The position numbers and the translations under genes are program-made. Under the pieces are notes generated by a model. That model saw only the letters and a list, made by a program, of their open reading frames with translations, was not told where the DNA came from and did no database searches. This document shows, piece after piece, positions 1-64,000 of a stretch of DNA of 64,000 nt. This stretch comes from Sinohyriopsis cumingii (lineage: Eukaryota > Mollusca > Bivalvia > Unionida > Unionidae): contig CM068828.1 in assembly GCA_028554795.2 (NCBI GenBank), positions 19,677,936-19,741,935 of the forward strand. Direction: 5' to 3'. Within the stretch, counting starts at the first letter, position 1; each line of letters starts with the position of its first letter.

Positions 1-475
1 GGCCTGGACATCAATAAAAGTTGGTCTCACTATAAGAGGAGTAGACCTGATTGCCGGGACAGCATTATAAGGTGGTCTCTCAATAAGAAGGGTAGACTCT
101 ATGGCCTGGACAGCATTATAAGGTGGTCTCTCAATAAGAGGGGTAGACTCTATGGCCTGCACAACATTATCTTTTGGTCTCACTATTTTAGGGGTAGATT
201 CCATGGCCTCGACATCAATAAAAGGTGGTCTCACTATAAGAGGGGTAGATTCTATGGCCTGGACAGCATTATAAGGTGGTCTCTCAATAAGAAGGGTAGA
301 CTCTATGGCCTGGACAGCATTATAAGGTGGTCTCTCAATAAGAAGGGTAGAATCTATGGTCTGGACAGCATTATAAGGTGGTCTCACTACATGAGGGGTA
401 GAATCTATGGTCTGGACAGCATTATAAGGTGGTCTCACTACATGAGGGGTAGAATCTATGGTTTGGATAGCATTA
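1..475. repeat. 51-bp tandem array, open at window start
   Basis: About nine imperfect copies of a 51-bp unit containing GGACAGCATTATAAGGTGG and GGTAGACTCTATGGCC. Neighbouring clean copies start at 260 and 311, which gives the period. The array runs off the left edge of the window, so its full length is unknown. It lies downstream of the last visible myosin exon in gene direction and is probably intronic. Confidence 0.9.
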
Positions 476-677
476 TGAACAGTAGTTATATGGTTCAGTT
501 CAAAATGATAATGATGATGATGATAGTCTGGTTTAACAAGAATCTACAATAATTACTAGGGCACAAGCAAATTGTTTATGAAATTATTCAAGGTTACACT
601 TTGTATTTGTTAAATGCAAACCAGCTTTTTACATTGGTAGAGGACATTAAATATATCAGGGAAGTTTTACTCCTTAC

Positions 678-827
678 CTCCAAAAACAGGTCAAGAACAT
701 TCTGATTGGAGGTGAGGTCAATCTTGACTAATGGAACACCTTCTAACAAACACTCCTGCTGCTCTTTGTGAAAGACATGATCATTGGTGAATAGTTGGAG
801 TTGTTCATTGGCCAGGTTGATGCAGAG
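678..827 (-). CDS. Unconventional myosin heavy chain, motor-domain exon
   Basis: Exactly 50 codons on the minus strand, bounded by AG before CTC at 827 and a GTAAGG donor after 678. It begins LCINLANEQLQLF and includes HVFHKEQQEC, the standard myosin motor region just after the relay helix (family form: FEQLCINLANEQLQ, then a HxFxxEQ motif). It follows the exon at 1507-1563 in phase 0 with no residues missing between them. Myosin motors hydrolyse ATP and move on actin. Class is uncertain: myosin VII/XV-like, myosin III-like, or the myosin head of a molluscan chitin synthase are all possible. The rest of the motor lies beyond the window start. Confidence 0.9.
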
Positions 828-1506
828 CTAAAACAATTGGTAAGAAATGAATGATACATGATAAATATAAACTATAATACTGAAACATAATTTAATTGTA
901 TAAATTTAGTATATGTTGCATATACACAACATAAATATATGGCAAAGGAACCAGTCAGTGATGTCAATTGGTCATCTTCAAACTTGAATAACACATGCAA
1001 CCATTCATGCACAGCATGTGCACACACACACACACTCACACACAAAGCAAGTTATGATCTCTCCAGCTTTAATAACACACCATACAAAACATTTTGACAC
1101 ACACACACATTTACCAAATTTGACAGAGATACCTTAAATGGTACTATTACTCTAAAAAAAGTGTAGATAATGGATGGATGGACAGATGGATAAATAGATA
1201 AATGGACAGATAAGGCACGTTTGCATCAATAGTCAAATACGTGTAACAAATTTCATAGAGATGCCTTGAACATTCTGAGACCTAAATCCCAAATTTAATC
1301 CTTTACTATCCAAGTGCTTCAAAGTTATTGAGCAGAAATGAATGCCATGATGGTGGATGGGTGAAAGTGTGGAAACTGTCCCCCAAATCTACAAAATGGA
1401 AGGGAACAATAAAGTTACAAATGACTCTGTCATTTGCTTTCCATTTGGTAGGGCACACTAGGTTCTAATTAAGACGCATGCATATTTAAAATTTTCAAAT
1501 ACTAAC
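828..1506. other. Myosin intron, AT-rich with a CA microsatellite
   Basis: Intron between two myosin exons that join in phase 0. It contains a short CA-rich stretch near 1021-1045, another near 1098-1110 and a GGAT/GGAC-rich stretch near 1172-1215. No coding signal or recognisable transposon was seen. Confidence 0.7.
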
Positions 1507-1563
1507 CTGCTCAAAACTGTTGCGAGGAAAATTTTCAAAGCCAAATATGTCCAGCAAGCCAAT
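1507..1563 (-). CDS. Unconventional myosin heavy chain, switch II exon
   Basis: A 57-nt, 19-codon minus-strand exon flanked by a CAG acceptor above 1563 and a GTTAGT donor below 1507. It encodes IGLLDIFGFENF, the switch II/relay motif of all myosin motors (DIxGFE contacts the gamma phosphate), and ends NSFEQ, which continues directly into the exon at 678-827. The preceding identified exon (14858-14993) ends in phase 2 while this one starts in phase 0. A small exon of 3n+1 nucleotides must therefore lie between 1564 and 14857; I could not find it. Motif assignment is certain; myosin class is not. Confidence 0.93.
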
Positions 1564-2039
1564 CTGAAGACAATCACTGAAATTTCAAATTTTTTAAATC
1601 AATTAAAACTTACAGATACAATCAAAAGTTATTTTCTTTGATATAAATTATGTGAAATAATTATATAAACTCTCTTCCTCTCTGTTGCACTTATACCAAA
1701 GGACACACACACACACAGTGAAACCCCTCAAGGCTGAACCCTTGCTATACCAGAATCCCCTCAAGACCAACATTTTTGGACTATGGAGGGGTCTCATAAC
1801 TTTCTTTCATTAAAATCCATATCATTGTTTCTTTCCCACAATACACCTAAACCCCTCTACTCTAAAAAATCAAAACAACCTTTTATCCATAAAACCAAAA
1901 TTCACTTCAAACTTGGAAATGAATGTCAGCTACAAAATTCCTGACACAAAGCAGAACCAGGTTATTTATGGATAGTAAATATTGTTGTAGGCTTATCAAT
2001 GAGACAATGTTCCAAGGGCATCTAAGGTTAAAACAATAC
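1564..2039. other. Myosin intron, no gene seen
   Basis: AT-rich intronic sequence. A stretch at about 1715-1790 with ACAGTGAAACCCCTCAAGG resembles the start of a pogo-type DNA transposon, but no matching second end was found nearby. Confidence 0.5.
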
Positions 2040-2040
2040 C

Positions 2041-2076
<36 letters not shown>

Positions 2077-4500
2077 CTTTATTTAAAGAGGGTAACACAA
2101 TTAGCTAAGAACTAATCTACCTTGAGGCCCTTATACAAAGGAATTTATTTATTTGAGCTGCATCTCTGAAGCCACTGGATATAATGGGTTTGGAAGGAAA
2201 TAGAGTGGGCATTTCTAATCTCAACTGGAATACTATTCCAGAGCAAAGTTCCAAAGTATTGGAAACTTTTTTTGAATAATTCCTTATTTGATTTGGGAAT
2301 TTTATACTGATTGGTAGATACGGATCGCAGGTGGGGAGTATTGCCAGATAGCCTATACTGGAATAGTGATTGTAAATATTCAGGAGCACTATTATTGGAT
2401 ATCCTGTACATTAATTTGGCTTTTCTCAAATGAATTTGGTCTTTAACAGGTAATATTTCTAACTTACCAGCTAAATTTTCCTTGCTTTCTTTCTGGATTG
2501 ATGTTAGCCCAAATGCTCTTTTCTGAAGATGTGCCAGCTTTGCTATGTTTTTGTCATTTGAATTACCCCATACTGTATTACAGTAGTCTAAATAGGGTTG
2601 TATGTAACTTATAAAATAGTTTTCTGTGTGTTTCGGGGAGAAAATGTCTTATCTTACTGAGAAGACATAAATTTGAATTGACTTTTTTACTGATATATTT
2701 AATATGTTCTGTCCATGATTGGTTATTATCTGCCAAATCACCAAGTAGTCTATCATGACAGATCATTTGCAAATTTGTATCCTTCCGTGTCAGACAGAGT
2801 TCATCACTATCAGGATTTGTCCATTTCTGCCATGTTGAGATAAGTAATATTTTAGTTTTGCTAGTATTTACCACAATGTCAGTGCATGTGCACCAGTTGT
2901 CCAGTTTGTTTAGGGCATCTTGTAAAGAAATTTTGAGTTCATGCTTTGTGTTTCAGTTGTCTGACAACACTGTGTCATCAGCATAGAGATCTGTAGATGA
3001 TATTGAGTCCCTTAGTAAAAGTGGTAGGTCATTAATAAATAAAATAAATAATAATGGACCCAGAATCGAGCCTTGTGGTACTCCATATCTAATTGTTCCA
3101 GGTTCAGACAGAATATTATTTATATAAACATGTTGTGTTCTCTCACTTAAGTATCAAGTAAACCATCTATATGTTCTTTCATCACATTGGTAGATTTTCA
3201 GTTTCTTCAAAAGCATTTCATGATCCACCATGTCAAAAGCTTTCCTGAAATCTACAAATACAATTCCTATTATTCTACCCTGGTCAAGCACTTGAAGCCA
3301 TTTATCAGTTAGGGAGATCAAGGCAGTTTCATGTAAATGTTTCTGTCTAAAGCCGGATTGTTTAGGGTGTAACAGCAAGTGTTTGGTTAAATATGACATG
3401 AATGAGTCATGGACATGTTTTTCAATCAATTTTGACAAGTTTGGTAGTATTGAGATTGGTCGGTAGTTATCAACATCATCCTTAGAACCAGATTTGTGAA
3501 TAGGAGTTACTTTTACACTTTTCCATATTTTGGGGACAGATGAGGTTGCAATACTTAAATTGATTATGAATGTTATGTATCTACAATAGCAGAGGCAGAA
3601 GATTTAATGAGTTGTGGACCAATCTGATCAAGTCCTGTAGCTTTCTTGGTATCAAGTTCACTGAGACATTTTTTTAACAAAGTTTTTTCATACTGGTGGG
3701 ATACAGAAACATACCTCCTTAGAGATTTTGCTGCTGCAGAACTTTTTCAGTTCATTAAAGTTGTTTTATATCACTGGTTCTTTTAACTTTGTGGCAATGT
3801 TGGTGAAAAAATGACTGAAAACATTTGCAATGTCAGTGTCATCAGTGACTATAGTGTCATTTACCAGAAGTGAGTGAATTTTATTTGTCTGATTTTTGTG
3901 TGTTCCTCCAATGAGTTCATTGAAGACTTTCCAAATGGAGTTTAATTGTGTTGCTCTTTTTGTTTTCAAGAAATGATTGATAATAAGTTTTTTTGGTGCT
4001 TTTTTAAACATACTTGTTATTTTATTTCTCCATACTTTATATTGTGCATGGTTTCCCACAGCCTTGAATTGGTCTCTTGTTTTCACAGCATCTAAGATTT
4101 TAGTAGTAAGCCAGTTAGGTTGGATTTCATTCTCTACTTGATGTACTTTCAGTAGTGCATGCTTAGAGATTACATCCATAAATAAGTCAGTCCAGTGTCA
4201 CCCTCAGAGCTTCATCTATGTCATCCAAATTTTGGATCATATTCCATGGTACTTTATATAGGTCACTGCAAAACTGTTCTTCATTAAACTTTTTGAATGA
4301 TCTGTAAGTGATAGTTTTGTGTGTATTTTTATTTTTTCTCTTGCATTTAATCTTTCTTGTCAAAAAAGTAGGATAGTGGTCACTAAGACCAACATTTGGT
4401 ACATTTACACAAGCCACATTGTCTGGTAGGTTGGTATAAATGTGATCAATAAGAGTGCTTGACATTTCTGTTACCCTTGTGGGCTCATTTACCAGCTAGA
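2040..4500 (-). mobile_element. Degraded non-LTR (LINE) retrotransposon, 3' two-thirds
   Basis: Minus-strand reading gives, in order, an endonuclease C-terminal end (4187-4465, with the SDH motif GLSDHYP), a linker, and a reverse transcriptase in pieces. The pieces are SGFRQKHLHE and FVDFRKAF at 3154-3438, GVPQGSILGPLLF near 3060-3120, YADDT near 2970-2990, and a C-terminal domain with LLWNSIP at 2145-2429. It ends with a conserved 3' segment and a TAA/ATT microsatellite tail (2042-2074). The same 3' segment and tail recur at 17216-17575. Several stops and frameshifts make it inactive. Clade is unresolved: Jockey-, CR1- and related LINEs share this layout. Confidence 0.85.
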
Positions 4501-4628
4501 CAAGGCCTAATGATTCAATAAATTCCATCCAGTTGTTCCTTATTTGAGTACTGAGAAGGTCCTTATTTATATCACCGAGTATATATGTTTCTTTCTCCTG
4601 TGCAAGAACATTTTCCATTTGTTTCAAA
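4496..4628 (-). pseudogene. LINE endonuclease fragment fused to repeat-coded peptide
   Basis: Minus-strand reading contains ETYILGDINKDLL, the GDxN motif of an apurinic-type LINE endonuclease. It is separated from the downstream endonuclease piece (4187-4465) by a single in-frame TAG near 4496. Upstream, the open frame runs without interruption into a 21-bp tandem array (4629-5090) read as a seven-residue repeat of the form STFIQDL. The N-terminal half of the endonuclease is absent. Confidence 0.75.
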
Positions 4629-5090
4629 GACAAGTCTTGTATGAATGTAGACAAGTCTTGTATGTATGTAGACAAGTCTTGTATGAATGTAGACAAGTCT
4701 TGTATGAATGTAGACAAGTCTTGTATGTATGTAGACAAGTCTTGTATGAATGTAGACAAGTCTTGTATGAATGTAGACAAGTCTTGTATGAATGTAGACA
4801 AGTCTTGTATGTATGTAGACAAGTCTTGTATGAATGTAGACAAGTCTTGTATGTATGTAGACAAGTCTTGTATGAATGTAGACAAGTCTTGTATGAATGT
4901 AGACAAGTCTTGTACGAATGTAGACAAGTCTTGTATGTATGTAGACAAGTCTTGTACGAATGTAGACAAGTCTTGTATGAATGTAGACAAGTCTTGTATG
5001 TATGTAGACAAGTCTTGTATGAATGTAGACAAGTCTTGTATGTATGTAGACAAGTCTTGTATGTATGTAGACAAGTCTTGTATGAATGAT
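4629..5090. repeat. 21-bp tandem array, about 22 copies
   Basis: Near-perfect copies of a 21-bp unit (ACAAGTCTTGTATGAATGTA plus G) with mainly A/T alternation at one position. As 21 is divisible by three, long frames stay open on both strands; these are by-products of the repeat, not genes. On the minus strand it is in frame with the LINE endonuclease remnant, so it probably expanded from LINE coding sequence. Confidence 0.95.
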
Positions 5091-5137
5091 TGTGCTTATC
5101 TGCTTATTATCTAATTGTAATTGATGCCATTTTACTG

Positions 5138-7385
5138 TCCTTAATATAGGACTGTACTATCCTTATACTGGACTGTACTAAGTTATAGGACTGTACTATC
5201 CTTATAGGACTAAACTATCCTTATAGGACTGAACTATCCTTATAGGACTGAACCATCCTTATAGGACTGTACCATCCTTATAGGACTGAACTATCCTTAT
5301 ACTGGACTGTACTATCCTTATAGGACTAAACTATCCTTATAGGACTGAACTATCCTTATAGGACTGTACTATCCTTATAGGACTGAACTATCCTTATAGG
5401 AGTAAACTATCCTTATAGGACTGAACTATCCTTATAGGACTGAACTATCCTTATAGGACTACTATCCTTATAATGGACTAAACTATCCCTATATGACTGT
5501 ACTATCCTTATTGGACTTAACAATCCTTATTGGACTGTACTATCCTTATCGGACTGAACTATCCTTATAGGACTGTACTATCCTTATAGGACTAATATCC
5601 TTATACTGGACTGAACTATCCTTATAAGACTGTAATCTCCTTATTGGATTGAACTATCCTTATTGGACTGAACTCTCCATATTGGACTGTACTATCCTTA
5701 TTGGACTGTACTATTCTTATAGGACTGAACTATCCTTATAGGACTGTACTATTCTTATAGGACTATACTATCCTTATTTAACTGTACTATCCTTATTGGA
5801 CTGAACAATCCTTATAGGACTGTACTATCCTTATAGGACTGTACTATCCTTATTGGACTGTATTATCCTTATAGGACTGTACTATCCTTATAAGACTGAA
5901 CTATCCTTATTGGACTGTACTATCCTTATTGGACTCAACTATCCTTATAGGACTGAACTATCCTTATTGGACTGTACTATCCTTATAGGACTGTACTATC
6001 CTTATTGTACTGAACTATCCTTATAGGACTGTACTATCCTTATAGGACTGTACTATCCTTATAAGACTGAACTATCCTTATTGGACTGAACTATCCTTAT
6101 TGGACTGTACTATCCTTATTGTACTGAACTATCCTTATAGGAGTGTACTATCCTTATAGGACTGTACTATCCTTACAAGACTGAACTATCCTTATTCGAC
6201 TCAACTATCCTTATAGGACTGAACTATCCTTATTGGACTGTACTATCCTTATAGGACTGTACTATCCTTATTGTACTGAACTATCCTTATAGGAGTGTAC
6301 TATCTTTATAGGACTGTACTATCCTTATAAGACTGAACTATCCTTATTGGACTGTACTATCCTTATTGGACTGTACTGTACTATCCTTATAGGACTGTAC
6401 TATCCTTATTGGACTGTACTATCCTTATTGGACTGAACTATCCTTATAGGATTGTACTATCCTTATAGGACTGAACTATCCTTATAGGACTGAACTATCC
6501 TTATTGGACTGTACTATCCTTATTGTACTGAACTATCCTTATAGGAGTGTACTATCCTTATAGGACTGTACTATCCTTATAAGACTGAACTATCCTTATT
6601 CGACTCAACTATCCTTATAGGACTGAACTATCCTTATAGGAGTGTACTATCCTTATAGGACTGTACTATCCTTATTGTACTGAACTATCCTTATAGGAGT
6701 GTTCTATCTTTATAGTACTGTACTATCCTTATAAGACTGAACTATCCTTATAGGACTGAACTATCCTTATTGGACTGTACTATCCTTATTGGACTGTACT
6801 ATCCTTATTGGACTGAACTATCCTTATTGGACTGTACTATCCTTATTGGACTGTACTGTACTATCCTTATAGGACTGTACTATCCTTATTGAACTGTACT
6901 ATCCTTATAGGACTGTACTATCCTTATTGTACTGAACTATCCTTATAGGAGTGTACTATCCTTATAGGACTGTATTATCCTTATAAGACTGAACTATCCT
7001 TATTGGACTCAACTATCCTTATAGGTCTGTACTATCCTTATAGGACTGTACAATCCTTATAGAACTGAACTATCCTTATAGGACTGTACTATCCTTATAG
7101 GACTGTACTATCCTTATAGGACTGTACTATCCTTATTGTACTGAACCATCCTTATAGGACTGTACTATCCTTATAGGACTGAACTATCCATATAGGACTG
7201 TACTATACTTATAGGACTAAACTATCCTTATAGGACTAAACTATCCTTATAGGACTAAACTATCATTTTAGAACTAAATTATCATTGGACTGTACTATAC
7301 TTATAGGACTACTATCCTTACACTGGACTGAACTATCCTTATAACACTGTACTATCCTTATTGGACTGAACTATCCTTATAGGAT
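5138..7385. repeat. Large 19-bp satellite-like array
   Basis: Roughly 115 copies of CCTTATAGGACTGTACTAT with common variants (TTGGAC, TGAACT, AAGACT). Sub-patterns of several units recur (for example around 6250-6350 and 6530-6600), suggesting later multi-unit duplications. No coding content. Confidence 0.95.
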
Positions 7386-7473
7386 AAAATGAGTATGATC
7401 AATGACTGTGACTCTATGCCAAAACCTATGTTTAAGAAACTAGAAGAATTTGACATGGGAACATTATGAACTA

Positions 7474-9462
7474 CAGTGTGACCCCGCTATAACACGGTAG
7501 TTGGGAGCCATAAAACCCGACCGCGTTATATACCGAACCATGTCATATGCAACCAAGTCAGTTAGCTGAAGAAAATGTACCTCCCCCCCACAAAAAAAAC
7601 TGGGGGGTGTGTGGGTAATAAATGCGGGCAGTAAAATACGTGCTTCGTCGGCACAGTTACGATCTTGAATTTAAATGAGAAATACACCTGTAGTGAAAAC
7701 AGAGAAGACATAATATAACAGTTTACTTTATTTAGAGAACCATGAATTGGTACATATACGTGAATCCTGTTTATATATAAATGTCTAATGTACTGCATGA
7801 ATAGAGTATCAACATTGTGTACTCACCTGTGAACCTCATCATATACACTGAATCCACAATACAAGTGATTCCATCGAAAATAGTCACACACAGCTTTAAA
7901 ATATTCATTAATTTTGTAACAGGTCATATTGGTCTGAATTCAGTGGAAAAACATAGCACAATCACGTAACAAATGACGAAGCACATTTACTTTAAAGTAC
8001 GTTCCAAGTCGGTAAAAGTTAGGAAAAAGGAAACTTTCACATAACAGTTAATGTGTTCCAGTCACATTGGAAAATGCAAAAATCCATCAGATTCCATCTC
8101 TTTTATTTAAGTTTGGTACTGACTTCCTTTGAAGAAAAGTTCTTTGCTGTTATTGAAAGAATGTAGTTGGCTTTCTTTGATGAAGGGTGCATGCGCTATT
8201 GAAGTCACCGCTAAAGGACAGCTTTGGAGAACTAAATGAATGCCCGTTTCTTATTGTGGCAGCAACATCAAATAATTGTATTGCATGATTGAGACTGGTA
8301 TTTTTTCCATTTGCTGAGTATGTTTTCATAACAGTCGGTGCTTCAAAGGTAATCTGTTTCCTTTGAAATTTCAGCAAACTATTTTATCTGGGTACATTTT
8401 TAAAAAGGAATTGGCCATCGTTTAGACTATTCTAGTTACTGTCCCTCCATGCCTACTGAATAAACCAATAAGTAAGATGTAATTTTTATATATATTTTTT
8501 TTTTTTTTTACATTTGTGGTAGCAGCGTGGTGCTGCCTTCCACGAATGCATCTAAAAATTAACAAAGGGTCAACGGATGATAGAGACGAAGGTGTTCTGA
8601 TGACAGGGATTATTACAGAAAACATGAGCGTTCTGAAGGATTTAATTCTGAGTGCAATGAGGAGGAATTTTACTTACCATCCACATACAAATGTCAGTCT
8701 TTGTAAATATATTAATTACTAGTGAGCGGCCAAAAATCAGATGAAAGATAGATTACGAGACAATGCCTCGTCCGGTTGATCTCCATTACCAGAAATGTCA
8801 ACAACAAAAAAAGCAGATATTTCACAACATACAGAACTCATGCTAGATGTAAGGATAGGCGGATTATGATATAATAATGCACTGTTTAGATGGTTTGTAA
8901 GTATGGACAAAGAATTTGTTTATGTAACAATAGATAAATTTCAGTGCATTTTATATCCAGTTTGCGGCTTCCTTTCATGGGGCCTCTGAATTTCTGCACT
9001 CCAAACCAATGGTTGTATATAATCGATTAAACAGCCAACAATGTCGCCAACAAATAAAAAAAGCCACATGATATGCTTTGCAGCCAATAAGGAAAAACAA
9101 TCCAAGTTTGTGACATTGGCGAAGACCTACACAATCCCAGAATAAACTTTTTATGCGTTTTTTCTTCTTCTTACTTTTAAGAAGAAAAAAAAAAACTTTT
9201 TCGTGTATGAGAAAAATACTTTTTCGTGTACGAGAAAAATACGTATAAAATTTCATGAGCCAAGCCACGATCATCTTGTATTATTCATACGCGATCTCTT
9301 CCCCAAAATGATAAGCAACTTTTTACGTTTTTTTTGTACTTTTTAAGAATTTTTTCTGTGCACAAGAAAAATACATGTATATGAAATTTCGGGAGCCACG
9401 CCACGACCACATTATATCTGAATTTGCATTATAACGGAGTGCGCTATAGCAGGGTCACACTG
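7474..9462. mobile_element. Non-autonomous pogo/Tigger-like DNA transposon, about 2 kb
   Basis: The ends form an imperfect inverted repeat: CAGTGTGACCCCGCTATAAC at the left, and at the right the complement of CAGTGTGACCCTGCTATAGC. Each end is flanked by TA (7472-7473 and 9463-9464), the Tc1/mariner/pogo target duplication. The CAGT start and a GCTATAA-type terminus resemble pogo/Tigger elements. No DDE transposase frame is visible; the interior is AT-rich with poly-T and lysine-rich short frames only. Confidence 0.75.
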
Positions 9463-9636
9463 TATATGGATATTGAAATATCATGGACGATCATTTTGAA
9501 TGGACTTGTAATATAGTTATACATGTATTTTATTACTTAACCCTTTACCTCATAGAGCATAGTGACAAAGTGCAGCACGCTATAAATAGAACACCAGTTA
9601 CCTAGTCAACAGCATACGCATAGGCCTGCCGGTGAA
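9463..9636. other. Short spacer with no gene
   Basis: Anonymous AT-rich sequence between the pogo-like element and the dispersed repeat array. Nothing recognisable was seen. Confidence 0.4.
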
Positions 9637-11095
9637 GTGTTAAGCAATGTAGTGTATGTTACGTTTAACAGCAGTTTTAACCATTTTACATTTTTGGTAC
9701 ACATCTATTATATGTGGAAAAATTTAAGAGTAAAGTCCGATTGTTATAGCTGTGTAATTATTTTTTTTCCCGGAAGAATTTTTATGTGCTTTAAGATCGA
9801 GAGAGAACTCATTCACCGTCATGTCAGTGAGGCCACGTGACCAACCGTAGCTGCCATTTCCCATACTTGAAATTTACATTTTTCGTCTGCGTCTACATAA
9901 GTAAGCCATCTGAATTTGATAATCAATAAAAACTAATTGCTGTCTACATAAATATCAAAGCCTTTACCTAAGTTATTGAATCTTTCATAATTGTGATTCT
10001 AATTGTGAAAACTTCGTAAGTACTGAATGAAATCCTGCCTGTGAACTGTTAAGCAATGTAGTGTATGTTACGTTTAACAGCAATTTTAACCATTTTACAT
10101 TTTTGGTACACATCTATTATTTGTGGAAAAATTTAAGAGTAAAGTCCGATTGTTATAGCTGTGTAATTATTTTTCACAGAAATTTTTTTTATGTGCTTTA
10201 AAATCGAGAGAGAACTCGTTCACCATCATGTCAGTGAGGCCGCGTGATCAACCATAGCTGCTATTTCCAATACTTGAAATTTACAAGGTTTTCGTGTGCG
10301 TCTACATCACTAAGTCATCTGAATTTGATAATTTATAAAAACTAATTGATGCCCACATCAATATCATAGCCTTTACCTAAGTTATTGAATCTTTCATAGT
10401 TGTGATTCTAATTGTGAAAACGTTTAACAGCAATTTTAACCATTTTACATTTTTGGTACACATCTATTATTTGTGGAAAAATTTAAGAGTAAAGTCCGAT
10501 TGTTATAGCTGTGTAATTATTTTTCACAGAAATTTTTTTTATGTGCTTTAAAATCGAGAGAGAACTCATTCACCATCATGTCAGTGAGGCCGCGTGATCA
10601 ACCGTAGCTGCTATTTCCAATACTTGAAATTTACAAGGTTTTCGTGTGCGTCTACATCACTAAGTCATCTGAATTTGATAATTTATAAAAACTAACTGAT
10701 GCCTACATCAATATCAGAGCCTTTACCTAAGTTATTGAATCTTTCATGGTTGTGATTCTAATCGTGAAAACTTCATACGTACTGAATGAAATCCGCAACC
10801 GCCATTTTGGAGAGTGGATATTACAACCCAGTTACTTTAAATAGCAGATATCGACCAGTGCATAAATAGCGACTACGTGATCTGACATAATTGTCATTCA
10901 CAGAAATGAATGTAGTATCTAATAGTGGTTTTTCTCCAAAGATGGTGCTGCGAAAACCAGCTCAAAATGGCTGTGTTTACAGCAGGCGTCAAAAGGCGCT
11001 TCCATGCGAATCTTGTAGAGGCGTCAAAAGGCGCTTCCGTGTGAATGGAGTAGAGGCATTCAAAGATGCTTGCATGAGGTAAAGGGTTAAATGTT
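9637..11095. repeat. Dispersed repeat family in about three partial tandem copies
   Basis: Three copies of an approximately 370-bp block begin near 9640, 10050 and 10419. Each contains TTTTAACCATTTTACATTTT, GAGAGAACTC and GTCAGTGAGGCC. The last copy continues through 10800-11095 into a unique tail including ATAAATAGC and CCAGCTCAAAATGG. A diverged copy with the same order of landmarks lies at 55990-56640. No terminal repeats or coding capacity were recognised, so the class is unknown. Confidence 0.8.
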
Positions 11096-11770
11096 TCTTG
11101 TGACAAGGACTTTATTTTCATTTGGAACAACTGTATTTATTCATGCGACATGGACTTTATGTTTATTTGGAACAACTATTTATTCATGTGACATGGACTA
11201 TTTTTATATGGAACAACTGTATTTATTCATGTGACATGGACTTTATTTTTATTTGAAACAACTGTATTTATTCATGTGACATGAACTTTATTTTTATTAG
11301 GAACAACTGTATTTATTCATGTGACATGGACTTTATGTTTATTTGGAACAACTGTATTTATTCATGTGACATGGACTTCATGTTTATTTGGAACAAATGT
11401 ATTTATTCATGTGACATGGACTATTTTTATATGGAACAACTGTATTTATTCATGTGACAAGGACTATATTTTTATATGGAACAACTGTATTTATTCATGT
11501 GACATGGACTTTATGTTTATTTGGAACAAATGTATTTATTCATGTGACATGGACTATTTTTATATGGAACAACTGTATTTATTCATGTGACAAGGACTAT
11601 ATTTTTATATGGAATAACTGTGTTCATGTGACAAGGTCTGTATTTTTACATGGAAATATCTGTATTAATTCATGAGACAAGGGCTGTATTTTTACATGGA
11701 AATAACTGTATTAATTCATGTGACATGGACTGTATTTTTATACGGAACCAGTGTATTTATTCACATGACC
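11096..11770. repeat. 45-bp minisatellite, about 15 copies
   Basis: Unit contains GGAACAACTGTATTTATTCA and GTGACATGGACT. The copies are close enough that short frames open across the array; these are repeat artefacts. Confidence 0.9.
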
Positions 11771-12220
11771 CATGTATGCTTCAAAAGGAACAACTAAAAT
11801 GTTGCAAGAAATGTATTTAAAAAATCAAACAACAGTCTTTATCTTTTTCACTTGAACACACACACACACACATACATGTACACACACACACACACACACA
11901 TGTATACATTCACAAACACATACATAAATGACTGTTCTCTATTTATATTCCTGCTCTCTCTCAATCAAGTCACATAAGGACTTATAAGACATTTTTTTCA
12001 CATTTGGGAAACCCCCAGGAAAAACCCCATAAACCCCAAGTAAACCCCCAGTAAACCCTAAGACTAGAAGACCAGATCTTTTTCTTCAAGAAAGTATACT
12101 TGTTAAATAAGGTCATTGTTAAAATCACAAACAACTGCTTCACTCATTCATGTCATGATAAAGCAACATAAATAGAAAAGACAGAATCAGAACAGACTGA
12201 AAAACTACCAACATTCAGTT
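11771..12220. other. Intronic spacer with CA microsatellite
   Basis: Contains a CA repeat at about 11856-11900 and a short AAACCCC-rich stretch near 12010-12060. No gene seen. Confidence 0.6.
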
Positions 12221-13215
12221 TATTGGGCATAAAATAGTGTGACACTGTCCAAATAGTGACAGAATAGGATAAAATATTCCCATTGATAATGTCTAAAAAG
12301 AGGGAAAAACAAAACAAAATATTTCCATTCATACTGTCCAAATATAGGAGATGAATAGGATAAATTATTCTCATTGACAATGTCCAAATAGAGGAACTGA
12401 ATAGGATTAAATATTTCCATTGACAATGTCCAAATAGAGCAGCTGAATAGGATAAATTATTCCCATTCATACTGTCCAAATAGAGGAGTTCAATAGGATA
12501 AAATATTCCTATTCATACTGTCCAAATAGAGGAGTTCAATAGGATTCAATATTCCCATTGGCAATGTCCAAATAGAGGAATTGAATAGGATTAAATATTT
12601 CCATTGACAATGTCCAAATAGAGCACCTGAATAGGATAAAATATTCCCATTCATACTGTCCAAATAGAGGAGTTCAATAGGATAAAATATTCCCATTCAT
12701 ACTGTCCAAATAGAGGAGTTCAATAGGATTCAATATTCCCATTGGCAATGTCCAAATAAAGCAGCTGAATAGGATAAATTAATCCCATTGACAATGTCCA
12801 AATAGAGGAGTTGAATAGGATAAAATATTCCCATTGACAATGTCCAAACAGAGGAGTTCAATAGGATAAAATATTCCCATTGTTAATGTCCATATAGAGG
12901 AGATGAATAGGATATTTTAATCCAACTGACAATGTCCAAATAGAGGAGTTCAATAAGATAAAATATTCCCATTGATAATGTCCAAACAGAGGAGATGAAT
13001 AGGATACATTAATCCAACTGACAATGTCCAAATAGAGGAGTTGAATAGGATAAAATATTCCCATTGACAATGTCCAAATGGAGGAGATGAATAGGATAGA
13101 ATATTGCCAATCATACTGTCCAAATAGAGGAGTTGAATAGGACAAAATACTCCCATTGACAATGTTCAAATAGAGGTGTTGAATTGGATAAATTAATCCC
13201 ATTATTAATGTCCAA
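12221..13215. repeat. 46-bp minisatellite, about 21 copies
   Basis: Unit contains AATAGGATAAAATATTCCCA and TGTCCAAATAGAGGAGTT. Minus-strand frames of 68-123 codons across it are repeat artefacts. Confidence 0.9.
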
Positions 13216-13509
13216 TGGCAGCATAGCACAAAATATTGACATTAATTTTTATTTTACTGATACACTGTGGTTAAAAGTAATTAAAATATTATAATCTACT
13301 AATGAAGTCTATGGCAGGATTGAGTATGCTGGATGTAAAATCACTTATACATTTGTTGATTTTCATGTATTTACCATAGATTCATAATCTGAAATATAAA
13401 TATACTTGCAAGACTCAGCCCACCTCTTTTTTCAGTTTTAGTCATATTTTTATCCTTGGTAGAAGAAAGTGGTCCATAAGTTTTTTATTTGATTGGACAT
13501 GGATTGAAT
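13216..13509. other. Intronic spacer, nothing recognised
   Basis: AT-rich sequence without repeats, splice-bounded frames or transposon ends that I can recognise. Confidence 0.4.
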
Positions 13510-13772
13510 GCAGTGGCACCAAGTGGCCAAGTCGTCTAAAGCACTCACCATTATGGATCATTACCATTTCACCTCTGTCTGTGTGGCTTCAAGTCTCGGC
13601 TTCAGCCAATGTGGGTATGTGAGAAAGCTTGCCAGTAGGTTCTCATGCGTCGGTGGTTCTTTCTGGGGTTTTCCCAGGTTCTTCCTCCACCATTTATACT
13701 GGCCACCATGATAATAGCCTATCTTGTGCTGAAAAATGGCATTAAACCCTACAACAACAAGAACAACAACAG
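13510..13772 (+). mobile_element. tRNA-headed SINE, full-length copy
   Basis: Begins with a tRNA-like head: an A-box-like GTGGCCAAGTCGTCTAAAGC, then a B-box-like segment around TTCAAGTCTCGGC. A conserved body with GTGGGTATGTGAGAAA and GGGGTTTTCCCAGG follows, then an AAC-rich tail. The same body in inverse orientation occurs at 14584-14748. I recall similar SINEs from bivalve genomes, but that is memory rather than a search. Confidence 0.75.
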
Positions 13773-14583
13773 ACTGAATGCAAATTTAAAAAGCTACAGA
13801 TTTATTTCAGGAATCTGATGAAGAATGTAAAGTTTACTAGAATAGCATCAATAGAATATTGCACATGTTGTTTAGGTGGCACTCTACAGTTTTGCATTTT
13901 ACGTAGGGTTAGAATTTTAAAGAAAAAGAATTTCCCTGGCTTTCCTCACTGATTATACTGGCTTTTTAAAAAAGACCTTGTATATCTTAGGTATAATTCA
14001 AAGAACCTTTAATTCCCCTTATTTTCATGTATGATTGATGGGTGTAATATGGGTTATAGAGTATACAGCTTGGCCTTACTCCAGATGTGCACCTTTCAAA
14101 AAAGTGCTAGCTCCACTTGGTCATGTTCACTTCCTGAACTTCAGAGGTAAATTGTATAAAAAATGAGCCAATAACCTTTTTTAACATTTTTTATATTTGG
14201 TTATTCATTCATTGCACTTTCAGAAGCTGGTATTGTCTAGTCTGGCAAAATTCATTTTCCCTATTTTAATAGCTACTATGGATAGTGTACTTTAGACTAA
14301 TTCAGGTTGATTTTTTAGCACAAGAGAGCAGTCGTTTTAGTTAGCAGTGTGCTTAGATCATGTACAATTTCCAAAAGTACAATATCCAAAGAAATATCAT
14401 CCACATTACATTAATGTAGCATAGAGGTATGCCAACATTCTCTCCATTATGCATGTTTTAAATGCAAACAACTTCACCTTACATACGTCACTCTCACAAA
14501 AGTACATAATAACTGTTCCATAGATAAAGTTTACTATTCTATTGCTCATATTGCTTAATAGTTACACAGATACTACAGAATAT
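13773..14583. other. Intronic spacer, nothing recognised
   Basis: AT-rich anonymous sequence. The short myosin exon that must lie between 1564 and 14857 could be here, but no convincing candidate was seen. Confidence 0.4.
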
Positions 14584-14748
14584 GGTTGTTGTTGTTGTTG
14601 TTGTTGTGGGGTTTAACACTATTTTTCAGCACAAGATAGGCTATGCATGGCAGCCAGTATTAATGGTGGAGGAAAAACCCGGGAAAACCCCAGGAAGAAC
14701 CACCAACCCACGAGAAGCTACTGGCAAGTTTTCTCACATACCCACATT
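14584..14748 (-). mobile_element. SINE, 5'-truncated copy
   Basis: The complement of the body and tail of the SINE at 13510-13772, including the GTT tract (the AAC tail), AAAACCCCAGG and TTTTCTCACATACCCACA. The tRNA-like head is missing. Confidence 0.75.
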
Positions 14749-14857
14749 AACAGAATATGGTAAAGCAATAAGTAATAAGAACACACAGATACTACAGAAT
14801 GGCAAAGTACATGTAATAAGAACAACACAGATTAACCAAGTATAGAAAACTATTCAC

Positions 14858-14993
14858 CTTTCTTCCTCTGGCTGTAACAACTGATTCATGCCATTAACTA
14901 TCCAACTAAACAAGTGGCCATAAAGTGTTTTGGCCAGTGCATCACGGCAATCCTCAGCTTGCTGAAGTGTGCGCTCCTTTTTAATTTGCTCAC
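14858..14993 (-). CDS. Unconventional myosin heavy chain, motor-domain exon
   Basis: A 136-nt minus-strand exon with a CCAG acceptor above 14993 and a GTGAAT donor below 14858. It encodes [20 protein letters not shown] followed by WIVN, the myosin motor helix before switch II (family form: A.. RDALAK.LY..LF.WIV). Its first two bases complete the codon left by the exon at 22314-22385, giving TRGEQ, which matches the usual TRGE motif. It ends in phase 2, so a small exon before 1507-1563 is still missing. Confidence 0.92.
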
Positions 14994-15644
14994 CTGGTGA
15001 ATCCCATCATGCATCATGCAACATGCGAATAATTAAAACAAGCAAAAAAATTAAAATGAAGAAAAATCAAATATGAAACAGACAAAAAAACTAGGAGATA
15101 AAATTTTAAATTCATAACCATATATACTTACATGTCAGGAGGTAAAATTTATAATTAATAACCATATGTACTCACTTATAAGTCAAATCAAACTGCAAAG
15201 GCCAATATCTACTGTTGCATAATGTGCCAGAAGATCTAAGTCTATGCAGTTTATTAGGAGTAATCAGGAGAACAAACAATACAGACCCTGATCTGCCAGT
15301 GCATTATTTGCGACAGCAGATCAGGGTATGTGTTGTGAGCAGTCAGACTGGACTAATATGAGTATAGATGGTACATCTTTAACAATGTTATCAACTCTAA
15401 CATTCATGAGAATTAGTTAACAAAACAAAAGAATATATCATTTTACTTATATCAAGTGGACATTTATAATTTCAATTGTCTACCTGACTTTCTCTAATCT
15501 CACTCTAACTATCCATCAATATTTTACAACCAATTTTCATCATCAAGCATTAATGTGCTTAGCCCAAGATCAATTATTCTGACTCTAACAGTCCAATGCA
15601 AACCAATACAAGTACATATCCTTTCATCTGATGTATCTAATGCT
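14994..15644. other. Myosin intron, small perfect inverted repeat
   Basis: AT-rich. The 11-bp arms CCCTGATCTGC and GCAGATCAGGG, about 20 bp apart near 15286-15327, could form a hairpin. No gene was seen. Confidence 0.5.
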
Positions 15645-16010
15645 CTTGTGTTGGACCATAAATACATGACACCATCTGACTTGTCATCAAGACAGCTTGA
15701 CACCATCTGAATTGTCATCAAGACAGCTTGACACCATCTGAATTGTCATCAAGACAGCTTGACACCATCTGAATTATGACCAAGACAACATGACACCATC
15801 TGAATTATCATCAAGACACCATGACACCATCTGAATTATCATCAAGACAACATGACACCATCTGAATTGTCATCATGACAGCTTGACACCATCTGAATTG
15901 TCATCAAGACAGCTTGACACCATCTGAATTGTCATCAAGACACCATTTGACTTATCATCAGTATAATATGATACCATCTGACTTGTCATCAGGAAAACAT
16001 GACACCATTT
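15645..16010. repeat. 31-bp minisatellite, about 12 copies
   Basis: Unit contains GACACCATCTGAATTGTCAT and CAAGACAGCTT, degenerating toward the right end. Confidence 0.85.
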
Positions 16011-17215
16011 CACTTCTCATGTAAGAGCACATAATCATTACTTTTAAAGCTGAATATTCAGACTTGAGGTCTTTTACTCTAATATTTTCATTTTTCTGCC
16101 CTTGAACTGTGACCTATACATTCAGAAAGCATTACATGTCTTTCTTATCTCAAATATAAGTCATATACAAAGTTTGAAGAAAATGTATGGCATACAAGTC
16201 ATGTGTTATGTCCAAACAGTTTTCTTTCTTTCAATCCATGTGAACTTTGACCTGCTGACATTTTAAGCACAAGACTAATAGGGGTTTTCTTTGCTTGAAA
16301 TGGATACAACATAACCAAGTTTGGTAATAGCAGACATGCCAACTCTACAAGACCTTCTCAGTTAAGCAGTCAATGTTCTTCCATAAACTGGACCAATGTT
16401 TAGTAAAATTGAATGAAAAAAATATGAAATGCTATTGCCAACTCAGAAAACTTGTCAGAGAATATCAGAAATTTGGTCTGATGCAGCAAAGGCTACATTA
16501 AATTGAACTAAAAAGTTTTTAAAGTGCATTTTGGCCTAAACGACCTCTGGCTTAGTTTTAGAAAGTATCAGTCCAAGTCTAAAGAGGTTAATATCATTTT
16601 TGTAGTGACCGCATCTCTCCAGCCATAATAAATACTCATGTCAACATGACATGATGTCTATTCCATGTAAATGTTGTGCTTTCATTTGAAGCATAGCTAA
16701 GTACACCTCTCCCATGAAAATGTGCAATTTAATGAGAGAGCTCAAACATATTAAGAAGGGGATGCCATCTCGACTGGACTTAGAGAAAAACCAGGGAGTT
16801 GGGAAGGGGGAGGAGATTAATGGTGATGTTTAAAGACTGAATACTCATTTTATATTTGCAAAGAAAATGACTGATGGATGGACAAAAACATTACAAATAT
16901 TGAAAGTGAAGAATTTCAGAAAGCAAAAGGTATATTGCCAATGCATCCAATCTATTTCAAAGTAATATATTTAACAATTTGTATAACAATTCAGTACAAA
17001 AGGAATCAACTCTTACAGGTTAATTCCCATCTCGACGTGTTAGGTGGCTACTGTTATGTCCATTTTAAACTCTTTTTTTATTTGAGTTACACCTAAACGG
17101 ATACTCACTTTGAGGGGAAGAGTAGGACAGATCATTTGTAATAAGGTCATATAAGTATTATAGGAAAAATATAATTTACTGACAAATTTGCTTTTTCCAT
17201 CAAATACATTACCTA
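16011..17215. other. Intronic stretch, nothing recognised
   Basis: About 1.2 kb of anonymous AT-rich sequence. No transposon ends, long frames or splice-bounded coding segments were recognised. Confidence 0.4.
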
Positions 17216-17575
17216 ATAATAATAATACTTTATTTAAAGAGGGTGACTCATTTAGTAAAGTACTATTCTCCCTTGAGGCCCTCTTAAGGATAATTTAACA
17301 ATGTGCATTATATGAAAGGTAACAGTAATTACTGTTCATTTTAATGTATTTAGTATTAAAATACTAAATTCCATTATCTATTAGAAATGCATACATATAC
17401 ATGATATCTAGTCTTATATACCATAATATTTTCAGCTGATTTTACATGTAGTGGAAGCTTGTTCCACAGAACTGTACCAGAATACTGGAAGCTCAATTTA
17501 AATTGTTCTACTCTTGGTTTTGGTGCTTGAAGGTTTCTGTGTATCACTGATCTCAACTTTTGATGACAGGTAATT
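17216..17575 (-). mobile_element. LINE 3'-end fragment
   Basis: Shares the 3' sequence ACTTTATTTAAAGAGGGT and the TAA-repeat tail with the LINE at 2040. The minus-strand frame at 17374-17556 carries the same C-terminal signature (FQYSGTVLWNKLP). It is a severely 5'-truncated copy of the same or a close family. Confidence 0.8.
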
Positions 17576-17611
17576 TTCTAAGTGGTGGACTCTCATTGTC
17601 ATCAAGCTTTA

Positions 17612-18140
17612 ACCTTCTAGGTAGGGACAATGGTAGGTGGAGGAGGACATTCTAGGTAGGGATGATGGTAGGTAGAGGAGGACATTCTAGGTAGGGATGA
17701 TGGTAGGTAGAGGAGGACATTCTAGGTAGGGATGATGGTAGGTAGAGGAGGACATTCTAGGTAGGGATGATGGTAGGTGGAGGAGGACATTCTAGGTAGG
17801 GATGATGGTAGGTGGAGGAGGACATTCTAGGTAGGGATGATGGTAGGTGGAGGAGGACATTCTAGGTAGGGATGATGGTAGTTGGAGGAGGACATTCTAG
17901 GTAGGGATGATGGTAGATGGAGGAGGACATTCTAGGTAGGGATGATGGTAGGTAGAGGAGGACATTCTAGGTAGGGATGATGGTAGGTAGAGGAGGACAT
18001 TCTAGGTAGGGATGATGGTAGGTGGAGGAGGACATTCTATGTAGGGATGATGGTAGGTAGAGGAGGACATTCTAGGTAGGGACAATGGTAGGTAGAGGAG
18101 GACATTCTAGGTAGGGATGATGGTAGGTGGAGGAGGACAT
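17612..18140. repeat. 35-bp minisatellite, about 15 copies
   Basis: Highly uniform GA/GT-rich unit containing GACATTCTAGGTAGGGATGA. The low divergence suggests recent expansion or conversion. Confidence 0.93.
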
Positions 18141-18244
18141 TCAGACAGAGGCAAGATATGATAGCTTTCTTCTAATGGTGCCTTAAAGAAGAATTCCATC
18201 CATTCCATAGTCAGATCAGGCATTTCCATTTCATCAGCTTCATC

Positions 18245-18860
18245 TATTTGGCATTGTCCTCTTCTTGTATTATACCTTGTGTCCATGGGTACAGCATTCC
18301 ATTTGGCAAGTATGATGCCATATCTGGGCATTGTCCTCTTCTTGTATTATACACTGGGTCCATGGGTACAGCATTCCATTTGGCAAGTATGATGCCATAT
18401 CTGGGCATTGTCCTCTTCTTGTATTATACATTTGGTCATGGGTACAGCATTCCATTTGGCAAGTATGATGCTATATCTGGGCATTGTCCTCTTCTTGTAT
18501 TACACCCTGGGTCCATGAGTACAGCATTCCATTTGACAAGGATTATGCCATATCTGGGCATTGTCCTCTTCTTGTATTACACCTTGTGTCCATGGGTACA
18601 GCATTCCATTTGGCAAGGATGATGCCATATCTGTGCAATGTCCTCTTCTTGTATTATACATTGGGTCCATGGGTACAGCATTCCATTTGGCAAGAATGAT
18701 GCCATATCTGGGCATTGTCCTCTTGTATTACACCTTGGGTCCATGGGTACAGCATTCCATTTGGCAAGGATGATGCCATATCTGGGCATTGTCCTCTGCT
18801 TGTATTATACATTGGGTCCATGGGTATAGCATTCCATTTGGCAAGGATGATGCCATATCT
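18245..18860. repeat. 77-bp minisatellite, about 8 copies
   Basis: Unit contains GGGCATTGTCCTCTTCTTGT, GGTACAGCATTCCATTTGGC and GATGCCATATCT. It has a few internal 3-4 bp deletions. Frames on both strands are repeat artefacts. Confidence 0.93.
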
Positions 18861-19745
18861 TTGACATGCATCATTTTGTGCATACAATATGCTGTTAAAA
18901 GTAGAGGTATACTAAATTGCCAGTTTGATATGGCGGATTGGGTCAGCTGGGCAACTCTGTGAATAAATTAGTTTCACTATGAAGAGGCATAGCAATGTTT
19001 GGTGTAGCAGGTTGGTTAAATTGTGCTGTATGTTTGGCAGAAGATAACATAGCTGTCGGAACATGAACTTAAGACAGCTGGTCTGCTTGCCAGTCCGAGA
19101 TAAATGACTCATAACCACAACAGTCAAACATCATATGTTCATACATTGGACTATTTGGTTGACAGTCACAATGGTATATGGTGGATAATAAATATTGTCT
19201 GTACAGCTGACCATTCAACTGTCCATACAAGTAAAATTGAAGCTTGATCAGTCTAATCAGCTGGCAGTCTGTATAGTCAAATAATATGCCCTCCTGTCCT
19301 GTACAGATATTGTTGTGCATGGATTGAGTATGAGGTATTATATATTTACATCTCATGGGAAGAATAGGTAGTACTCTGCATCCTCACACTCAATAGACAA
19401 GGTGATATCTGACTTGAAATTGTCACACCCCATCAGTGAAACTAGAGATTTATCCCCAACTGGATCCAAAAACATGTGTTCTTGTTCTGTAATTGACAAT
19501 TACAATGACAAAGCCTTCTTGATTAGAAGCATGCATGTTTCCAACTCATGGATGGAATTGTCTTTCATTTGTACTGCATCAAAAATCTGGTGCAGTCTTC
19601 TGTATCTTAATGGGGGTGGGGGGTGGAGAGGACACCTCAGCATTCCCCACAAGACTTGTGAGACATTCTAAAATGGGCTGTAAACTTAGCACTTTGTGTT
19701 ACAAAGAAATAGATCTTGCTTGCTGTTTGCAGCCCTTGAGCAATT
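18861..19745. other. Intronic stretch, nothing recognised
   Basis: Anonymous sequence between two minisatellites; no supported gene. Confidence 0.4.
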
Positions 19746-20872
19746 TATTATGGACATTAGACTGTATATTCAGTATCCATGCCATACACACTTTAAAGGT
19801 GTGTGAGCTATTTCTTAAGGACATTAGACTGTATATTCAGTATCCATGCCATACACACTTTAAAGGTGTGTGAGCTATTTCTTAAGGACATTAGACTGTA
19901 TATTCAGTATCCATGCCATACACACTTTGAAGGTGTGTGAGCTATTTCTTAGGGACATTAGACTGTATATTCAGTATCCATGCCATACACACTTTAAAGG
20001 TGTGTGAGCTATTTCTTAAGGACATTAGACTGTATATTCAGTATCCATGCCATACACACTTTAAAGGCGTGTGAGCTATTTCTTAAGGACATTAGACTGT
20101 ATATTCAGTATCCATGCCATACACACTTTAAAGGCGTGTGAGCTATTTCTTAATAACATTAGACTGTATATTCAGTATCCATGCCATACACACTTTAAAG
20201 GTGTGTGAGCTATTTCTTAAGGACATTAGACTGTATATTCAGTATCCATGCCATACACACTTTAAAGGTGTGTGAGCTATTTCTTAAGGACATTAGACTG
20301 TATATTCAGTATCCATGCCATACACACTTTAAAGGTGTGTGAGCTATTTCTTAAGGACATTAGACTGTATATTCAGTATCCATGCCATACACACTTTAAA
20401 GGTGTGTGAGCTATTTCTTAAGGACATTAGACTGTATATTCAGTATCCATGCCATACACACTTTAAAGGTGTGTGAGCTATTTCTTAAGGACATTAGACT
20501 GTATATTCAGTATCCATGCCATACACACTTTAAAGGTGTGTGAGCTATTTCTTAAGGACATTAGACTGTATATTCAGTATCCATGCCATACACACTTTAA
20601 AGGTGTGTGAGCTATTTCTTAAGGACATTAGACTGTATATTCAGTATCCATGCCATACACACTTTAAAGGTGTGAGCTATTTCTTAAGGACATTAAACTG
20701 TATATTCAGTATCCATGCCATACACACTTTAAAGGCGTGTGAGCTATTTCTTAAGGACATTAGACTGTATATTCAGTATCCATGCCATACACACTTTAAA
20801 GGTGTGAGCTATTTCTTAAGGACATTAGACTGTATATTCTGCATCCATGCCATACACACTTTAAAGGCATGT
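19746..20872. repeat. 67-bp minisatellite, about 17 copies
   Basis: Very homogeneous array with a unit containing CATTAGACTGTATATTCAGT, CATGCCATACACACTTTAAA and GAGCTATTTCTTAAGG. The most uniform copies are central. Confidence 0.95.
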
Positions 20873-21037
20873 GAGGAAAAGCATTGGGTGTAGAGGACGC
20901 TGATTGTTTTGTCAACATCCTCCATGACTTTGAATCACTTGCATTTGTTGCACCGTGTTCTCATCTCTGTAATGAAGAAGTGAATAAACAGACAAGTACA
21001 TACAATATATATAAATATATACTAAATTGCCAGCTCC

Positions 21038-21039
<2 letters not shown>

Positions 21040-21110
<71 letters not shown>
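21040..21110. repeat. TA dinucleotide microsatellite
   Basis: An uninterrupted alternating TA run of about 70 bp. Isoleucine-tyrosine frames on both strands are artefacts. Confidence 0.98.
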
Positions 21111-21114
<4 letters not shown>

Positions 21115-22313
21115 GAAAGCAATGCCAATTACATTGTAAAAACATATTATAATTCCTAAAAACAGTAACAAGAAATTCCACTGGTGAAAATGTATTTTGC
21201 CATTTAAGGTCAACTGCGACAAAGGCAAAAGAGTGATAATTTAAAAATTATCAATAAATTCACCGGAGTTTTACAAAATGTTATATGCACCATATAAAAC
21301 AACATTTTGACTAACTGTACCACTGAAATGTGGATGAATAAATTTAAGTTACAGAATTTAACTGGATTGTCTGGACGACATTTTAGCACATGGCAGTAAA
21401 AGTAAAAACGGTTTAAGCCAGGTAAACAGACTAGCCACCTAGGGGGTTTGAAATGGGAGTTAACCTGTAAGAGTTGCTATCCTTTATTTATATGATATGT
21501 CAACAGAAAGATTTTTTTTCTGTCTTACCAGTTGGGGTGGGGGGCTTGATTTGGAGATATCCTAATGTAATGTAGTCAGGTAATGCAGAAGATAGAGAAA
21601 TGGATCAGCATTCAAGCAGACAAAGGCATCAAAAATATTTAAACTGAAGAACTGTTAACAGCAAAAGGGACAGCTGGATAACTAGTCTAATATTTACACA
21701 AAGTTTCTAAGAATGGTTTGAGCATGATCATCAAGAAATGAAAGTCTGACATATTGATGGATCCAAGCCAACTTCATTGTGGTGATAACAAGTATGCAGC
21801 CATCAAAGAAAACAAAAATGTGACAATCATAATCAAAATATAGTGGAATTTACTTAAAATAAATCTGGTTTGGATATGTGTCCACATTTAAAAAATTTAT
21901 TTATGTTTTAGTTAAAATGTAAATATTATCTGTATGTGTAAATTTTGAGCAAGCAGTTTTATTTTAGGGATAGTGACCAATATTAACTTTAATGATCTGC
22001 TGGATTCAAGCTAGCAACTATTGCAACAAATTCTTTAAAATGTAATGGGTCCATTTTGAAAACTGCTAGTCTGGGGCCACCAGACATTGAGCAAAGTCAA
22101 ACACAATTTAAGGAATTAATTTTACTAATCAATAGCACAACACTATTAAGGTACTCAAATGTATGTATAATTTGTATTGATCTAGTCAAGTCCATAAAAC
22201 AAAGAATGTACTCAAATGTGTGAATAATTTATACTGATCACATCTAGTCTATAAAAAAACAGTTTTAACTACATTTAAATGCACAGACACAGTCAACACA
22301 AAACTGACATTAC
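21111..22313. other. Myosin intron, nothing recognised
   Basis: AT-rich anonymous sequence just downstream, in gene direction, of the exon at 22314-22385. Confidence 0.5.
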
Positions 22314-22385
22314 CTCTAGTCACTGTGTACTCTGCAACCAGAGCTGACCCCAATTCCTCTGCTGAAACCTCCAACATATCTGCCA
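22314..22385 (-). CDS. Unconventional myosin heavy chain, motor-domain exon
   Basis: A 72-nt minus-strand exon between a TTTTTTCAG acceptor and a GTAATG donor. It encodes ADMLEVSAEELGSAL and ends VTR with a split glycine codon, matching the myosin segment of the form A.LLGVS.EEL...L....TRGE. It joins exactly in phase with the exon at 14858-14993. Its first two bases need one base from an upstream exon, whereas the exon at 61851-61962 ends in phase 0. An exon of 3n+1 nucleotides is therefore missing between them, expected to encode the LAA.LHLGN motif. Confidence 0.88.
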
Positions 22386-22689
22386 CTGAAAAAACATAAG
22401 TAGATCATTTTGAATCATTTAAGGATATGAGAGGGATAGTTCTGTCTAAAATATAAATGTACTAGTATAAAATGGATGGCCCAACCAATATGGTGCAATG
22501 GATGGGGACAATAACTATGCACAGTCTGGTTAGAAAATCATGAAAATGTGCTATGCTTTTGTATTCCTTATCACGGTAGTTTTAACTTATACATTAGTTG
22601 AACAGAGAAAGACTTTGACTATTACACAAGAACTCTTAATCTTGAAGATCCCTGTTTTAGAGCAGACAATGTTGAAAAATATCATTCTT

Positions 22690-23535
22690 CCCTAGAAGCA
22701 CCATATTTGTAATGCAATTATCATCTTGCACAGTGCCTACACTGAGTACACTATACCTGTTATGCAATTATCATCTGCACAGTACCTACACTGAGTAAAC
22801 TATATCTGTAATGCAATTATCATATGCACAGAGCCTACACAAAGTACACTATATCTGTAATACATTTATCATCTGCACAGTGCCTACATTGAGTTCACTA
22901 TATCTGTAATGCAATTACCATCTGCAGTGCCTACACTGAGTTCACTATATCTGAAATGCAATTACCATCTGCACAGAGCCTACATTGAGTACACTATATA
23001 TGTAATGCAATTACCATGTGTGCAATGCCAACATTGAGTTCACTACATCTGTAATGCAATTACCATATGTGCAGAGCCTACACTGAGTACACTATATATG
23101 TAATGTAGTTATCATCTGCACAGAGCTTACATTGAGTTCACTATATCTGTAATGCATTTACCATCTGCACAGTGCCTCAATTGAGTTCACTATATCTGTA
23201 ATGCAATTACCATGTACACAGTGCCAACACTGAGTACACTATATTTGTAATGCTGCAAAGTTATCATCTGCACACAGCTTACATTGAGTACACTATATAT
23301 GTAATGCATTTACCATGTGCACAGTGCATCCACTGAATATCTGTAATGCAGTTATCATCTGCACAGAGCTTACAATGAGTACACTATATATGTAATGCAA
23401 TTGTCATCTGCACAGAGCCTATATTGAGTACACTATATCTGTAATTCAATTACCATATGCACAGAGCCTACATTGAGTACACTATATCTGTAATGCAATT
23501 ATCACATGTGCACTACCTATATCGAGTACAGCATC
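22690..23535. repeat. About 49-bp minisatellite, roughly 17 degenerate copies
   Basis: Unit contains ATCTGTAATGCAATTATCAT and GCACAGAGCCTACATTGAGT. More diverged and length-variable than the 35- and 67-bp arrays, so probably older. Confidence 0.88.
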
Positions 23536-24240
23536 ATATATAAGAAGATATACAATGCTCCATTTGTAATATTAAATAGGAGAAAAAAAATGGCAACATT
23601 TATTGCTTTATCAACAAATGTATATTGTGTCTGGCTCTGCACCATATTAATCATGACAATGTCTAGCTTCCCTGAGTCTCCCACTGGCTCAGCCCAAGCT
23701 TCTGCCTGCCATCTTCTAACTTCCAGCTGATGGTCACATTACCTATTTGAAGTTATGTACACTTGTGATAGCAAAATGAAACTTAAGCTTGTAACGTCAT
23801 GTAAATAAGCGATTTAAAACAAATTCCACAGAACCCAGTGTCATGACCTCATCTGTATGGTAATTCAAAAAATCAGAAACACTCATGTCAACTTTTAAAA
23901 CCTTCAGCACAAAACTTCAAAATTGTTGATACTAATGCCAATGCTGTAGATTCTGTCATAAAAGTAACTACTATATCTCACTGTGCTTATGCATGTGAGA
24001 CAAAATTAATAGTTTTCTTGATAAAATGGTGTCAAAGAGACATATTTACCTTGTTATGTAAACTCTGTCTCATCAGATTTACTTTGTTATGTAAGCTGTC
24101 TCATCAAATTTACCTTGCTATGTAAACTTTGTCTCATCAAAGTTACCTTGTTATGTAAACTCTGTCTCATCTAATTGCAGGCAAACAGTTATTTCAATAA
24201 AGGACACTAAATAAATTCGTTACTGTGGAAGATCCATGAC
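23536..24240. other. Intronic stretch with a short 33-bp repeat
   Basis: At about 24047-24175 there are about four copies of a unit containing TTACCTTGTTATGTAAACTC and GTCTCATCA. Otherwise anonymous. Confidence 0.6.
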
Positions 24241-24264
24241 CATGCATGTTTTTCTGGATCAGCA

Positions 24265-24505
24265 TTTACCTAATCCAGAGGGGACTGGAGAAGCCCAAGC
24301 CTAAGGGGTGATAGTAATAAAATCCAGAGGGGACTGGAGAAGCCCAAGCTTAAGTGGTGCCCAAGCCTAAGGGGTGATAGTAATACCAAATCCAGAGGGG
24401 ACTGGAGAAGCCCAAACCTAAGGGGTGATAGTAATACCAAATCCAGAGGGGACTGGAGAAGCCCAAGCCTAAGGGGTGATAGTAATACCAAATTCAGAGG
24501 GGGTT
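24265..24505. repeat. About 51-bp minisatellite, 4-5 copies
   Basis: Unit contains ATCCAGAGGGGACTGGAGAA and CCTAAGGGGTGATAGTAATA. A diverging tail continues to about 24600. Confidence 0.85.
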
Positions 24506-24605
24506 GCTGAAGTCCTGAAGGGCAAGAGTAATAACACACCTGAGGGATTTGGCAATAATAAAACACCCACAAGATTTGGCAATAATAACATACCCAAGCG
24601 ATTTG

Positions 24606-25168
24606 ACAAAAGTGAACAGGAAAAGCAGATGTAATTGCTACTTGTACATAAAAATGAAAATCTGATTTCATCTAAAGTTTCCTATGTAAAGGTACCATTA
24701 TGCTGGGTTTATTTAATCTTTTGAGGAAGGTAATCACTCTGAATCAGCTAATGTAAAACAGTCAATGTACATGAACCTCTTGTTAGAGAGCGAAGTTCAA
24801 TATCTATTCATTCAGACCACTTCTGCAAATCATTAGGCATAGTGACTTCTCTGTTGCTCAAGAATTATAAATGCTACATACAACCATACCTAGACTTTTG
24901 TAATCTTATCTGGGGAAACACTTTTCACAAGAATATTTAAAATTATTCTGCTTGCAAGAAAGAGCTTGCAGATTCAAATAATAATCAGAATGCAAGGATG
25001 CAATGAATTATTTTAACATGCTTACACAATAAATGAACAAATATTTTTGAGAAAGGATAGATTTCTGCAAAAAATTTCAAACAATATATAGCCCAATTAT
25101 ATCTCAATAAAATATTTCACATGAGTAAAACCAATTTTTCCAAGTAAAATGTTTCTTCAAGATTGCTT
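24606..25168. other. Spacer before the DIRS-like element
   Basis: AT-rich anonymous sequence ending at the inverted terminal repeat of the DIRS-like retrotransposon. Confidence 0.5.
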
Positions 25169-25312
25169 ACCCAATCATAATACCTTAGGAGAACTACTAC
25201 TACCTCACAAATTCAGTCCTCCCTGATACTACTTTTAGCAAAAGGGAGCTAAAAGTTGCTTGCTGACCAATGTGGCACTTAGGCAGAGTGATCTCCCCTT
25301 AGGTATAAGGAC
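25169..25312. repeat. DIRS-like inverted terminal repeat, left copy
   Basis: Starts ACCCAATCATAATACCTTAG and runs through GATCTCCCCTTAGGTATAAGG. It pairs in inverse orientation with 48803-48953 with moderate divergence and small indels. A partial direct echo of the terminus (CCCAATCAAAATATCTTAGG) occurs at about 25480-25502. Confidence 0.85.
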
Positions 25313-25899
25313 TGGCAGCAAAACTGTGAACCTGTCAGTTACTACTGAAGGATAAGGCATGCTCTCTATGGAAGTAACTGTGGGGAGGTGGGGAGGGTGC
25401 ATGTGTATTAGGATTGGGTAAGTATTCTCCGAAAAACATACTTTACATGGAAAAATTAGTTTCGTTTTTGCATATTTTATCCCAATCAAAATATCTTAGG
25501 AGAATAGGAATGAGGTGGAGGGTGGTACAACCCCTTATCCTGGAGATACCACCTCAGGTCCTCTAAGGTATATGAGACAGTTTCTAGGTAACCTGACTGA
25601 AGAGAATTCCGTCTGTCTGGGAGTGGGTTCAAAATAGGGGAAATATTTCCCCACAAATCCAGCTGAAGCAGAGTCTTAAGAAGCTGTTGATCAACCTGAA
25701 AGGGTGACCTTTCCAGGTGCAGATACAGGTCCTACCAGATCAAAAATGGCCCTTTAGGATGACAGATCTTGGAGATAAAAGCAACAGAATGTGACTAAGA
25801 TTTCCATCCTATAACTTGAATGATGATGGTTATAGAACAGTTCCAGTCAAATGCTAGGCTGGTGGCAACTGCTCTAACCTTGTGAGCTAAAATGTGAAT

Positions 25900-27100
25900 A
25901 AGTTAAATTGAGCTGGGGTTATTTCTCAATATGCAGAGCAAATAGCCCACTGAATCCATGATGACATAGTCTGTGTTAATATATCCTCCTGTTCTTTCGT
26001 AAGAGCTAAAAAATAGGCATGATCTCCCTTGACACAGCGGCTGTGTTCGATTGAGTTACCACTTAAATGCCTGAACTGGGTCTTTTAGGTAGCCTTGAGC
26101 TGATGTGTCCAGACTTGACAGAGGTTTCATGACCAAACTGTTGTTACCTTTGGCAAGCAGACTAATCTTGCCAATAAAAGAGGATGCTGTCACGAGTAAG
26201 ACTTGTCGGAACAGCATGTAGTTCAGGTCTGTTGAAAGGGCATGCATTTCATTAATTCTGCCCACCCTCATTAATGCCATCAGGAAGCAGGTCTTGTATG
26301 AAAGGTGCATCAGAGATGCCCTTGAGAGTAGTTCAAAAGGTGTCTTGTTCAGCCAGGTTAATACCCAAGATAGGTTCTACTTTGGGCACAGGGTTAATGT
26401 TTTTGGCTGTGTATACTCAAAGCTGGAGCAAGGGACAGATAAGTCCTTGTTTTTGCCAAAAGTCTCTCTCTCATGATGACAAAAGTGATCATGGAGTGGT
26501 AGCTTTTTATCATACTCAGTGCTAACTTTCCCTTTTCAAAAGAGCCAGAGAAGGAAGTTAGCCATGAGTGATATAGATGCCTGGAGAGGCAGGATGTGTT
26601 TGTTTATGCACCACTGGGTGGAAACATGCCATTTGCCTTCATACGCTTTCAGAGTGGAGGGACCTATTGCTTGAGCAATTTTCTCCTTGACTGGACATCA
26701 GAAATTGTTTCTGTTTAATATGATCCAGACATGTAGGTTTAATAGTTCTGGGTAGGGATGAAACTGGCATAGTGGTTGTTTGAATAGATGAGGGAAAAAC
26801 TGAACTTCTGAGGTGTTTCCATTGAGATTGAGGAGGCTGCTGATCTATGACTTCTGGCTGATGCAATGAGGATAAGGTGACACTCTGATTCTGTTGCTTT
26901 CTGTATCACTTTTAAAATCAGGAGTCTTAGATGCATCCAGGCCATTCCAATCTATCGATAAAGCTTCAACTTCCCAGGCTTTTGGGTCAGGTAGATACAA
27001 AGGTTGGAGTTGATATTCCACATTGTTGCAAACAGGTCCACCAATGGTTGGTCCCATCAGGTACATATCTAAGTGAAAACTGAGGTATAAAGAGACCATT
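25900..27100 (-). pseudogene. DIRS-like tyrosine recombinase and connecting region, broken
   Basis: The minus-strand frame 26845-27099 contains YLPDPKAWEVEALSIDWNGL, matching the conserved DIRS segment after RNase H (form: PDP.AW.VDALS..W.GLDAY). Frame 26056-26310 contains KTCFLMALMRVGRINEMHAL, which fits the first catalytic-arginine region of DIRS tyrosine recombinases, followed by DPVQAFKW. The pieces lie in different frames with stops between them. The later catalytic HxxR and tyrosine motifs could not be read with confidence. Confidence 0.7.
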
Positions 27101-27139
27101 CATTCTGTATTATTTGTTTTTAAGGACAAAGGCTCATCT

Positions 27140-28330
27140 AGTACATTAGATGTTCCGGGATATGGTGAACTTGTAAGTGGATTTGTTGTTGACCACAAAG
27201 CTTTTGAAAGTCCCAAACCAGAACTCAAATGTCTGAGGACTTGGTTCCTCCTTGTTGTTTGAGATAGGTCACCACTGTAGAGTTGTCAGATAGAATGAGG
27301 GCTTCCTTGCTGCTTAAATATGCATGCCACCAGTGAAAGGCTTTAACAATGGCCATTATCTCCAGAATACTGATCTGCAGATGTTTTTCCTGAGGAATGC
27401 ATGCACCACTGGCTTTCCAAAAGGATGGTATTAGGTGCCTGCATTGGTACAGTCTGTAATCTGGGGCAGTTGTACTTACAGAGGTATACCACTATGAGCC
27501 AAGTTAGGTTGCCCCAATTCCAAAGATGGTGCCTCAATAGTGTGCAGATGGTGAAGGGTTGGTCCAGTGGGCAAACTTTTGGACTCCATTGGGACAGAAA
27601 AATCATTTGCAATGGGTGTGCAAAAAATGCAAAATTGGACAACGAGATCTGCTGCCATGATGAGCAAGTTTAGCAGGGAAAGGAATTCCCGTACTGATAG
27701 AGTTTTCTTCAAAATTAAAGAAGCCACCATGGCTCAAAATTTCAATGCCTGGTCCTGAGTCCTAACACAAAGATGAACTGTTTGCCTTTGCTTTGACTAA
27801 GTCAGATTTTTCCTTGCTGACAAGAAAGCCCTGATTGGTAAGGAATGCAACAAGGGTAGTATATAATGCATGTATATGTTTCTGGAGGATGTTGTTCAGG
27901 TAACTTGATGTTGCCACTGCAGAAATGGTCCAGACATATGTCATTACTCAGTTCATCAGACAAGTGAAGACCCAGGGACTGATGTTGAGTCCCAATGGGA
28001 GTGACCTGAATTGGTGAATGATGTTGTAGGTGAATTGCAGGAACTTCCTGGAAGCCTTGCAAATAAGGAAATGACGGTAAGCATCTTTAACACCACACTG
28101 ATGACAAAGTCTCATTCTAGGACAGCATAGAACCAAGGGGTGTGAATAAACTGATTGAGGGCATTTAGGTGCATAACCGGATGCAGAGTACCATTTGCCG
28201 TTGGGACCTAGAAAAGTCTGGAAGAAAAAAAGAGAATTTGTGTTTTGAATGTGTTCTCCTGCCCTTTTCTGGAGATCTTTTATTTCTTGGTGCAAGGTGG
28301 TGGCTTTGAATGGGTCCATTGGGACATTAT
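27140..28330 (-). pseudogene. DIRS-like reverse transcriptase and RNase H, broken
   Basis: Frame 27948-28319 holds DAYRHFLI followed by FRSLPLGLNISPWVFT, the DIRS RT signature (forms DAY.H..I and FR.LPFGL..AP.VFT). The expected YxDD box falls in a frame-broken stretch near 27920-27960. Further downstream on the minus strand, about 27200-27370 reads MAIVKAFHWWHAYLSSKEAL and DNSTVVTYLKQQGGT, typical of the DIRS RNase H. Multiple frameshifts separate the pieces. Confidence 0.8.
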
Positions 28331-28784
28331 TAACTGTTAGGAATCTGGGTAGAGGAGGAGGAATGGGAAAGGTGATGGAGAGTCTCTCAGAAACTACTTG
28401 TTGAGTCCAAAGATAATCGTGGCAGAAAAGAACTGGAACCTTCCTACAACCAGGATGTGTGGAAAGGTTATAGTAGAGATGAAATCATTATCTGTGAGGA
28501 GGAGGCTGCCAGAAGGAGAAACATTGGGACAAATGATAGGACGCTCCTAGTGCTTCATCCACTTTGGTTTGCGATAACTGGCTTACAGTGGGTGGAACTT
28601 CAATAGGATGGTTTTCAGAGGTTTGTGTCCTATGTGTGGCCCTTGGGTCCTTTTGTTGATTTCCAGTACTATCCCTGTCTTGATGCTGTGGTTGCGGGGG
28701 AAGGAAATTGGTCTCCTTGTGGCTTGGTTGTGGACTTCTTCAATCTAGCCATTAAACAGAAGGTTAGAGGATAATGGCTGTGCA

Positions 28785-29280
28785 CATAGCTTGGCCTTAT
28801 GCTTGTCCTTATAGCTTGGCCTTATGCTTGATCTTACAGCTTGACCTTATGTTTGTCCTTATAGCTTGGCTTTATGCTTGATCTTACAGCTTGACCTTAA
28901 GCTTGTCCTTATAGCTGAGCCTTATGCTTGTCCTTATGTTTGTCCTTATAGCTGAGCCTTATGCTTGTCCTTATGTTTGTCCTTATAGCTTGGCCTTAAG
29001 CTTGTCCTTATAGCTTGGCCTTATGTTTGTCCTTACAGCTTGTCCTTATAGCTTGGCCTTATAGCTTGTCCTTATACTTGTCCTTATGTTTGTCCTTATA
29101 GCTTGGCCTTATGCTGGTCCTGATAGCCTTATAGCTTGGCCTTATGCTGGTCCTGATAGCCTTATAGCTTGGCCTTATGCTGGTCCTGATAGCCTTATAG
29201 CTTGGCCTTATGTTTGTCCTCATATGGCCTTATGCTTGTCCTTATACTTGTACTTATAGCTTGTCCTTATACTTGTCCTT
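28785..29280. repeat. Irregular CCTTATAGCTTG-type tandem repeat inside the DIRS-like element
   Basis: Dozens of short units built from CTTATAGCTTGGCCTTATGC and TTGTCCTTATG in variable order. It lies between the RT and gag-like pieces and interrupts coding. Confidence 0.88.
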
Positions 29281-29631
29281 CAGGAACCTGGAGGTAAAGA
29301 TGACTGGGTCAAATTCTGCCAATCATAAATTGTAGCTGCAGTTACGTCATTGGCCAAAGTGTGTTGACAGGCTCTGTTTACTACTTGGGCCATTCTTGAG
29401 ACCAACTCCCATGCAAGCTCTGAGATATACAGAGTGAGAGAAGATAAGTTATATTCTGCCTGTTCGAAGATAGTCATAGAGACAAAGTCCAACACAAACG
29501 CCATGGCTATGATACTGCACACTAACTGCTGTGTTTCATCAAAGGTCGTCTGTTCCATATGTATGGAGTGTGGCTTTGTCATCCCCAAAGCAGCGATATC
29601 ACTGTAGACTGCTGGGTTTCCAAATGAAATA
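29280..29631 (-). pseudogene. DIRS-like gag-region fragment
   Basis: An open minus-strand stretch of at least 102 codons (containing HMEQTTFDETQQLVCSII), positioned upstream of the RT as a DIRS ORF1 would be. It is cut at its 5' side by the Polinton and continues at 47288 onward. I do not recognise a specific motif; the assignment rests on position. Confidence 0.45.
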
Positions 29632-29637
29632 CTGGTG
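29632..29637. repeat. Polinton target-site duplication, left copy (CTGGTG)
   Basis: CTGGTG directly precedes the left terminus and is repeated at 47282-47287 directly after the right terminus. Six bases is the characteristic Polinton duplication length. The flanks on both sides read as the same DIRS-like element. Confidence 0.88.
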
Positions 29638-29652
29638 AGTAGTTAAGTGGGA

Positions 29653-29850
29653 TACCCTAGGGACAATGGGACTTAGCATTAAAAAGACCCCTGGGACACT
29701 CTAGGGACAATGGAAATTTAACATGGAGAAAAATCGTGGGTCACTCTAGGGACAATGGGAATTTAACATAGAGTTTGAGTCTGTCTAGGGACAAGGGAAA
29801 TTAACATGGGAATAGAGTTTGGGTTTGTCTAGGGACAAGGGGAATTGAAT
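29653..29850. repeat. Five subterminal iterations in the TIR
   Basis: Copies of (T/C)CTAGGGACAA(T/G)GGG followed by an AATTTAACATGG-like segment start near 29655, 29699, 29744, 29784 and 29828, spaced about 40-45 bp. The mirror set is in the right TIR. Iterated subterminal motifs often bind terminal protein, integrase or replication factors; that role here is inference. Confidence 0.8.
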
Positions 29851-29856
29851 ATGGGA

Positions 29857-29887
<31 letters not shown>

Positions 29888-29969
29888 TTTTTTTAAAATT
29901 TAAATTTAAATTTAAATTTAGAAAAGGGGTAGGCAATGGAAAGGCTATCTCTTTTCGAGAAATATGGCT

Positions 29970-29985
29970 GGCCCTGAAAAGGGCC
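29970..29985 (-). terminator. Histone-type mRNA 3' stem-loop, left TIR
   Basis: On the minus strand this is GGCCCTTTTCAGGGCC (6-bp stem, TTTC loop), preceded by ACCCAAA and followed by AGCCA. About 15 nt further on is AAAAGAG, complementary to the CUCUUUU core of U7 snRNA. It lies 24 nt downstream of the stop of the outward-facing TIR gene (30010-30243). Confidence 0.88.
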
Positions 29986-30009
29986 TTTGGGTTTATGTTA
30001 ATATTAATA

Positions 30010-30243
30010 TTAACATAGATGGCATCTGTCACATCTTCTTCTTCTTCTTAAACTCCTTCTAACTACCGGTCCATACACAAGTACCCTCTTGAGACATCCT
30101 TGTCTTTCTATGTAAACTCTCCTCATCCATTGACTAGTATCTGTCCTATCAACAACAGTCCACTTGGACCTGACATACATGAGCATGTCCGTCCTAAACA
30201 TCATGGAAGATACAAGGGTGGATGACTCAACTGTGGTCCACAT
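30010..30243 (-). CDS. Outward-facing TIR gene, small arginine-rich protein
   Basis: A 78-codon minus-strand frame whose ATG (30243) lies 13 bp inside the TIR boundary. A clear TATA box, CTATAAATA, sits at 30296-30288 on the same strand about 45 nt upstream. The product is basic, with a run of arginines just before a C-terminal CDRCHLC cluster that might bind a metal. No homologue is recognised. The stop is followed by a histone-type stem-loop. The second copy in the right TIR keeps the frame but not this promoter. DNA binding or a core-protein role is possible but unproven. An alternative frame overlapping the stem-loop is considered a shadow. Confidence 0.6.
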   Translation of the reverse strand: MWTTVESSTLVSSMMFRTDMLMYVRSKWTVVDRTDTSQWMRRVYIERQGCLKRVLVYGPVVRRSLRRRRRCDRCHLC

Positions 30244-30287
30244 CTTGAAGCGACGAGAATAGGTGAATCAATGCAGTGAACTGTGCT

Positions 30288-30296
30288 TATTTATAG
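30288..30296 (-). promoter_or_regulatory. TATA box of the left TIR gene
   Basis: CTATAAATA on the minus strand, 45 nt before the ATG at 30243. It is back to back with the plus-strand TATA at 30409-30415, defining a divergent promoter of about 220 bp. Confidence 0.7.
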
Positions 30297-30408
30297 GTAC
30301 AGGAAGGATTGAAACGGATTGAATTCATTCACCAATCCGAACACGCGTTACAAAATTCAGTCAGCTCGCATCCAATCCGAAGAGAGCAGTCTGTGATGTC
30401 ACGTGGTC

Positions 30409-30415
30409 TATATAG
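30409..30415 (+). promoter_or_regulatory. TATA box of the gene at 30463
   Basis: TATATAG preceded by TGATGTCACGTGG, a CRE/E-box-like sequence. The ATG is 48 nt downstream of it, the same spacing seen at several other genes of the element. Confidence 0.65.
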
Positions 30416-30462
30416 ATTCGTTAGCGCTTGTGTGCAGTCAATCTATGCGACAGTGATTCAAC

Positions 30463-31023
30463 ATGAAGGAAACTCAGAAAACGATCCATTGGGGTGCACC
30501 AGCAGGGGAGACTGCCCAAGGGAACCCGGACTTACTTTCAGAAGAGGTACACTGGGATTTTGTGGATTTTCTTACCTCGCAAGAATTTGTTCCAGAACCT
30601 TCGTTACCTTCTTCATTACCGCAAGTGGAGAATTTTAGACAGAGACAGAAAGAAGAATTGGAGAAATTTATGCAACGACAAAAGGAAGCGGAACAAGCTT
30701 TTCTCCTACAGCAACAGCAACAGCAACAAGAAGAGGTAAGAAAAAAACAACAGCAACAACAGCAAGAAGAAGTAGCAGCAAAGAAACAAGACGGTGAAAA
30801 TCAAACGGCTACGGTACTGTTGGACATTTTAGCGGAGTTAAGAAGTCTGAAACAAATGTATCAGACTTCTTTATCACGACCGAAGAGAATACGACCTTCC
30901 CGAGCTAAACACGCCAACCCTGTGACTAAGCCTGTCGTACCACCCTTAGTGATTTCAACCCAATCATCAGAAGTAGGCCTTGGCCGTGGCAAAGGCTTAA
31001 GGCAGTTAAAGTTGATTGGTTAA
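30463..31023 (+). CDS. Accessory protein with coiled coil and polyglutamine
   Basis: A 186-residue open frame starting at the first ATG after the TATA box at 30409. The N-terminal third is acidic with VHWDFVDFLTSQEF. Residues about 62-105 are a charged Q/E/K-rich helix with two polyglutamine runs, likely a coiled coil. A second helical segment, LLDILAELRSLKQMY, follows, then a basic proline-containing tail. No homologue recognised. The stop is 26 nt before a perfect histone-type stem-loop, followed by a purine element and AATAAA at 31115-31120. It neighbours the divergent TIR gene and resembles the genes at 44444 and 45300 in having a glutamine/glutamate-rich helix and the same 3' cassette. 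Confidence 0.75.
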   Translation: MKETQKTIHWGAPAGETAQGNPDLLSEEVHWDFVDFLTSQEFVPEPSLPSSLPQVENFRQRQKEELEKFMQRQKEAEQAFLLQQQQQQQEEVRKKQQQQQQEEVAAKKQDGENQTATVLLDILAELRSLKQMYQTSLSRPKRIRPSRAKHANPVTKPVVPPLVISTQSSEVGLGRGKGLRQLKLIG

Positions 31024-31048
31024 ACTCACCCCTACACCAAAATAAAAA

Positions 31049-31064
31049 GGCCCTTTTCAGGGCC
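31049..31064 (+). terminator. Histone-type mRNA 3' stem-loop after the gene at 30463
   Basis: GGCCCTTTTCAGGGCC followed by ACCCA (31065-31069), a perfect match to the animal replication-dependent histone 3' end consensus. TCGAAAAGAAATA at 31076-31088 is in the position of the histone downstream element. AATAAA lies at 31115-31120. Confidence 0.92.
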
Positions 31065-31315
31065 ACCCACATTTCTCGAAAAGAAATACAATTTCAATTT
31101 GCCAATAACTCAAAAATAAACCCCACCCATTTTACCCTTATAGTACGTGTCTGTGTATGAGTGCGTGAGTGTAGCTTCTTATTTTAAAATCAAAACTCAA
31201 AGACACTTACCTTATATCATTCATGTATTCTTTTATCCATTTTTTTACAATCCAATTCACAATTCACCACAGAACACTTTAATTAAAAGTTCATTGACTT
31301 CTTCTTTCTCCTTGT

Positions 31316-31776
31316 TTAGTCTCTCTGTTTTTTGAATTTCTTCACCGTTTTTACCTCATTTTCTTCCCTTCTTCTTTTCTTCTCCTGTTTCTTTTTCTTC
31401 ACCAGTCTTCTTTCTTCCTCTTCTTCCTCTGAAGAATCCCTCTCTTCTTCCGAAGAATCCCTCTCTTCTTCTGAAGAATCCTTCTTTTCTTCTGACTCCT
31501 CTTGTTTCTTTTTTGGGCAATCTGGAGACCAATGTCCTTTTTCTTGACAATAATAACAGGTATCTTGACTTTTGTCTCTTTTAGTCCCTGTTTTTGTTCT
31601 TTTTTGACGGTCTGGACACTCTGAAGACCAATGCCCTTTCTTCTGACAGATATAGCAAGTATCTTGACTTTTATCTCGAAAGGAAGGAGAGTAGTCCGTC
31701 GGCTGGTCTGAAGAGAATTTTCAAATACCCCTCGCAAAGCTCTGACGAAACATTCCATCTGGGTAGTCTCTTCCAT
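31316..31776 (-). pseudogene. Two-zinc-knuckle protein, frameshifted
   Basis: A minus-strand gene of about 153 codons if one base lost near 31725-31733 is allowed for. The duplicate 5' copy at 32234 downward keeps the uninterrupted frame, showing which version is original. After the shift the frame holds two CCHC zinc knuckles, CYICQKKGHWSSEC and CYYCQEKGHWSPDC, each preceded by DKSQDT. A serine/glutamate-rich repeat and a lysine-rich tail ending at 31316 follow. I chose the ATG at 31776 because the minus-strand TATA (31833-31840) lies 57 nt upstream; an ATG at 31824 is too close to it. CCHC knuckles usually bind nucleic acid. Such a protein is not part of the standard Polinton set known to me. 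Confidence 0.72.
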
Positions 31777-31832
31777 CGTTGTGCTCGGCTTGAGAGTGAA
31801 ATGAATAGTGAAAGGACAAGACACACACCCTT

Positions 31833-31865
31833 TTTATATACGCTGGTTTGCCAAGACTATAAATT
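31833..31865. promoter_or_regulatory. Compact divergent double TATA promoter, first copy
   Basis: Minus-strand TATATAAA (31840-31833) faces the zinc-knuckle gene and plus-strand TATAAATT (31858-31865) faces the truncated polymerase copy at 31912. The two boxes are only about 18 bp apart. The duplicate is at 32291-32323 and serves the full polymerase gene. Confidence 0.7.
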
Positions 31866-31911
31866 AGTCTGTGGTGTTTAAACTTGAGTCATTTGACGTT
31901 TTGCACTCAAG

Positions 31912-32109
31912 ATGAAACGATCCCATTCATTCGAGAAGAAAGAAGAAGAAGAAAGTAAGAGGCAGAAACGTGATCTATCGCCTCGTACCAGGGCTGAAAT
32001 CTTGGCACAAATTCATGCCAGTGATTTTGAAGAGGACATGAGTGAACCAGAATCCGAACCCTCTAAACCAAGTTCACTTTTGGAAATGTCATCATTGCGG
32101 CTTACGTGA
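31912..32109 (+). pseudogene. Truncated duplicate of the polymerase 5' end
   Basis: The first 55 codons are identical to the start of the polymerase gene at 32370, including its promoter. At 32077 the sequence switches to a 37-bp stretch identical to 35869-35905, deep inside the polymerase gene but in a different reading frame, giving a 65-codon chimaeric frame. The tandem duplication then restarts at 32111. It is a rearrangement by-product, not a gene. Confidence 0.9.
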
Positions 32110-32113
32110 CAGC
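32077..32113 (+). repeat. 37-bp filler copied from the polymerase palm region
   Basis: Identical to 35869-35905, including TTTTGGAAATGTCATCATTG. It sits exactly at the junction between the two copies of the 31654-32077 / 32111-32535 tandem duplication. The right junction shares AGC with the upstream donor, a microhomology. Confidence 0.92.
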
Positions 32114-32282
32114 AAGTATCTTGACTTTTATCTCGAAAGGAAGGAGAGTAGTCCGTCGGCTGGTCTGAAGAGAATTTTCTAATGACCCCTCGCAAAGCTC
32201 TGACGAAACATTCCATCTGGGTAGTCTCTTCCATCGTTGTGCTCGGCTTGAGAGTGAAATGAATAGTGAAAGGACAAGACAC
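32111..32282 (-). pseudogene. Truncated duplicate of the zinc-knuckle gene 5' end
   Basis: Minus-strand copy of the N-terminal part of the zinc-knuckle gene, probable ATG at 32234. It keeps the frame lost in the main copy but is cut after the first cysteine of the first knuckle by the rearrangement junction. It shares the divergent promoter with the polymerase gene. Confidence 0.85.
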
Positions 32283-32290
32283 ACACCCTT

Positions 32291-32323
32291 TTTATATACG
32301 CTGGTTTGCCAAGACTATAAATT
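32291..32323. promoter_or_regulatory. Divergent TATA promoter of the polymerase gene
   Basis: Minus-strand TATATAAA at 32298-32291 and plus-strand TATAAATT at 32316-32323. The polymerase ATG lies 54 nt after the plus-strand box. Confidence 0.72.
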
Positions 32324-32369
32324 AGTCTGTGGTGTTTAAACTTGAGTCATTTGACGTTTTGCACTCAAG

Positions 32370-35300
32370 ATGAAACGATCCCATTCATTCGAGAAGAAAG
32401 AAGAAGAAGAAAGTAAGAGGCAGAAACGTGATCTATCGCCTCGTACCAGGGCTGAAATCTTGGCACAAATTCATGCCAGTGATTTTGAAGAGGACATGAG
32501 TGAACCAGAATCCGAACCCTCTAAACCAAGTTCACCACCCTTAGTCAACCCTGAAAAGTACTATTCCATTCGAGAGACGGAAAAGCGCTCCTCTAGAAAA
32601 TTTAGAACCACGGCTTACACCTACACGGTGAAGTTTAAAGATTTCAAGGCCGACGTACCCTTGGAGAAAGCAGAAGGGTTTATCACCGAGATGTGGGATT
32701 CTTTGCTCACCTCACTCAAGCGACAATGTCAACCCAAAGAAGACGATCGCTTGACACTATCCATAGATCACGACGGTTTGAAATCCCCTGTTTGGATCAA
32801 GTTTAACAGACCCGCAGAACTAACCCCTTCCAAAGTCATGGACAAGATTCAACACGTACAACAATCTAATGACCAGTTTGACATCACCGATGGTAAAGCC
32901 ACACTGAAAATGGCTCACGTCTCTCTTCCTCAAGGGACAGGACGCAAAAAGATGTTATTGGTGGACGACCTTCGCAACACCAAAACAAGTCTTGTCCGAA
33001 TTAACAACCCTCAAGACCAGATGTGCTTAGCCCGTGCCATCGTGGTGGGACGAACCTATGCCAACAAGAACGACACGGTAGAATGGAAAAGAACCTGGGA
33101 GAACATTCGAAAATCAAACCGAACCAAACAACGAAACGAAGCAGAACTCCTGTTGCAACAAGCTGGCCTGTCCAAAGACACACCCTGTGGCATTCCTGAG
33201 ATGCAAAAATTGCAAGATGCCCTAGCTCCACGCTACACCTTGAAAGTGCACCCTCAAGAAATGCGCGGGTCTCTGTTGTTTTGAGGCCAAGACTTTAAGG
33301 ACGGAAAATACATTCATGTCTATCATCACGATGACCATTTCGATACCATTACCAGTATCACTGGATTCCTGGGATACGGTTATTATTGTGAGAAATGTGA
33401 TTATGGTTATAACAATCGAGAGCAACACAAGCATTGTGGATTGAAATGCCCAGGATGTTTGGCCTCTCCACCCTGTCTGAGCGAAGAACCAGTGCCTTGT
33501 TCAACTTGTCTGCGTACGTTTGTCAGCCCTGCCTGTTACCAGCAACATCTGAAGACGCAAGGTTCACAGCAGAAATGTGCTTGTCAACTCTTGAGATTGT
33601 GCCCAACCTGTGGACAAGGCATACTTACCAACAATGCCAAGGCACACGTATGTCAAGGAAAGAAAAAATGTCACATTTGTCACCACATCGTGGACTTGGA
33701 ACACGAATGCTATGTGCAAAAATACCAACCCCCACCAGAGAAAGAGGACGGTCACAAGAAGAAAGGCAATTTCATCTTTTTCGATTTCGAATGCATGCAA
33801 GAGACTGGCATTCACATCCCTAATTTCTGCGTGGCTCATCGAGCGTGCGAGAAGTGCATTCAAGAACCTATCTTCAGTCATTGCCCTCACTGCAGCAAGA
33901 TTCCTGGAGGGCGTGAAAAAATCTTTCGGGGACCAAACACGTTAGCCAATTTTGCCCAATGGGTCTTAGACCCCATCGACAAGACGTGGAGCCAAGAGGA
34001 CATCGAACGTTACGGAGATTGTCATCGTCATGCCACGGTGATGGCTCACAATTTCTCCGGATACGATGGACAGTTTCTTTTGAGGTACTATACGGAACAT
34101 GGCACCGAACGTCCTAAAGTGATTTTGAATGGAGCCAAAATCATTTTCATGCAAGTGGGACAAGTACAGTTTAAAGATTCGATGAGTTACTTGGCCATGC
34201 CTTTGAGCCGAATGCCTAAAACGTTTGGAATGACAGAAATGGCTAAAGGGTACTTTCCACACTTTTTCAATACGGAAGCCAATCAACATGCTGTTCTACC
34301 CCATTTGCCTGAGGCTCACTATTACGACCCCGACAACATGCGTACCGAACAACGAGAAGCTTTCTACGCTTGGTACCAAGCTCACGCCTCGGACCCTTTC
34401 GACTTTCAGGAAGAAATGTTAAAGTATTGTCGTTCCGACGTGGACATTTTACGGCGTTGCTGTGGAAAATTTCGAGAACTGTTCATGGAACACGGAGGGG
34501 TCGATCCTTTGAAAGAAGCTTGCACCATTGCCAAAGCGTGTTCCTTAGTGTACCGCCAACGATTCATGCCTGAAAACACCGTGGCTGTCATCAGTCCTCA
34601 AACGACCCACTATGTCAAGCGTCAATACTCGGTCAAAGCCCTACGTTGGTTACATTACTTGTGCGACAAGGAAGACAAATGGATTCAGCATGCCCGCAAC
34701 GGAGGAGGCGAAAAGACCATCGGAACGTATTCGGTCGATGGCTGGGACTTAGAAAACCCCAAGATCGTGTACGAGTCTAACGGTTGCTTATTTCACGGAT
34801 GTCCCGTCTGTTACCCTGACCGTGGCACTAAAAATCAGTTTTTGCAACGAACCATGGAAGACTTGTACCAGGACACTTGTCAGCGACGCCTAAAGTTAGA
34901 ACAGCAAGGATACCAAGTGGTGGAAATGTGGGAACACGAGTACGATCACCGTTTGAAAACCGATCCCGAGTTTAAACGCCTCATGGAAAGTTACCAGTTC
35001 ATGGACCCGCTGAACCCGAGGGATAGTTTGTACGGAGGAAGGACCAATGCCACCTGTTTGCTGTACCAAGCCGACGAAGAGAAAGGAGAAGAAATCAAAT
35101 ACTTGGACGTGTGTTCGTTGTATCCCTACGTGTGCAAATATTGTCGCTTTCCTGTACGGCACCCGCAATTGTTCACGGAACACATCGACCTGAAAAACAT
35201 TCGACAATACGAAGGCTTGATCAAGTGTAAAGTTTTGCCTCCCACGAACCTATACCATCCCGTCTTACCTCACCATTGTCAAGGCAAACTGATGTTTCCA

Positions 35301-36431
35301 TTGTGCCGTACTTGTGCCGAAACGTGCAACCAGGACCAACCTTGCCATCACAGCCAGGAAGAACGTGCCTTGACGGGAACCTGGGTCAGCGTGGAATTGT
35401 TCAAAGCTCTGGACATGGGATACCAACTGTTAGAAGTGTACGAAATTTGCCACTTTCCCAAGACACAACAGTACCACAAGGGTGACCCTACTCAGAAAGG
35501 CATTTTCGCCAACTACGTGGATGCCTTTTTGAAACTGAAACAAGAAGCCAGCGGCTATCCTTCCTGGTGTCACACTCCCGAAGACCAAATACAATTCAAA
35601 GAGAAATACTACGAACAAGAAGGCATCTCTTTAGACCACATCGAAAAAAACGAAGGCAGGCGATCGTTTGCCAAAGTGATGTTAAATTGCTTGTGGGGTA
35701 AAATGGCACAACGACCGTGTTTACCCAAGACGGAATATTTGACAGAACCTTCCCGCTACTTCCAGATGATTCACGACAAAACCAAATACATGAAACACGT
35801 GGACGTCGTTCGAGAGGATTTGATCTTGGTCAATTACGAAGAAGATCTGGACTTTGTACAAGACGACCCTTTTGGAAATGTCATCATTGCGGCTTACGTG
35901 ACAGCTCATGCTTGCTTAAAATTGTACGAAGCTTTAGAACTGTTAGAAGAACGCGTCCTGTACTTTGACACGGACAGTTGCATTTACATCCATCACCCGA
36001 TTCAACAGCACCCTGACATCGAAGGAGACCGTTTAGGAGCCTGGACAGACGAGCATCCCGACGACAAGATTCTAAGTTTCGTCAGTGGTGGTCCCAAAAA
36101 TTACGGCTACGAATAGCGGGACAAACAAGAAGTGCACACGACGTGCAAAGTGAAAGGACTGACTCTGAATCATCGTACCAGTCGAGTGGTCAACTTTGGG
36201 GTATTGAAAGAAGCCTTGCAATCGAGAGAGGATGGAAACTTTAAAGTGACCACCTATCAACCGAACAAGATTGTACGTTTACCCACTCACCACATCGTCA
36301 GTCGACCCTTGGAAAAAGTCTATCAAATTGTATACCAGAAGCGAGTGCGACTTCCCAATCACTTCACCTTACCGTACGGTCACGTCGGTATTGGTCTGTA
36401 TATGAAAAGGAACCCTAGGCAAGATCGATAG
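32370..36431 (+). pseudogene. Protein-primed DNA polymerase B, two in-frame stops
   Basis: A single frame of 1353 codons interrupted by TGA at codon 305 (33282-33284) and TAG at codon 1249 (36114-36116). Codons 1-470 form the Polinton-type N-terminal region with several cysteine pairs (CEKC, CPGC, CPTC, CHIC). The 3'-5' exonuclease follows: ExoI FFDFEC (about 470), ExoII HNFSGYDGQF, ExoIII YCRSDVDIL. The polymerase domain has DVCSLYP (about 913), KVMLNCLWG and the catalytic FDTDS (about 1200). The C-terminal piece after the TAG carries the normal end of the family. Homologues replicate the element with a terminal protein as primer. All catalytic motifs are intact, so the damage is recent. Readthrough is possible but unsupported. 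Confidence 0.95.
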
Positions 36432-36926
36432 TTCATTGTTCATTGAAGTAACTTACCATGTCGTTGACGAAGAAGAAACCAGATTGGTTAGGAGTCAAAT
36501 GTTGGACATCACCGAGACCAGGGTTTTGAGGCTTGGACACAAGAGGTGGCCCAGTATGCACGAGAGTTATTCAAGGAAAAAAGTTACTTTTCAACCTGTG
36601 TTAGTGACGGTGCCAGAAGAACCCGTCACCCAGGACAGGACTGTCGTGGACAGGCCTGAAAGACCCTTTCGGGAGGACACTTGTGTGACCTTACCCCTAC
36701 TATAGAAATGGTTAGAACTTTACCCAAAACATGTTGTACAGACACTTGTGTTTATTCCACGTTCATGGTTATCATGTGCCTTTTATTCTTGTACTTAAGC
36801 CTTTGGCTTTTATGCATTTTTGTCTTTCGTATTCATGTTTGAAACATTCAATAAACGTGTTCTGAAAAAGTATATAAACTCTTGTCTTGTTTGTTTTTTC
36901 CTGTCACAAGTGACATTTCTCACACC
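36432..36926. other. Polymerase 3' region with AATAAA and ATPase promoter
   Basis: AATAAA at 36850-36855 is a probable polyadenylation signal for the polymerase transcript, followed at once by TATATAAAC at 36871 for the ATPase gene. A frame at 36436-36705 lacks an ATG at its start (a TTG) and matches nothing I know; it may be a decayed gene or chance. The protease common to Polintons is not here. Confidence 0.6.
36871..36879 (+). promoter_or_regulatory. TATA box of the packaging ATPase gene
   Basis: TATATAAAC, 56 nt before the chosen ATG at 36927 and 15 nt after the upstream AATAAA. Confidence 0.7.
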
Positions 36927-37670
36927 ATGGCTACCTCTGCTGTCTCTGCTCCCTCTTCCTCTACTGTCAAAGTCATCGACGAACACTTAGATCGTGCCAG
37001 TTGGGAGGCTTTGTATCTTCGCCATCCCTTTAACATGCTCATTGCTAGACCTAGCGGTTCAGGCAAAACCGAATTCATCAAACGTTTGATCGAACATAAA
37101 CATCATTTGATCGATCAACCCCCTCAATGAATCGTGTGGTGTTACAAAGAGTGGCAATCGGCGTACAGCCTCTTGCGAGAAAGTCAAGGCGATTCCATCG
37201 TGTTTGTGGAAGGCATTCCTAAAGAAGACGACGGCATCGTCTCTGACTCCCGTCTAACCCATTTGGTCATTTTTGACGACATGTTAGGAGAAGACGAAGA
37301 AGAAATTAAACTGTGGTTCACGCGCAAAGGGCATCACCGTAATGCCAGTGTCGTTTACACCACCCAAAATTTGTTTCAACAAAGTAAAGCCCATCGCACC
37401 ATTAGTCTCAATGCGCATTACGTGGTCTTGTTTAAAAGCCCTCAAGATAAATTGCAAGTGCAAGTCTTAGCCAAACAGTTAGGAACGCCTTGGCTGACTC
37501 AGGCGTACGACGATGCCACTCAAACTCCACACGCCTATTTACTCGTCGATTTGAAACCTACGACTCCCGAGGATTTGCGATTTCGTACCCATTTGTTTCA
37601 CAACTGGTGCCAAGACGGAGGGCCTGTCCTGTACACGTCTCCGTCCTCGACTTCATTTCACTCCCCATAA
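36927..37670 (+). pseudogene. FtsK/HerA-type genome-packaging ATPase, one in-frame stop
   Basis: One frame of 247 codons broken by TGA at codon 68 (37128-37130). Walker A is RPSGSGKT at 41-48, preceded by HPFNMLIA. Walker B is LVIFDD at about 113-118. A TTQNLFQQ motif follows, as in sensor regions of this family, then LNAHYVVLFKSP. This matches the A32/FtsK-HerA-type ATPase of Polintons in length and motif order; relatives pump DNA into capsids. The stop falls just before the conserved IVWCY segment, where family members usually have arginine, suggesting CGA changed to TGA. The ATG at 36927 follows the TATA box; an upstream in-frame TTG was not used. Confidence 0.93.
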
Positions 37671-37677
37671 AAAAATC

Positions 37678-37685
37678 TATAAAAA
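37678..37685 (+). promoter_or_regulatory. TATA box of the gene at 37727
   Basis: TATAAAAA, starting 8 nt after the ATPase stop and 49 nt before the ATG at 37727. Confidence 0.7.
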
Positions 37686-37726
37686 CCTCAGACCCTTTTT
37701 TCGTCTGTCTCACTCTCAGTGCGAAC

Positions 37727-38641
37727 ATGACGTCCCTTCAGTCGCATCTTCCCGTCAAATTGATTCGTGCCTTGTATGGCATCAGTCGAGAAAAAGATCC
37801 ACAAACACGAGCTCGTGTCTTAGAAGCTAGTCTCAAAGAAGTCTTACGATGGTTCACGGTGACAGCACATCAATTACTCCAAGGAATCATTCAGATTCCT
37901 CATCAAACCAAACGCTTTTTCGATCGAAACAAAGTCGCTTTGGTCCAACTGGCCGATCCCCGCATCGACACTCAAACCAAAAAACAAATCATTTTGAAAC
38001 CTGGAGGGAGCGGTACTCTAGGAGGGGTCATCATTCGCTCACTCTTAAGATGGGATCCTAATGCCCCCAAAGTTATCCCCAAGACAAAAGTCCAACGAAG
38101 CCCCAAGAAGAAAAAGACCAGGTCCCCAAGGAGAACTTCTCCAGTGGCAGGACCCTCCTCTGACCAGACACCACCCCGGAAAAAGAAAAGAAGCCCCCAG
38201 AAAAAGAAAAGTCCACAGAAAACTAGTCGCAAGAGAGGCACTTCGGCCAGGACACAACCTTACACTCGCAAACCACGACCTGCCACGGCGGTGACTGCGT
38301 CTCCGGCAGCTTCACGTTTGTCCACTTCTCCGTTAATGACACCCAGAACTGAAGAGTACTTGGAGACGTTGATCACACCAAGAACTTCTCCGTTGATGAC
38401 CCCCAAAAGAACTTCCCCAGTGGCAGGACCTTCCAATTTACTGGCAGTGGCTGCTGCTCACAAAGTACCTTCTCCCAAAATCAAAGTTCAAGAAAGATCG
38501 GGCATGTTACAAAGTTTGCTGGATTTGTTCAAGCAAGAACTGGCTCGATTTAGTCCGTTACGTACCCCTGCACGACGTGTCATGCCTGTCCTCAAACTAA
38601 TACGACGTAAAGACAATCAGTGGCGACGCGTTCCAGTATAA
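37727..38641 (+). CDS. Basic proline/serine-rich Polinton protein, possible core or minor virion protein
   Basis: 304 residues from the ATG after the TATA box. An upstream extension of the frame overlaps the ATPase and was rejected. Residues 1-110 are a helical domain ending in a KKQIILKPGGSGTLGG motif followed by a hydrophobic stretch. Residues 115-260 are low complexity, rich in K, R, S, P and T, with repeated TSPLMTP and RTSPVAGPS segments. The end is again basic. The N-terminal domain aligns by pattern with the protein encoded at 38702, so the two look like paralogues. Basic proteins next to the ATPase in Polintons and adintoviruses are suspected DNA-condensing or minor capsid proteins; that is inference. 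Confidence 0.8.
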   Translation: MTSLQSHLPVKLIRALYGISREKDPQTRARVLEASLKEVLRWFTVTAHQLLQGIIQIPHQTKRFFDRNKVALVQLADPRIDTQTKKQIILKPGGSGTLGGVIIRSLLRWDPNAPKVIPKTKVQRSPKKKKTRSPRRTSPVAGPSSDQTPPRKKKRSPQKKKSPQKTSRKRGTSARTQPYTRKPRPATAVTASPAASRLSTSPLMTPRTEEYLETLITPRTSPLMTPKRTSPVAGPSNLLAVAAAHKVPSPKIKVQERSGMLQSLLDLFKQELARFSPLRTPARRVMPVLKLIRRKDNQWRRVPV

Positions 38642-38645
38642 AAAA
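38637..38645 (+). promoter_or_regulatory. TATA box overlapping the upstream stop codon
   Basis: TATAAAAAA overlaps the TAA of the gene at 37727 (38639-38641) and precedes the ATG at 38702 by 65 nt. Confidence 0.6.
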
Positions 38646-38701
38646 GGCCTGTGACCAAGTCGGGTATCATTGTTTTTTTTGGTGCTCCTGAAGACTCAAA
38701 G

Positions 38702-39088
38702 ATGTCACCCTCCAGAAAACCCCAAGGAAAGAAAAGGAAAGGACTGCCACCACGTTTAGCCAAACATGGGGACATGTTATCTGTCCTGTCCAAAGCTTCT
38801 CCACCCCTACGAAAAAAACTCATTCAAACAGCCTCCAAAGAGGTCATCGATACCGTGTGCGAATGTTGTTTGAACGTTTTGAAAGGCACGATCCCTTTGT
38901 CCAAACACCAGAAACAATGCTTAGGCAAACATCGTCACGTTCTTCGCCAAATGGTTCAAAAGAAAATTCCCATTCATCAAAAAAAGAAGATGTTAGTGCA
39001 ACGTGGAGGTATTTTACCTCTCTTGTTAGGCCCCATACTGAAAGGAGTCTTGGGAACCATGTTGGGAGGACTGGTGGGAGCAAGATAA
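38702..39088 (+). CDS. Small basic Polinton protein with GG-hydrophobic C terminus
   Basis: 128 residues; the first ATG after the TATA box was chosen over an upstream GTG. It is lysine/arginine-rich, with an NVLKGTIPLSKHQK segment, then KKKMLVQRGGILPLLLGPIL and a glycine-rich hydrophobic end. The layout (helical basic domain, KK-x-hydrophobic-x-GG, hydrophobic tail) is common in Polinton and adintovirus proteins near the ATPase, whose function is not established to my knowledge. It resembles the N-terminal domain of the gene at 37727. The tail could be membrane-active. Confidence 0.82.
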   Translation: MSPSRKPQGKKRKGLPPRLAKHGDMLSVLSKASPPLRKKLIQTASKEVIDTVCECCLNVLKGTIPLSKHQKQCLGKHRHVLRQMVQKKIPIHQKKKMLVQRGGILPLLLGPILKGVLGTMLGGLVGAR

Positions 39089-39136
39089 AAAGGCCTCGGA
39101 AGTTCCAAGATCTCAGAATCGACCCCTGACAACCCC

Positions 39137-39775
39137 ATGGAAGGACGAAAACTAGCTTTAGTACCTTACAAATGATGGATGGAATACCATCGGTGGCAAG
39201 AACAACACACCCCGCATTTACCTCCCAATCCCTATTTGAGCGAGATGTCCCAGTTACAACACGAATTGCAGTCCTTGATGGATCGCCAAGATTTGTCTGA
39301 AACAGAAAAATCGCAAAAGTACGGTCAACTCTTGCAACGACTGCAACTCTTTCACCAGAAAGCTTTAGACGAAACAGCTCTACCCACTCTGAAAGATTTT
39401 AAGACCTTGATGAAAAGTCCAGCACCATCACCAGTACCAGTACCAGTACCACCAGTACCCGTGACCAAGACAGAAAAAGGAGAAGAAGAGGAAGGGTTTC
39501 AAACTCCACCAGAAAAAGTACGCAAGTTAACAACACCACCTACCTCCAGAATTGGATGGATTAAAAAGATGATGGCCACCCCTTCTTCCTCACAAGAGAA
39601 AAAGAAAGTGAAGACAGAAGTGAAGACAGAAGTGAAACAAGAACCGATATCCCCCGCTCAGACATCCTTCTCCTCTTCGACACCTATTGCTGGCCGCACA
39701 CGCAAAGCATTGCAATCCAAGAAAATACCCCAAGAGAAAAAGAGTAGCCTCCTCCAAGAGTGGGTGTCTTATTAA
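39137..39775 (+). pseudogene. Conserved Polinton accessory protein (KLALVPYK start), early in-frame stop
   Basis: The first ATG at 39137, 53 nt after a weak TATA-like GATAAAAAGG (39084), encodes RKLALVPYK and then TGA at codon 13 (39173-39175). The same frame continues to 39775 for a 212-residue product. A KM/KLxLVPY start followed by a helical domain of the form L...L..LL....LS..EK...Y...LQR is a recurrent Polinton/adintovirus protein of unsettled function. Here that domain is at about residues 35-80, followed by proline/valine repeats and KTEVK motifs resembling SUMO sites. Initiation at the ATG at 39179 would bypass the stop but lose the conserved start. Confidence 0.75.
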
Positions 39776-39797
39776 CACACCAACCAACACACCAAAA

Positions 39798-40907
39798 ATG
39801 GAAAAAGTCTTAGCCAGCATTTACTACGATCCCTCCCATCCTGCAGGTTACGCAGGAGTTCAAAAATTGTATCGTGCTGCCAAAACGCGACTGAAAAGTC
39901 TCCGTTTACCTCAAGTGCAACGATGGTTACAAGAACAATCTACCTACACTTTACACAAACCCATTCGACACAAGTTTGCCAGAAGTCGCACCCGAGTGGA
40001 AGGCATCGATCATCAATGGCAAGCCGATTTAGCCGATGTCTCTCATTTGGCCAGCTACAATCGTGGCTACAAATATTTGTTTTGTGTCATCGACGTCTTT
40101 TCCAAATTTGCCTGGGTCGTGCCCTTGACTTCCAAATCGAGCAGCGAGTTAGTGCGAGCCCTGCAACGGGTGTTGAAACAAAGCGGTCGTCACCCTCTTC
40201 GATGGCAAACGGACAAAGGCACCGAATTTCTGAACCAAGCTTTCCAAAAAGAATTAAAGAAACGTGACATTCATTTTTTTACCACCGAGAATCCCGAAAC
40301 CAAAGCCAGCATCGTGGAACGTTTTCAACGCACTTTGAAAGAACGCATGTGGAAATATTTTACGCATCACCACACTCTGAAGTACATCGACATCTTACCG
40401 CACCTGGTGCAAGCGTACAACCAAACTTACCATCGAAGCATCGGACGTGCCCCGCAAGACGTGACTCCCGACAACGAAGTGTTGGTGTTTGAGCGTCTGT
40501 TTGGTACGTCCCCGACGAGGGCTGTCCCCGAGAAAAGTGGAATGTTGGCCGTAGGAGATTGGGTGCGCATTGGCAAAACCAAACGCACTTTCGACAAAGG
40601 TTACTTACCTAACTGGACGACCGAATTGTTTCGCGTCACTGGACGAGTGCATGGTCGTCATCCTGCCGTCTATAAATTGGAAGACATGAACGGAGAAGTG
40701 CTCAAAGGAACGTTTTATTTGCCCGAGTTACAACGTGTCACCAAAAAAGAAGACGACGTGTACGACATCGAAAGCATTCTCGAACGCAGAACCCGTAAAG
40801 TGGGCAAACGACGTGTCAAAGAAGTCAAAGTACGTTGGAAAGGATATCCACCCAGTTTCGATTCTTGGATCGATGCTTCGCAAGTCATCGACTATAAAAA
40901 GAAGTGA
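39798..40907 (+). CDS. DDE (retroviral-type) integrase with chromodomain
   Basis: 369 residues. The upstream open extension overlapping the previous gene was rejected in favour of the ATG at 39798. The rve core has DQADL-type D77 (in WQADL), D139 (in WQTDKGTEF) and E174 (in ASIVERFQR), a perfect D,D-35-E arrangement. It ends with a chromodomain at about 315-368 (YDIESIL...VRWKGYP...DSWI). Polinton integrases insert the element and make the 6-bp duplication; chromodomains can direct insertion to marked chromatin. The frame is intact. No TATA is evident upstream, so it may share a transcript with the preceding gene. Confidence 0.97.
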   Translation: MEKVLASIYYDPSHPAGYAGVQKLYRAAKTRLKSLRLPQVQRWLQEQSTYTLHKPIRHKFARSRTRVEGIDHQWQADLADVSHLASYNRGYKYLFCVIDVFSKFAWVVPLTSKSSSELVRALQRVLKQSGRHPLRWQTDKGTEFLNQAFQKELKKRDIHFFTTENPETKASIVERFQRTLKERMWKYFTHHHTLKYIDILPHLVQAYNQTYHRSIGRAPQDVTPDNEVLVFERLFGTSPTRAVPEKSGMLAVGDWVRIGKTKRTFDKGYLPNWTTELFRVTGRVHGRHPAVYKLEDMNGEVLKGTFYLPELQRVTKKEDDVYDIESILERRTRKVGKRRVKEVKVRWKGYPPSFDSWIDASQVIDYKKK

Positions 40908-40912
40908 CCATC

Positions 40913-41332
40913 ATGCCCTTTCACACAGCAGACGCAGCTACGTCGACCACTCCTCCTTCACCTAGTTCTTCTGTGCAAGATTTACAAAAACAACCCTTGT
41001 GGGTGTGGTGTGGAGAACGTGTGCCTAAAACGCAAATCGTCTTTTTCTGCCAAATCTTCATGGTGTATTGTGTCATCGGGGCAGCCATCGCCAATTTGAG
41101 TTTGCAACAAGGAGACAAACAATTGTGGACCATTTTATTGAGCAGTTGCATCGGTTACCTGCTTCCCAATCCCTCCCTGAAATTCACCTCGAACGGGAAC
41201 CCCGGGAACCTTGTGTCCAGTGCCAGTGCCAGTCACCACTTCAACCACAACCAGAACCCCATTTTAGACGGAGACACGCCTCTGACGTCCAGTAATATCC
41301 CCTCGGACAGCCACAGAACTCTGGAATTATGA
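40913..41332 (+). CDS. Two-segment membrane protein of the Polinton capsid cluster
   Basis: 139 residues from the ATG at 40913, five bases after the integrase stop. Two predicted transmembrane segments: about 47-66 (VFFCQIFMVYCVIGAAIANL) and about 76-91 (LWTILLSSCIGYLLPNPSL). The LW..LLS...GYLLPNP motif recurs in Polinton membrane proteins encoded just before the penton gene. The serine/asparagine-rich tail is likely soluble. The stop overlaps the next start (ATGA at 41329-41332), suggesting coupled translation or a shared polycistronic message. Function unknown; a virion-membrane or viroporin-like role is only a guess. Confidence 0.82.
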   Translation: MPFHTADAATSTTPPSPSSSVQDLQKQPLWVWCGERVPKTQIVFFCQIFMVYCVIGAAIANLSLQQGDKQLWTILLSSCIGYLLPNPSLKFTSNGNPGNLVSSASASHHFNHNQNPILDGDTPLTSSNIPSDSHRTLEL

Positions 41333-42258
41333 GTCACCAAAACCAATTTTACTTAACCTTACCCAGTGACAGTTCCATGGAGGTGTTTCCCAAGAACACG
41401 TTGTGCTGTTACACGGCCAAATTACCTCAAGCCATCCAGTTAGATCACGAAGCCCATTGGGAAGTGGCTTTAGTAGAAATGATTCACCCGACCCAAGTCC
41501 TCAATGTCCTTCCCAATCAAAATTTTTTTGATGTGGAAGTTCATGACAAGCAAATGCAACAGTGGATGGATAGCAATGTCAAATATGACAAGAAAACCCG
41601 TACACAAAATCAAAAGTACACCACCTATCACTTGTTCATTCCCCCAGGCTATTATTTTAGTGGTCAACATTTGGTCAGCACCATAACCTCCAGGTTTAAT
41701 GTCATGTTTCTGAAAGCTTTGGAGCATGTCAACAAAAGTGTCACCATGGAGTACCACAAAACAGCTCGTCGCTTCTTGATGAAATTTGAACGGAGTAAAA
41801 TCATGTCCATTTTATTTTGTCCTGAATTGTTTGACATGTTGGGCGGAGTCATGGACATGAGAAAGACCATGATCAAGAAAAATGAATTACCCATCGTTTA
41901 CGACAACGAGTTTTTTAGCAAGTTATTTTGTGCCCCGGTAGAACTGAACCAAGGACTGAATTTGATGTTTGTGTACTCCGATGTGGTGGAGTATAACGTG
42001 GTGGGACACACCTCCGTACCGTTACTGCGTGTCATTCCTTTCAAAGTAGATTCTGCCACGGGCGCTGACGAGGAAGGTGGAAACACTTACCACGTCCACC
42101 GCGAATTTGTACATCCTCACTATTTGCCTGTCAGTAAGTCGTATTTGGACACGGTCAACATTGCTATAAAAGGAGATCTGGGACAAAATATTCCATTCAC
42201 CAAAGGAAAAGTCACGGTGAAACTCCATTTTCGAAAACAGTTCTCTCACGACTCGTAA
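41329..42258 (+). CDS. Penton-type minor capsid protein (single jelly roll)
   Basis: 309 residues, intact. The start FYLTLPSDSSMEVFPKNTL and the segment WEVALVEMIHP match the conserved N terminus of Polinton minor capsid proteins (form: FY.TLPSNSS...P.NT, then WEVGL.E). These proteins form pentamers at capsid vertices by homology with adenovirus-like penton bases. The ATG overlaps the stop of the membrane-protein gene by four bases, and the gene for the PX/pVI-like protein starts seven bases after its stop. Part of an intact capsid module. Confidence 0.93.
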   Translation: MSHQNQFYLTLPSDSSMEVFPKNTLCCYTAKLPQAIQLDHEAHWEVALVEMIHPTQVLNVLPNQNFFDVEVHDKQMQQWMDSNVKYDKKTRTQNQKYTTYHLFIPPGYYFSGQHLVSTITSRFNVMFLKALEHVNKSVTMEYHKTARRFLMKFERSKIMSILFCPELFDMLGGVMDMRKTMIKKNELPIVYDNEFFSKLFCAPVELNQGLNLMFVYSDVVEYNVVGHTSVPLLRVIPFKVDSATGADEEGGNTYHVHREFVHPHYLPVSKSYLDTVNIAIKGDLGQNIPFTKGKVTVKLHFRKQFSHDS

Positions 42259-42265
42259 GTAAGTC

Positions 42266-42682
42266 ATGTATCCAGTGTACCGAGGGGTTGCTCGACAGCG
42301 AGGACACGGCTTAGGAGATATGTTAAAATCGGCCTTTCGTTCGGTGGCCCCGGTGTTGAAACCGATGGTGACACGCAGATTGCACGCCTTGAAAGATGCG
42401 GCACTGACGCAAGGCAAAGAATTTCTCCAAAATGTCATCATCGACAAACAAAACCCTAAAGAAGCCTTCATGAGGGCAGGCAAAAATGTCTTGCTGCAAA
42501 TGGGCAAAGACATTTTAGGCCAACGAGAAACACCTATAAATGCCCTGCACGCTACCGAGTCAGGCATTCAGCAAGGACAAGGCAGAAAGAGACGACGAAG
42601 AAAACACCCTTTCACCAGACTTCAAGCGAGAAAGGCCAAGAAAAGAAGAACCGTTCGAGACTTAGACGTTTTCGATTATTGA
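42266..42682 (+). CDS. PX/pVI-like basic virion protein
   Basis: 138 residues. It starts MYPVYRGVARQRGHGLGDML, a hallmark of Polinton/adintovirus proteins compared with adenovirus pVI or pX. A helical middle region is followed by a strongly basic tail with GRKRRRRK and KAKKRRT. It sits between penton and major capsid genes, as in other Polintons. Family relatives are thought to be packaged and to act in capsid maturation or membrane disruption; for this copy that is inference. The frame is intact. Confidence 0.85.
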   Translation: MYPVYRGVARQRGHGLGDMLKSAFRSVAPVLKPMVTRRLHALKDAALTQGKEFLQNVIIDKQNPKEAFMRAGKNVLLQMGKDILGQRETPINALHATESGIQQGQGRKRRRRKHPFTRLQARKAKKRRTVRDLDVFDY

Positions 42683-42698
42683 GAAAAGAGACACAAAA

Positions 42699-44012
42699 AT
42701 GATGCACCGAGAATCTTGCGCTTGTTCCAAGACGGAAGTGGACCTGTTTGCCATGCCCCCCACGATGATGACGATGCAAGAATCCCAGTGGGTGGAATTT
42801 CACCCCGTCTCCTCACTGACCGATTCCGCTCCCATCGAGTTTGAAATCAAAGGACAGCCCGAAGATTACATCGATCTGAATAGCAGTTACTTGTACCTGA
42901 AAGTCAAAATTCTAGATAAGACTGGAGGTGCTATAGACGATGAAGCAGTAGCTCCCGTCAACAATTTCATGCATTCCTTGTTCAGTGGAGTGGACTTGTA
43001 CTTGAATAACAAACTGGTCAGTAGCAGCATGGATACTTACCCTTATCGTGCCTACCTGGAAAATCTCTTGACATACGGAATAGATGCCAAGAACACTCAT
43101 CTCAATGCCTGTGTGGTATGGGAAGCTGACGAACCTACCAAGTTTGAAATATTGGAAACTGATGAAAAGAAAGACAACAATGATGGATTTGTAGAACGAA
43201 GAAAGAGAATCACGGGAGCCGACACAAGTTTAGAACCGATGGATCGTTTGCATTTGGACATGTGGTTGCAAGAAAAGTATTTGCTGAACGGGGTGGATGT
43301 CCGTCTGAGACTGAATCATAGCAGTGCCGCTTTCCATTTGATGGCTGATAGTGACGGTTACAAAACCAAAATCCTAGAAGCCAGACTCTACGTACGCCGT
43401 GTGGAAGTGTTACCTAAAGTGGGAAACGACATCAGTCAGACGTTGAGCAGAACGACCGCCAAGTATCCCATACGACGCGTGGAAGTGAAAACCTTCACCA
43501 TTCCCAAGGGACAGCGATCCATGATCGAAGATCATCTGTTCCAAGGACAGTTACCCAAACGTTTGATCGTTGGTATCGTCGAGAATACAGCCTTCAACGG
43601 AGCTGCCGAAAAAAATCCTTTCTACTTTCAACACTTTGGCGTGTCCAAAATCGAAGTCAGTCGCGATGGCAAGACCTTGTGTACCCGACCTTTCGAACCT
43701 GACTTTACCAAGAAGAATTACTTGAGATCGTACTTGTCCCTGTACGAAGCCACCGGACAGTTAGGAACCAATACCAGTCACGGTATTACGTACGAGGATT
43801 ATGCAGGAGGCTACGCTTTGTGGGCTTTCGATTTCACTCCAGACCAAGGCAGCGACGAGGGACATTTCCACCCTATAAAATCCGGCCAGATTCGTGTGGA
43901 AATTCAGTTTAAAGACCGAGACCCTGATGAAACGGTGAACGTCATCCTGTATGCAGAATTCGATAATACCATAGAAATCAACAGTTTGAGAGAAGTCATC
44001 CTAGATTACTAG
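42699..44012 (+). CDS. Double-jelly-roll major capsid protein
   Basis: 437 residues, intact. The start has EVDLFAMPPT and QWVEFHPVSSLTDSAPIEFE, the diagnostic N-terminal signature of Polinton major capsid proteins, followed by DYIDLNSSYLYLKVKI and FMHSLFSGVDLYLNNKLV. The second half includes ALWAFDFTPDQGS and ends with VILYAEFDNTIEIN, the usual C-terminal strand. By homology it forms the hexameric capsomers. The gene starts 16 bases after the PX stop, so the four capsid-cluster genes form one compact block. Two AATAAA signals follow within 210 bp. Confidence 0.97.
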   Translation: MMHRESCACSKTEVDLFAMPPTMMTMQESQWVEFHPVSSLTDSAPIEFEIKGQPEDYIDLNSSYLYLKVKILDKTGGAIDDEAVAPVNNFMHSLFSGVDLYLNNKLVSSSMDTYPYRAYLENLLTYGIDAKNTHLNACVVWEADEPTKFEILETDEKKDNNDGFVERRKRITGADTSLEPMDRLHLDMWLQEKYLLNGVDVRLRLNHSSAAFHLMADSDGYKTKILEARLYVRRVEVLPKVGNDISQTLSRTTAKYPIRRVEVKTFTIPKGQRSMIEDHLFQGQLPKRLIVGIVENTAFNGAAEKNPFYFQHFGVSKIEVSRDGKTLCTRPFEPDFTKKNYLRSYLSLYEATGQLGTNTSHGITYEDYAGGYALWAFDFTPDQGSDEGHFHPIKSGQIRVEIQFKDRDPDETVNVILYAEFDNTIEINSLREVILDY

Positions 44013-44370
44013 AAACCATGGAAGACTGTTATCCCTCTTTACCTAGTGGAGAAACTTTTAGTGTTGTATTGTTGTTAAAAAATGTTAGAGTTGTTGTTGT
44101 TTAGTGTTAAGTGATTTTTGAATAAAAAATGTTGTGTTTTGAAAAAATTGTTTGATGCTATATTGTTGGATTATTGTTAAAAATGTTAGAGTTGTTGTTT
44201 AGTGTTAAGTGATTTTTGAATAAAAAATGTTGTGCTTTGAAAAAAATGCCTTTGTCTTTTGTTTAGCTATAAGAATGTTGGATTGATGCTCTTTCATTTC
44301 TTACTATCCCTCTCATGACACTCACTAAACGTTGCGACTCAAAAACCGTGTGGGGGATGTTTTCCTTCAC
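44013..44370. other. Major capsid 3' region with duplicated polyadenylation segment
   Basis: An approximately 100-bp segment containing GTTAAGTGATTTTTGAATAA is present twice in tandem. AATAAA occurs at 44121-44126 and 44219-44224. It marks the 3' end of the capsid block; no histone-type stem-loop is present here. Confidence 0.8.
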
Positions 44371-44392
44371 GTCCGCGCTTTGACTTTAAGAA
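44350..44392 (+). promoter_or_regulatory. Promoter of the gene at 44444, with degenerate TATA
   Basis: GATGTTTTCCTTCACGTCC at about 44356-44374 is also present upstream of the paralogous gene at 45300. Where that gene has TATAAATT (45242), this one has TTTAAGAA (44385), 59 nt before the ATG. Confidence 0.6.
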
Positions 44393-44443
44393 CCGGGTTG
44401 TTTCCAGTCTAACCATCCATTGTCGACTCATCCTCCTAAGAAG

Positions 44444-44809
44444 ATGTGCTCCAAACTAGCTAAACTCAACGAAGCCTACGTGAATTTGCATAGGGTCAGA
44501 CACAGTCTGATACCGAAGCCAGAAGAAATAGAGAATGTGAGAATGTTAAAAATCACTGAAGACCTGATAGAAGAGCTCTTCAGAGAAGAAATGAACAGGG
44601 AAAAAGAAGAATGGACAGAGAAGTACAGACTTCAGAGACAGCAGCAACAGCAGCAACAACAACAACAACAACAGCAGCAGCAACCTGAAGCTGACAGAGG
44701 CTTTGTCGATTGTCGTATCGACACCAAAGAGTTCTTCTTTTCTTTCCGAAGAAGCAGACCTATCGCCAGAAAGTCTATCCTCAGAGGACATCGCATTCTT
44801 AGAAACTAA
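44444..44809 (+). CDS. Accessory protein with polyglutamine, histone-type 3' end
   Basis: 121 residues from the ATG at 44444; an upstream TTG in frame was not used. It starts MCSKLAKLNEAYVNLHRVRH, similar in pattern to the start of the gene at 45300. A charged helix follows, then an uninterrupted run of about 17 glutamines, then FFFSFRRSRPIARKS and a basic end. No homologue recognised. The stop is 29 nt before a histone-type stem-loop, with a purine element and AATAAA (44918-44923) after it. Gene, promoter and 3' cassette together look like one unit duplicated to give the gene at 45300. Confidence 0.72.
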   Translation: MCSKLAKLNEAYVNLHRVRHSLIPKPEEIENVRMLKITEDLIEELFREEMNREKEEWTEKYRLQRQQQQQQQQQQQQQQQPEADRGFVDCRIDTKEFFFSFRRSRPIARKSILRGHRILRN

Positions 44810-44838
44810 AAAAAGAATGCCATAGCAAACAAAAAAAC

Positions 44839-44854
44839 AGCCCTTTTCAGGGCT
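44839..44854 (+). terminator. Histone-type mRNA 3' stem-loop after the gene at 44444
   Basis: AGCCCTTTTCAGGGCT followed by ACCCCA. It is a 6-bp stem with an A-T base pair at the bottom; the conserved second G-C pair and TTTC loop are kept. TAGAAAAGAAATAA follows at the histone downstream element position. Confidence 0.87.
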
Positions 44855-44923
44855 ACCCCAATACTCTAGAAAAGAAATAACGATCGATTTGCCAATGTGT
44901 AGGTAGAGTAGTGTGAAAATAAA

Positions 44924-45209
44924 CACTAACTCTTTTTTAAAAAATATGAGGGTATGTGTTTGTGTGTTAGTAAGTGCTTAAGTAAGTTGGTATGAATAGT
45001 AGATTAAAATCATGTTTTTTTGGTGTTTGAGGTGTATATTTGGAGTTAGATTGGATTGCTTTGCGTATGTGGATAGTCTAATGAAGTGATTTATAAAAAA
45101 TTTTAAAATAGTGATGGGTAGCATAAAAAAGTGAGTGAGTGTTTCTTTTAGGTCCGCGCGTTGTTGTTTTTGGTCATGATGTAGGTAACATCAATTTTAT
45201 GTTTTTTAG
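44924..45209. other. Spacer between paralogous accessory genes
   Basis: AT- and TG-rich sequence with a short TATGTGTTTGTGTGTTAG stretch related to the array at 45885-46689. No gene. Confidence 0.6.
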
Positions 45210-45241
45210 GGGGATGTTTTCCTTCACGTCCTCGCATTCAC

Positions 45242-45249
45242 TATAAATT
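45242..45249 (+). promoter_or_regulatory. TATA box of the gene at 45300
   Basis: TATAAATT, 58 nt before the ATG, preceded by the shared GATGTTTTCCTTCACGTCC element at about 45212-45230. Confidence 0.72.
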
Positions 45250-45299
45250 GAAACTCGCTGGGCAGTCTAGCTACCCTTGTTGATTGATCAACACCAAAA

Positions 45300-45686
45300 A
45301 TGAACACGAGACTGTCTAAACTGTTGGAACTTCATGTGCATCTGGAATATGCCAGGCGCCTGTTGAATGAACTGGCCGCGGAAGCCATTGTGGAGGAGGG
45401 AAGGATAAGAGAGGAGGAGGAAAGAAGAAAAAAAGAAGAGGAGGAGAGAAGATATAAAGAAGAAGAAGAAGAGGAAAGAAGATACAAAGAGGAGGAGAGA
45501 AGAAACAAAGAAGAGGAGGAGGAGAAGGAAAAGAAGAGAAGAAGAATAAATTTCAGAATCCCAGAGAGCGAAAATTGGGATTCTGAAGCGACATATCCTG
45601 CCTCTGCTCTCTCCCCCAAAAAAGTAAAAAGTAACTGGGGGATAAGATGTGTATGTGGCGCCAGGCCTGGAAGGTGCCACGATTAA
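45300..45686 (+). CDS. Glutamate/arginine-rich coiled-coil accessory protein, histone-type 3' end
   Basis: 128 residues. It starts MNTRLSKLLELHVHLEYARR, paralogous in pattern to the gene at 44444. Residues about 35-82 are an almost pure E/R/K helix with repeats of the form ERRYKEEEE, predicted to be a long charged single helix or coiled coil. The tail includes NFRIPESENWDSEA and CVCGARPGRCHD. No homologue recognised. A histone-type stem-loop begins 29 nt after the stop. It lies outside the core cluster, next to the right terminal region. Confidence 0.72.
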   Translation: MNTRLSKLLELHVHLEYARRLLNELAAEAIVEEGRIREEEERRKKEEEERRYKEEEEEERRYKEEERRNKEEEEEKEKKRRRINFRIPESENWDSEATYPASALSPKKVKSNWGIRCVCGARPGRCHD

Positions 45687-45714
45687 CCAGGTGTCCATGA
45701 AGTTCCAAAAAAAC

Positions 45715-45730
45715 AGCCCTTTTCAGGGCT
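45715..45730 (+). terminator. Histone-type mRNA 3' stem-loop after the gene at 45300
   Basis: AGCCCTTTTCAGGGCT followed by ACCCA (45731-45735), then TAGAAAAGAAATAA at the downstream-element position. The distal AATAAA seen after the gene at 44444 is changed to AATATAAA here. Confidence 0.9.
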
Positions 45731-45884
45731 ACCCAATACTCTAGAAAAGAAATAACCATCAATTTGCCAATGTGTAGGTAGAGTAGTGTGAATATAAACA
45801 CTAACTCTTTTCTAAGATAGTGTGAGGGTATGTGTTTGTGTGTTGGTGCTTGTAAGAGCTAAGGTATGTTTGTGTGAATAGTAG

Positions 45885-46689
45885 ATTATGGGTTTCTTTA
45901 TTGTTTCTTAGCGTATGTGGAGAGTATAGTTTGGGTTTTGTAACCGCTAACGTACGATTGTGTGGATAGTAGATTATGGATTTTGTTTATTGTTTCTTAG
46001 CGTATGTGGAGAGTATAGTTTGGGTTTTGTAACCGCTCACGTACGATTGTGTGGATAGTAGATTATGGATTTGTTTATTGTTTCTTAGCGTATGTGTTTG
46101 TGTGTTTGTGTTTGTGTGTTTGTGTTTGTACCCGCTCACGTAAGATTGTGTGGATAGTAGATTATGGATTTGTTTATCGTTTCTTAGCGTATGTGTTTGT
46201 GTGTTTGTGTTTGTGTGTTTGTGTTTGTACCCGCTCACGTAAGATTGTGTGGATAGTAGATTATGGATTTGTTTATTGTTTCTTAGCGTATGTGTTTGTG
46301 TATTTGTGTTTGTGTGTTTGTGTTTGTGTGTTTGTGTTTGTGTGTTTGTGTTTGTACCCGCTCACGTACGATTGTGTGGATAGTAGATTATGGATTTGTT
46401 TATTGTTTCTTAGCGTATGTGTTTGTGTGTTTGTGTTTGTGTGTTTGTGTTTGTACCCGCTCACGTAAGATTGTGTGGATAGTAGATTATGGATTTGTTT
46501 ATTGTTTCTTAGCGTATGTGTTTGTGTATTTGTGTTTGTGTGTTTGTGTTTGTGTGTTTGTGTTTGTACCCGCTCACATACGATTGTGTGGATAGTAGAT
46601 TATGGATTTGTTTATCGTTTCTTAGCGTATGTGTTTGTGTATTTGTGTTTGTGTGTTTGTGTTTGTGTGTTTGTGTTTGTACCCGCTCA
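45885..46689. repeat. TG-rich tandem array abutting the right TIR
   Basis: About nine units sharing CGCTCACGTACGATTGTGTG and TAGATTATGGATTTGTTTAT. The first two carry a GTGGAGAGTATAG segment, and later ones a variable number of TTTGTGTGTTTGTG repeats. The array stops exactly where the right TIR begins. Cysteine/valine-rich frames across it are artefacts. Confidence 0.92.
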
Positions 46690-46718
46690 TTGAGTCATCC
46701 ACCCTTGTGTCTTCCATG

Positions 46719-46913
46719 ATGTTTAGGACGGACATGCTCATGTATGTCAGGTCCAAGTGGACTGTTGTTGATAGGACAGATACTAGTCAATGGATGAGGA
46801 GAGTTTACATAGAAAGACAAGGATGTCTCAAGAGGGTACTTGTGTATGGACCGGTAGTTAGAAGGAGTTTAAGAAGAAGAAGAAGAAGATGTGACAGATG
46901 CCATCTATGTTAA
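46719..46913 (+). CDS. Outward-facing TIR gene, right copy, without its own promoter
   Basis: Same small arginine-rich product as 30010-30243, with one extra arginine. The TIR boundary removes the left copy's ATG and TATA box. The first usable ATG within the TIR is at 46719; an open extension leads back into the TG-rich array and is probably not real coding sequence. The histone-type stem-loop is retained 25 nt after the stop. Expression of this copy would need a promoter in or beyond the array. Confidence 0.5.
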   Translation: MFRTDMLMYVRSKWTVVDRTDTSQWMRRVYIERQGCLKRVLVYGPVVRRSLRRRRRRCDRCHLC

Positions 46914-46937
46914 TATTAATATTAACATAAACCCAAA

Positions 46938-46953
46938 GGCCCTTTTCAGGGCC
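46938..46953 (+). terminator. Histone-type mRNA 3' stem-loop, right TIR
   Basis: GGCCCTTTTCAGGGCC, preceded by ACCCAAA and followed by AGCCA. AAAAGAG at 46968-46974 is the best U7-complementary downstream element of the set. Confidence 0.9.
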
Positions 46954-47683
46954 AGCCATATTTCTCGAAAAGAGATAGCCTTTCCATTGCCTACCCCTTT
47001 TCTAAATTTAAATTTAAATTTAAATTTAAAAAAAACTTTTTTTTTAAAAAAAAAAAAAAAAATCCCACATTCAATTCCCCTTGTCCCTAGACAAACCCAA
47101 ACTCTATTCCCATGTTAATTTCCCTTGTCCCTAGACAGACCCAAACTCTATGTTAAATTCCCATTGTCCCTAGAGTGACCCACGATTTTTCTCCATGTTA
47201 AATTTCCATTGTCCCTAGAGTGTCCCAGGGGTCTTTTTAATGCTAAGTCCCATTGTCCCTAGGGTATCCCACTTAACTATTCTGGTGTGTGGCAAAGGTA
47301 GAACTGCTGATGAACTGATGATGAAGGCAGGACAAAATGTCTGCAACTCTCCCAGAATGCAGAAGTAACTGAAGTTGAACAATTCCTTTCCATCATAAAA
47401 TCAACAGATGTTGGTGCTCTGGTCCAAGGTGTTGATGGAGCGGGAGGAGCAGGGCAGAACTCTAAGGGTCAAAGGGGGAACATTCTCAATGGAGGCTTGG
47501 ACGGCTGAATCGTGCCATCACACTGGATATTCTAGAATTGATAACATCATTTGAGTACATGAAGTGAGGCTAAGATCTCCTGTAATACTTGAGACTTAGC
47601 TGGTGAAGAGTGACAAGTTCTGCCACTCACTAAATTCATAGAGCTCACTGAATTAAAAACCGTGACTTCCAAGTGGTCACTGA

Positions 47684-48260
47684 TTAAGGAGTCTCATCTT
47701 GTGGCACATAGTTGAGAAAATGGGAAGCAACATCTGCTGTAATGTGAGGAACAAAGCTGGCATTGTAACAAATGAGTGTCTCGAGGCAGAATATGGGTCC
47801 GACTGGTCCCTGTAAATGCTTGCATAGGTCAGGTTCAATGAAGTGTAAGCCAGGCTGTTTCTGGTGACTGAGCCATATGATTTGTTCCTTTGGCTCTTCA
47901 TTATCACTAGTATATGGCCTAGCCCAGCTGAAATGGAAATAGACCATCTGTGTGGGAAGGATCATCAGATTGGGATGGGTTATGGGATGTTTGATCCACA
48001 TATCTGTGTGGTAAGGATCATCAGATTGGTATGGGTCATGGGATGTTTGATCCACATAACTGTGTGGGAAGGATTATCAAATTGGTATGGGTCATGGGAT
48101 GTTTGATCCACATAACTGCGTGGTAAGGATCATCAAATTGGGATGGGTCATGGGATGTTTGATCCACATAACTGGTCCATGTGTCTGCTGAGTGAGAGGG
48201 AACATTGCTGTTTGTTTCCCTTTGCTGTTCTGCAATAGAAATCAAGTCAAACCCTGATGA
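47684..48260 (-). pseudogene. DIRS-like gag-region fragment with 59-bp repeat
   Basis: The minus-strand frame 47684-48055 (123 codons) contains LCKHLQGPVGPIFCLETLIC and lies where DIRS ORF1 is expected. Its upstream part is built from four copies of a 59-bp unit including GGATGTTTGATCCACATAAC. I recognise no domain; the assignment is positional. Confidence 0.45.
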
Positions 48261-48802
48261 GGCAAGGCTGATAGGAGTTGCCAGTAATGCTGAGTCTTGT
48301 GGGGGTGATTTGGGTGTCAGAACTTTTTCAGAGCATGTCCAATTGTCCAGTACTTAGTGGCTGAAGGGTAGGAGCAGACTTATCTCCAATGTCTGCCAGA
48401 AATTCTCGCACTGAGGGAATGTAGCATGGAGACATATGACATCATTGATATGGAATTACACATATATTAGGAGTTTTTTTTATAAGCACTAGAGACTTGC
48501 ACATACAAAAAATAATTATATCCCAAACTTAATGTGAAGTTGCTTAGGCTCAATGTGTAAGTATCTAAAAGTGTGATGATGACAATGTGTTAGAAAACTG
48601 TAAAGGCAGAATATTGTCTACATAGTAAGAGATAAAGTTGGAAATATAGATGGAATATACTTTTCCTCAGAAGTGCAAAAATACTCCAACTTGTAATAGT
48701 ATATCTTCCAAGTATATTCTGGCTTTTGCAAGGTCTCTCATGACAAGAGCATGCTTCTTGGCATGAACAGAAGTACTAGCAGACAGGTTTGCTGGTTTTT
48801 CT

Positions 48803-48953
48803 GCCAAGCCTTATACCTAAGGGGAGATTGCTCTGCCCAACTGCCACCAAGGTCAACAGACAAATTTAGCTCCCTTTAGCTCAAAGTAGTATCTGGGAGA
48901 CTGGATTTGCAAGGCAGTACTGTAGTAGCTTTCCTAAGGTATTATGATTGGGT
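48803..48953. repeat. DIRS-like inverted terminal repeat, right copy
   Basis: Complement of the left repeat at 25169, including CCTTATACCTAAGGGGAGAT and the terminal AAGGTATTATGATTGGGT. Confidence 0.85.
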
Positions 48954-49440
48954 AACATATTTAAACAAGGCAATATCCCCAATTTAAGATAAGGTATTAT
49001 GACTGGGTAGTGTATTTACACAAGGCAACACCCCCAATTTAAGATAAGGTATTATGATTGGGTAGTGTATTTAACAAGGCAATACCCCCAATTTAAGATA
49101 AGGTATTATGATTGGGCAACATATTTAAACAAGGCAACACCCCAATTTAAGATAAGATATTACAATTTGGTAGTGTATTTAAAGAAGAAACAATGCAACA
49201 CCCCCAATTTAAGATAAGGTAATATGACTGGGTAGTGTATTTACACAAGGCAATACCCCCAATTTAAGATAAGGTATTAAGATTGGGTAGTGTATTTAAA
49301 CAAGGCAACACCCCCAATTTAATAAAAGGTATTATGATTGGGCAAAGTATTTAAACAAGACAACACCCCCAGTTTAAGATAAGATATTATGACTGGGTAG
49401 AGTATTTAAAGAAGAAACAAGGCAACATCTCCAATTTAAG
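48937..49440. repeat. 55-bp minisatellite seeded by the DIRS terminus
   Basis: About nine units of AAGGTATTATGATTGGGTAG plus a GGCAACACCCCCAATTTAAG segment. The first part of each unit is the terminal sequence of the DIRS inverted repeat, so the array appears to have grown from the element end plus adjacent host sequence. Confidence 0.88.
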
Positions 49441-49567
49441 ATAATTTCAACTAACCACCTTTCCATCCCAAAACCAAATAAAGAACGCTTTAAGAAAAGG
49501 TTTCAATATTCAGGTTCACTGATCTGGAAAAGAATCCCAAAGGAAATATGAAAAAGTGCAAATATAA

Positions 49568-49598
<31 letters not shown>

Positions 49599-52589
49599 CA
49601 TTTGCATTTGGTGTAAACTGAGGACATTCGTGAGATTACACACCAACGTACTGAGGACACATCTCCAAAATGGTAAAATCTTGCTTCTTCCAACTATTTT
49701 AGCCTAGAATAATGTTAAATCATGATTTGTAGGAAGGTCCCTGTTTACACGCTTGGTACTTGTTCGCAATTTTGGAGTGTATCTTTCTTCCAAAGCTGGC
49801 GATATACATGCCTGAAACCATGTCCTTGATTGCCTGGTGGAAAACTTGTAGAGAGATCTCCACTATCAAATTACACATTGCAAAAACATTATCTCCCTTT
49901 AGATCCAAGCATCAGATACCAGCTACTTAGCTAAACTATAAGAAGATAAGCTGGTGCATATAACAGTCCTTGGTATTTTTTATTAATATTTCATGCATGT
50001 GACACAGCAGTGTTGGGAAACTCACAATACATTCATACCATACATGCCCAATACAGGCAAATAAATCTACAACATGTACAAAAGAATTACATCAAAATGC
50101 TATGGAAATAAGCACAAATTCATTGTAGACTTGTACAGAAATTGCTAATTACCTGACCCATCTGTAAAGCTAAACATCCTGTTTGCAGCGAGATTTTACC
50201 CATGTAAAGATATTGAAAAGACATCCTTTATTTTATGATCATTAAATGAGCTCTATCCGCCCCTATTTCATCATTTGCTTAGTATTCAAACAGGAGAGAA
50301 CAGATGTGAATCAAGTTACATGCACAGAACTTCAGTAAATATATTGAAAGATAAATTTATTATACAGAGGTCAAACATTTATCATCAAGATGATCAGTTC
50401 CAAAATGAAAAATTTAATTACAGCAATATGTTTTTATTATCACGCTCTTAAGACCTGCGACTAAATGTGCAAGCAATCATAAACTGTTGAATGCATTCAA
50501 CATTGTTCTTTTAAATATATATACTTGCTTCATTTGGTGACTTGATGACTTTGCTAAACATATCATGAATTATATTTGTATCGATAGTTCTGTTCTAAAT
50601 GAAGTTTTATTAAAACAAGACACAACATGTACAAACAAGGCGTCAATCTATATTGCTTTCCCAAATTTAAAGAGGTTTTTAACAATAGCCAAAACACTCA
50701 GGATGTTCTACTGGACCAACTTGTATTTACAACTTAAAAGAACATTTATTTAGCGCTGCATTAAACTATAATTCTTACTCATTTAGTCTTTTTTCAGTAT
50801 GTTTTATACATAAGGTGACACAGAAAAAAAAGCTGTTTAAAACTTCCTATCAGCGATACAAAACACCTTTACGTGGTATCGTGAATTAGCAAATGTATAA
50901 ACTAAGTGATTTGGAAGTTGAACCAAGAGAGTGTTGTACCATTAAAGTATATTCTTGTTCATTCATGGCTCTAGAACAATAAAACAGGATAAACTGTTTG
51001 TAAAAAGTTATTAGAAAATTATCCCCATCCACTAACTCTATACATACATGTACTCTCATAGAACTCTGTTCTTCACTTCTGCAATTACTGAACTTTAAAG
51101 CTATTTAGAAGGTTTCAATTCAGTTAACATAGATAAGTTGTTTTGTTTGTTGTTATCGATGTTTTAGTCTATCATCATTCTTTGTGCTGAGGTTGAGATA
51201 AAACACTATACAGATTACAACAGAAATAATGTTGTATGCATCATCGATTTATTCAGCCAAAGTGACTTGAAAAATCCAAAGTCTCCATGAAATACACAAT
51301 ATGGGTAATACAAACATTCATTTTTATTTTCAACATTACATCTGCACAGGCCAGAGAGAGAGAGAGGATTTGTATGCATATTATGCAACGAAGATATTAC
51401 TCTATTTTGTCAAAAGGTGAATAGTCATAGCCGATAAGGTGTGTTTCCTGCCATAAATGCTCAAATCCAGCCAAATAGTATTGTTACAAGCCAAGGGTAT
51501 TTGACTGACCGAGTGGTGTAAAACCCTGGCACGATTCCGCTACAAGTCATAAGTTTACCCCAAATTTCCAAAGACTTCTTTACAACTTCAGTTGTAAATT
51601 AGAAAGCCAGATGTGTATATTCTTTAAATTTTTCACTAATCAATGCAAAACCAAAGATCTCAGAATTTGCCAAATATCTATCAACTGCACATCTGCATGG
51701 TTTCTCTTCATCAACTTTCCGTACTGTCAGTAGTTCATGCCGTAGAAACCATACAACTATCCTCTAACACAGGGAACTATTTTTACTATGCCACCTTAGG
51801 CCTGTCAATTCATGGTTTCAAGGCACATTTCTCCAGTATGACCTGCAATTAAGCTCAGATCACACTTGCCACCATGGCGACATAAACGGTATCTGCTGAG
51901 TCCCTTCTTGTTTATTCCTTTGTGTAATTTACTGGTCTCCTACCGTAAATACTACCACTGCAGTCACACCACCAATGTACACCAGGGACACTCCTGTGGT
52001 TTTGACCTGAATTCACTAAAAGTCAACCAAGGCATCATGGAAACTCACTAACACTTCACTCCGTGACATTTGCTCCTACTAAATGGCTAATTATTTTGGG
52101 CTAATAATATTTCCATTCCACCGAGTTCCAATAATCAAACAAGTAATCACACAAATCTAAGAATTCCTTAAAACTGGGTGCTATAATCAAATGTGCATAC
52201 TCCAAATTAGCACAATATGATCGCCAAAGCGGTGGATTTGTCCAAAGTGTGTTATGTCATACTAAAGTCTAACTGCAGGACAATCAGTCAATAAATAAAT
52301 TCATCAGTCAGTCAATAAAAACAAGATATATATTCAGTTAATAATTTAATTGCCCTAAAAAATAGTTGTAGATAAAACACTTATGGAGGTTACAGTTATT
52401 CACTAGTTAATGCTAGTATGTGATTTAGAATTGATTTTAACGTAGTTTTAACAATCTTTTAGTCATATCACTATGATGTCTGCAGTGTGGCAGTTTATAG
52501 TCATGTCGAGCATTGGAGCATCACGCCGCAGACATGTAGCATGAAATCCCACAAAGTCACATTATTTTGACACCAGGCTGGCTAGTCAT
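49441..52589. other. Long intronic stretch, nothing firmly recognised
   Basis: A GT microsatellite lies at 49568-49598 and an AGAG tract near 51353-51365. A 62-codon minus-strand frame at 49720-49908 (containing NVFAMCNLIVEISLQVFHQA) looks more protein-like than its surroundings but matches nothing I know and is not myosin. Otherwise AT-rich and anonymous. Confidence 0.45.
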
Positions 52590-52730
52590 AACACTAACCT
52601 CTTAATGCTGAGCACCTAGCAAGGCAGCTGTTAGTACCATTTTCATGTCTTTGTTATGACTTGGCCTTGGTTCGAACCTGCAACCTCCCGCATCCGAGGC
52701 AGACACTCTAACCACTAGGCCACCTGAGTG
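52590..52730 (-). mobile_element. tRNA-headed SINE (second family)
   Basis: The minus strand starts with a tRNA-like head: GGTGGCCTAGTGGTTAGAGT (A box) and GGTTCGAACC (B box at 52669-52678). The body includes TACTAACAGCTGCCTTGC and GTGCTCAGCATTAAG. It lacks a proper tRNA acceptor and 3' end, so it is read as a SINE rather than a tRNA gene. Confidence 0.7.
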
Positions 52731-53920
52731 TTCATATTGATTGTTAAGACTGCACTAGATATGAAAACATGTCCTTGTTGGTCATGATGTACCAATGTCC
52801 ATGGTCTCTGTGATTTTGTCAAATAGTGTGTGTCCTTAGTTTGCATGGATTATACAGAATATTTGTGTAAATGTGTGCATCATCACTTGCATTGCTAAAT
52901 TACATATTCCTTAGAACTGATAATACAGTTCCCTCCTTGATACATCATTTGCTATAAATTTACTGCCTCAAACAGTATTTCTTTTTGCTCTAACATCATC
53001 AGAACAAATGTCCTTGGTACATGATTCCATATGCAAGTCCTCGATATCCACCAAATACAAGAATGTGTGTGTTTGTGTGTGTGTTTGTAACTATGCACAT
53101 GTACTTTGAAATGTAAATATGCATGTAATAGATGGCCATGAGGATTAGTTCCATGCAACTAATTGTTTCATCAGCTTTAAATACAATCTTTGTTATTATT
53201 ATTATTATTATTATTATTGTAGCAGCCACTAGACAAATTCTACACCTTTTTTTGTTTGATACACAAATGAAAATATTACACTGGTTACCATGGACCTTAT
53301 CTTACACAGCAACAGACATGAAATAACAAAACTTGGTTAGGGTATTAGCTTTTGTAGACAGCAACAGTCACAAGTTGAAAATCCACTTCTTGTGCTCGTC
53401 ATTTTCATTGCTTTGAGTGAATACAATGTAATAGGCAAGACAAAGCCATCTTATTTTTCTACTTGAGAAACTTCTTTCTTCTTTGTGACCAAACATAACA
53501 AGTTTTTAATAACTAAAACACACACAATGTAGAACATAACAGGATATTTATAGCTAATACACAATTAACGTAGAACATACTATATGTCTACAGCTAATAC
53601 ACTCTCAAGGTAGAACATAACAGGATGTTTATAGCTGATACACACTCACTGAGGGACGAAATCATTTGTTTTGTCCTGACCTGAGTAAAAGGATATGAAT
53701 AACAGGGCATAAAGCTGTATGAAATTTGATGGTGATACATGGTATAAATCATCCATCAATGCAATGCAAGAATACCTGTCTGCAGCTTTACCGGATTGGA
53801 GACCTGGGCAGCATCATTGTTCCCAACACCATGGAAAGAGATGTCTCCAAGATGCAGGACTATGGACAGGACTTGAAGTATGCAATGGATATCCTTAAAA
53901 AATAACAAATTGATCTACTG
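52731..53920. other. Intronic stretch with small repeats
   Basis: Contains a GT tract near 53064-53090, an ATT microsatellite at 53192-53218, and about three copies of a 50-bp unit with GTAGAACATA near 53520-53660. A plus-strand stretch at about 53778-53905 reads as a short frame with RIGDLGSIIVPNTMERDVSK. It may be a gene fragment but is unidentified. Confidence 0.45.
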
Positions 53921-54428
53921 CAATACAGTAATACCTCATTATAACACTGTATTGCAATAAAGTAATGCCTCATCATAACACTGTATTGCAATACAGCAAT
54001 ACCTCATAATAACATTGTACTGCAATACAGTAATACCTCGTTATAACATTGTATTGCAATGCAGTAATACCTGATTATAATATTGTATTGCAATACAGTA
54101 ATACCTCATTATAATATTGTATTGCAATACAGTAATACCTAATTATAACATTGTATTATAATACAGTATACCTCATTATAACATTGTATTGCAATAAAGT
54201 ATTACCTCTTTATAACATCGTATCACAATATAGTAATACCTAATTATAATACTGTATTGCAATACAGTAATACCTCTGTATAACATTGTATTGCAATACA
54301 GTAATACCTCATTATAACATTGTATTGCAATACAGTAATACCTCATTATAACATTGTATTGCAATATAGTAATACCTCATCATAACATTGTATTGCAGTA
54401 AAGTAATACCTCATTATAACATTGTCTC
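53921..54428. repeat. 34-bp minisatellite, about 15 copies
   Basis: Unit contains AATACAGTAATACCTCATTA and TAACATTGTATTGC. Copies differ mainly by single bases. Confidence 0.92.
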
Positions 54429-54939
54429 CAGGATCCAGAAAGAATAATGAAATTAACTTAAAATGATGTATATAATATGTATATAATTTTACTACCACTT
54501 AATGAAGTAGGATCTAAGATCATATCTGCTCATAACAGGAACTGTTTTATAAACAAGGATCTTTGGTGAGGAAATGCTGTGCTGTTTGTCCTCTGATCTT
54601 GAAAATGACTATGACATCACTAACCGGTTTAGTTTCTATGAGTATGTAAGTGTGTTCTAAACTGTCTGTGGCACACTGCCACTTGGGGTTGCTTAATCAA
54701 TAAAGGAAGTGCTGTCGTTCTGAGATTTATGTTGCTCACATTTCTGCACAGCCTCTGCAATCATCCCCAGTACAAATTCACCAGGTCAGGTATGGAAAAG
54801 ATTACACCAGGTGGAGCATTTCTGTTTGACATCTTCCCCAGACTCAGAATTCATGTTCAAATATTTCAAGGATGACTTAAGGGAATCATTGAGGCAAGTT
54901 TACTGACTGTCCTGAGATTTCTTTCCCTCCTTCAGCTCA
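54429..54939. other. Intronic spacer, nothing recognised
   Basis: Anonymous sequence between the 34-bp array and a LINE remnant. Confidence 0.4.
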
Positions 54940-55870
54940 CCACAGAAAATCTTATATGGATGTCACTCTTTTGACATCATGATAATGTGGCTTGCTGGAC
55001 ACCTCACCTTTGATTTGGTCAGCAGTGTGTGTATGCTTGGGGTACTTGGTCATGTCTGGGACCCTGTCCTGCCATCTTATCCTCATCACTTTCTTCAGGC
55101 AGTCCATGTGAAAATAGTTTAGCTTCATAGCATGGTATACATACACTGTTCAGATTTTGCATGTATTCAGCAGGGTCAAAGGTTTTGCAGATCTTTAGTT
55201 TCTTTGCAGACTGATGCCTCTGTGCTCTCATACATTTGCACATATTCTGCCAAAAGCCACACTTGCTATAGAAATTCTGGCAATAGTTTCATCATTTATG
55301 TAAACTGCACATAACCTTGATTGATTTCACTGATGACCAGGAATGGTTGTCCACAATATGAGTAAGCATGCCCAACCATTACTTTGAATTTCTTGGCAAT
55401 CAAATTCTGCCATGATCTTCCAATGGTCCCCAAAACTGACTGTCCAAGGCTTTTGTCAGTCTGATGAATGTTGTGTATGGGTTGGTGCTCTGTTCCTAGC
55501 ATTTCACTTGGAGTTAAAGATCTGCAAACATCATATCTGTGGTACTTTGTCTTTTTCTGAAGCCACACTATTAGACAGGAGACCGTGATCAATGTGATGC
55601 ATGAGGTGATTCAAAAGAATTCTGGTCAGGATTTTGCTGGCTAATAACAGCAAAGAGATATCCCAATGATTGTCACAGATTTGTATGTTTCCATCCCACT
55701 TGTACCAGTGGACAATGGATGAATCTTTGTATTCAAGGGATATAGTTTCTTGAGCCAACTGAAGGAGTTCTGTCATTTTCTGTGCCATATTCAAGCCTCT
55801 GGCTTTGCAGACTTCTGCCAGTATAGCATGTACTCCAGGTGCTTTGCCATTTGACAGAAGGTCAATGGCT
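54940..55870 (-). mobile_element. LINE reverse-transcriptase remnant
   Basis: Minus-strand pieces in order: ICDNHWDISLLLLASKILTR (RT motif around GISLL), a frame-broken FRK/LQEK region, then a C-terminal region with YFHMDCLKKVMRIRWQDRVP. The last is typical of a widespread animal LINE group with a FHxRCLRxILxIxWQDxxP motif. An internal deletion removes the YADD segment and many frameshifts are present, so it is dead. It belongs to a different family from the LINE at 2040. Confidence 0.78.
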
Positions 55871-55989
55871 CAGTTTCCATTTGCTTTTGAAAACCAGCAA
55901 GTGATGTGTTGATGTCCACCTCAGGGAGTCAATCAACTGCCTCCTCACCGACAGATGATTGTAGATTAACTCTTTACATCACAGTCTGC

Positions 55990-56640
55990 TGTTCTGTAGG
56001 TACTTGATATATACTTACCAAAGTCACACAGAACGGTGTGCTACAAATAAAACACCTGCTGCCTATATTTACAACAGTATACTATATGTTGGGTTCAACA
56101 TCAACTTTAATCATTTTGCCTTGTTGGTACACATCTATTCTCTACAGAAATGTTTAAGAGTAAATTCTGATCTTTATAGTTGTATAGTTATTATTCCCAT
56201 ACAAATTTTTCATATGTTTTAAAATCTTGAGCGAACTTTTTTTACCAGCAAGCCAGTGAAGCAGAATGACCAACCATAGCTGACACTTATCAACCTTGAA
56301 ATTTACCAGTTATTTATCAACAGCTACATCACTAAATCATCTGAATTTGATAAAATGTCAAAAATTAGTGCTGCCAACATCAACATCAGAGTCTATATCT
56401 GACTTAATGAAGCTTTTATTGATGTAATTCTATCATCCAAATTTAAGAAAGTAATGACAGAAATCAATGGCTGATATTTTGGAGAGAGGAGAGTGACGAA
56501 TCTGACATAGTCACCTTAAATGGCAGATTACAATTAGATATTAAATAGCAACCACCTGATCTGATGTAATGGTCATTTACCTGTAGTATCTAACAGGGAG
56601 CTGTGAAAACCAGCTCAAAATGTGACATGTCACCACACAG
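55990..56640. repeat. Diverged copy of the dispersed repeat of 9637-11095
   Basis: Landmarks in the same order: TTGGTACACATCTATT, TTTAAGAGTAAA, CCAGTGAAG, a TTTTGGAGAG segment, ATCTGATGTAATGGTCAT and CCAGCTCAAAATG. Clearly more diverged than the three left copies are from each other. Confidence 0.75.
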
Positions 56641-56689
56641 ATACAATGTGCCTGATGTCAATATTATATTCCTGCAACATCAAACTCTA

Positions 56690-57950
56690 CCTTAAAAATC
56701 TCTGATTTTTGTTTTTCATCTTGCCATTGAAAATAAGTGGTTTGTGATCACTAAACACAATACTCGGAGAAGGAGCTGAAATAATATAGACTCCAAAGTG
56801 ATGTAATGTCAGTATCAAAGCCAAACATTCCTTCTCGATTGTGGAATAATTTCATTGGTGCTGATTTAATTTCTTAGAACAATAGTACACTGGATAATCT
56901 ACACCAATGCTGTCTTCTTGAATCAAAACTGATCCAACCCCAACATCCTTTGCATCAACATACAATTTGAATGATTGACCGAAATTTGGAGCTGAAAGAA
57001 CTGGTGCACTCTTAAGCACTGCCTTTAACTTGTCAAAAGTCTCCTGACATTTTTCAGACCAAAGAAACTTGGGTTTCTTGCTCAATAAATATTTCAGGGT
57101 TCAGTAATTATGGAAAAATTGGAACAAAATTTCTGATAGTATACAGCCATACCAAAAATTGCATATTCAGTTGCTTTTTACTAATAGGCACAGGGAATTC
57201 AGAGATAGCCTTGACTTCAGCATCTATAGGTTTAACTTTCCATGTCCCATGATATGTCCCAGAAATGTTACACAAGAACAGCAAAACTCACTTTTAGATA
57301 AATTGTCAAATTTGCATCAGTGAGCCTGTCAAAGAATTTCCGAGTTATCGCTAAATGATCTTTCCAGGTGTCATTGTAGATGATGACACCATTGATGTAA
57401 GCATCACCATTATCTAGACCTAATGTAATCATGTTCATCAAATGTTGAAAAGTACTTGGCGAATCTTTCATCTGAAATGGCATCACTTTATATTGATAAA
57501 GTCCATCTGGAGTCACGAATGATGAAATTTCCTTTGCCCTTTCTGTCAGTGAAATTTGCCAAAATCCTTCATGGTCAAATTTGGTGTCATACTTTGCATT
57601 TCCAATTTTATCTATGCAGTAATTGGTAACAGAAATGAATCTGTTTCAGTCACACTGTTCATCTTTCTATAGTCAGTGCACATGCAGAAAGTATTATCTG
57701 GTTTAGGAACAAGCATACATGGGTAACTCTAGTCACTTTTACTTGGCTCTATGAAATCATTCTCCAGCAAATACTGAATTTCTTTTTTCAAACATTCCTG
57801 TTTGAGAGGGTTCATCCTGTATGGGTGTTGTTTCACAGGTGTGGAATTTACAATTTCAACATACTGGTAGATTTTATTTGTTCTTGCAGGAACATCTGAC
57901 AAGAAGTGCTCATATTCAAAGGTCAGATTGGACAGATTTGGGATGGCCAA
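56690..57950 (-). pseudogene. Ty3/gypsy-type reverse transcriptase and RNase H, broken
   Basis: Frame 57729-57950 has the RT entry region (VNSTPVKQHPYRMNPLKQEC, then EIQYLLENDFIEPSKS). Frame 57268-57516 has MTPDGLYQYKVMPFQMKDSP, then YINGVIIYNDTWKDH, where the catalytic YxDD has become YING. Frame 56852-57085 has FLWSEKCQETFDKLK and the RNase H start FKLYVDAKDVGVGSVLIQ; weaker RNase H continuation reaches 56690. Loss of the YxDD aspartates alone would abolish activity. Confidence 0.85.
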
Positions 57951-58366
57951 ATTGAGTAAAAAATCTTTATCAAAGCTTTAACTATTGTTTTACTTTTAAT
58001 ATTGAAATTGTGTCTGGGAATCTTGTAGACACACACATTATGGTCAACCAGTATTGGTTACCTGATTTGGTCTAAGGTAAAGGACTGACACAATCTACCA
58101 TAATTCGACTAAATGGTTCATCAAATGCAGGAATAGGGTGCTGATGAGCCTTAGATATCTACTGATTGGGTTCTCCTACCATTTAAAAAGGTGTGACAAG
58201 ATCTGAAGTATTTACAACCATCATTTTTAATTTTTGGCCAATAAAAGCTATTTAAGATCTTGTGATACGTCTTACTAATCTCTAAATGACCAGCCAAAGG
58301 TGTTTCATGAGCTAGAATAAGAATTTCTTGTCTGTACAATTTTGGAACTACAATCTGACAGTTCAC
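57945..58366 (-). pseudogene. Integrase zinc domain and truncated core, upstream of RT
   Basis: Frame 58151-58366 shows the HHCC zinc-binding layout: ILAHETPLAGHLEISKTYHK then YFRSCHTF. About 57945-58150 reads as the beginning of an rve core (VDCVSPLP, GNQYWLTIMCVSTRFPD, FFTQFGHPKSVQSD) with stops. It is then cut immediately after the second catalytic-aspartate region and joined to RT sequence. The rest of the integrase core is deleted. Confidence 0.8.
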
Positions 58367-58872
58367 TGACCACTTGTCACAAGCAGTACCTCAGGTGGTC
58401 TCCATTTTCTCATAAGAATGCTATTTTTTATGAAATAACAGACAGATACTTCTTTGGCTTCGGTTTCACTAATGACCCTTTGAAACAAACAGGAATTTCT
58501 CAGGATCTTTTTCTTATTGGATGACAAGTGATTGTTGGTTGTCACCCTGATTGGAACAAAGAGAATGAGTAGTCAAAAGAGGAACACTGTAATCAATACC
58601 CTTTGATTGATCCAAGCAAGGAGTGAAAGTGACTCATCAAGAGCCTGACCAATACATGTGTCATTTAAAGGAATACTTTTCTGATCAACATCCTTCTCAA
58701 GAGCTTTCTCTGCCACAGTTCTAGTAACTGAGCAAACTGGGTATAAATCTGGGATTTCTTTTTCAATAGGATCGACTTTCTGATCCAAACAAGGCTTGTC
58801 AGTTACAAGTGGATTAACCACAATTGTATCTCCAGCACGGTCATTGCTGAATAATAAATGAAGGCCCTCAGT

Positions 58873-59148
58873 TCATAAAGATGATACTGTTCCAACTGTC
58901 ACGGGTCCTAAGATGAAGTCTGATGACAAATTTACACAATGGAGAGGAACATTAACAAAACCGCACTCTACTCCCTGAATAAGAACTCTTTCATTTGAAG
59001 AAGACATCTCAGAAAAAGGCAAAGTACCTGATAATAAAAGACTCTGAGAAGCTCCTCTGTCCACTAAAATTTTAATAGGGATGGGGTTGGCCAAGTCATC
59101 CATGAGTGATATAGAACCCTTTGACATGAATGGTTCATAATTCTCCAT
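58873..59148 (-). pseudogene. Retropepsin-like protease of the Gmr1-like element
   Basis: The minus-strand frame contains IPIKILVDRGASQSLLLSGT, where the catalytic DTGA motif of retroviral-type aspartic proteases is altered to DRGA, followed by FILGPVTVG. It lies directly upstream of the integrase zinc domain. Confidence 0.8.
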
Positions 59149-59279
59149 AATAAAATCAGATGGGGGTTTATTTGACCCAACAAATTCAATACATGATGCT
59201 GACCTTGACCTCTTAGAAATAAAAGCATTTGGAACAGGCCTGTCATGATCATGTTACTTTTTATAATTTGAAGCAATCA

Positions 59280-60300
59280 GAAATAAAGTGTCCTTTCTTC
59301 TTCTGATAGGTACATGTAGGAAGAGATAAGGACTTCTAAAGTTGTGCCAGATTGAGATTCGGAAGGGCTTATATAAGGCTGAAATAATGTTTTACAAGAA
59401 GACTGCTGAGTGGAAGACTTCCTAACAAAAGAAACTTTATGAGCTAAGGAATAGTCGTCAGCAGTACTAGCAGCATATTATAAAGTTTTGACCTTATGCT
59501 CATCAACACTAGGGACACAATTCTTCAACTCTTCAACTAATATGAGTTGTCTGAGATTTTGTATTCTTGATCAACTTTCTTGGCTAAACACTGCCTATCA
59601 AATAACTGCTCTTCTTCTCTTGCAAATTCAACATGAGTTTGTCCAGCTTCTTTTTTATAGTTCCTGAACTTTTGACAATAAGCCTCAGGTACTAACTCAT
59701 AACCCTTCAATATGCAATTTTAACAAGATCATAGTCTGCACTTTGCTGTACTGACAGGGAAGCATAGATGTCTTTGCCAGTAAGTGCACTTTGTAATAAG
59801 ATAGTCCAGTGTTCTCTTGGCCATTTCAAATTTTCATCAATTTTTCAAAATGAGGAAAACATTTATCTACTTCTTTTTCTCTAAAAGGGGGTACTAACCA
59901 AATATTCTTAGTAACATCAAAACTTAAATTTGTATATAAAGTGAGAATGTGCTTTTCACTTGCCAGCTCTAATTTTTTAAAAGTCTAAATTGATATTCCC
60001 TTTCTTCCTTTTCTCTCTGCCTTTGCATTTGCATTAGCCTATCTTCTTTTTCCTTCTGTAACTGCATTTGTCTCTCTCTCCTCTTTCTCCAACTGTACTT
60101 TCGACTCTATTTCCTTTTGCCAACTGCATTTGTTTTTCTTTTTTCTGTAACTGCATTTATTTTTCTTCTTTCTGTAATTGCCTCTGTCTCTCTCTCTATC
60201 CTCTTTCTCCAATTGCATTTTCCTCTCTCTTACCTCTTTATACAATTGCATTTGCAGTTGTTTCTCCGCTTTTTCTTTTTGAAACTCAAGCTTTTTTCAA
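59280..60300 (-). pseudogene. Gag-like region with charged low-complexity segment
   Basis: Minus-strand reading shows several short frames. One at 60039-60251 is lysine/glutamate/arginine-rich (form MQLEKEERE repeats), and 59580-59640 contains HVEFAREEEQLFDRQC. The position upstream of the protease fits gag. Plus-strand serine/phenylalanine-rich frames over the same stretch are shadows. Confidence 0.5.
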
Positions 60301-61850
60301 ACTCTAATTATATTTTGTATTTTAATTTTAATTCCTTTACTTTTATGTTAGAGTTTGATGCAGACTTACTAACCAAATCCAAGGCACTATTATCCAGAAC
60401 ATTCTTTTCCACCAAATATTGGACCAAAATATTCTTTTTACTTGCTTTGTTAAAGAAGCCTTTGCCTCAGAAAGATCACATTTTCTTTCAAGCAGAAGCA
60501 ATTTATCCTTTCTCAAGGAGTCTAACTGATCCTGGGTAGGATTTGAAATAAAGATCTCATTTTAAATGACATTGTATAAACTTGCTAGTTTCATTAATAA
60601 TGTCTAAAATGTGAAATTTTATCCTGAGAAAGAGTGCCCATTTTTCTCTTATGAGTCTATGCTCCTAAAATAAATAATAGAAAAAAGTGAACGGCAACAA
60701 GCTTTGTAAAATTCAACAAATAATTTATTTCCCTTGAATGCAAAGTGAAAATGAGAAAAAGAACTTACAGAAGTGCAAATTAAATCCCAAAATAATCCAA
60801 GAATTACAGACACAAGTCCCAAAAATTTAAAGCCCTGAATAAAATTCAGTAGAAGTCCAGAATAAATCCAAAACCTGAAGATGATGATGCATCTGTGGCA
60901 GCTTATAAAGTGCTGATGTGTCAATAGTCTTTGCTGAATCACAGTAATACAATTCCAGGTTTGAATTCACTATAAATTCCAGTGAATATCTCTATATCGT
61001 TTGTATTTCCAGGGAAAATATTCACTTGAATTCAATAATTAGAAGAAATAAAATTTCCAGAACAAAAATGAAATACTGGACACAACATATAACACAACTT
61101 AAAAGTGCTAGGTCTTAAAGCACAACAGACAAATCCTTTCAGTTACAAGACTATATAGTTCTCTACTTGACCTCAGGTCACAATTAGCATTTTCTAAATA
61201 AAATACCTAATGGAAAATGATCTTGATGTTTACAAAATAAAAACCATAACCTGGTTTATGTAAAATACACTTAGGAAATTTCAAAACCTAGACGTAGATC
61301 CAAATAAACATATTTACTTCTATTAATAATAACACTGATTTTAAACCCAAACACACAGAGAATAATTTAGCTATGTATTGGTTGTTTACACAGAATAAAA
61401 TAATAAAATCAATTTAGGTCAAGCAGAAAATAACTCAATTTTGGACAAGGTCAAGTCTAACATACAATGTTACATTACAACAGCATGTAATGGAAAAGAA
61501 GAAAAAAAACCTAACACAAAATTAAATTAAATAAACATAACACCTATAATAAACTGTTCCAATTCATGGTGCTGTTTAAGAGTAATAGATACAAAGGAAT
61601 CTGATTAACAAGACCGCATAATTACAATAGAACCTTTGAAATGTAATTTTTCAATCCATGGAAATCTGTACCTGTGACATACATAACATCTGACCTTTAA
61701 TTGCTGACCATCTAGCAAATAATAATTCATTTGCCAATAGTTATTACTGCAAATTATGCTGCATAGTCCAGATTTGAAAAAGTCAGGACCAAAAAGAGTC
61801 AGAATGTATATCTCATGAGCCAGAATAACCTCATAAAGCTACAGACTTAC
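60301..61850. other. Intronic stretch, nothing recognised
   Basis: AT-rich sequence between the Gmr1-like element and a myosin exon. Part may be the element's 5' LTR or leader, but no matching direct repeat was found near 56 kb. Confidence 0.4.
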
Positions 61851-61962
61851 ATCCTGTGAAAAGCCAATGAACTTAAAGCACTCCTTGACCTCCCAGAATT
61901 TGACCTTGTTGTCTTTGTTGAACTGCTGACTCACATCTGCCCCTCCTCTGGGCTGGAGGTAT
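61851..61962 (-). CDS. Unconventional myosin heavy chain, motor-domain exon (most upstream found)
   Basis: A 112-nt minus-strand exon with a CTTTAG acceptor and a GTAAG donor. It encodes YLQPRGGADVSQQFNKDNKV, then FWEVKECFKFIGFSQD, matching the motor region of the form YL..........F......A....GFS..E before the LAA.LHLGN helix. It ends in phase 0. The next exon in order is not located; the following identified exon is 22314-22385, about 39.5 kb away. The intervening DNA holds the Polinton, DIRS-like and Gmr1-like elements. Confidence 0.82.
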
Positions 61963-62049
61963 CTAAAGCAATCACAAGTATATACATATAAAAATATAGT
62001 AATTCTTAAATATATAAGATATGACAAGAATTTTATTAGCATGACAATA

Positions 62050-62051
62050 TT

Positions 62052-62103
<52 letters not shown>

Positions 62104-62104
62104 T
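62050..62104. repeat. AAT trinucleotide microsatellite
   Basis: An uninterrupted AAT/ATA run of about 50 bp in the intron upstream of the exon at 61851-61962. Confidence 0.95.
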
Positions 62105-62399
62105 ATATAGTGAAAATATTAGCTAACAGATAGTTTACATATATGGCCTTGCAATTATATACAAATATATAACAATTATTTGTGTAATAAGCAGAGATCT
62201 AATCTAATGCATACCAAAATAAATACAACAGATATTAATCAAATTATACCTAGCACTCAAATTATTCCTGGCATACAAATTATACCTAACATACAAATTA
62301 TACCAGGCAAAAACATGATACCTGAAAATAATTATACTTGACATAAAAATTATACCTGACATACAAATTATACCTTGCCTTACAGATTACACCTAGAAT

Positions 62400-64000
62400 A
62401 CAAATGCATTTACAACCAGAATATAATCTGTCTCAGTCCCATGCATTTACAACTAGAGTATACCCTATCTCAGTCCCATGCATTTACAACTTGAGTATAC
62501 CCCGTCTCAGTCCGATGCATTTACAGCTAGAGGGTACTCTGTCTCAGTCCCAGGCATTTACAACCAGAGGATATCCTGCCTCAGTCCCATGCATTTACAA
62601 CTAGAGGATATCCTGTCTCAGTCCCATGCATTTACAACTAGAGTATACCCTGTCTCAGTCCCATGTATTTACAGCTAGAGTATACCCTGTCTCAGTCCCA
62701 GGCATTTACAGCTAGAGTATACCCTGTCTCAGTCCCATGCATTTACAACCAGAGAATACCCTATCTCAGTCCCATGCATTTACAACTAGAGTATACCCTA
62801 TCTCAGTCCCATGCATTTACAACTAGAACATACCCTGTCTCAGTCGCATGCATTTACAACTAGAGTATACCGTGTCTCAGTCCCATGCATTTACAACCAG
62901 AGGATATCCTGCCTCAGTCCCATGCATTTACAACTAGAGGATATCCTGTCTCAGTCCCATGCATTTACAACTAGAGTATACCCTGTCTCAGTCCCGTGTA
63001 TTTACAGCTAGAGGGTATTCTGTCTCAGTCCCAGGCATTTACAACCAGAGGATATCCTGCCTCAGTCCCATGCATTTACAACTAGAGGATATCCTGTCTC
63101 AGTCCCATGCATTTACAACTAGAGTATACCCTGTCTCAGTCCCATGTATTTACAGCTAGAGTATACCCTGTCTCAGTCCCAGGCATTTACAGCTAGAGTA
63201 TACCCTGTCTCAGTCCCATGCATTTACAACCAGAGAATACCCTATCTCAGTCCCATGCATTTACAACTAGAGTATACCCTATCTCAGTCCCATGCATTTA
63301 CAACTAGAACATACCCTGTCTCAGTCGCATGCATTTACAACTAGAGTATACCGTGTCTCAGTTCCATGCATTTACAACTAGAGTATACCATGTCTCAGTC
63401 CCATGCATTTACAACTAGAGTATACCATGTCTCAGTCCCATGCATTTACAACTAGAAGATACCCTCTCTCAGTCCCATGCATTTACAACCAGAGTATACC
63501 CTGTCTCAGTCCCATGCATTTACAACTAGAGAATACCCCATCTCAGTACCATGCATTTACAACTAGAAGATATACAACCAGAGAATACCCCATCTCAGTA
63601 CCATGCATTTACAACTAGAAGATACCCTGTCTCAGTCCCAGGCATTTACAACTAGAATATACCCTGTCTCAGTCCCATGCATTTACAACTAGAGTATACC
63701 ATGTCTCAGTCCCATGCATTTACAACTACAGGATACCCTGTCTCAGTCCCAGGCATTTACAACTACAGGATACCCTGTCTCAGTCCCATGCATTTACAAC
63801 TAGAGTATACCATGTCTCAGTCCCATGCATTTACAACTAGAGTATACCCTGTCTCAGTCCCATGCATTTACAACCAGAGTATACCCTGTCTCAGTCCCAT
63901 GCATTTACAACCAGAGAATACCCCATCTCAGTACCATGCATTTACAACTAGAATATACCCTGTCTCAGTCCCATGCATTTACAACTAGAGTATACCCTGT
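62400..64000. repeat. 37-bp minisatellite with 481-bp higher-order period, open at window end
   Basis: About 43 units containing CATTTACAACTAGAGTATAC and CTGTCTCAGTCCCATG. A block of about 481 bp (13 units), roughly 62478-62958, is repeated almost exactly at 62959-63440, so multi-unit duplication has occurred. A degenerate related AAATTATACCT repeat precedes it (62240-62390). Sixty-six-codon frames are artefacts. The array runs off the right edge. Confidence 0.95.

Follow-up and report, generated by a model that had tools for sequence, protein, structure and literature searches.

To our knowledge, animals otherwise keep the stem-loop 3' processing signal for histone genes. The 3' end of animal replication-dependent histone genes (RF00032; SLBP, U7 snRNP, CPSF73) is the closest described system to the ends of four small accessory genes, tirL, acc1, acc2 and acc3, of the mobile element presented here. 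The two have in common a six-pair stem, a TTTC loop, an A-rich 5' flank, a purine element at 13–15 nt, short single-frame genes and, for acc1 to acc3, an ACC 3' flank. They differ in that the genes of the element are non-histone genes from a mobile element, some of them with AATAAA nearby. For human H2AC18 and H4 the excerpted text of PMC9756948 describes two 3'-end signals, a hairpin and AAUAAA, and the genes of that excerpt resemble acc1 and acc2, where hairpin and poly(A) signal also stand close together; unlike in those genes, AATAAA in the element mostly follows the purine-rich downstream element (HDE), and none follows tirL. On the side of mobile elements, the described counterparts are Polintons/Mavericks and adintoviruses, which share with our element TIRs, a 6-bp target duplication, polymerase B, rve integrase with chromodomain and a capsid-like gene, but from which it is set apart by the histone-type 3' ends on accessory genes. 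Nothing like such ends on Polinton genes was found in the literature search, and in a term check "stem-loop" was absent from the main text of the Polinton/adintovirus surveys PMC11071296 and PMC11071308.

The Polinton element and its accessory genes

The window, i.e., the whole 64-kb stretch of DNA that was analysed, contains an element of 17.6 kb (29638..47281, no strand assigned), which is a Polinton with a 6-bp target duplication, polymerase B and integrase. Its TIRs are approximately 98–99% identical (29637-30230 and 46690-47282, coordinates from the repeat finder), and the target-site duplication CTGGTG is present on each side, at 29632..29637 and 47282..47287 of the plus strand. The polymerase B and rve integrase typical of Polinton/Maverick elements are both present (PF03175, PF00665, PF00385). 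The DNA polymerase B (32370..36431, plus strand) is broken into three separate frames, 32370-33284, 33441-36116 and 36132-36431, so this copy of the element may be inactive now. The middle frame matches PF03175 (5.7e-42), and the outer frames, which we judged to resemble alignment A1 and P0001, were assigned on that basis. The integrase with chromodomain is found at 39687..40907 on the plus strand (PF00665 3.4e-14, PF00385 1.8e-7). The product of 42699..44012, plus strand, is probably the major capsid protein; a relative of it adjoins polymerase and integrase in the fragment L008, and Foldseek matches to viral capsids were obtained with a low-confidence model as query. A candidate for the packaging ATPase (37134-37670) had no match in Pfam, PHROG or NCBIfam.

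The terminal accessory gene tirL (30010..30243, minus strand) encodes a basic protein of 77 aa with two homologues; a TATA-like CCTATAAATAAG is found upstream, and the 3' part of the gene is inside the TIR. Divergent from it, with approximately 220 bp between them, is acc1 (30463..31023, plus strand; 186 aa), with 20 homologues, a conserved basic stretch and a predicted structure consisting of a single long helix (mean pLDDT 69.6). The remaining two, both on the plus strand, are acc2 (44444..44809; 121 aa), which has only a weak TATA-like box, CTTTAAG, and acc3 (45300..45686; 128 aa), with a TATA box approximately 58 nt upstream of the ATG. According to the initial annotation each stem ended a gene. 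This holds for four full units; the ATG (30243) and promoter of tirL are just outside the TIR, so the right-hand TIR copy has only the 3' part of tirL. Of the five 3' ends, four thus belong to units that have an upstream region of their own, and the fifth is a duplicate.

The four proteins are mutually dissimilar at E<=10 with low complexity masked, yet the 3' module is common to all. Promoter and 3' stretches are common to acc2 and acc3, which may therefore have diverged after a duplication, leaving perhaps three independent cases of the module. Histone coding was not detected, as at E<=0.01 neither the products of acc1, acc2 and acc3 nor the TIR protein matched a histone family. Annotations of the accessory proteins were not used, the matches being weak and over low-complexity or coiled stretches: acc1 against AIP3 (0.0078, below the AIP3 cut-off), acc2 against phrog_332 (7.3e-5), and the acc1 family against mL100 (0.0014).

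Hairpins and downstream elements

Five hairpins had been listed in the initial annotation, and all were recovered with their positions and strands. The stem-loop of tirL (29970-29985) is followed by AGCCA and the HDE GAAAAGAGA (29945..29990, minus strand; RF00032 35.6 bits, E 1.2e-6), and that of acc1 (31049-31064) by ACCCA and the HDE GAAAAGAAA (31044..31088, plus strand; 41.2 bits, E 9.6e-9). The stem-loops of acc2 (44839-44854, module 44834..44878; 29.3 bits, E 2.7e-4) and acc3 (45715-45730, module 45710..45755; 31.0 bits, E 6.4e-5), both on the plus strand, are followed by ACCCCA and ACCCA, respectively, and then by the same HDE, AGAAAAGAAA. The TIR copy of the tirL stem-loop (46938-46953) with its HDE (46933..46978, plus strand; 35.6 bits, E 1.2e-6) also has AGCCA, so that the flanks read earlier, ACCCA twice, ACCCCA once and AGCCA after both TIR copies, were all confirmed. 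The outer pair is G-C in acc1 and tirL versus A-T in acc2 and acc3, with the pairing preserved.

The covariance scan with RF00032 (E<=10, 64 kb, both strands) matched exactly these five sites and no others in the window. The scores, from 41.2 to 29.3 bits, are far above chance, which was the outcome expected from the earlier claim; relative to the curated cut-off of 34 bits, three of the five are above (acc1 and both TIR copies) and acc3 and acc2 are below. Among the 26 perfect hairpins of 6 bp and 4 nt in the element, an arm with at least four G or C was found only in the five sites. A perfect 6-bp stem with TTTC loop was observed five times, versus a mean of 0.082 and a maximum of 2 in 500 dinucleotide shuffles. 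Chance hairpins were thus ruled out by the RF00032 scores, the arm G/C content and the shuffles.

Distances from stop codon to stem are 24, 25, 29, 28 and 24 nt, in agreement with the 24–29 nt claimed before. The run of GAAAAGA-type purines, earlier placed at about 12–15 nt, begins at position 13 or 14 after the stem at all five sites. The TIR element contains AAAGAG, the purine core which pairs with CUCUUU of mammalian U7 in the excerpted text of PMC7026596. Two of the five copies are within TIRs and all are in terminal accessory regions, as they might be if the hairpins acted as DNA, e.g., in terminal-protein replication or packaging; we regard this as extremely unlikely, since all are sense-oriented at 24–29 nt past a stop, internal single copies included, and since the module extends to the HDE.

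No RF00032 match was found at any of the core genes (polymerase, integrase, capsid), as had been noted. The association of AATAAA with core genes was retained only in part. The motif does follow the probable capsid gene (44121, 44219), and at 36850 it is 419 nt past the last polymerase-like frame; as a mark of core genes it fails, since it is also found at 31041, 31115 and 44918, adjoining hairpin genes. It is placed 51 nt past the acc1 stem and 64 nt past the acc2 stem, with one more just 5' of the acc1 stem, so ordinary polyadenylation may occur there as well. Downstream of tirL no AATAAA was found within the element.

Comparison with the host histone genes

The host genome has a tandem histone repeat (H1, H2A, H2B, H3, H4) with 3' ends of the same kind as those of the element. 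The H2B hairpin is identical to the acc1 and tirL hairpins in 16 of 16 bases, and the stems of H2A, H3 and H4 are identical to those of these two genes, the last loop base being different. GAAAAG comes at +14 after the stem in the host (+15 in H2A; four genes measured, H1 excluded) versus +14 or +15 in the four genes of the element, all four of which have a purine-rich downstream element at the spacing of the host. The stop-to-stem distance is 27–35 nt in the four measured host genes, compared with 24–29 nt in the element. The differences concern the flank, which is ACACA, ACAAA or ATACA after host hairpins versus ACCCA in the element and AGCCA after the TIR copies, and the outer A-T pair of acc2 and acc3. 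Such a near letter-for-letter match to the host signal suggests that the element borrows the histone-making route of the cell for four small genes. Models of U7 (RF00066) and SLBP (PF15247) had no match in the host genome; neither matched in any of 14 control genomes, so this result is uninformative.

Mimivirus and virophage transcripts end at hairpins, and Polintons are related to virophages. Hairpins close past the stop codons of virus-like genes might then be virus-type transcription-end signals for machinery other than SLBP/U7. We find this very unlikely, as not only the shape but also the sequence is that of histone genes: the 5' flank is A-rich, most stems are followed by ACC, and the purine element has the histone spacing. 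Furthermore, the identical 16-mer belongs to host H2B, no such hairpin is found at any other gene of the element, and no RNA polymerase or SLBP domain was detected at E<=0.01 in the 18 Pfam-scanned open frames of the element.

Further copies, proposed processing and relatives

Hairpin loci in the genome were chosen by high hairpin score, 75 being scored and 70 examined, so that even the other genes at these loci come from motif-rich elements. TIR sequence, even outside the module, was present in 70/70 examined loci, an accessory gene in 67/70 and a histone gene in 0/70. Rfam histone-hairpin matches in animal genomes can thus be transposon genes, all of the examined ones being in Polinton sequence. 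The module is retained in many copies: among accessory-gene copies at loci that had been selected by a hairpin other than their own, 65/67 have the hairpin (acc1 24/26, acc3 18/18, tirL 23/23), and acc2 was found at none of the examined loci. Six standard pairs were found in 55/65 of these unselected hairpins and the purine element in 62/65; the 10/65 with a standard pair lost include two at pair 2. Where both genes were present, the divergent pair with a presumed shared promoter of 208–251 bp was found in 47 of 48 loci.

The modules could alternatively be passive leftovers, host histone 3' ends captured once and copied along without a present role, with the downstream AATAAA making the RNA ends. 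The positions of AATAAA past the acc1 and acc2 stems fit this, and in acc3 the 45 nt that follow GAAAAG are similar to host H2A, as a captured end would be (score reached by 0/500 shuffles, versus 11/500 each for acc1 and acc2, in 20 comparisons made). We consider it improbable nevertheless. Within the acc1 3' region, hairpin and HDE are better conserved across copies than the rest (n=15, column identity 0.93 and 0.96, respectively, versus 0.83–0.87 alongside and 0.72 farther), the hairpin is kept in nearly all unselected copies, the distance from four stops is similar, the change in the outer pair preserves pairing, and tirL has no downstream AATAAA to use.

It is highly probable, judging from the sequence, that tirL, acc1, acc2 and acc3 resemble replication-dependent histone genes in construction, each being a short, uninterrupted open frame with a TATA-like box, a histone stem-loop and a U7-type downstream element, and that their 3' ends are processed by SLBP/U7, either in place of polyadenylation or in addition to it. 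Processing of this type, as put forward in the initial annotation, is supported by the RF00032 scores, the related copies and the match to host histone genes. Most likely the host SLBP would bind the hairpin and the host U7 snRNP would pair with GAAAAGA, CPSF73 would cut between the two, and the product would be a capped mRNA that lacks poly(A) and ends directly past the stem. Ordinary AATAAA sites probably serve the core genes (polymerase, integrase, capsid). Translation through SLBP, we propose, would favour the accessory mRNAs in S phase; this S-phase link, as well as the absence of poly(A), is read from the known pathway. In a broader reading, which we favour with some reserve, a large Polinton family of an animal would have brought a whole class of genes under control of the histone type, with TATA boxes, a divergent pair that shares its promoter, no introns and SLBP/U7 3' ends. 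The products would be the first stem-loop mRNAs known in animals that neither encode histones nor carry poly(A); they would be S-phase-timed, with histone locus bodies as a possible site of processing. The module would probably come from an H2A-like histone gene and have spread to several genes. If true, the same ends on unrelated mobile-element genes would break the histone-only rule, a parasite would be exploiting the S-phase mRNA pathway, and it would be simply explained how Polintons might tie the expression of accessory genes to the replication of host DNA.

Scanning viral_contigs for DNA relatives of the Polinton yielded none of use. The prokaryote-bin fragments L007 and L008 had no RF00032 match, but they show no terminal genes and are uninformative. 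A hairpin pattern match in IMG/VR (L001) was taken as chance, being GC-rich, phage-coding-like by eye and without an RF00032 match at cut-off. The expectation that related elements would carry the module was borne out by the many copies in the same genome and apparently, judging from read-through proteins, by two metagenomic relatives. The read-through tails of these two acc1 homologues match the acc1 hairpin and HDE in register, with 48/57 and 47/57 compatible bases versus a maximum of 39 in 1000 shuffles each. In these relatives the outer or closing base is seemingly changed.

Histone-type 3'-end signals of the accessory genes

The element (29638-47281) is a Polinton by its terminal inverted repeats (TIRs, about 0.59 kb each), the 6-bp target duplication CTGGTG (29632-29637 and 47282-47287), its polymerase B (PF03175) and its integrase (PF00665) with a chromodomain (PF00385). 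The initial annotation had described five histone-type hairpins in it, at 29970-29985 (minus strand), 31049-31064, 44839-44854, 45715-45730 and 46938-46953, and all were confirmed at these positions and on the strands assigned. A search with all Rfam families over all 64 kb (E<=10) bore this out, since the histone 3' UTR stem-loop RF00032 matched exactly these five sites. Scores were 41.2 bits for acc1, 35.6 for each of the two TIR copies, 31.0 for acc3 and 29.3 for acc2 (cut-off 34), and the full 46-position model, including its downstream purine part, was matched by all five. Hairpins with a perfect 6-bp stem around a TTTC loop occur five times in the element, compared with a mean of 0.082 and a maximum of 2 in 500 dinucleotide shuffles. 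The stems lie 24-29 nt past a stop codon, and a purine run follows from position 13 or 14 after the stem.

Four genes carry this module of hairpin and U7-type downstream purine element (HDE): tirL (30010-30243, minus strand, 77 aa), acc1 (30463-31023, 186 aa), acc2 (44444-44809, 121 aa) and acc3 (45300-45686, 128 aa), the last three on the plus strand. Of tirL, the right TIR holds just the 3' part, which leaves the hairpin there without a promoter of its own. The four proteins showed no mutual similarity at E<=10 with low complexity masked. The 3' regions of all four genes align, with the hairpin followed by ACC (AGC in tirL), CTCGAAAAGA or CTAGAAAAGA, and then TTGCC. At the outer end of the stem, acc1 and tirL have a G-C pair, acc2 and acc3 an A-T pair. 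The latter two may be diverged duplicates, since 38 nt upstream (89%) and 109 nt of the 3' region (85%) are common to them. The genes tirL and acc1 diverge across approximately 220 bp with TATA-like boxes at both sides. The same divergent arrangement, with 208-251 nt between the starts, was found in 47 of the 48 genomic loci holding both; in the remaining one (L095) they also point apart, with an acc1 alignment that begins only at residue 29. Between acc3 and the right TIR lies a minisatellite (45890-46690; units of about 89-127 bp), which adjoins the truncated tirL copy.

Host histone genes and the proposed processing

The 2.9 Gb host genome contains tandem repeats of replication-dependent histone genes, of about 8.27-8.29 kb each, on many small contigs (loci L061 and L062). 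Repeat L061 (G000:C1043:27000-36500) encodes H4, H3, H1, H2A and H2B, as named from translations, each with an RF00032 match of 35.0-39.4 bits. The H2B hairpin, GGCCCTTTTCAGGGCC, is identical to those of acc1 and tirL; H3 and H4 differ from it by a TTTT loop and H2A by a TTTA loop, while H1 (GGTCCTTTTCAGGACC) has a pair-preserving change. In the host, GAAAAG begins at position 14 past the stem for H4, H3 and H2B and at 15 for H2A; the element has it at 14 in tirL, acc1 and acc3 and at 15 in acc2. Host H1, which did not fit the pattern used for these spacings, also contains CTAGAAAAGA. The bases directly after the stem differ, being ACACA, ACAAA or ATACA (ACTTT in H1) in the host, whereas the element has ACCCA, ACCCCA or AGCCA, so its ends are not simple copies from the present histone array. 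Past GAAAAG, acc3 compared with H2A scored above all 500 shuffles, as one of 20 comparisons made; the score was reached by 11/500 shuffles for acc1, 11/500 for acc2 and 191/500 for tirL. The likeness of acc3 hints, no more, at capture from an H2A-like gene. All four genes and host H2A share TTGCC some 15-20 nt beyond the HDE, a motif that is not known to have a function at the 3' ends of histone genes.

As described in PMC7026596, U7 uses its CUCUUU to pair with the HDE core AAAGAG, and cleavage between stem-loop and HDE is made by CPSF73. AAAGAG is present in the TIR HDE, and the others have AAAAGAAA. With these cores and this scheme, the most economical reading is that host SLBP and U7 would act on the accessory transcripts as on H2B. 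Beside the observed sequences, positions, conservation and identity to host signals, we infer SLBP/U7 binding, cleavage, lack of poly(A) and S-phase timing, as the initial annotation had proposed. AATAAA near acc1 and acc2 may give a second, polyadenylated form, by analogy with some histone genes (a passage of PMC9756948). A passage of PMC6303110 names histone mRNA as the only known metazoan mRNA of its kind. Among the literature matches listed, as judged from titles and abstract openings, no paper describes Polintons, adintoviruses or transposons with ends of the histone type, and the term "stem-loop" was absent from the term counts and passages of PMC11071296 and PMC11071308.

Copies across the host genome

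In the host genome 75 RF00032 candidates were scored out of 589,472 first-look ones; all 75 exceeded the cut-off and were scattered over many contigs, and the counts are lower bounds. Only one of 14 control genomes, a bacterium, gave a match, below the cut-off. The 70 highest-scoring of the 75 loci were examined. TIR sequence was present in all 70, even with the hairpin/HDE stretch excluded from the query, and an accessory gene in 67; neither a histone gene nor acc2 was found in any of the 70. To lessen circularity, the count was limited to unselected gene copies, those at loci picked through a hairpin other than their own. A hairpin (>=13/16 bases) was found in 24/26 of these copies for acc1, 18/18 for acc3 and 23/23 for tirL, with the remaining bias that every locus holds at least one high-scoring hairpin. 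The acc1 match ends early in the two copies without it (residue 144 of 186 in L023, 136 in L037). Six standard pairs were kept in 55 of the 65 unselected hairpins, and 62 had a GAAAAG-like element. Stem pair 2 (G-C) was invariant among the 29 unselected hairpins analysed first; in the larger set, 2/65 have A at that place. Mean column identity of acc1 3' ends (n=15, the window and 14 unselected copies, with the figures lowered by L023, which has no real hairpin) was 0.93 in the hairpin, 0.92 in the next 5 nt and 0.96 in the HDE, compared with 0.87 before, 0.83 between and after, and 0.72 further out. In both L023 and L026, two tirL-type hairpins fall inside a stretch of some 1.3 kb, which suggests that the elements there are nested or shortened.

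Core genes and relatives outside the host genome

The polymerase gene lies in three separate open frames (32370-36431), so the copy is unlikely to be autonomous at present. Its best match is a metagenome protein (90% identical over 61% of the query), followed at about 45-50% by unnamed proteins and proteins from oyster and other marine invertebrates. Just upstream, at 31654-32475, is a direct repeat of about 0.36 kb, 457-458 bp apart with 96-99% identity. The element probably also encodes a capsid protein: the candidate has a 35% identical relative in L008, adjoining polymerase and integrase genes, and its low-confidence model matches viral capsid proteins. Polinton polymerase and integrase genes were seen on two contigs binned as bacterial, L007 (Nocardioides) and L008 (Bacteroidia, with the capsid gene), a probable contamination.

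The 20 homologues of acc1 and the 2 of tirL all came from contigs of metagenome size (0.5-2.3 kb). In P0133 and P0142 the frame continues past the usual stop codon, and their tails match the acc1 hairpin and HDE in register, with 48/57 and 47/57 compatible bases (maximum 39 in 1000 shuffles for both). The tails also exceeded their own shuffles against tirL (46 and 44) and acc3 (43 and 42), and were at the edge of chance or within it against acc2 (40 and 38). Judging by the codons, P0133 has an altered closing base and P0142 an altered outer base, so a perfect stem is certain in neither. P0126 and P0141 are extended on the 5' side, where they agree in register with the TATA and start region (48/63 against a shuffled maximum of 42, and 63/84 against 55; 500 shuffles each). 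The metagenomic protein P0140 joins the acc1 start to an apparent part of the polymerase N-terminal region, and looks like the product of an internally deleted element.
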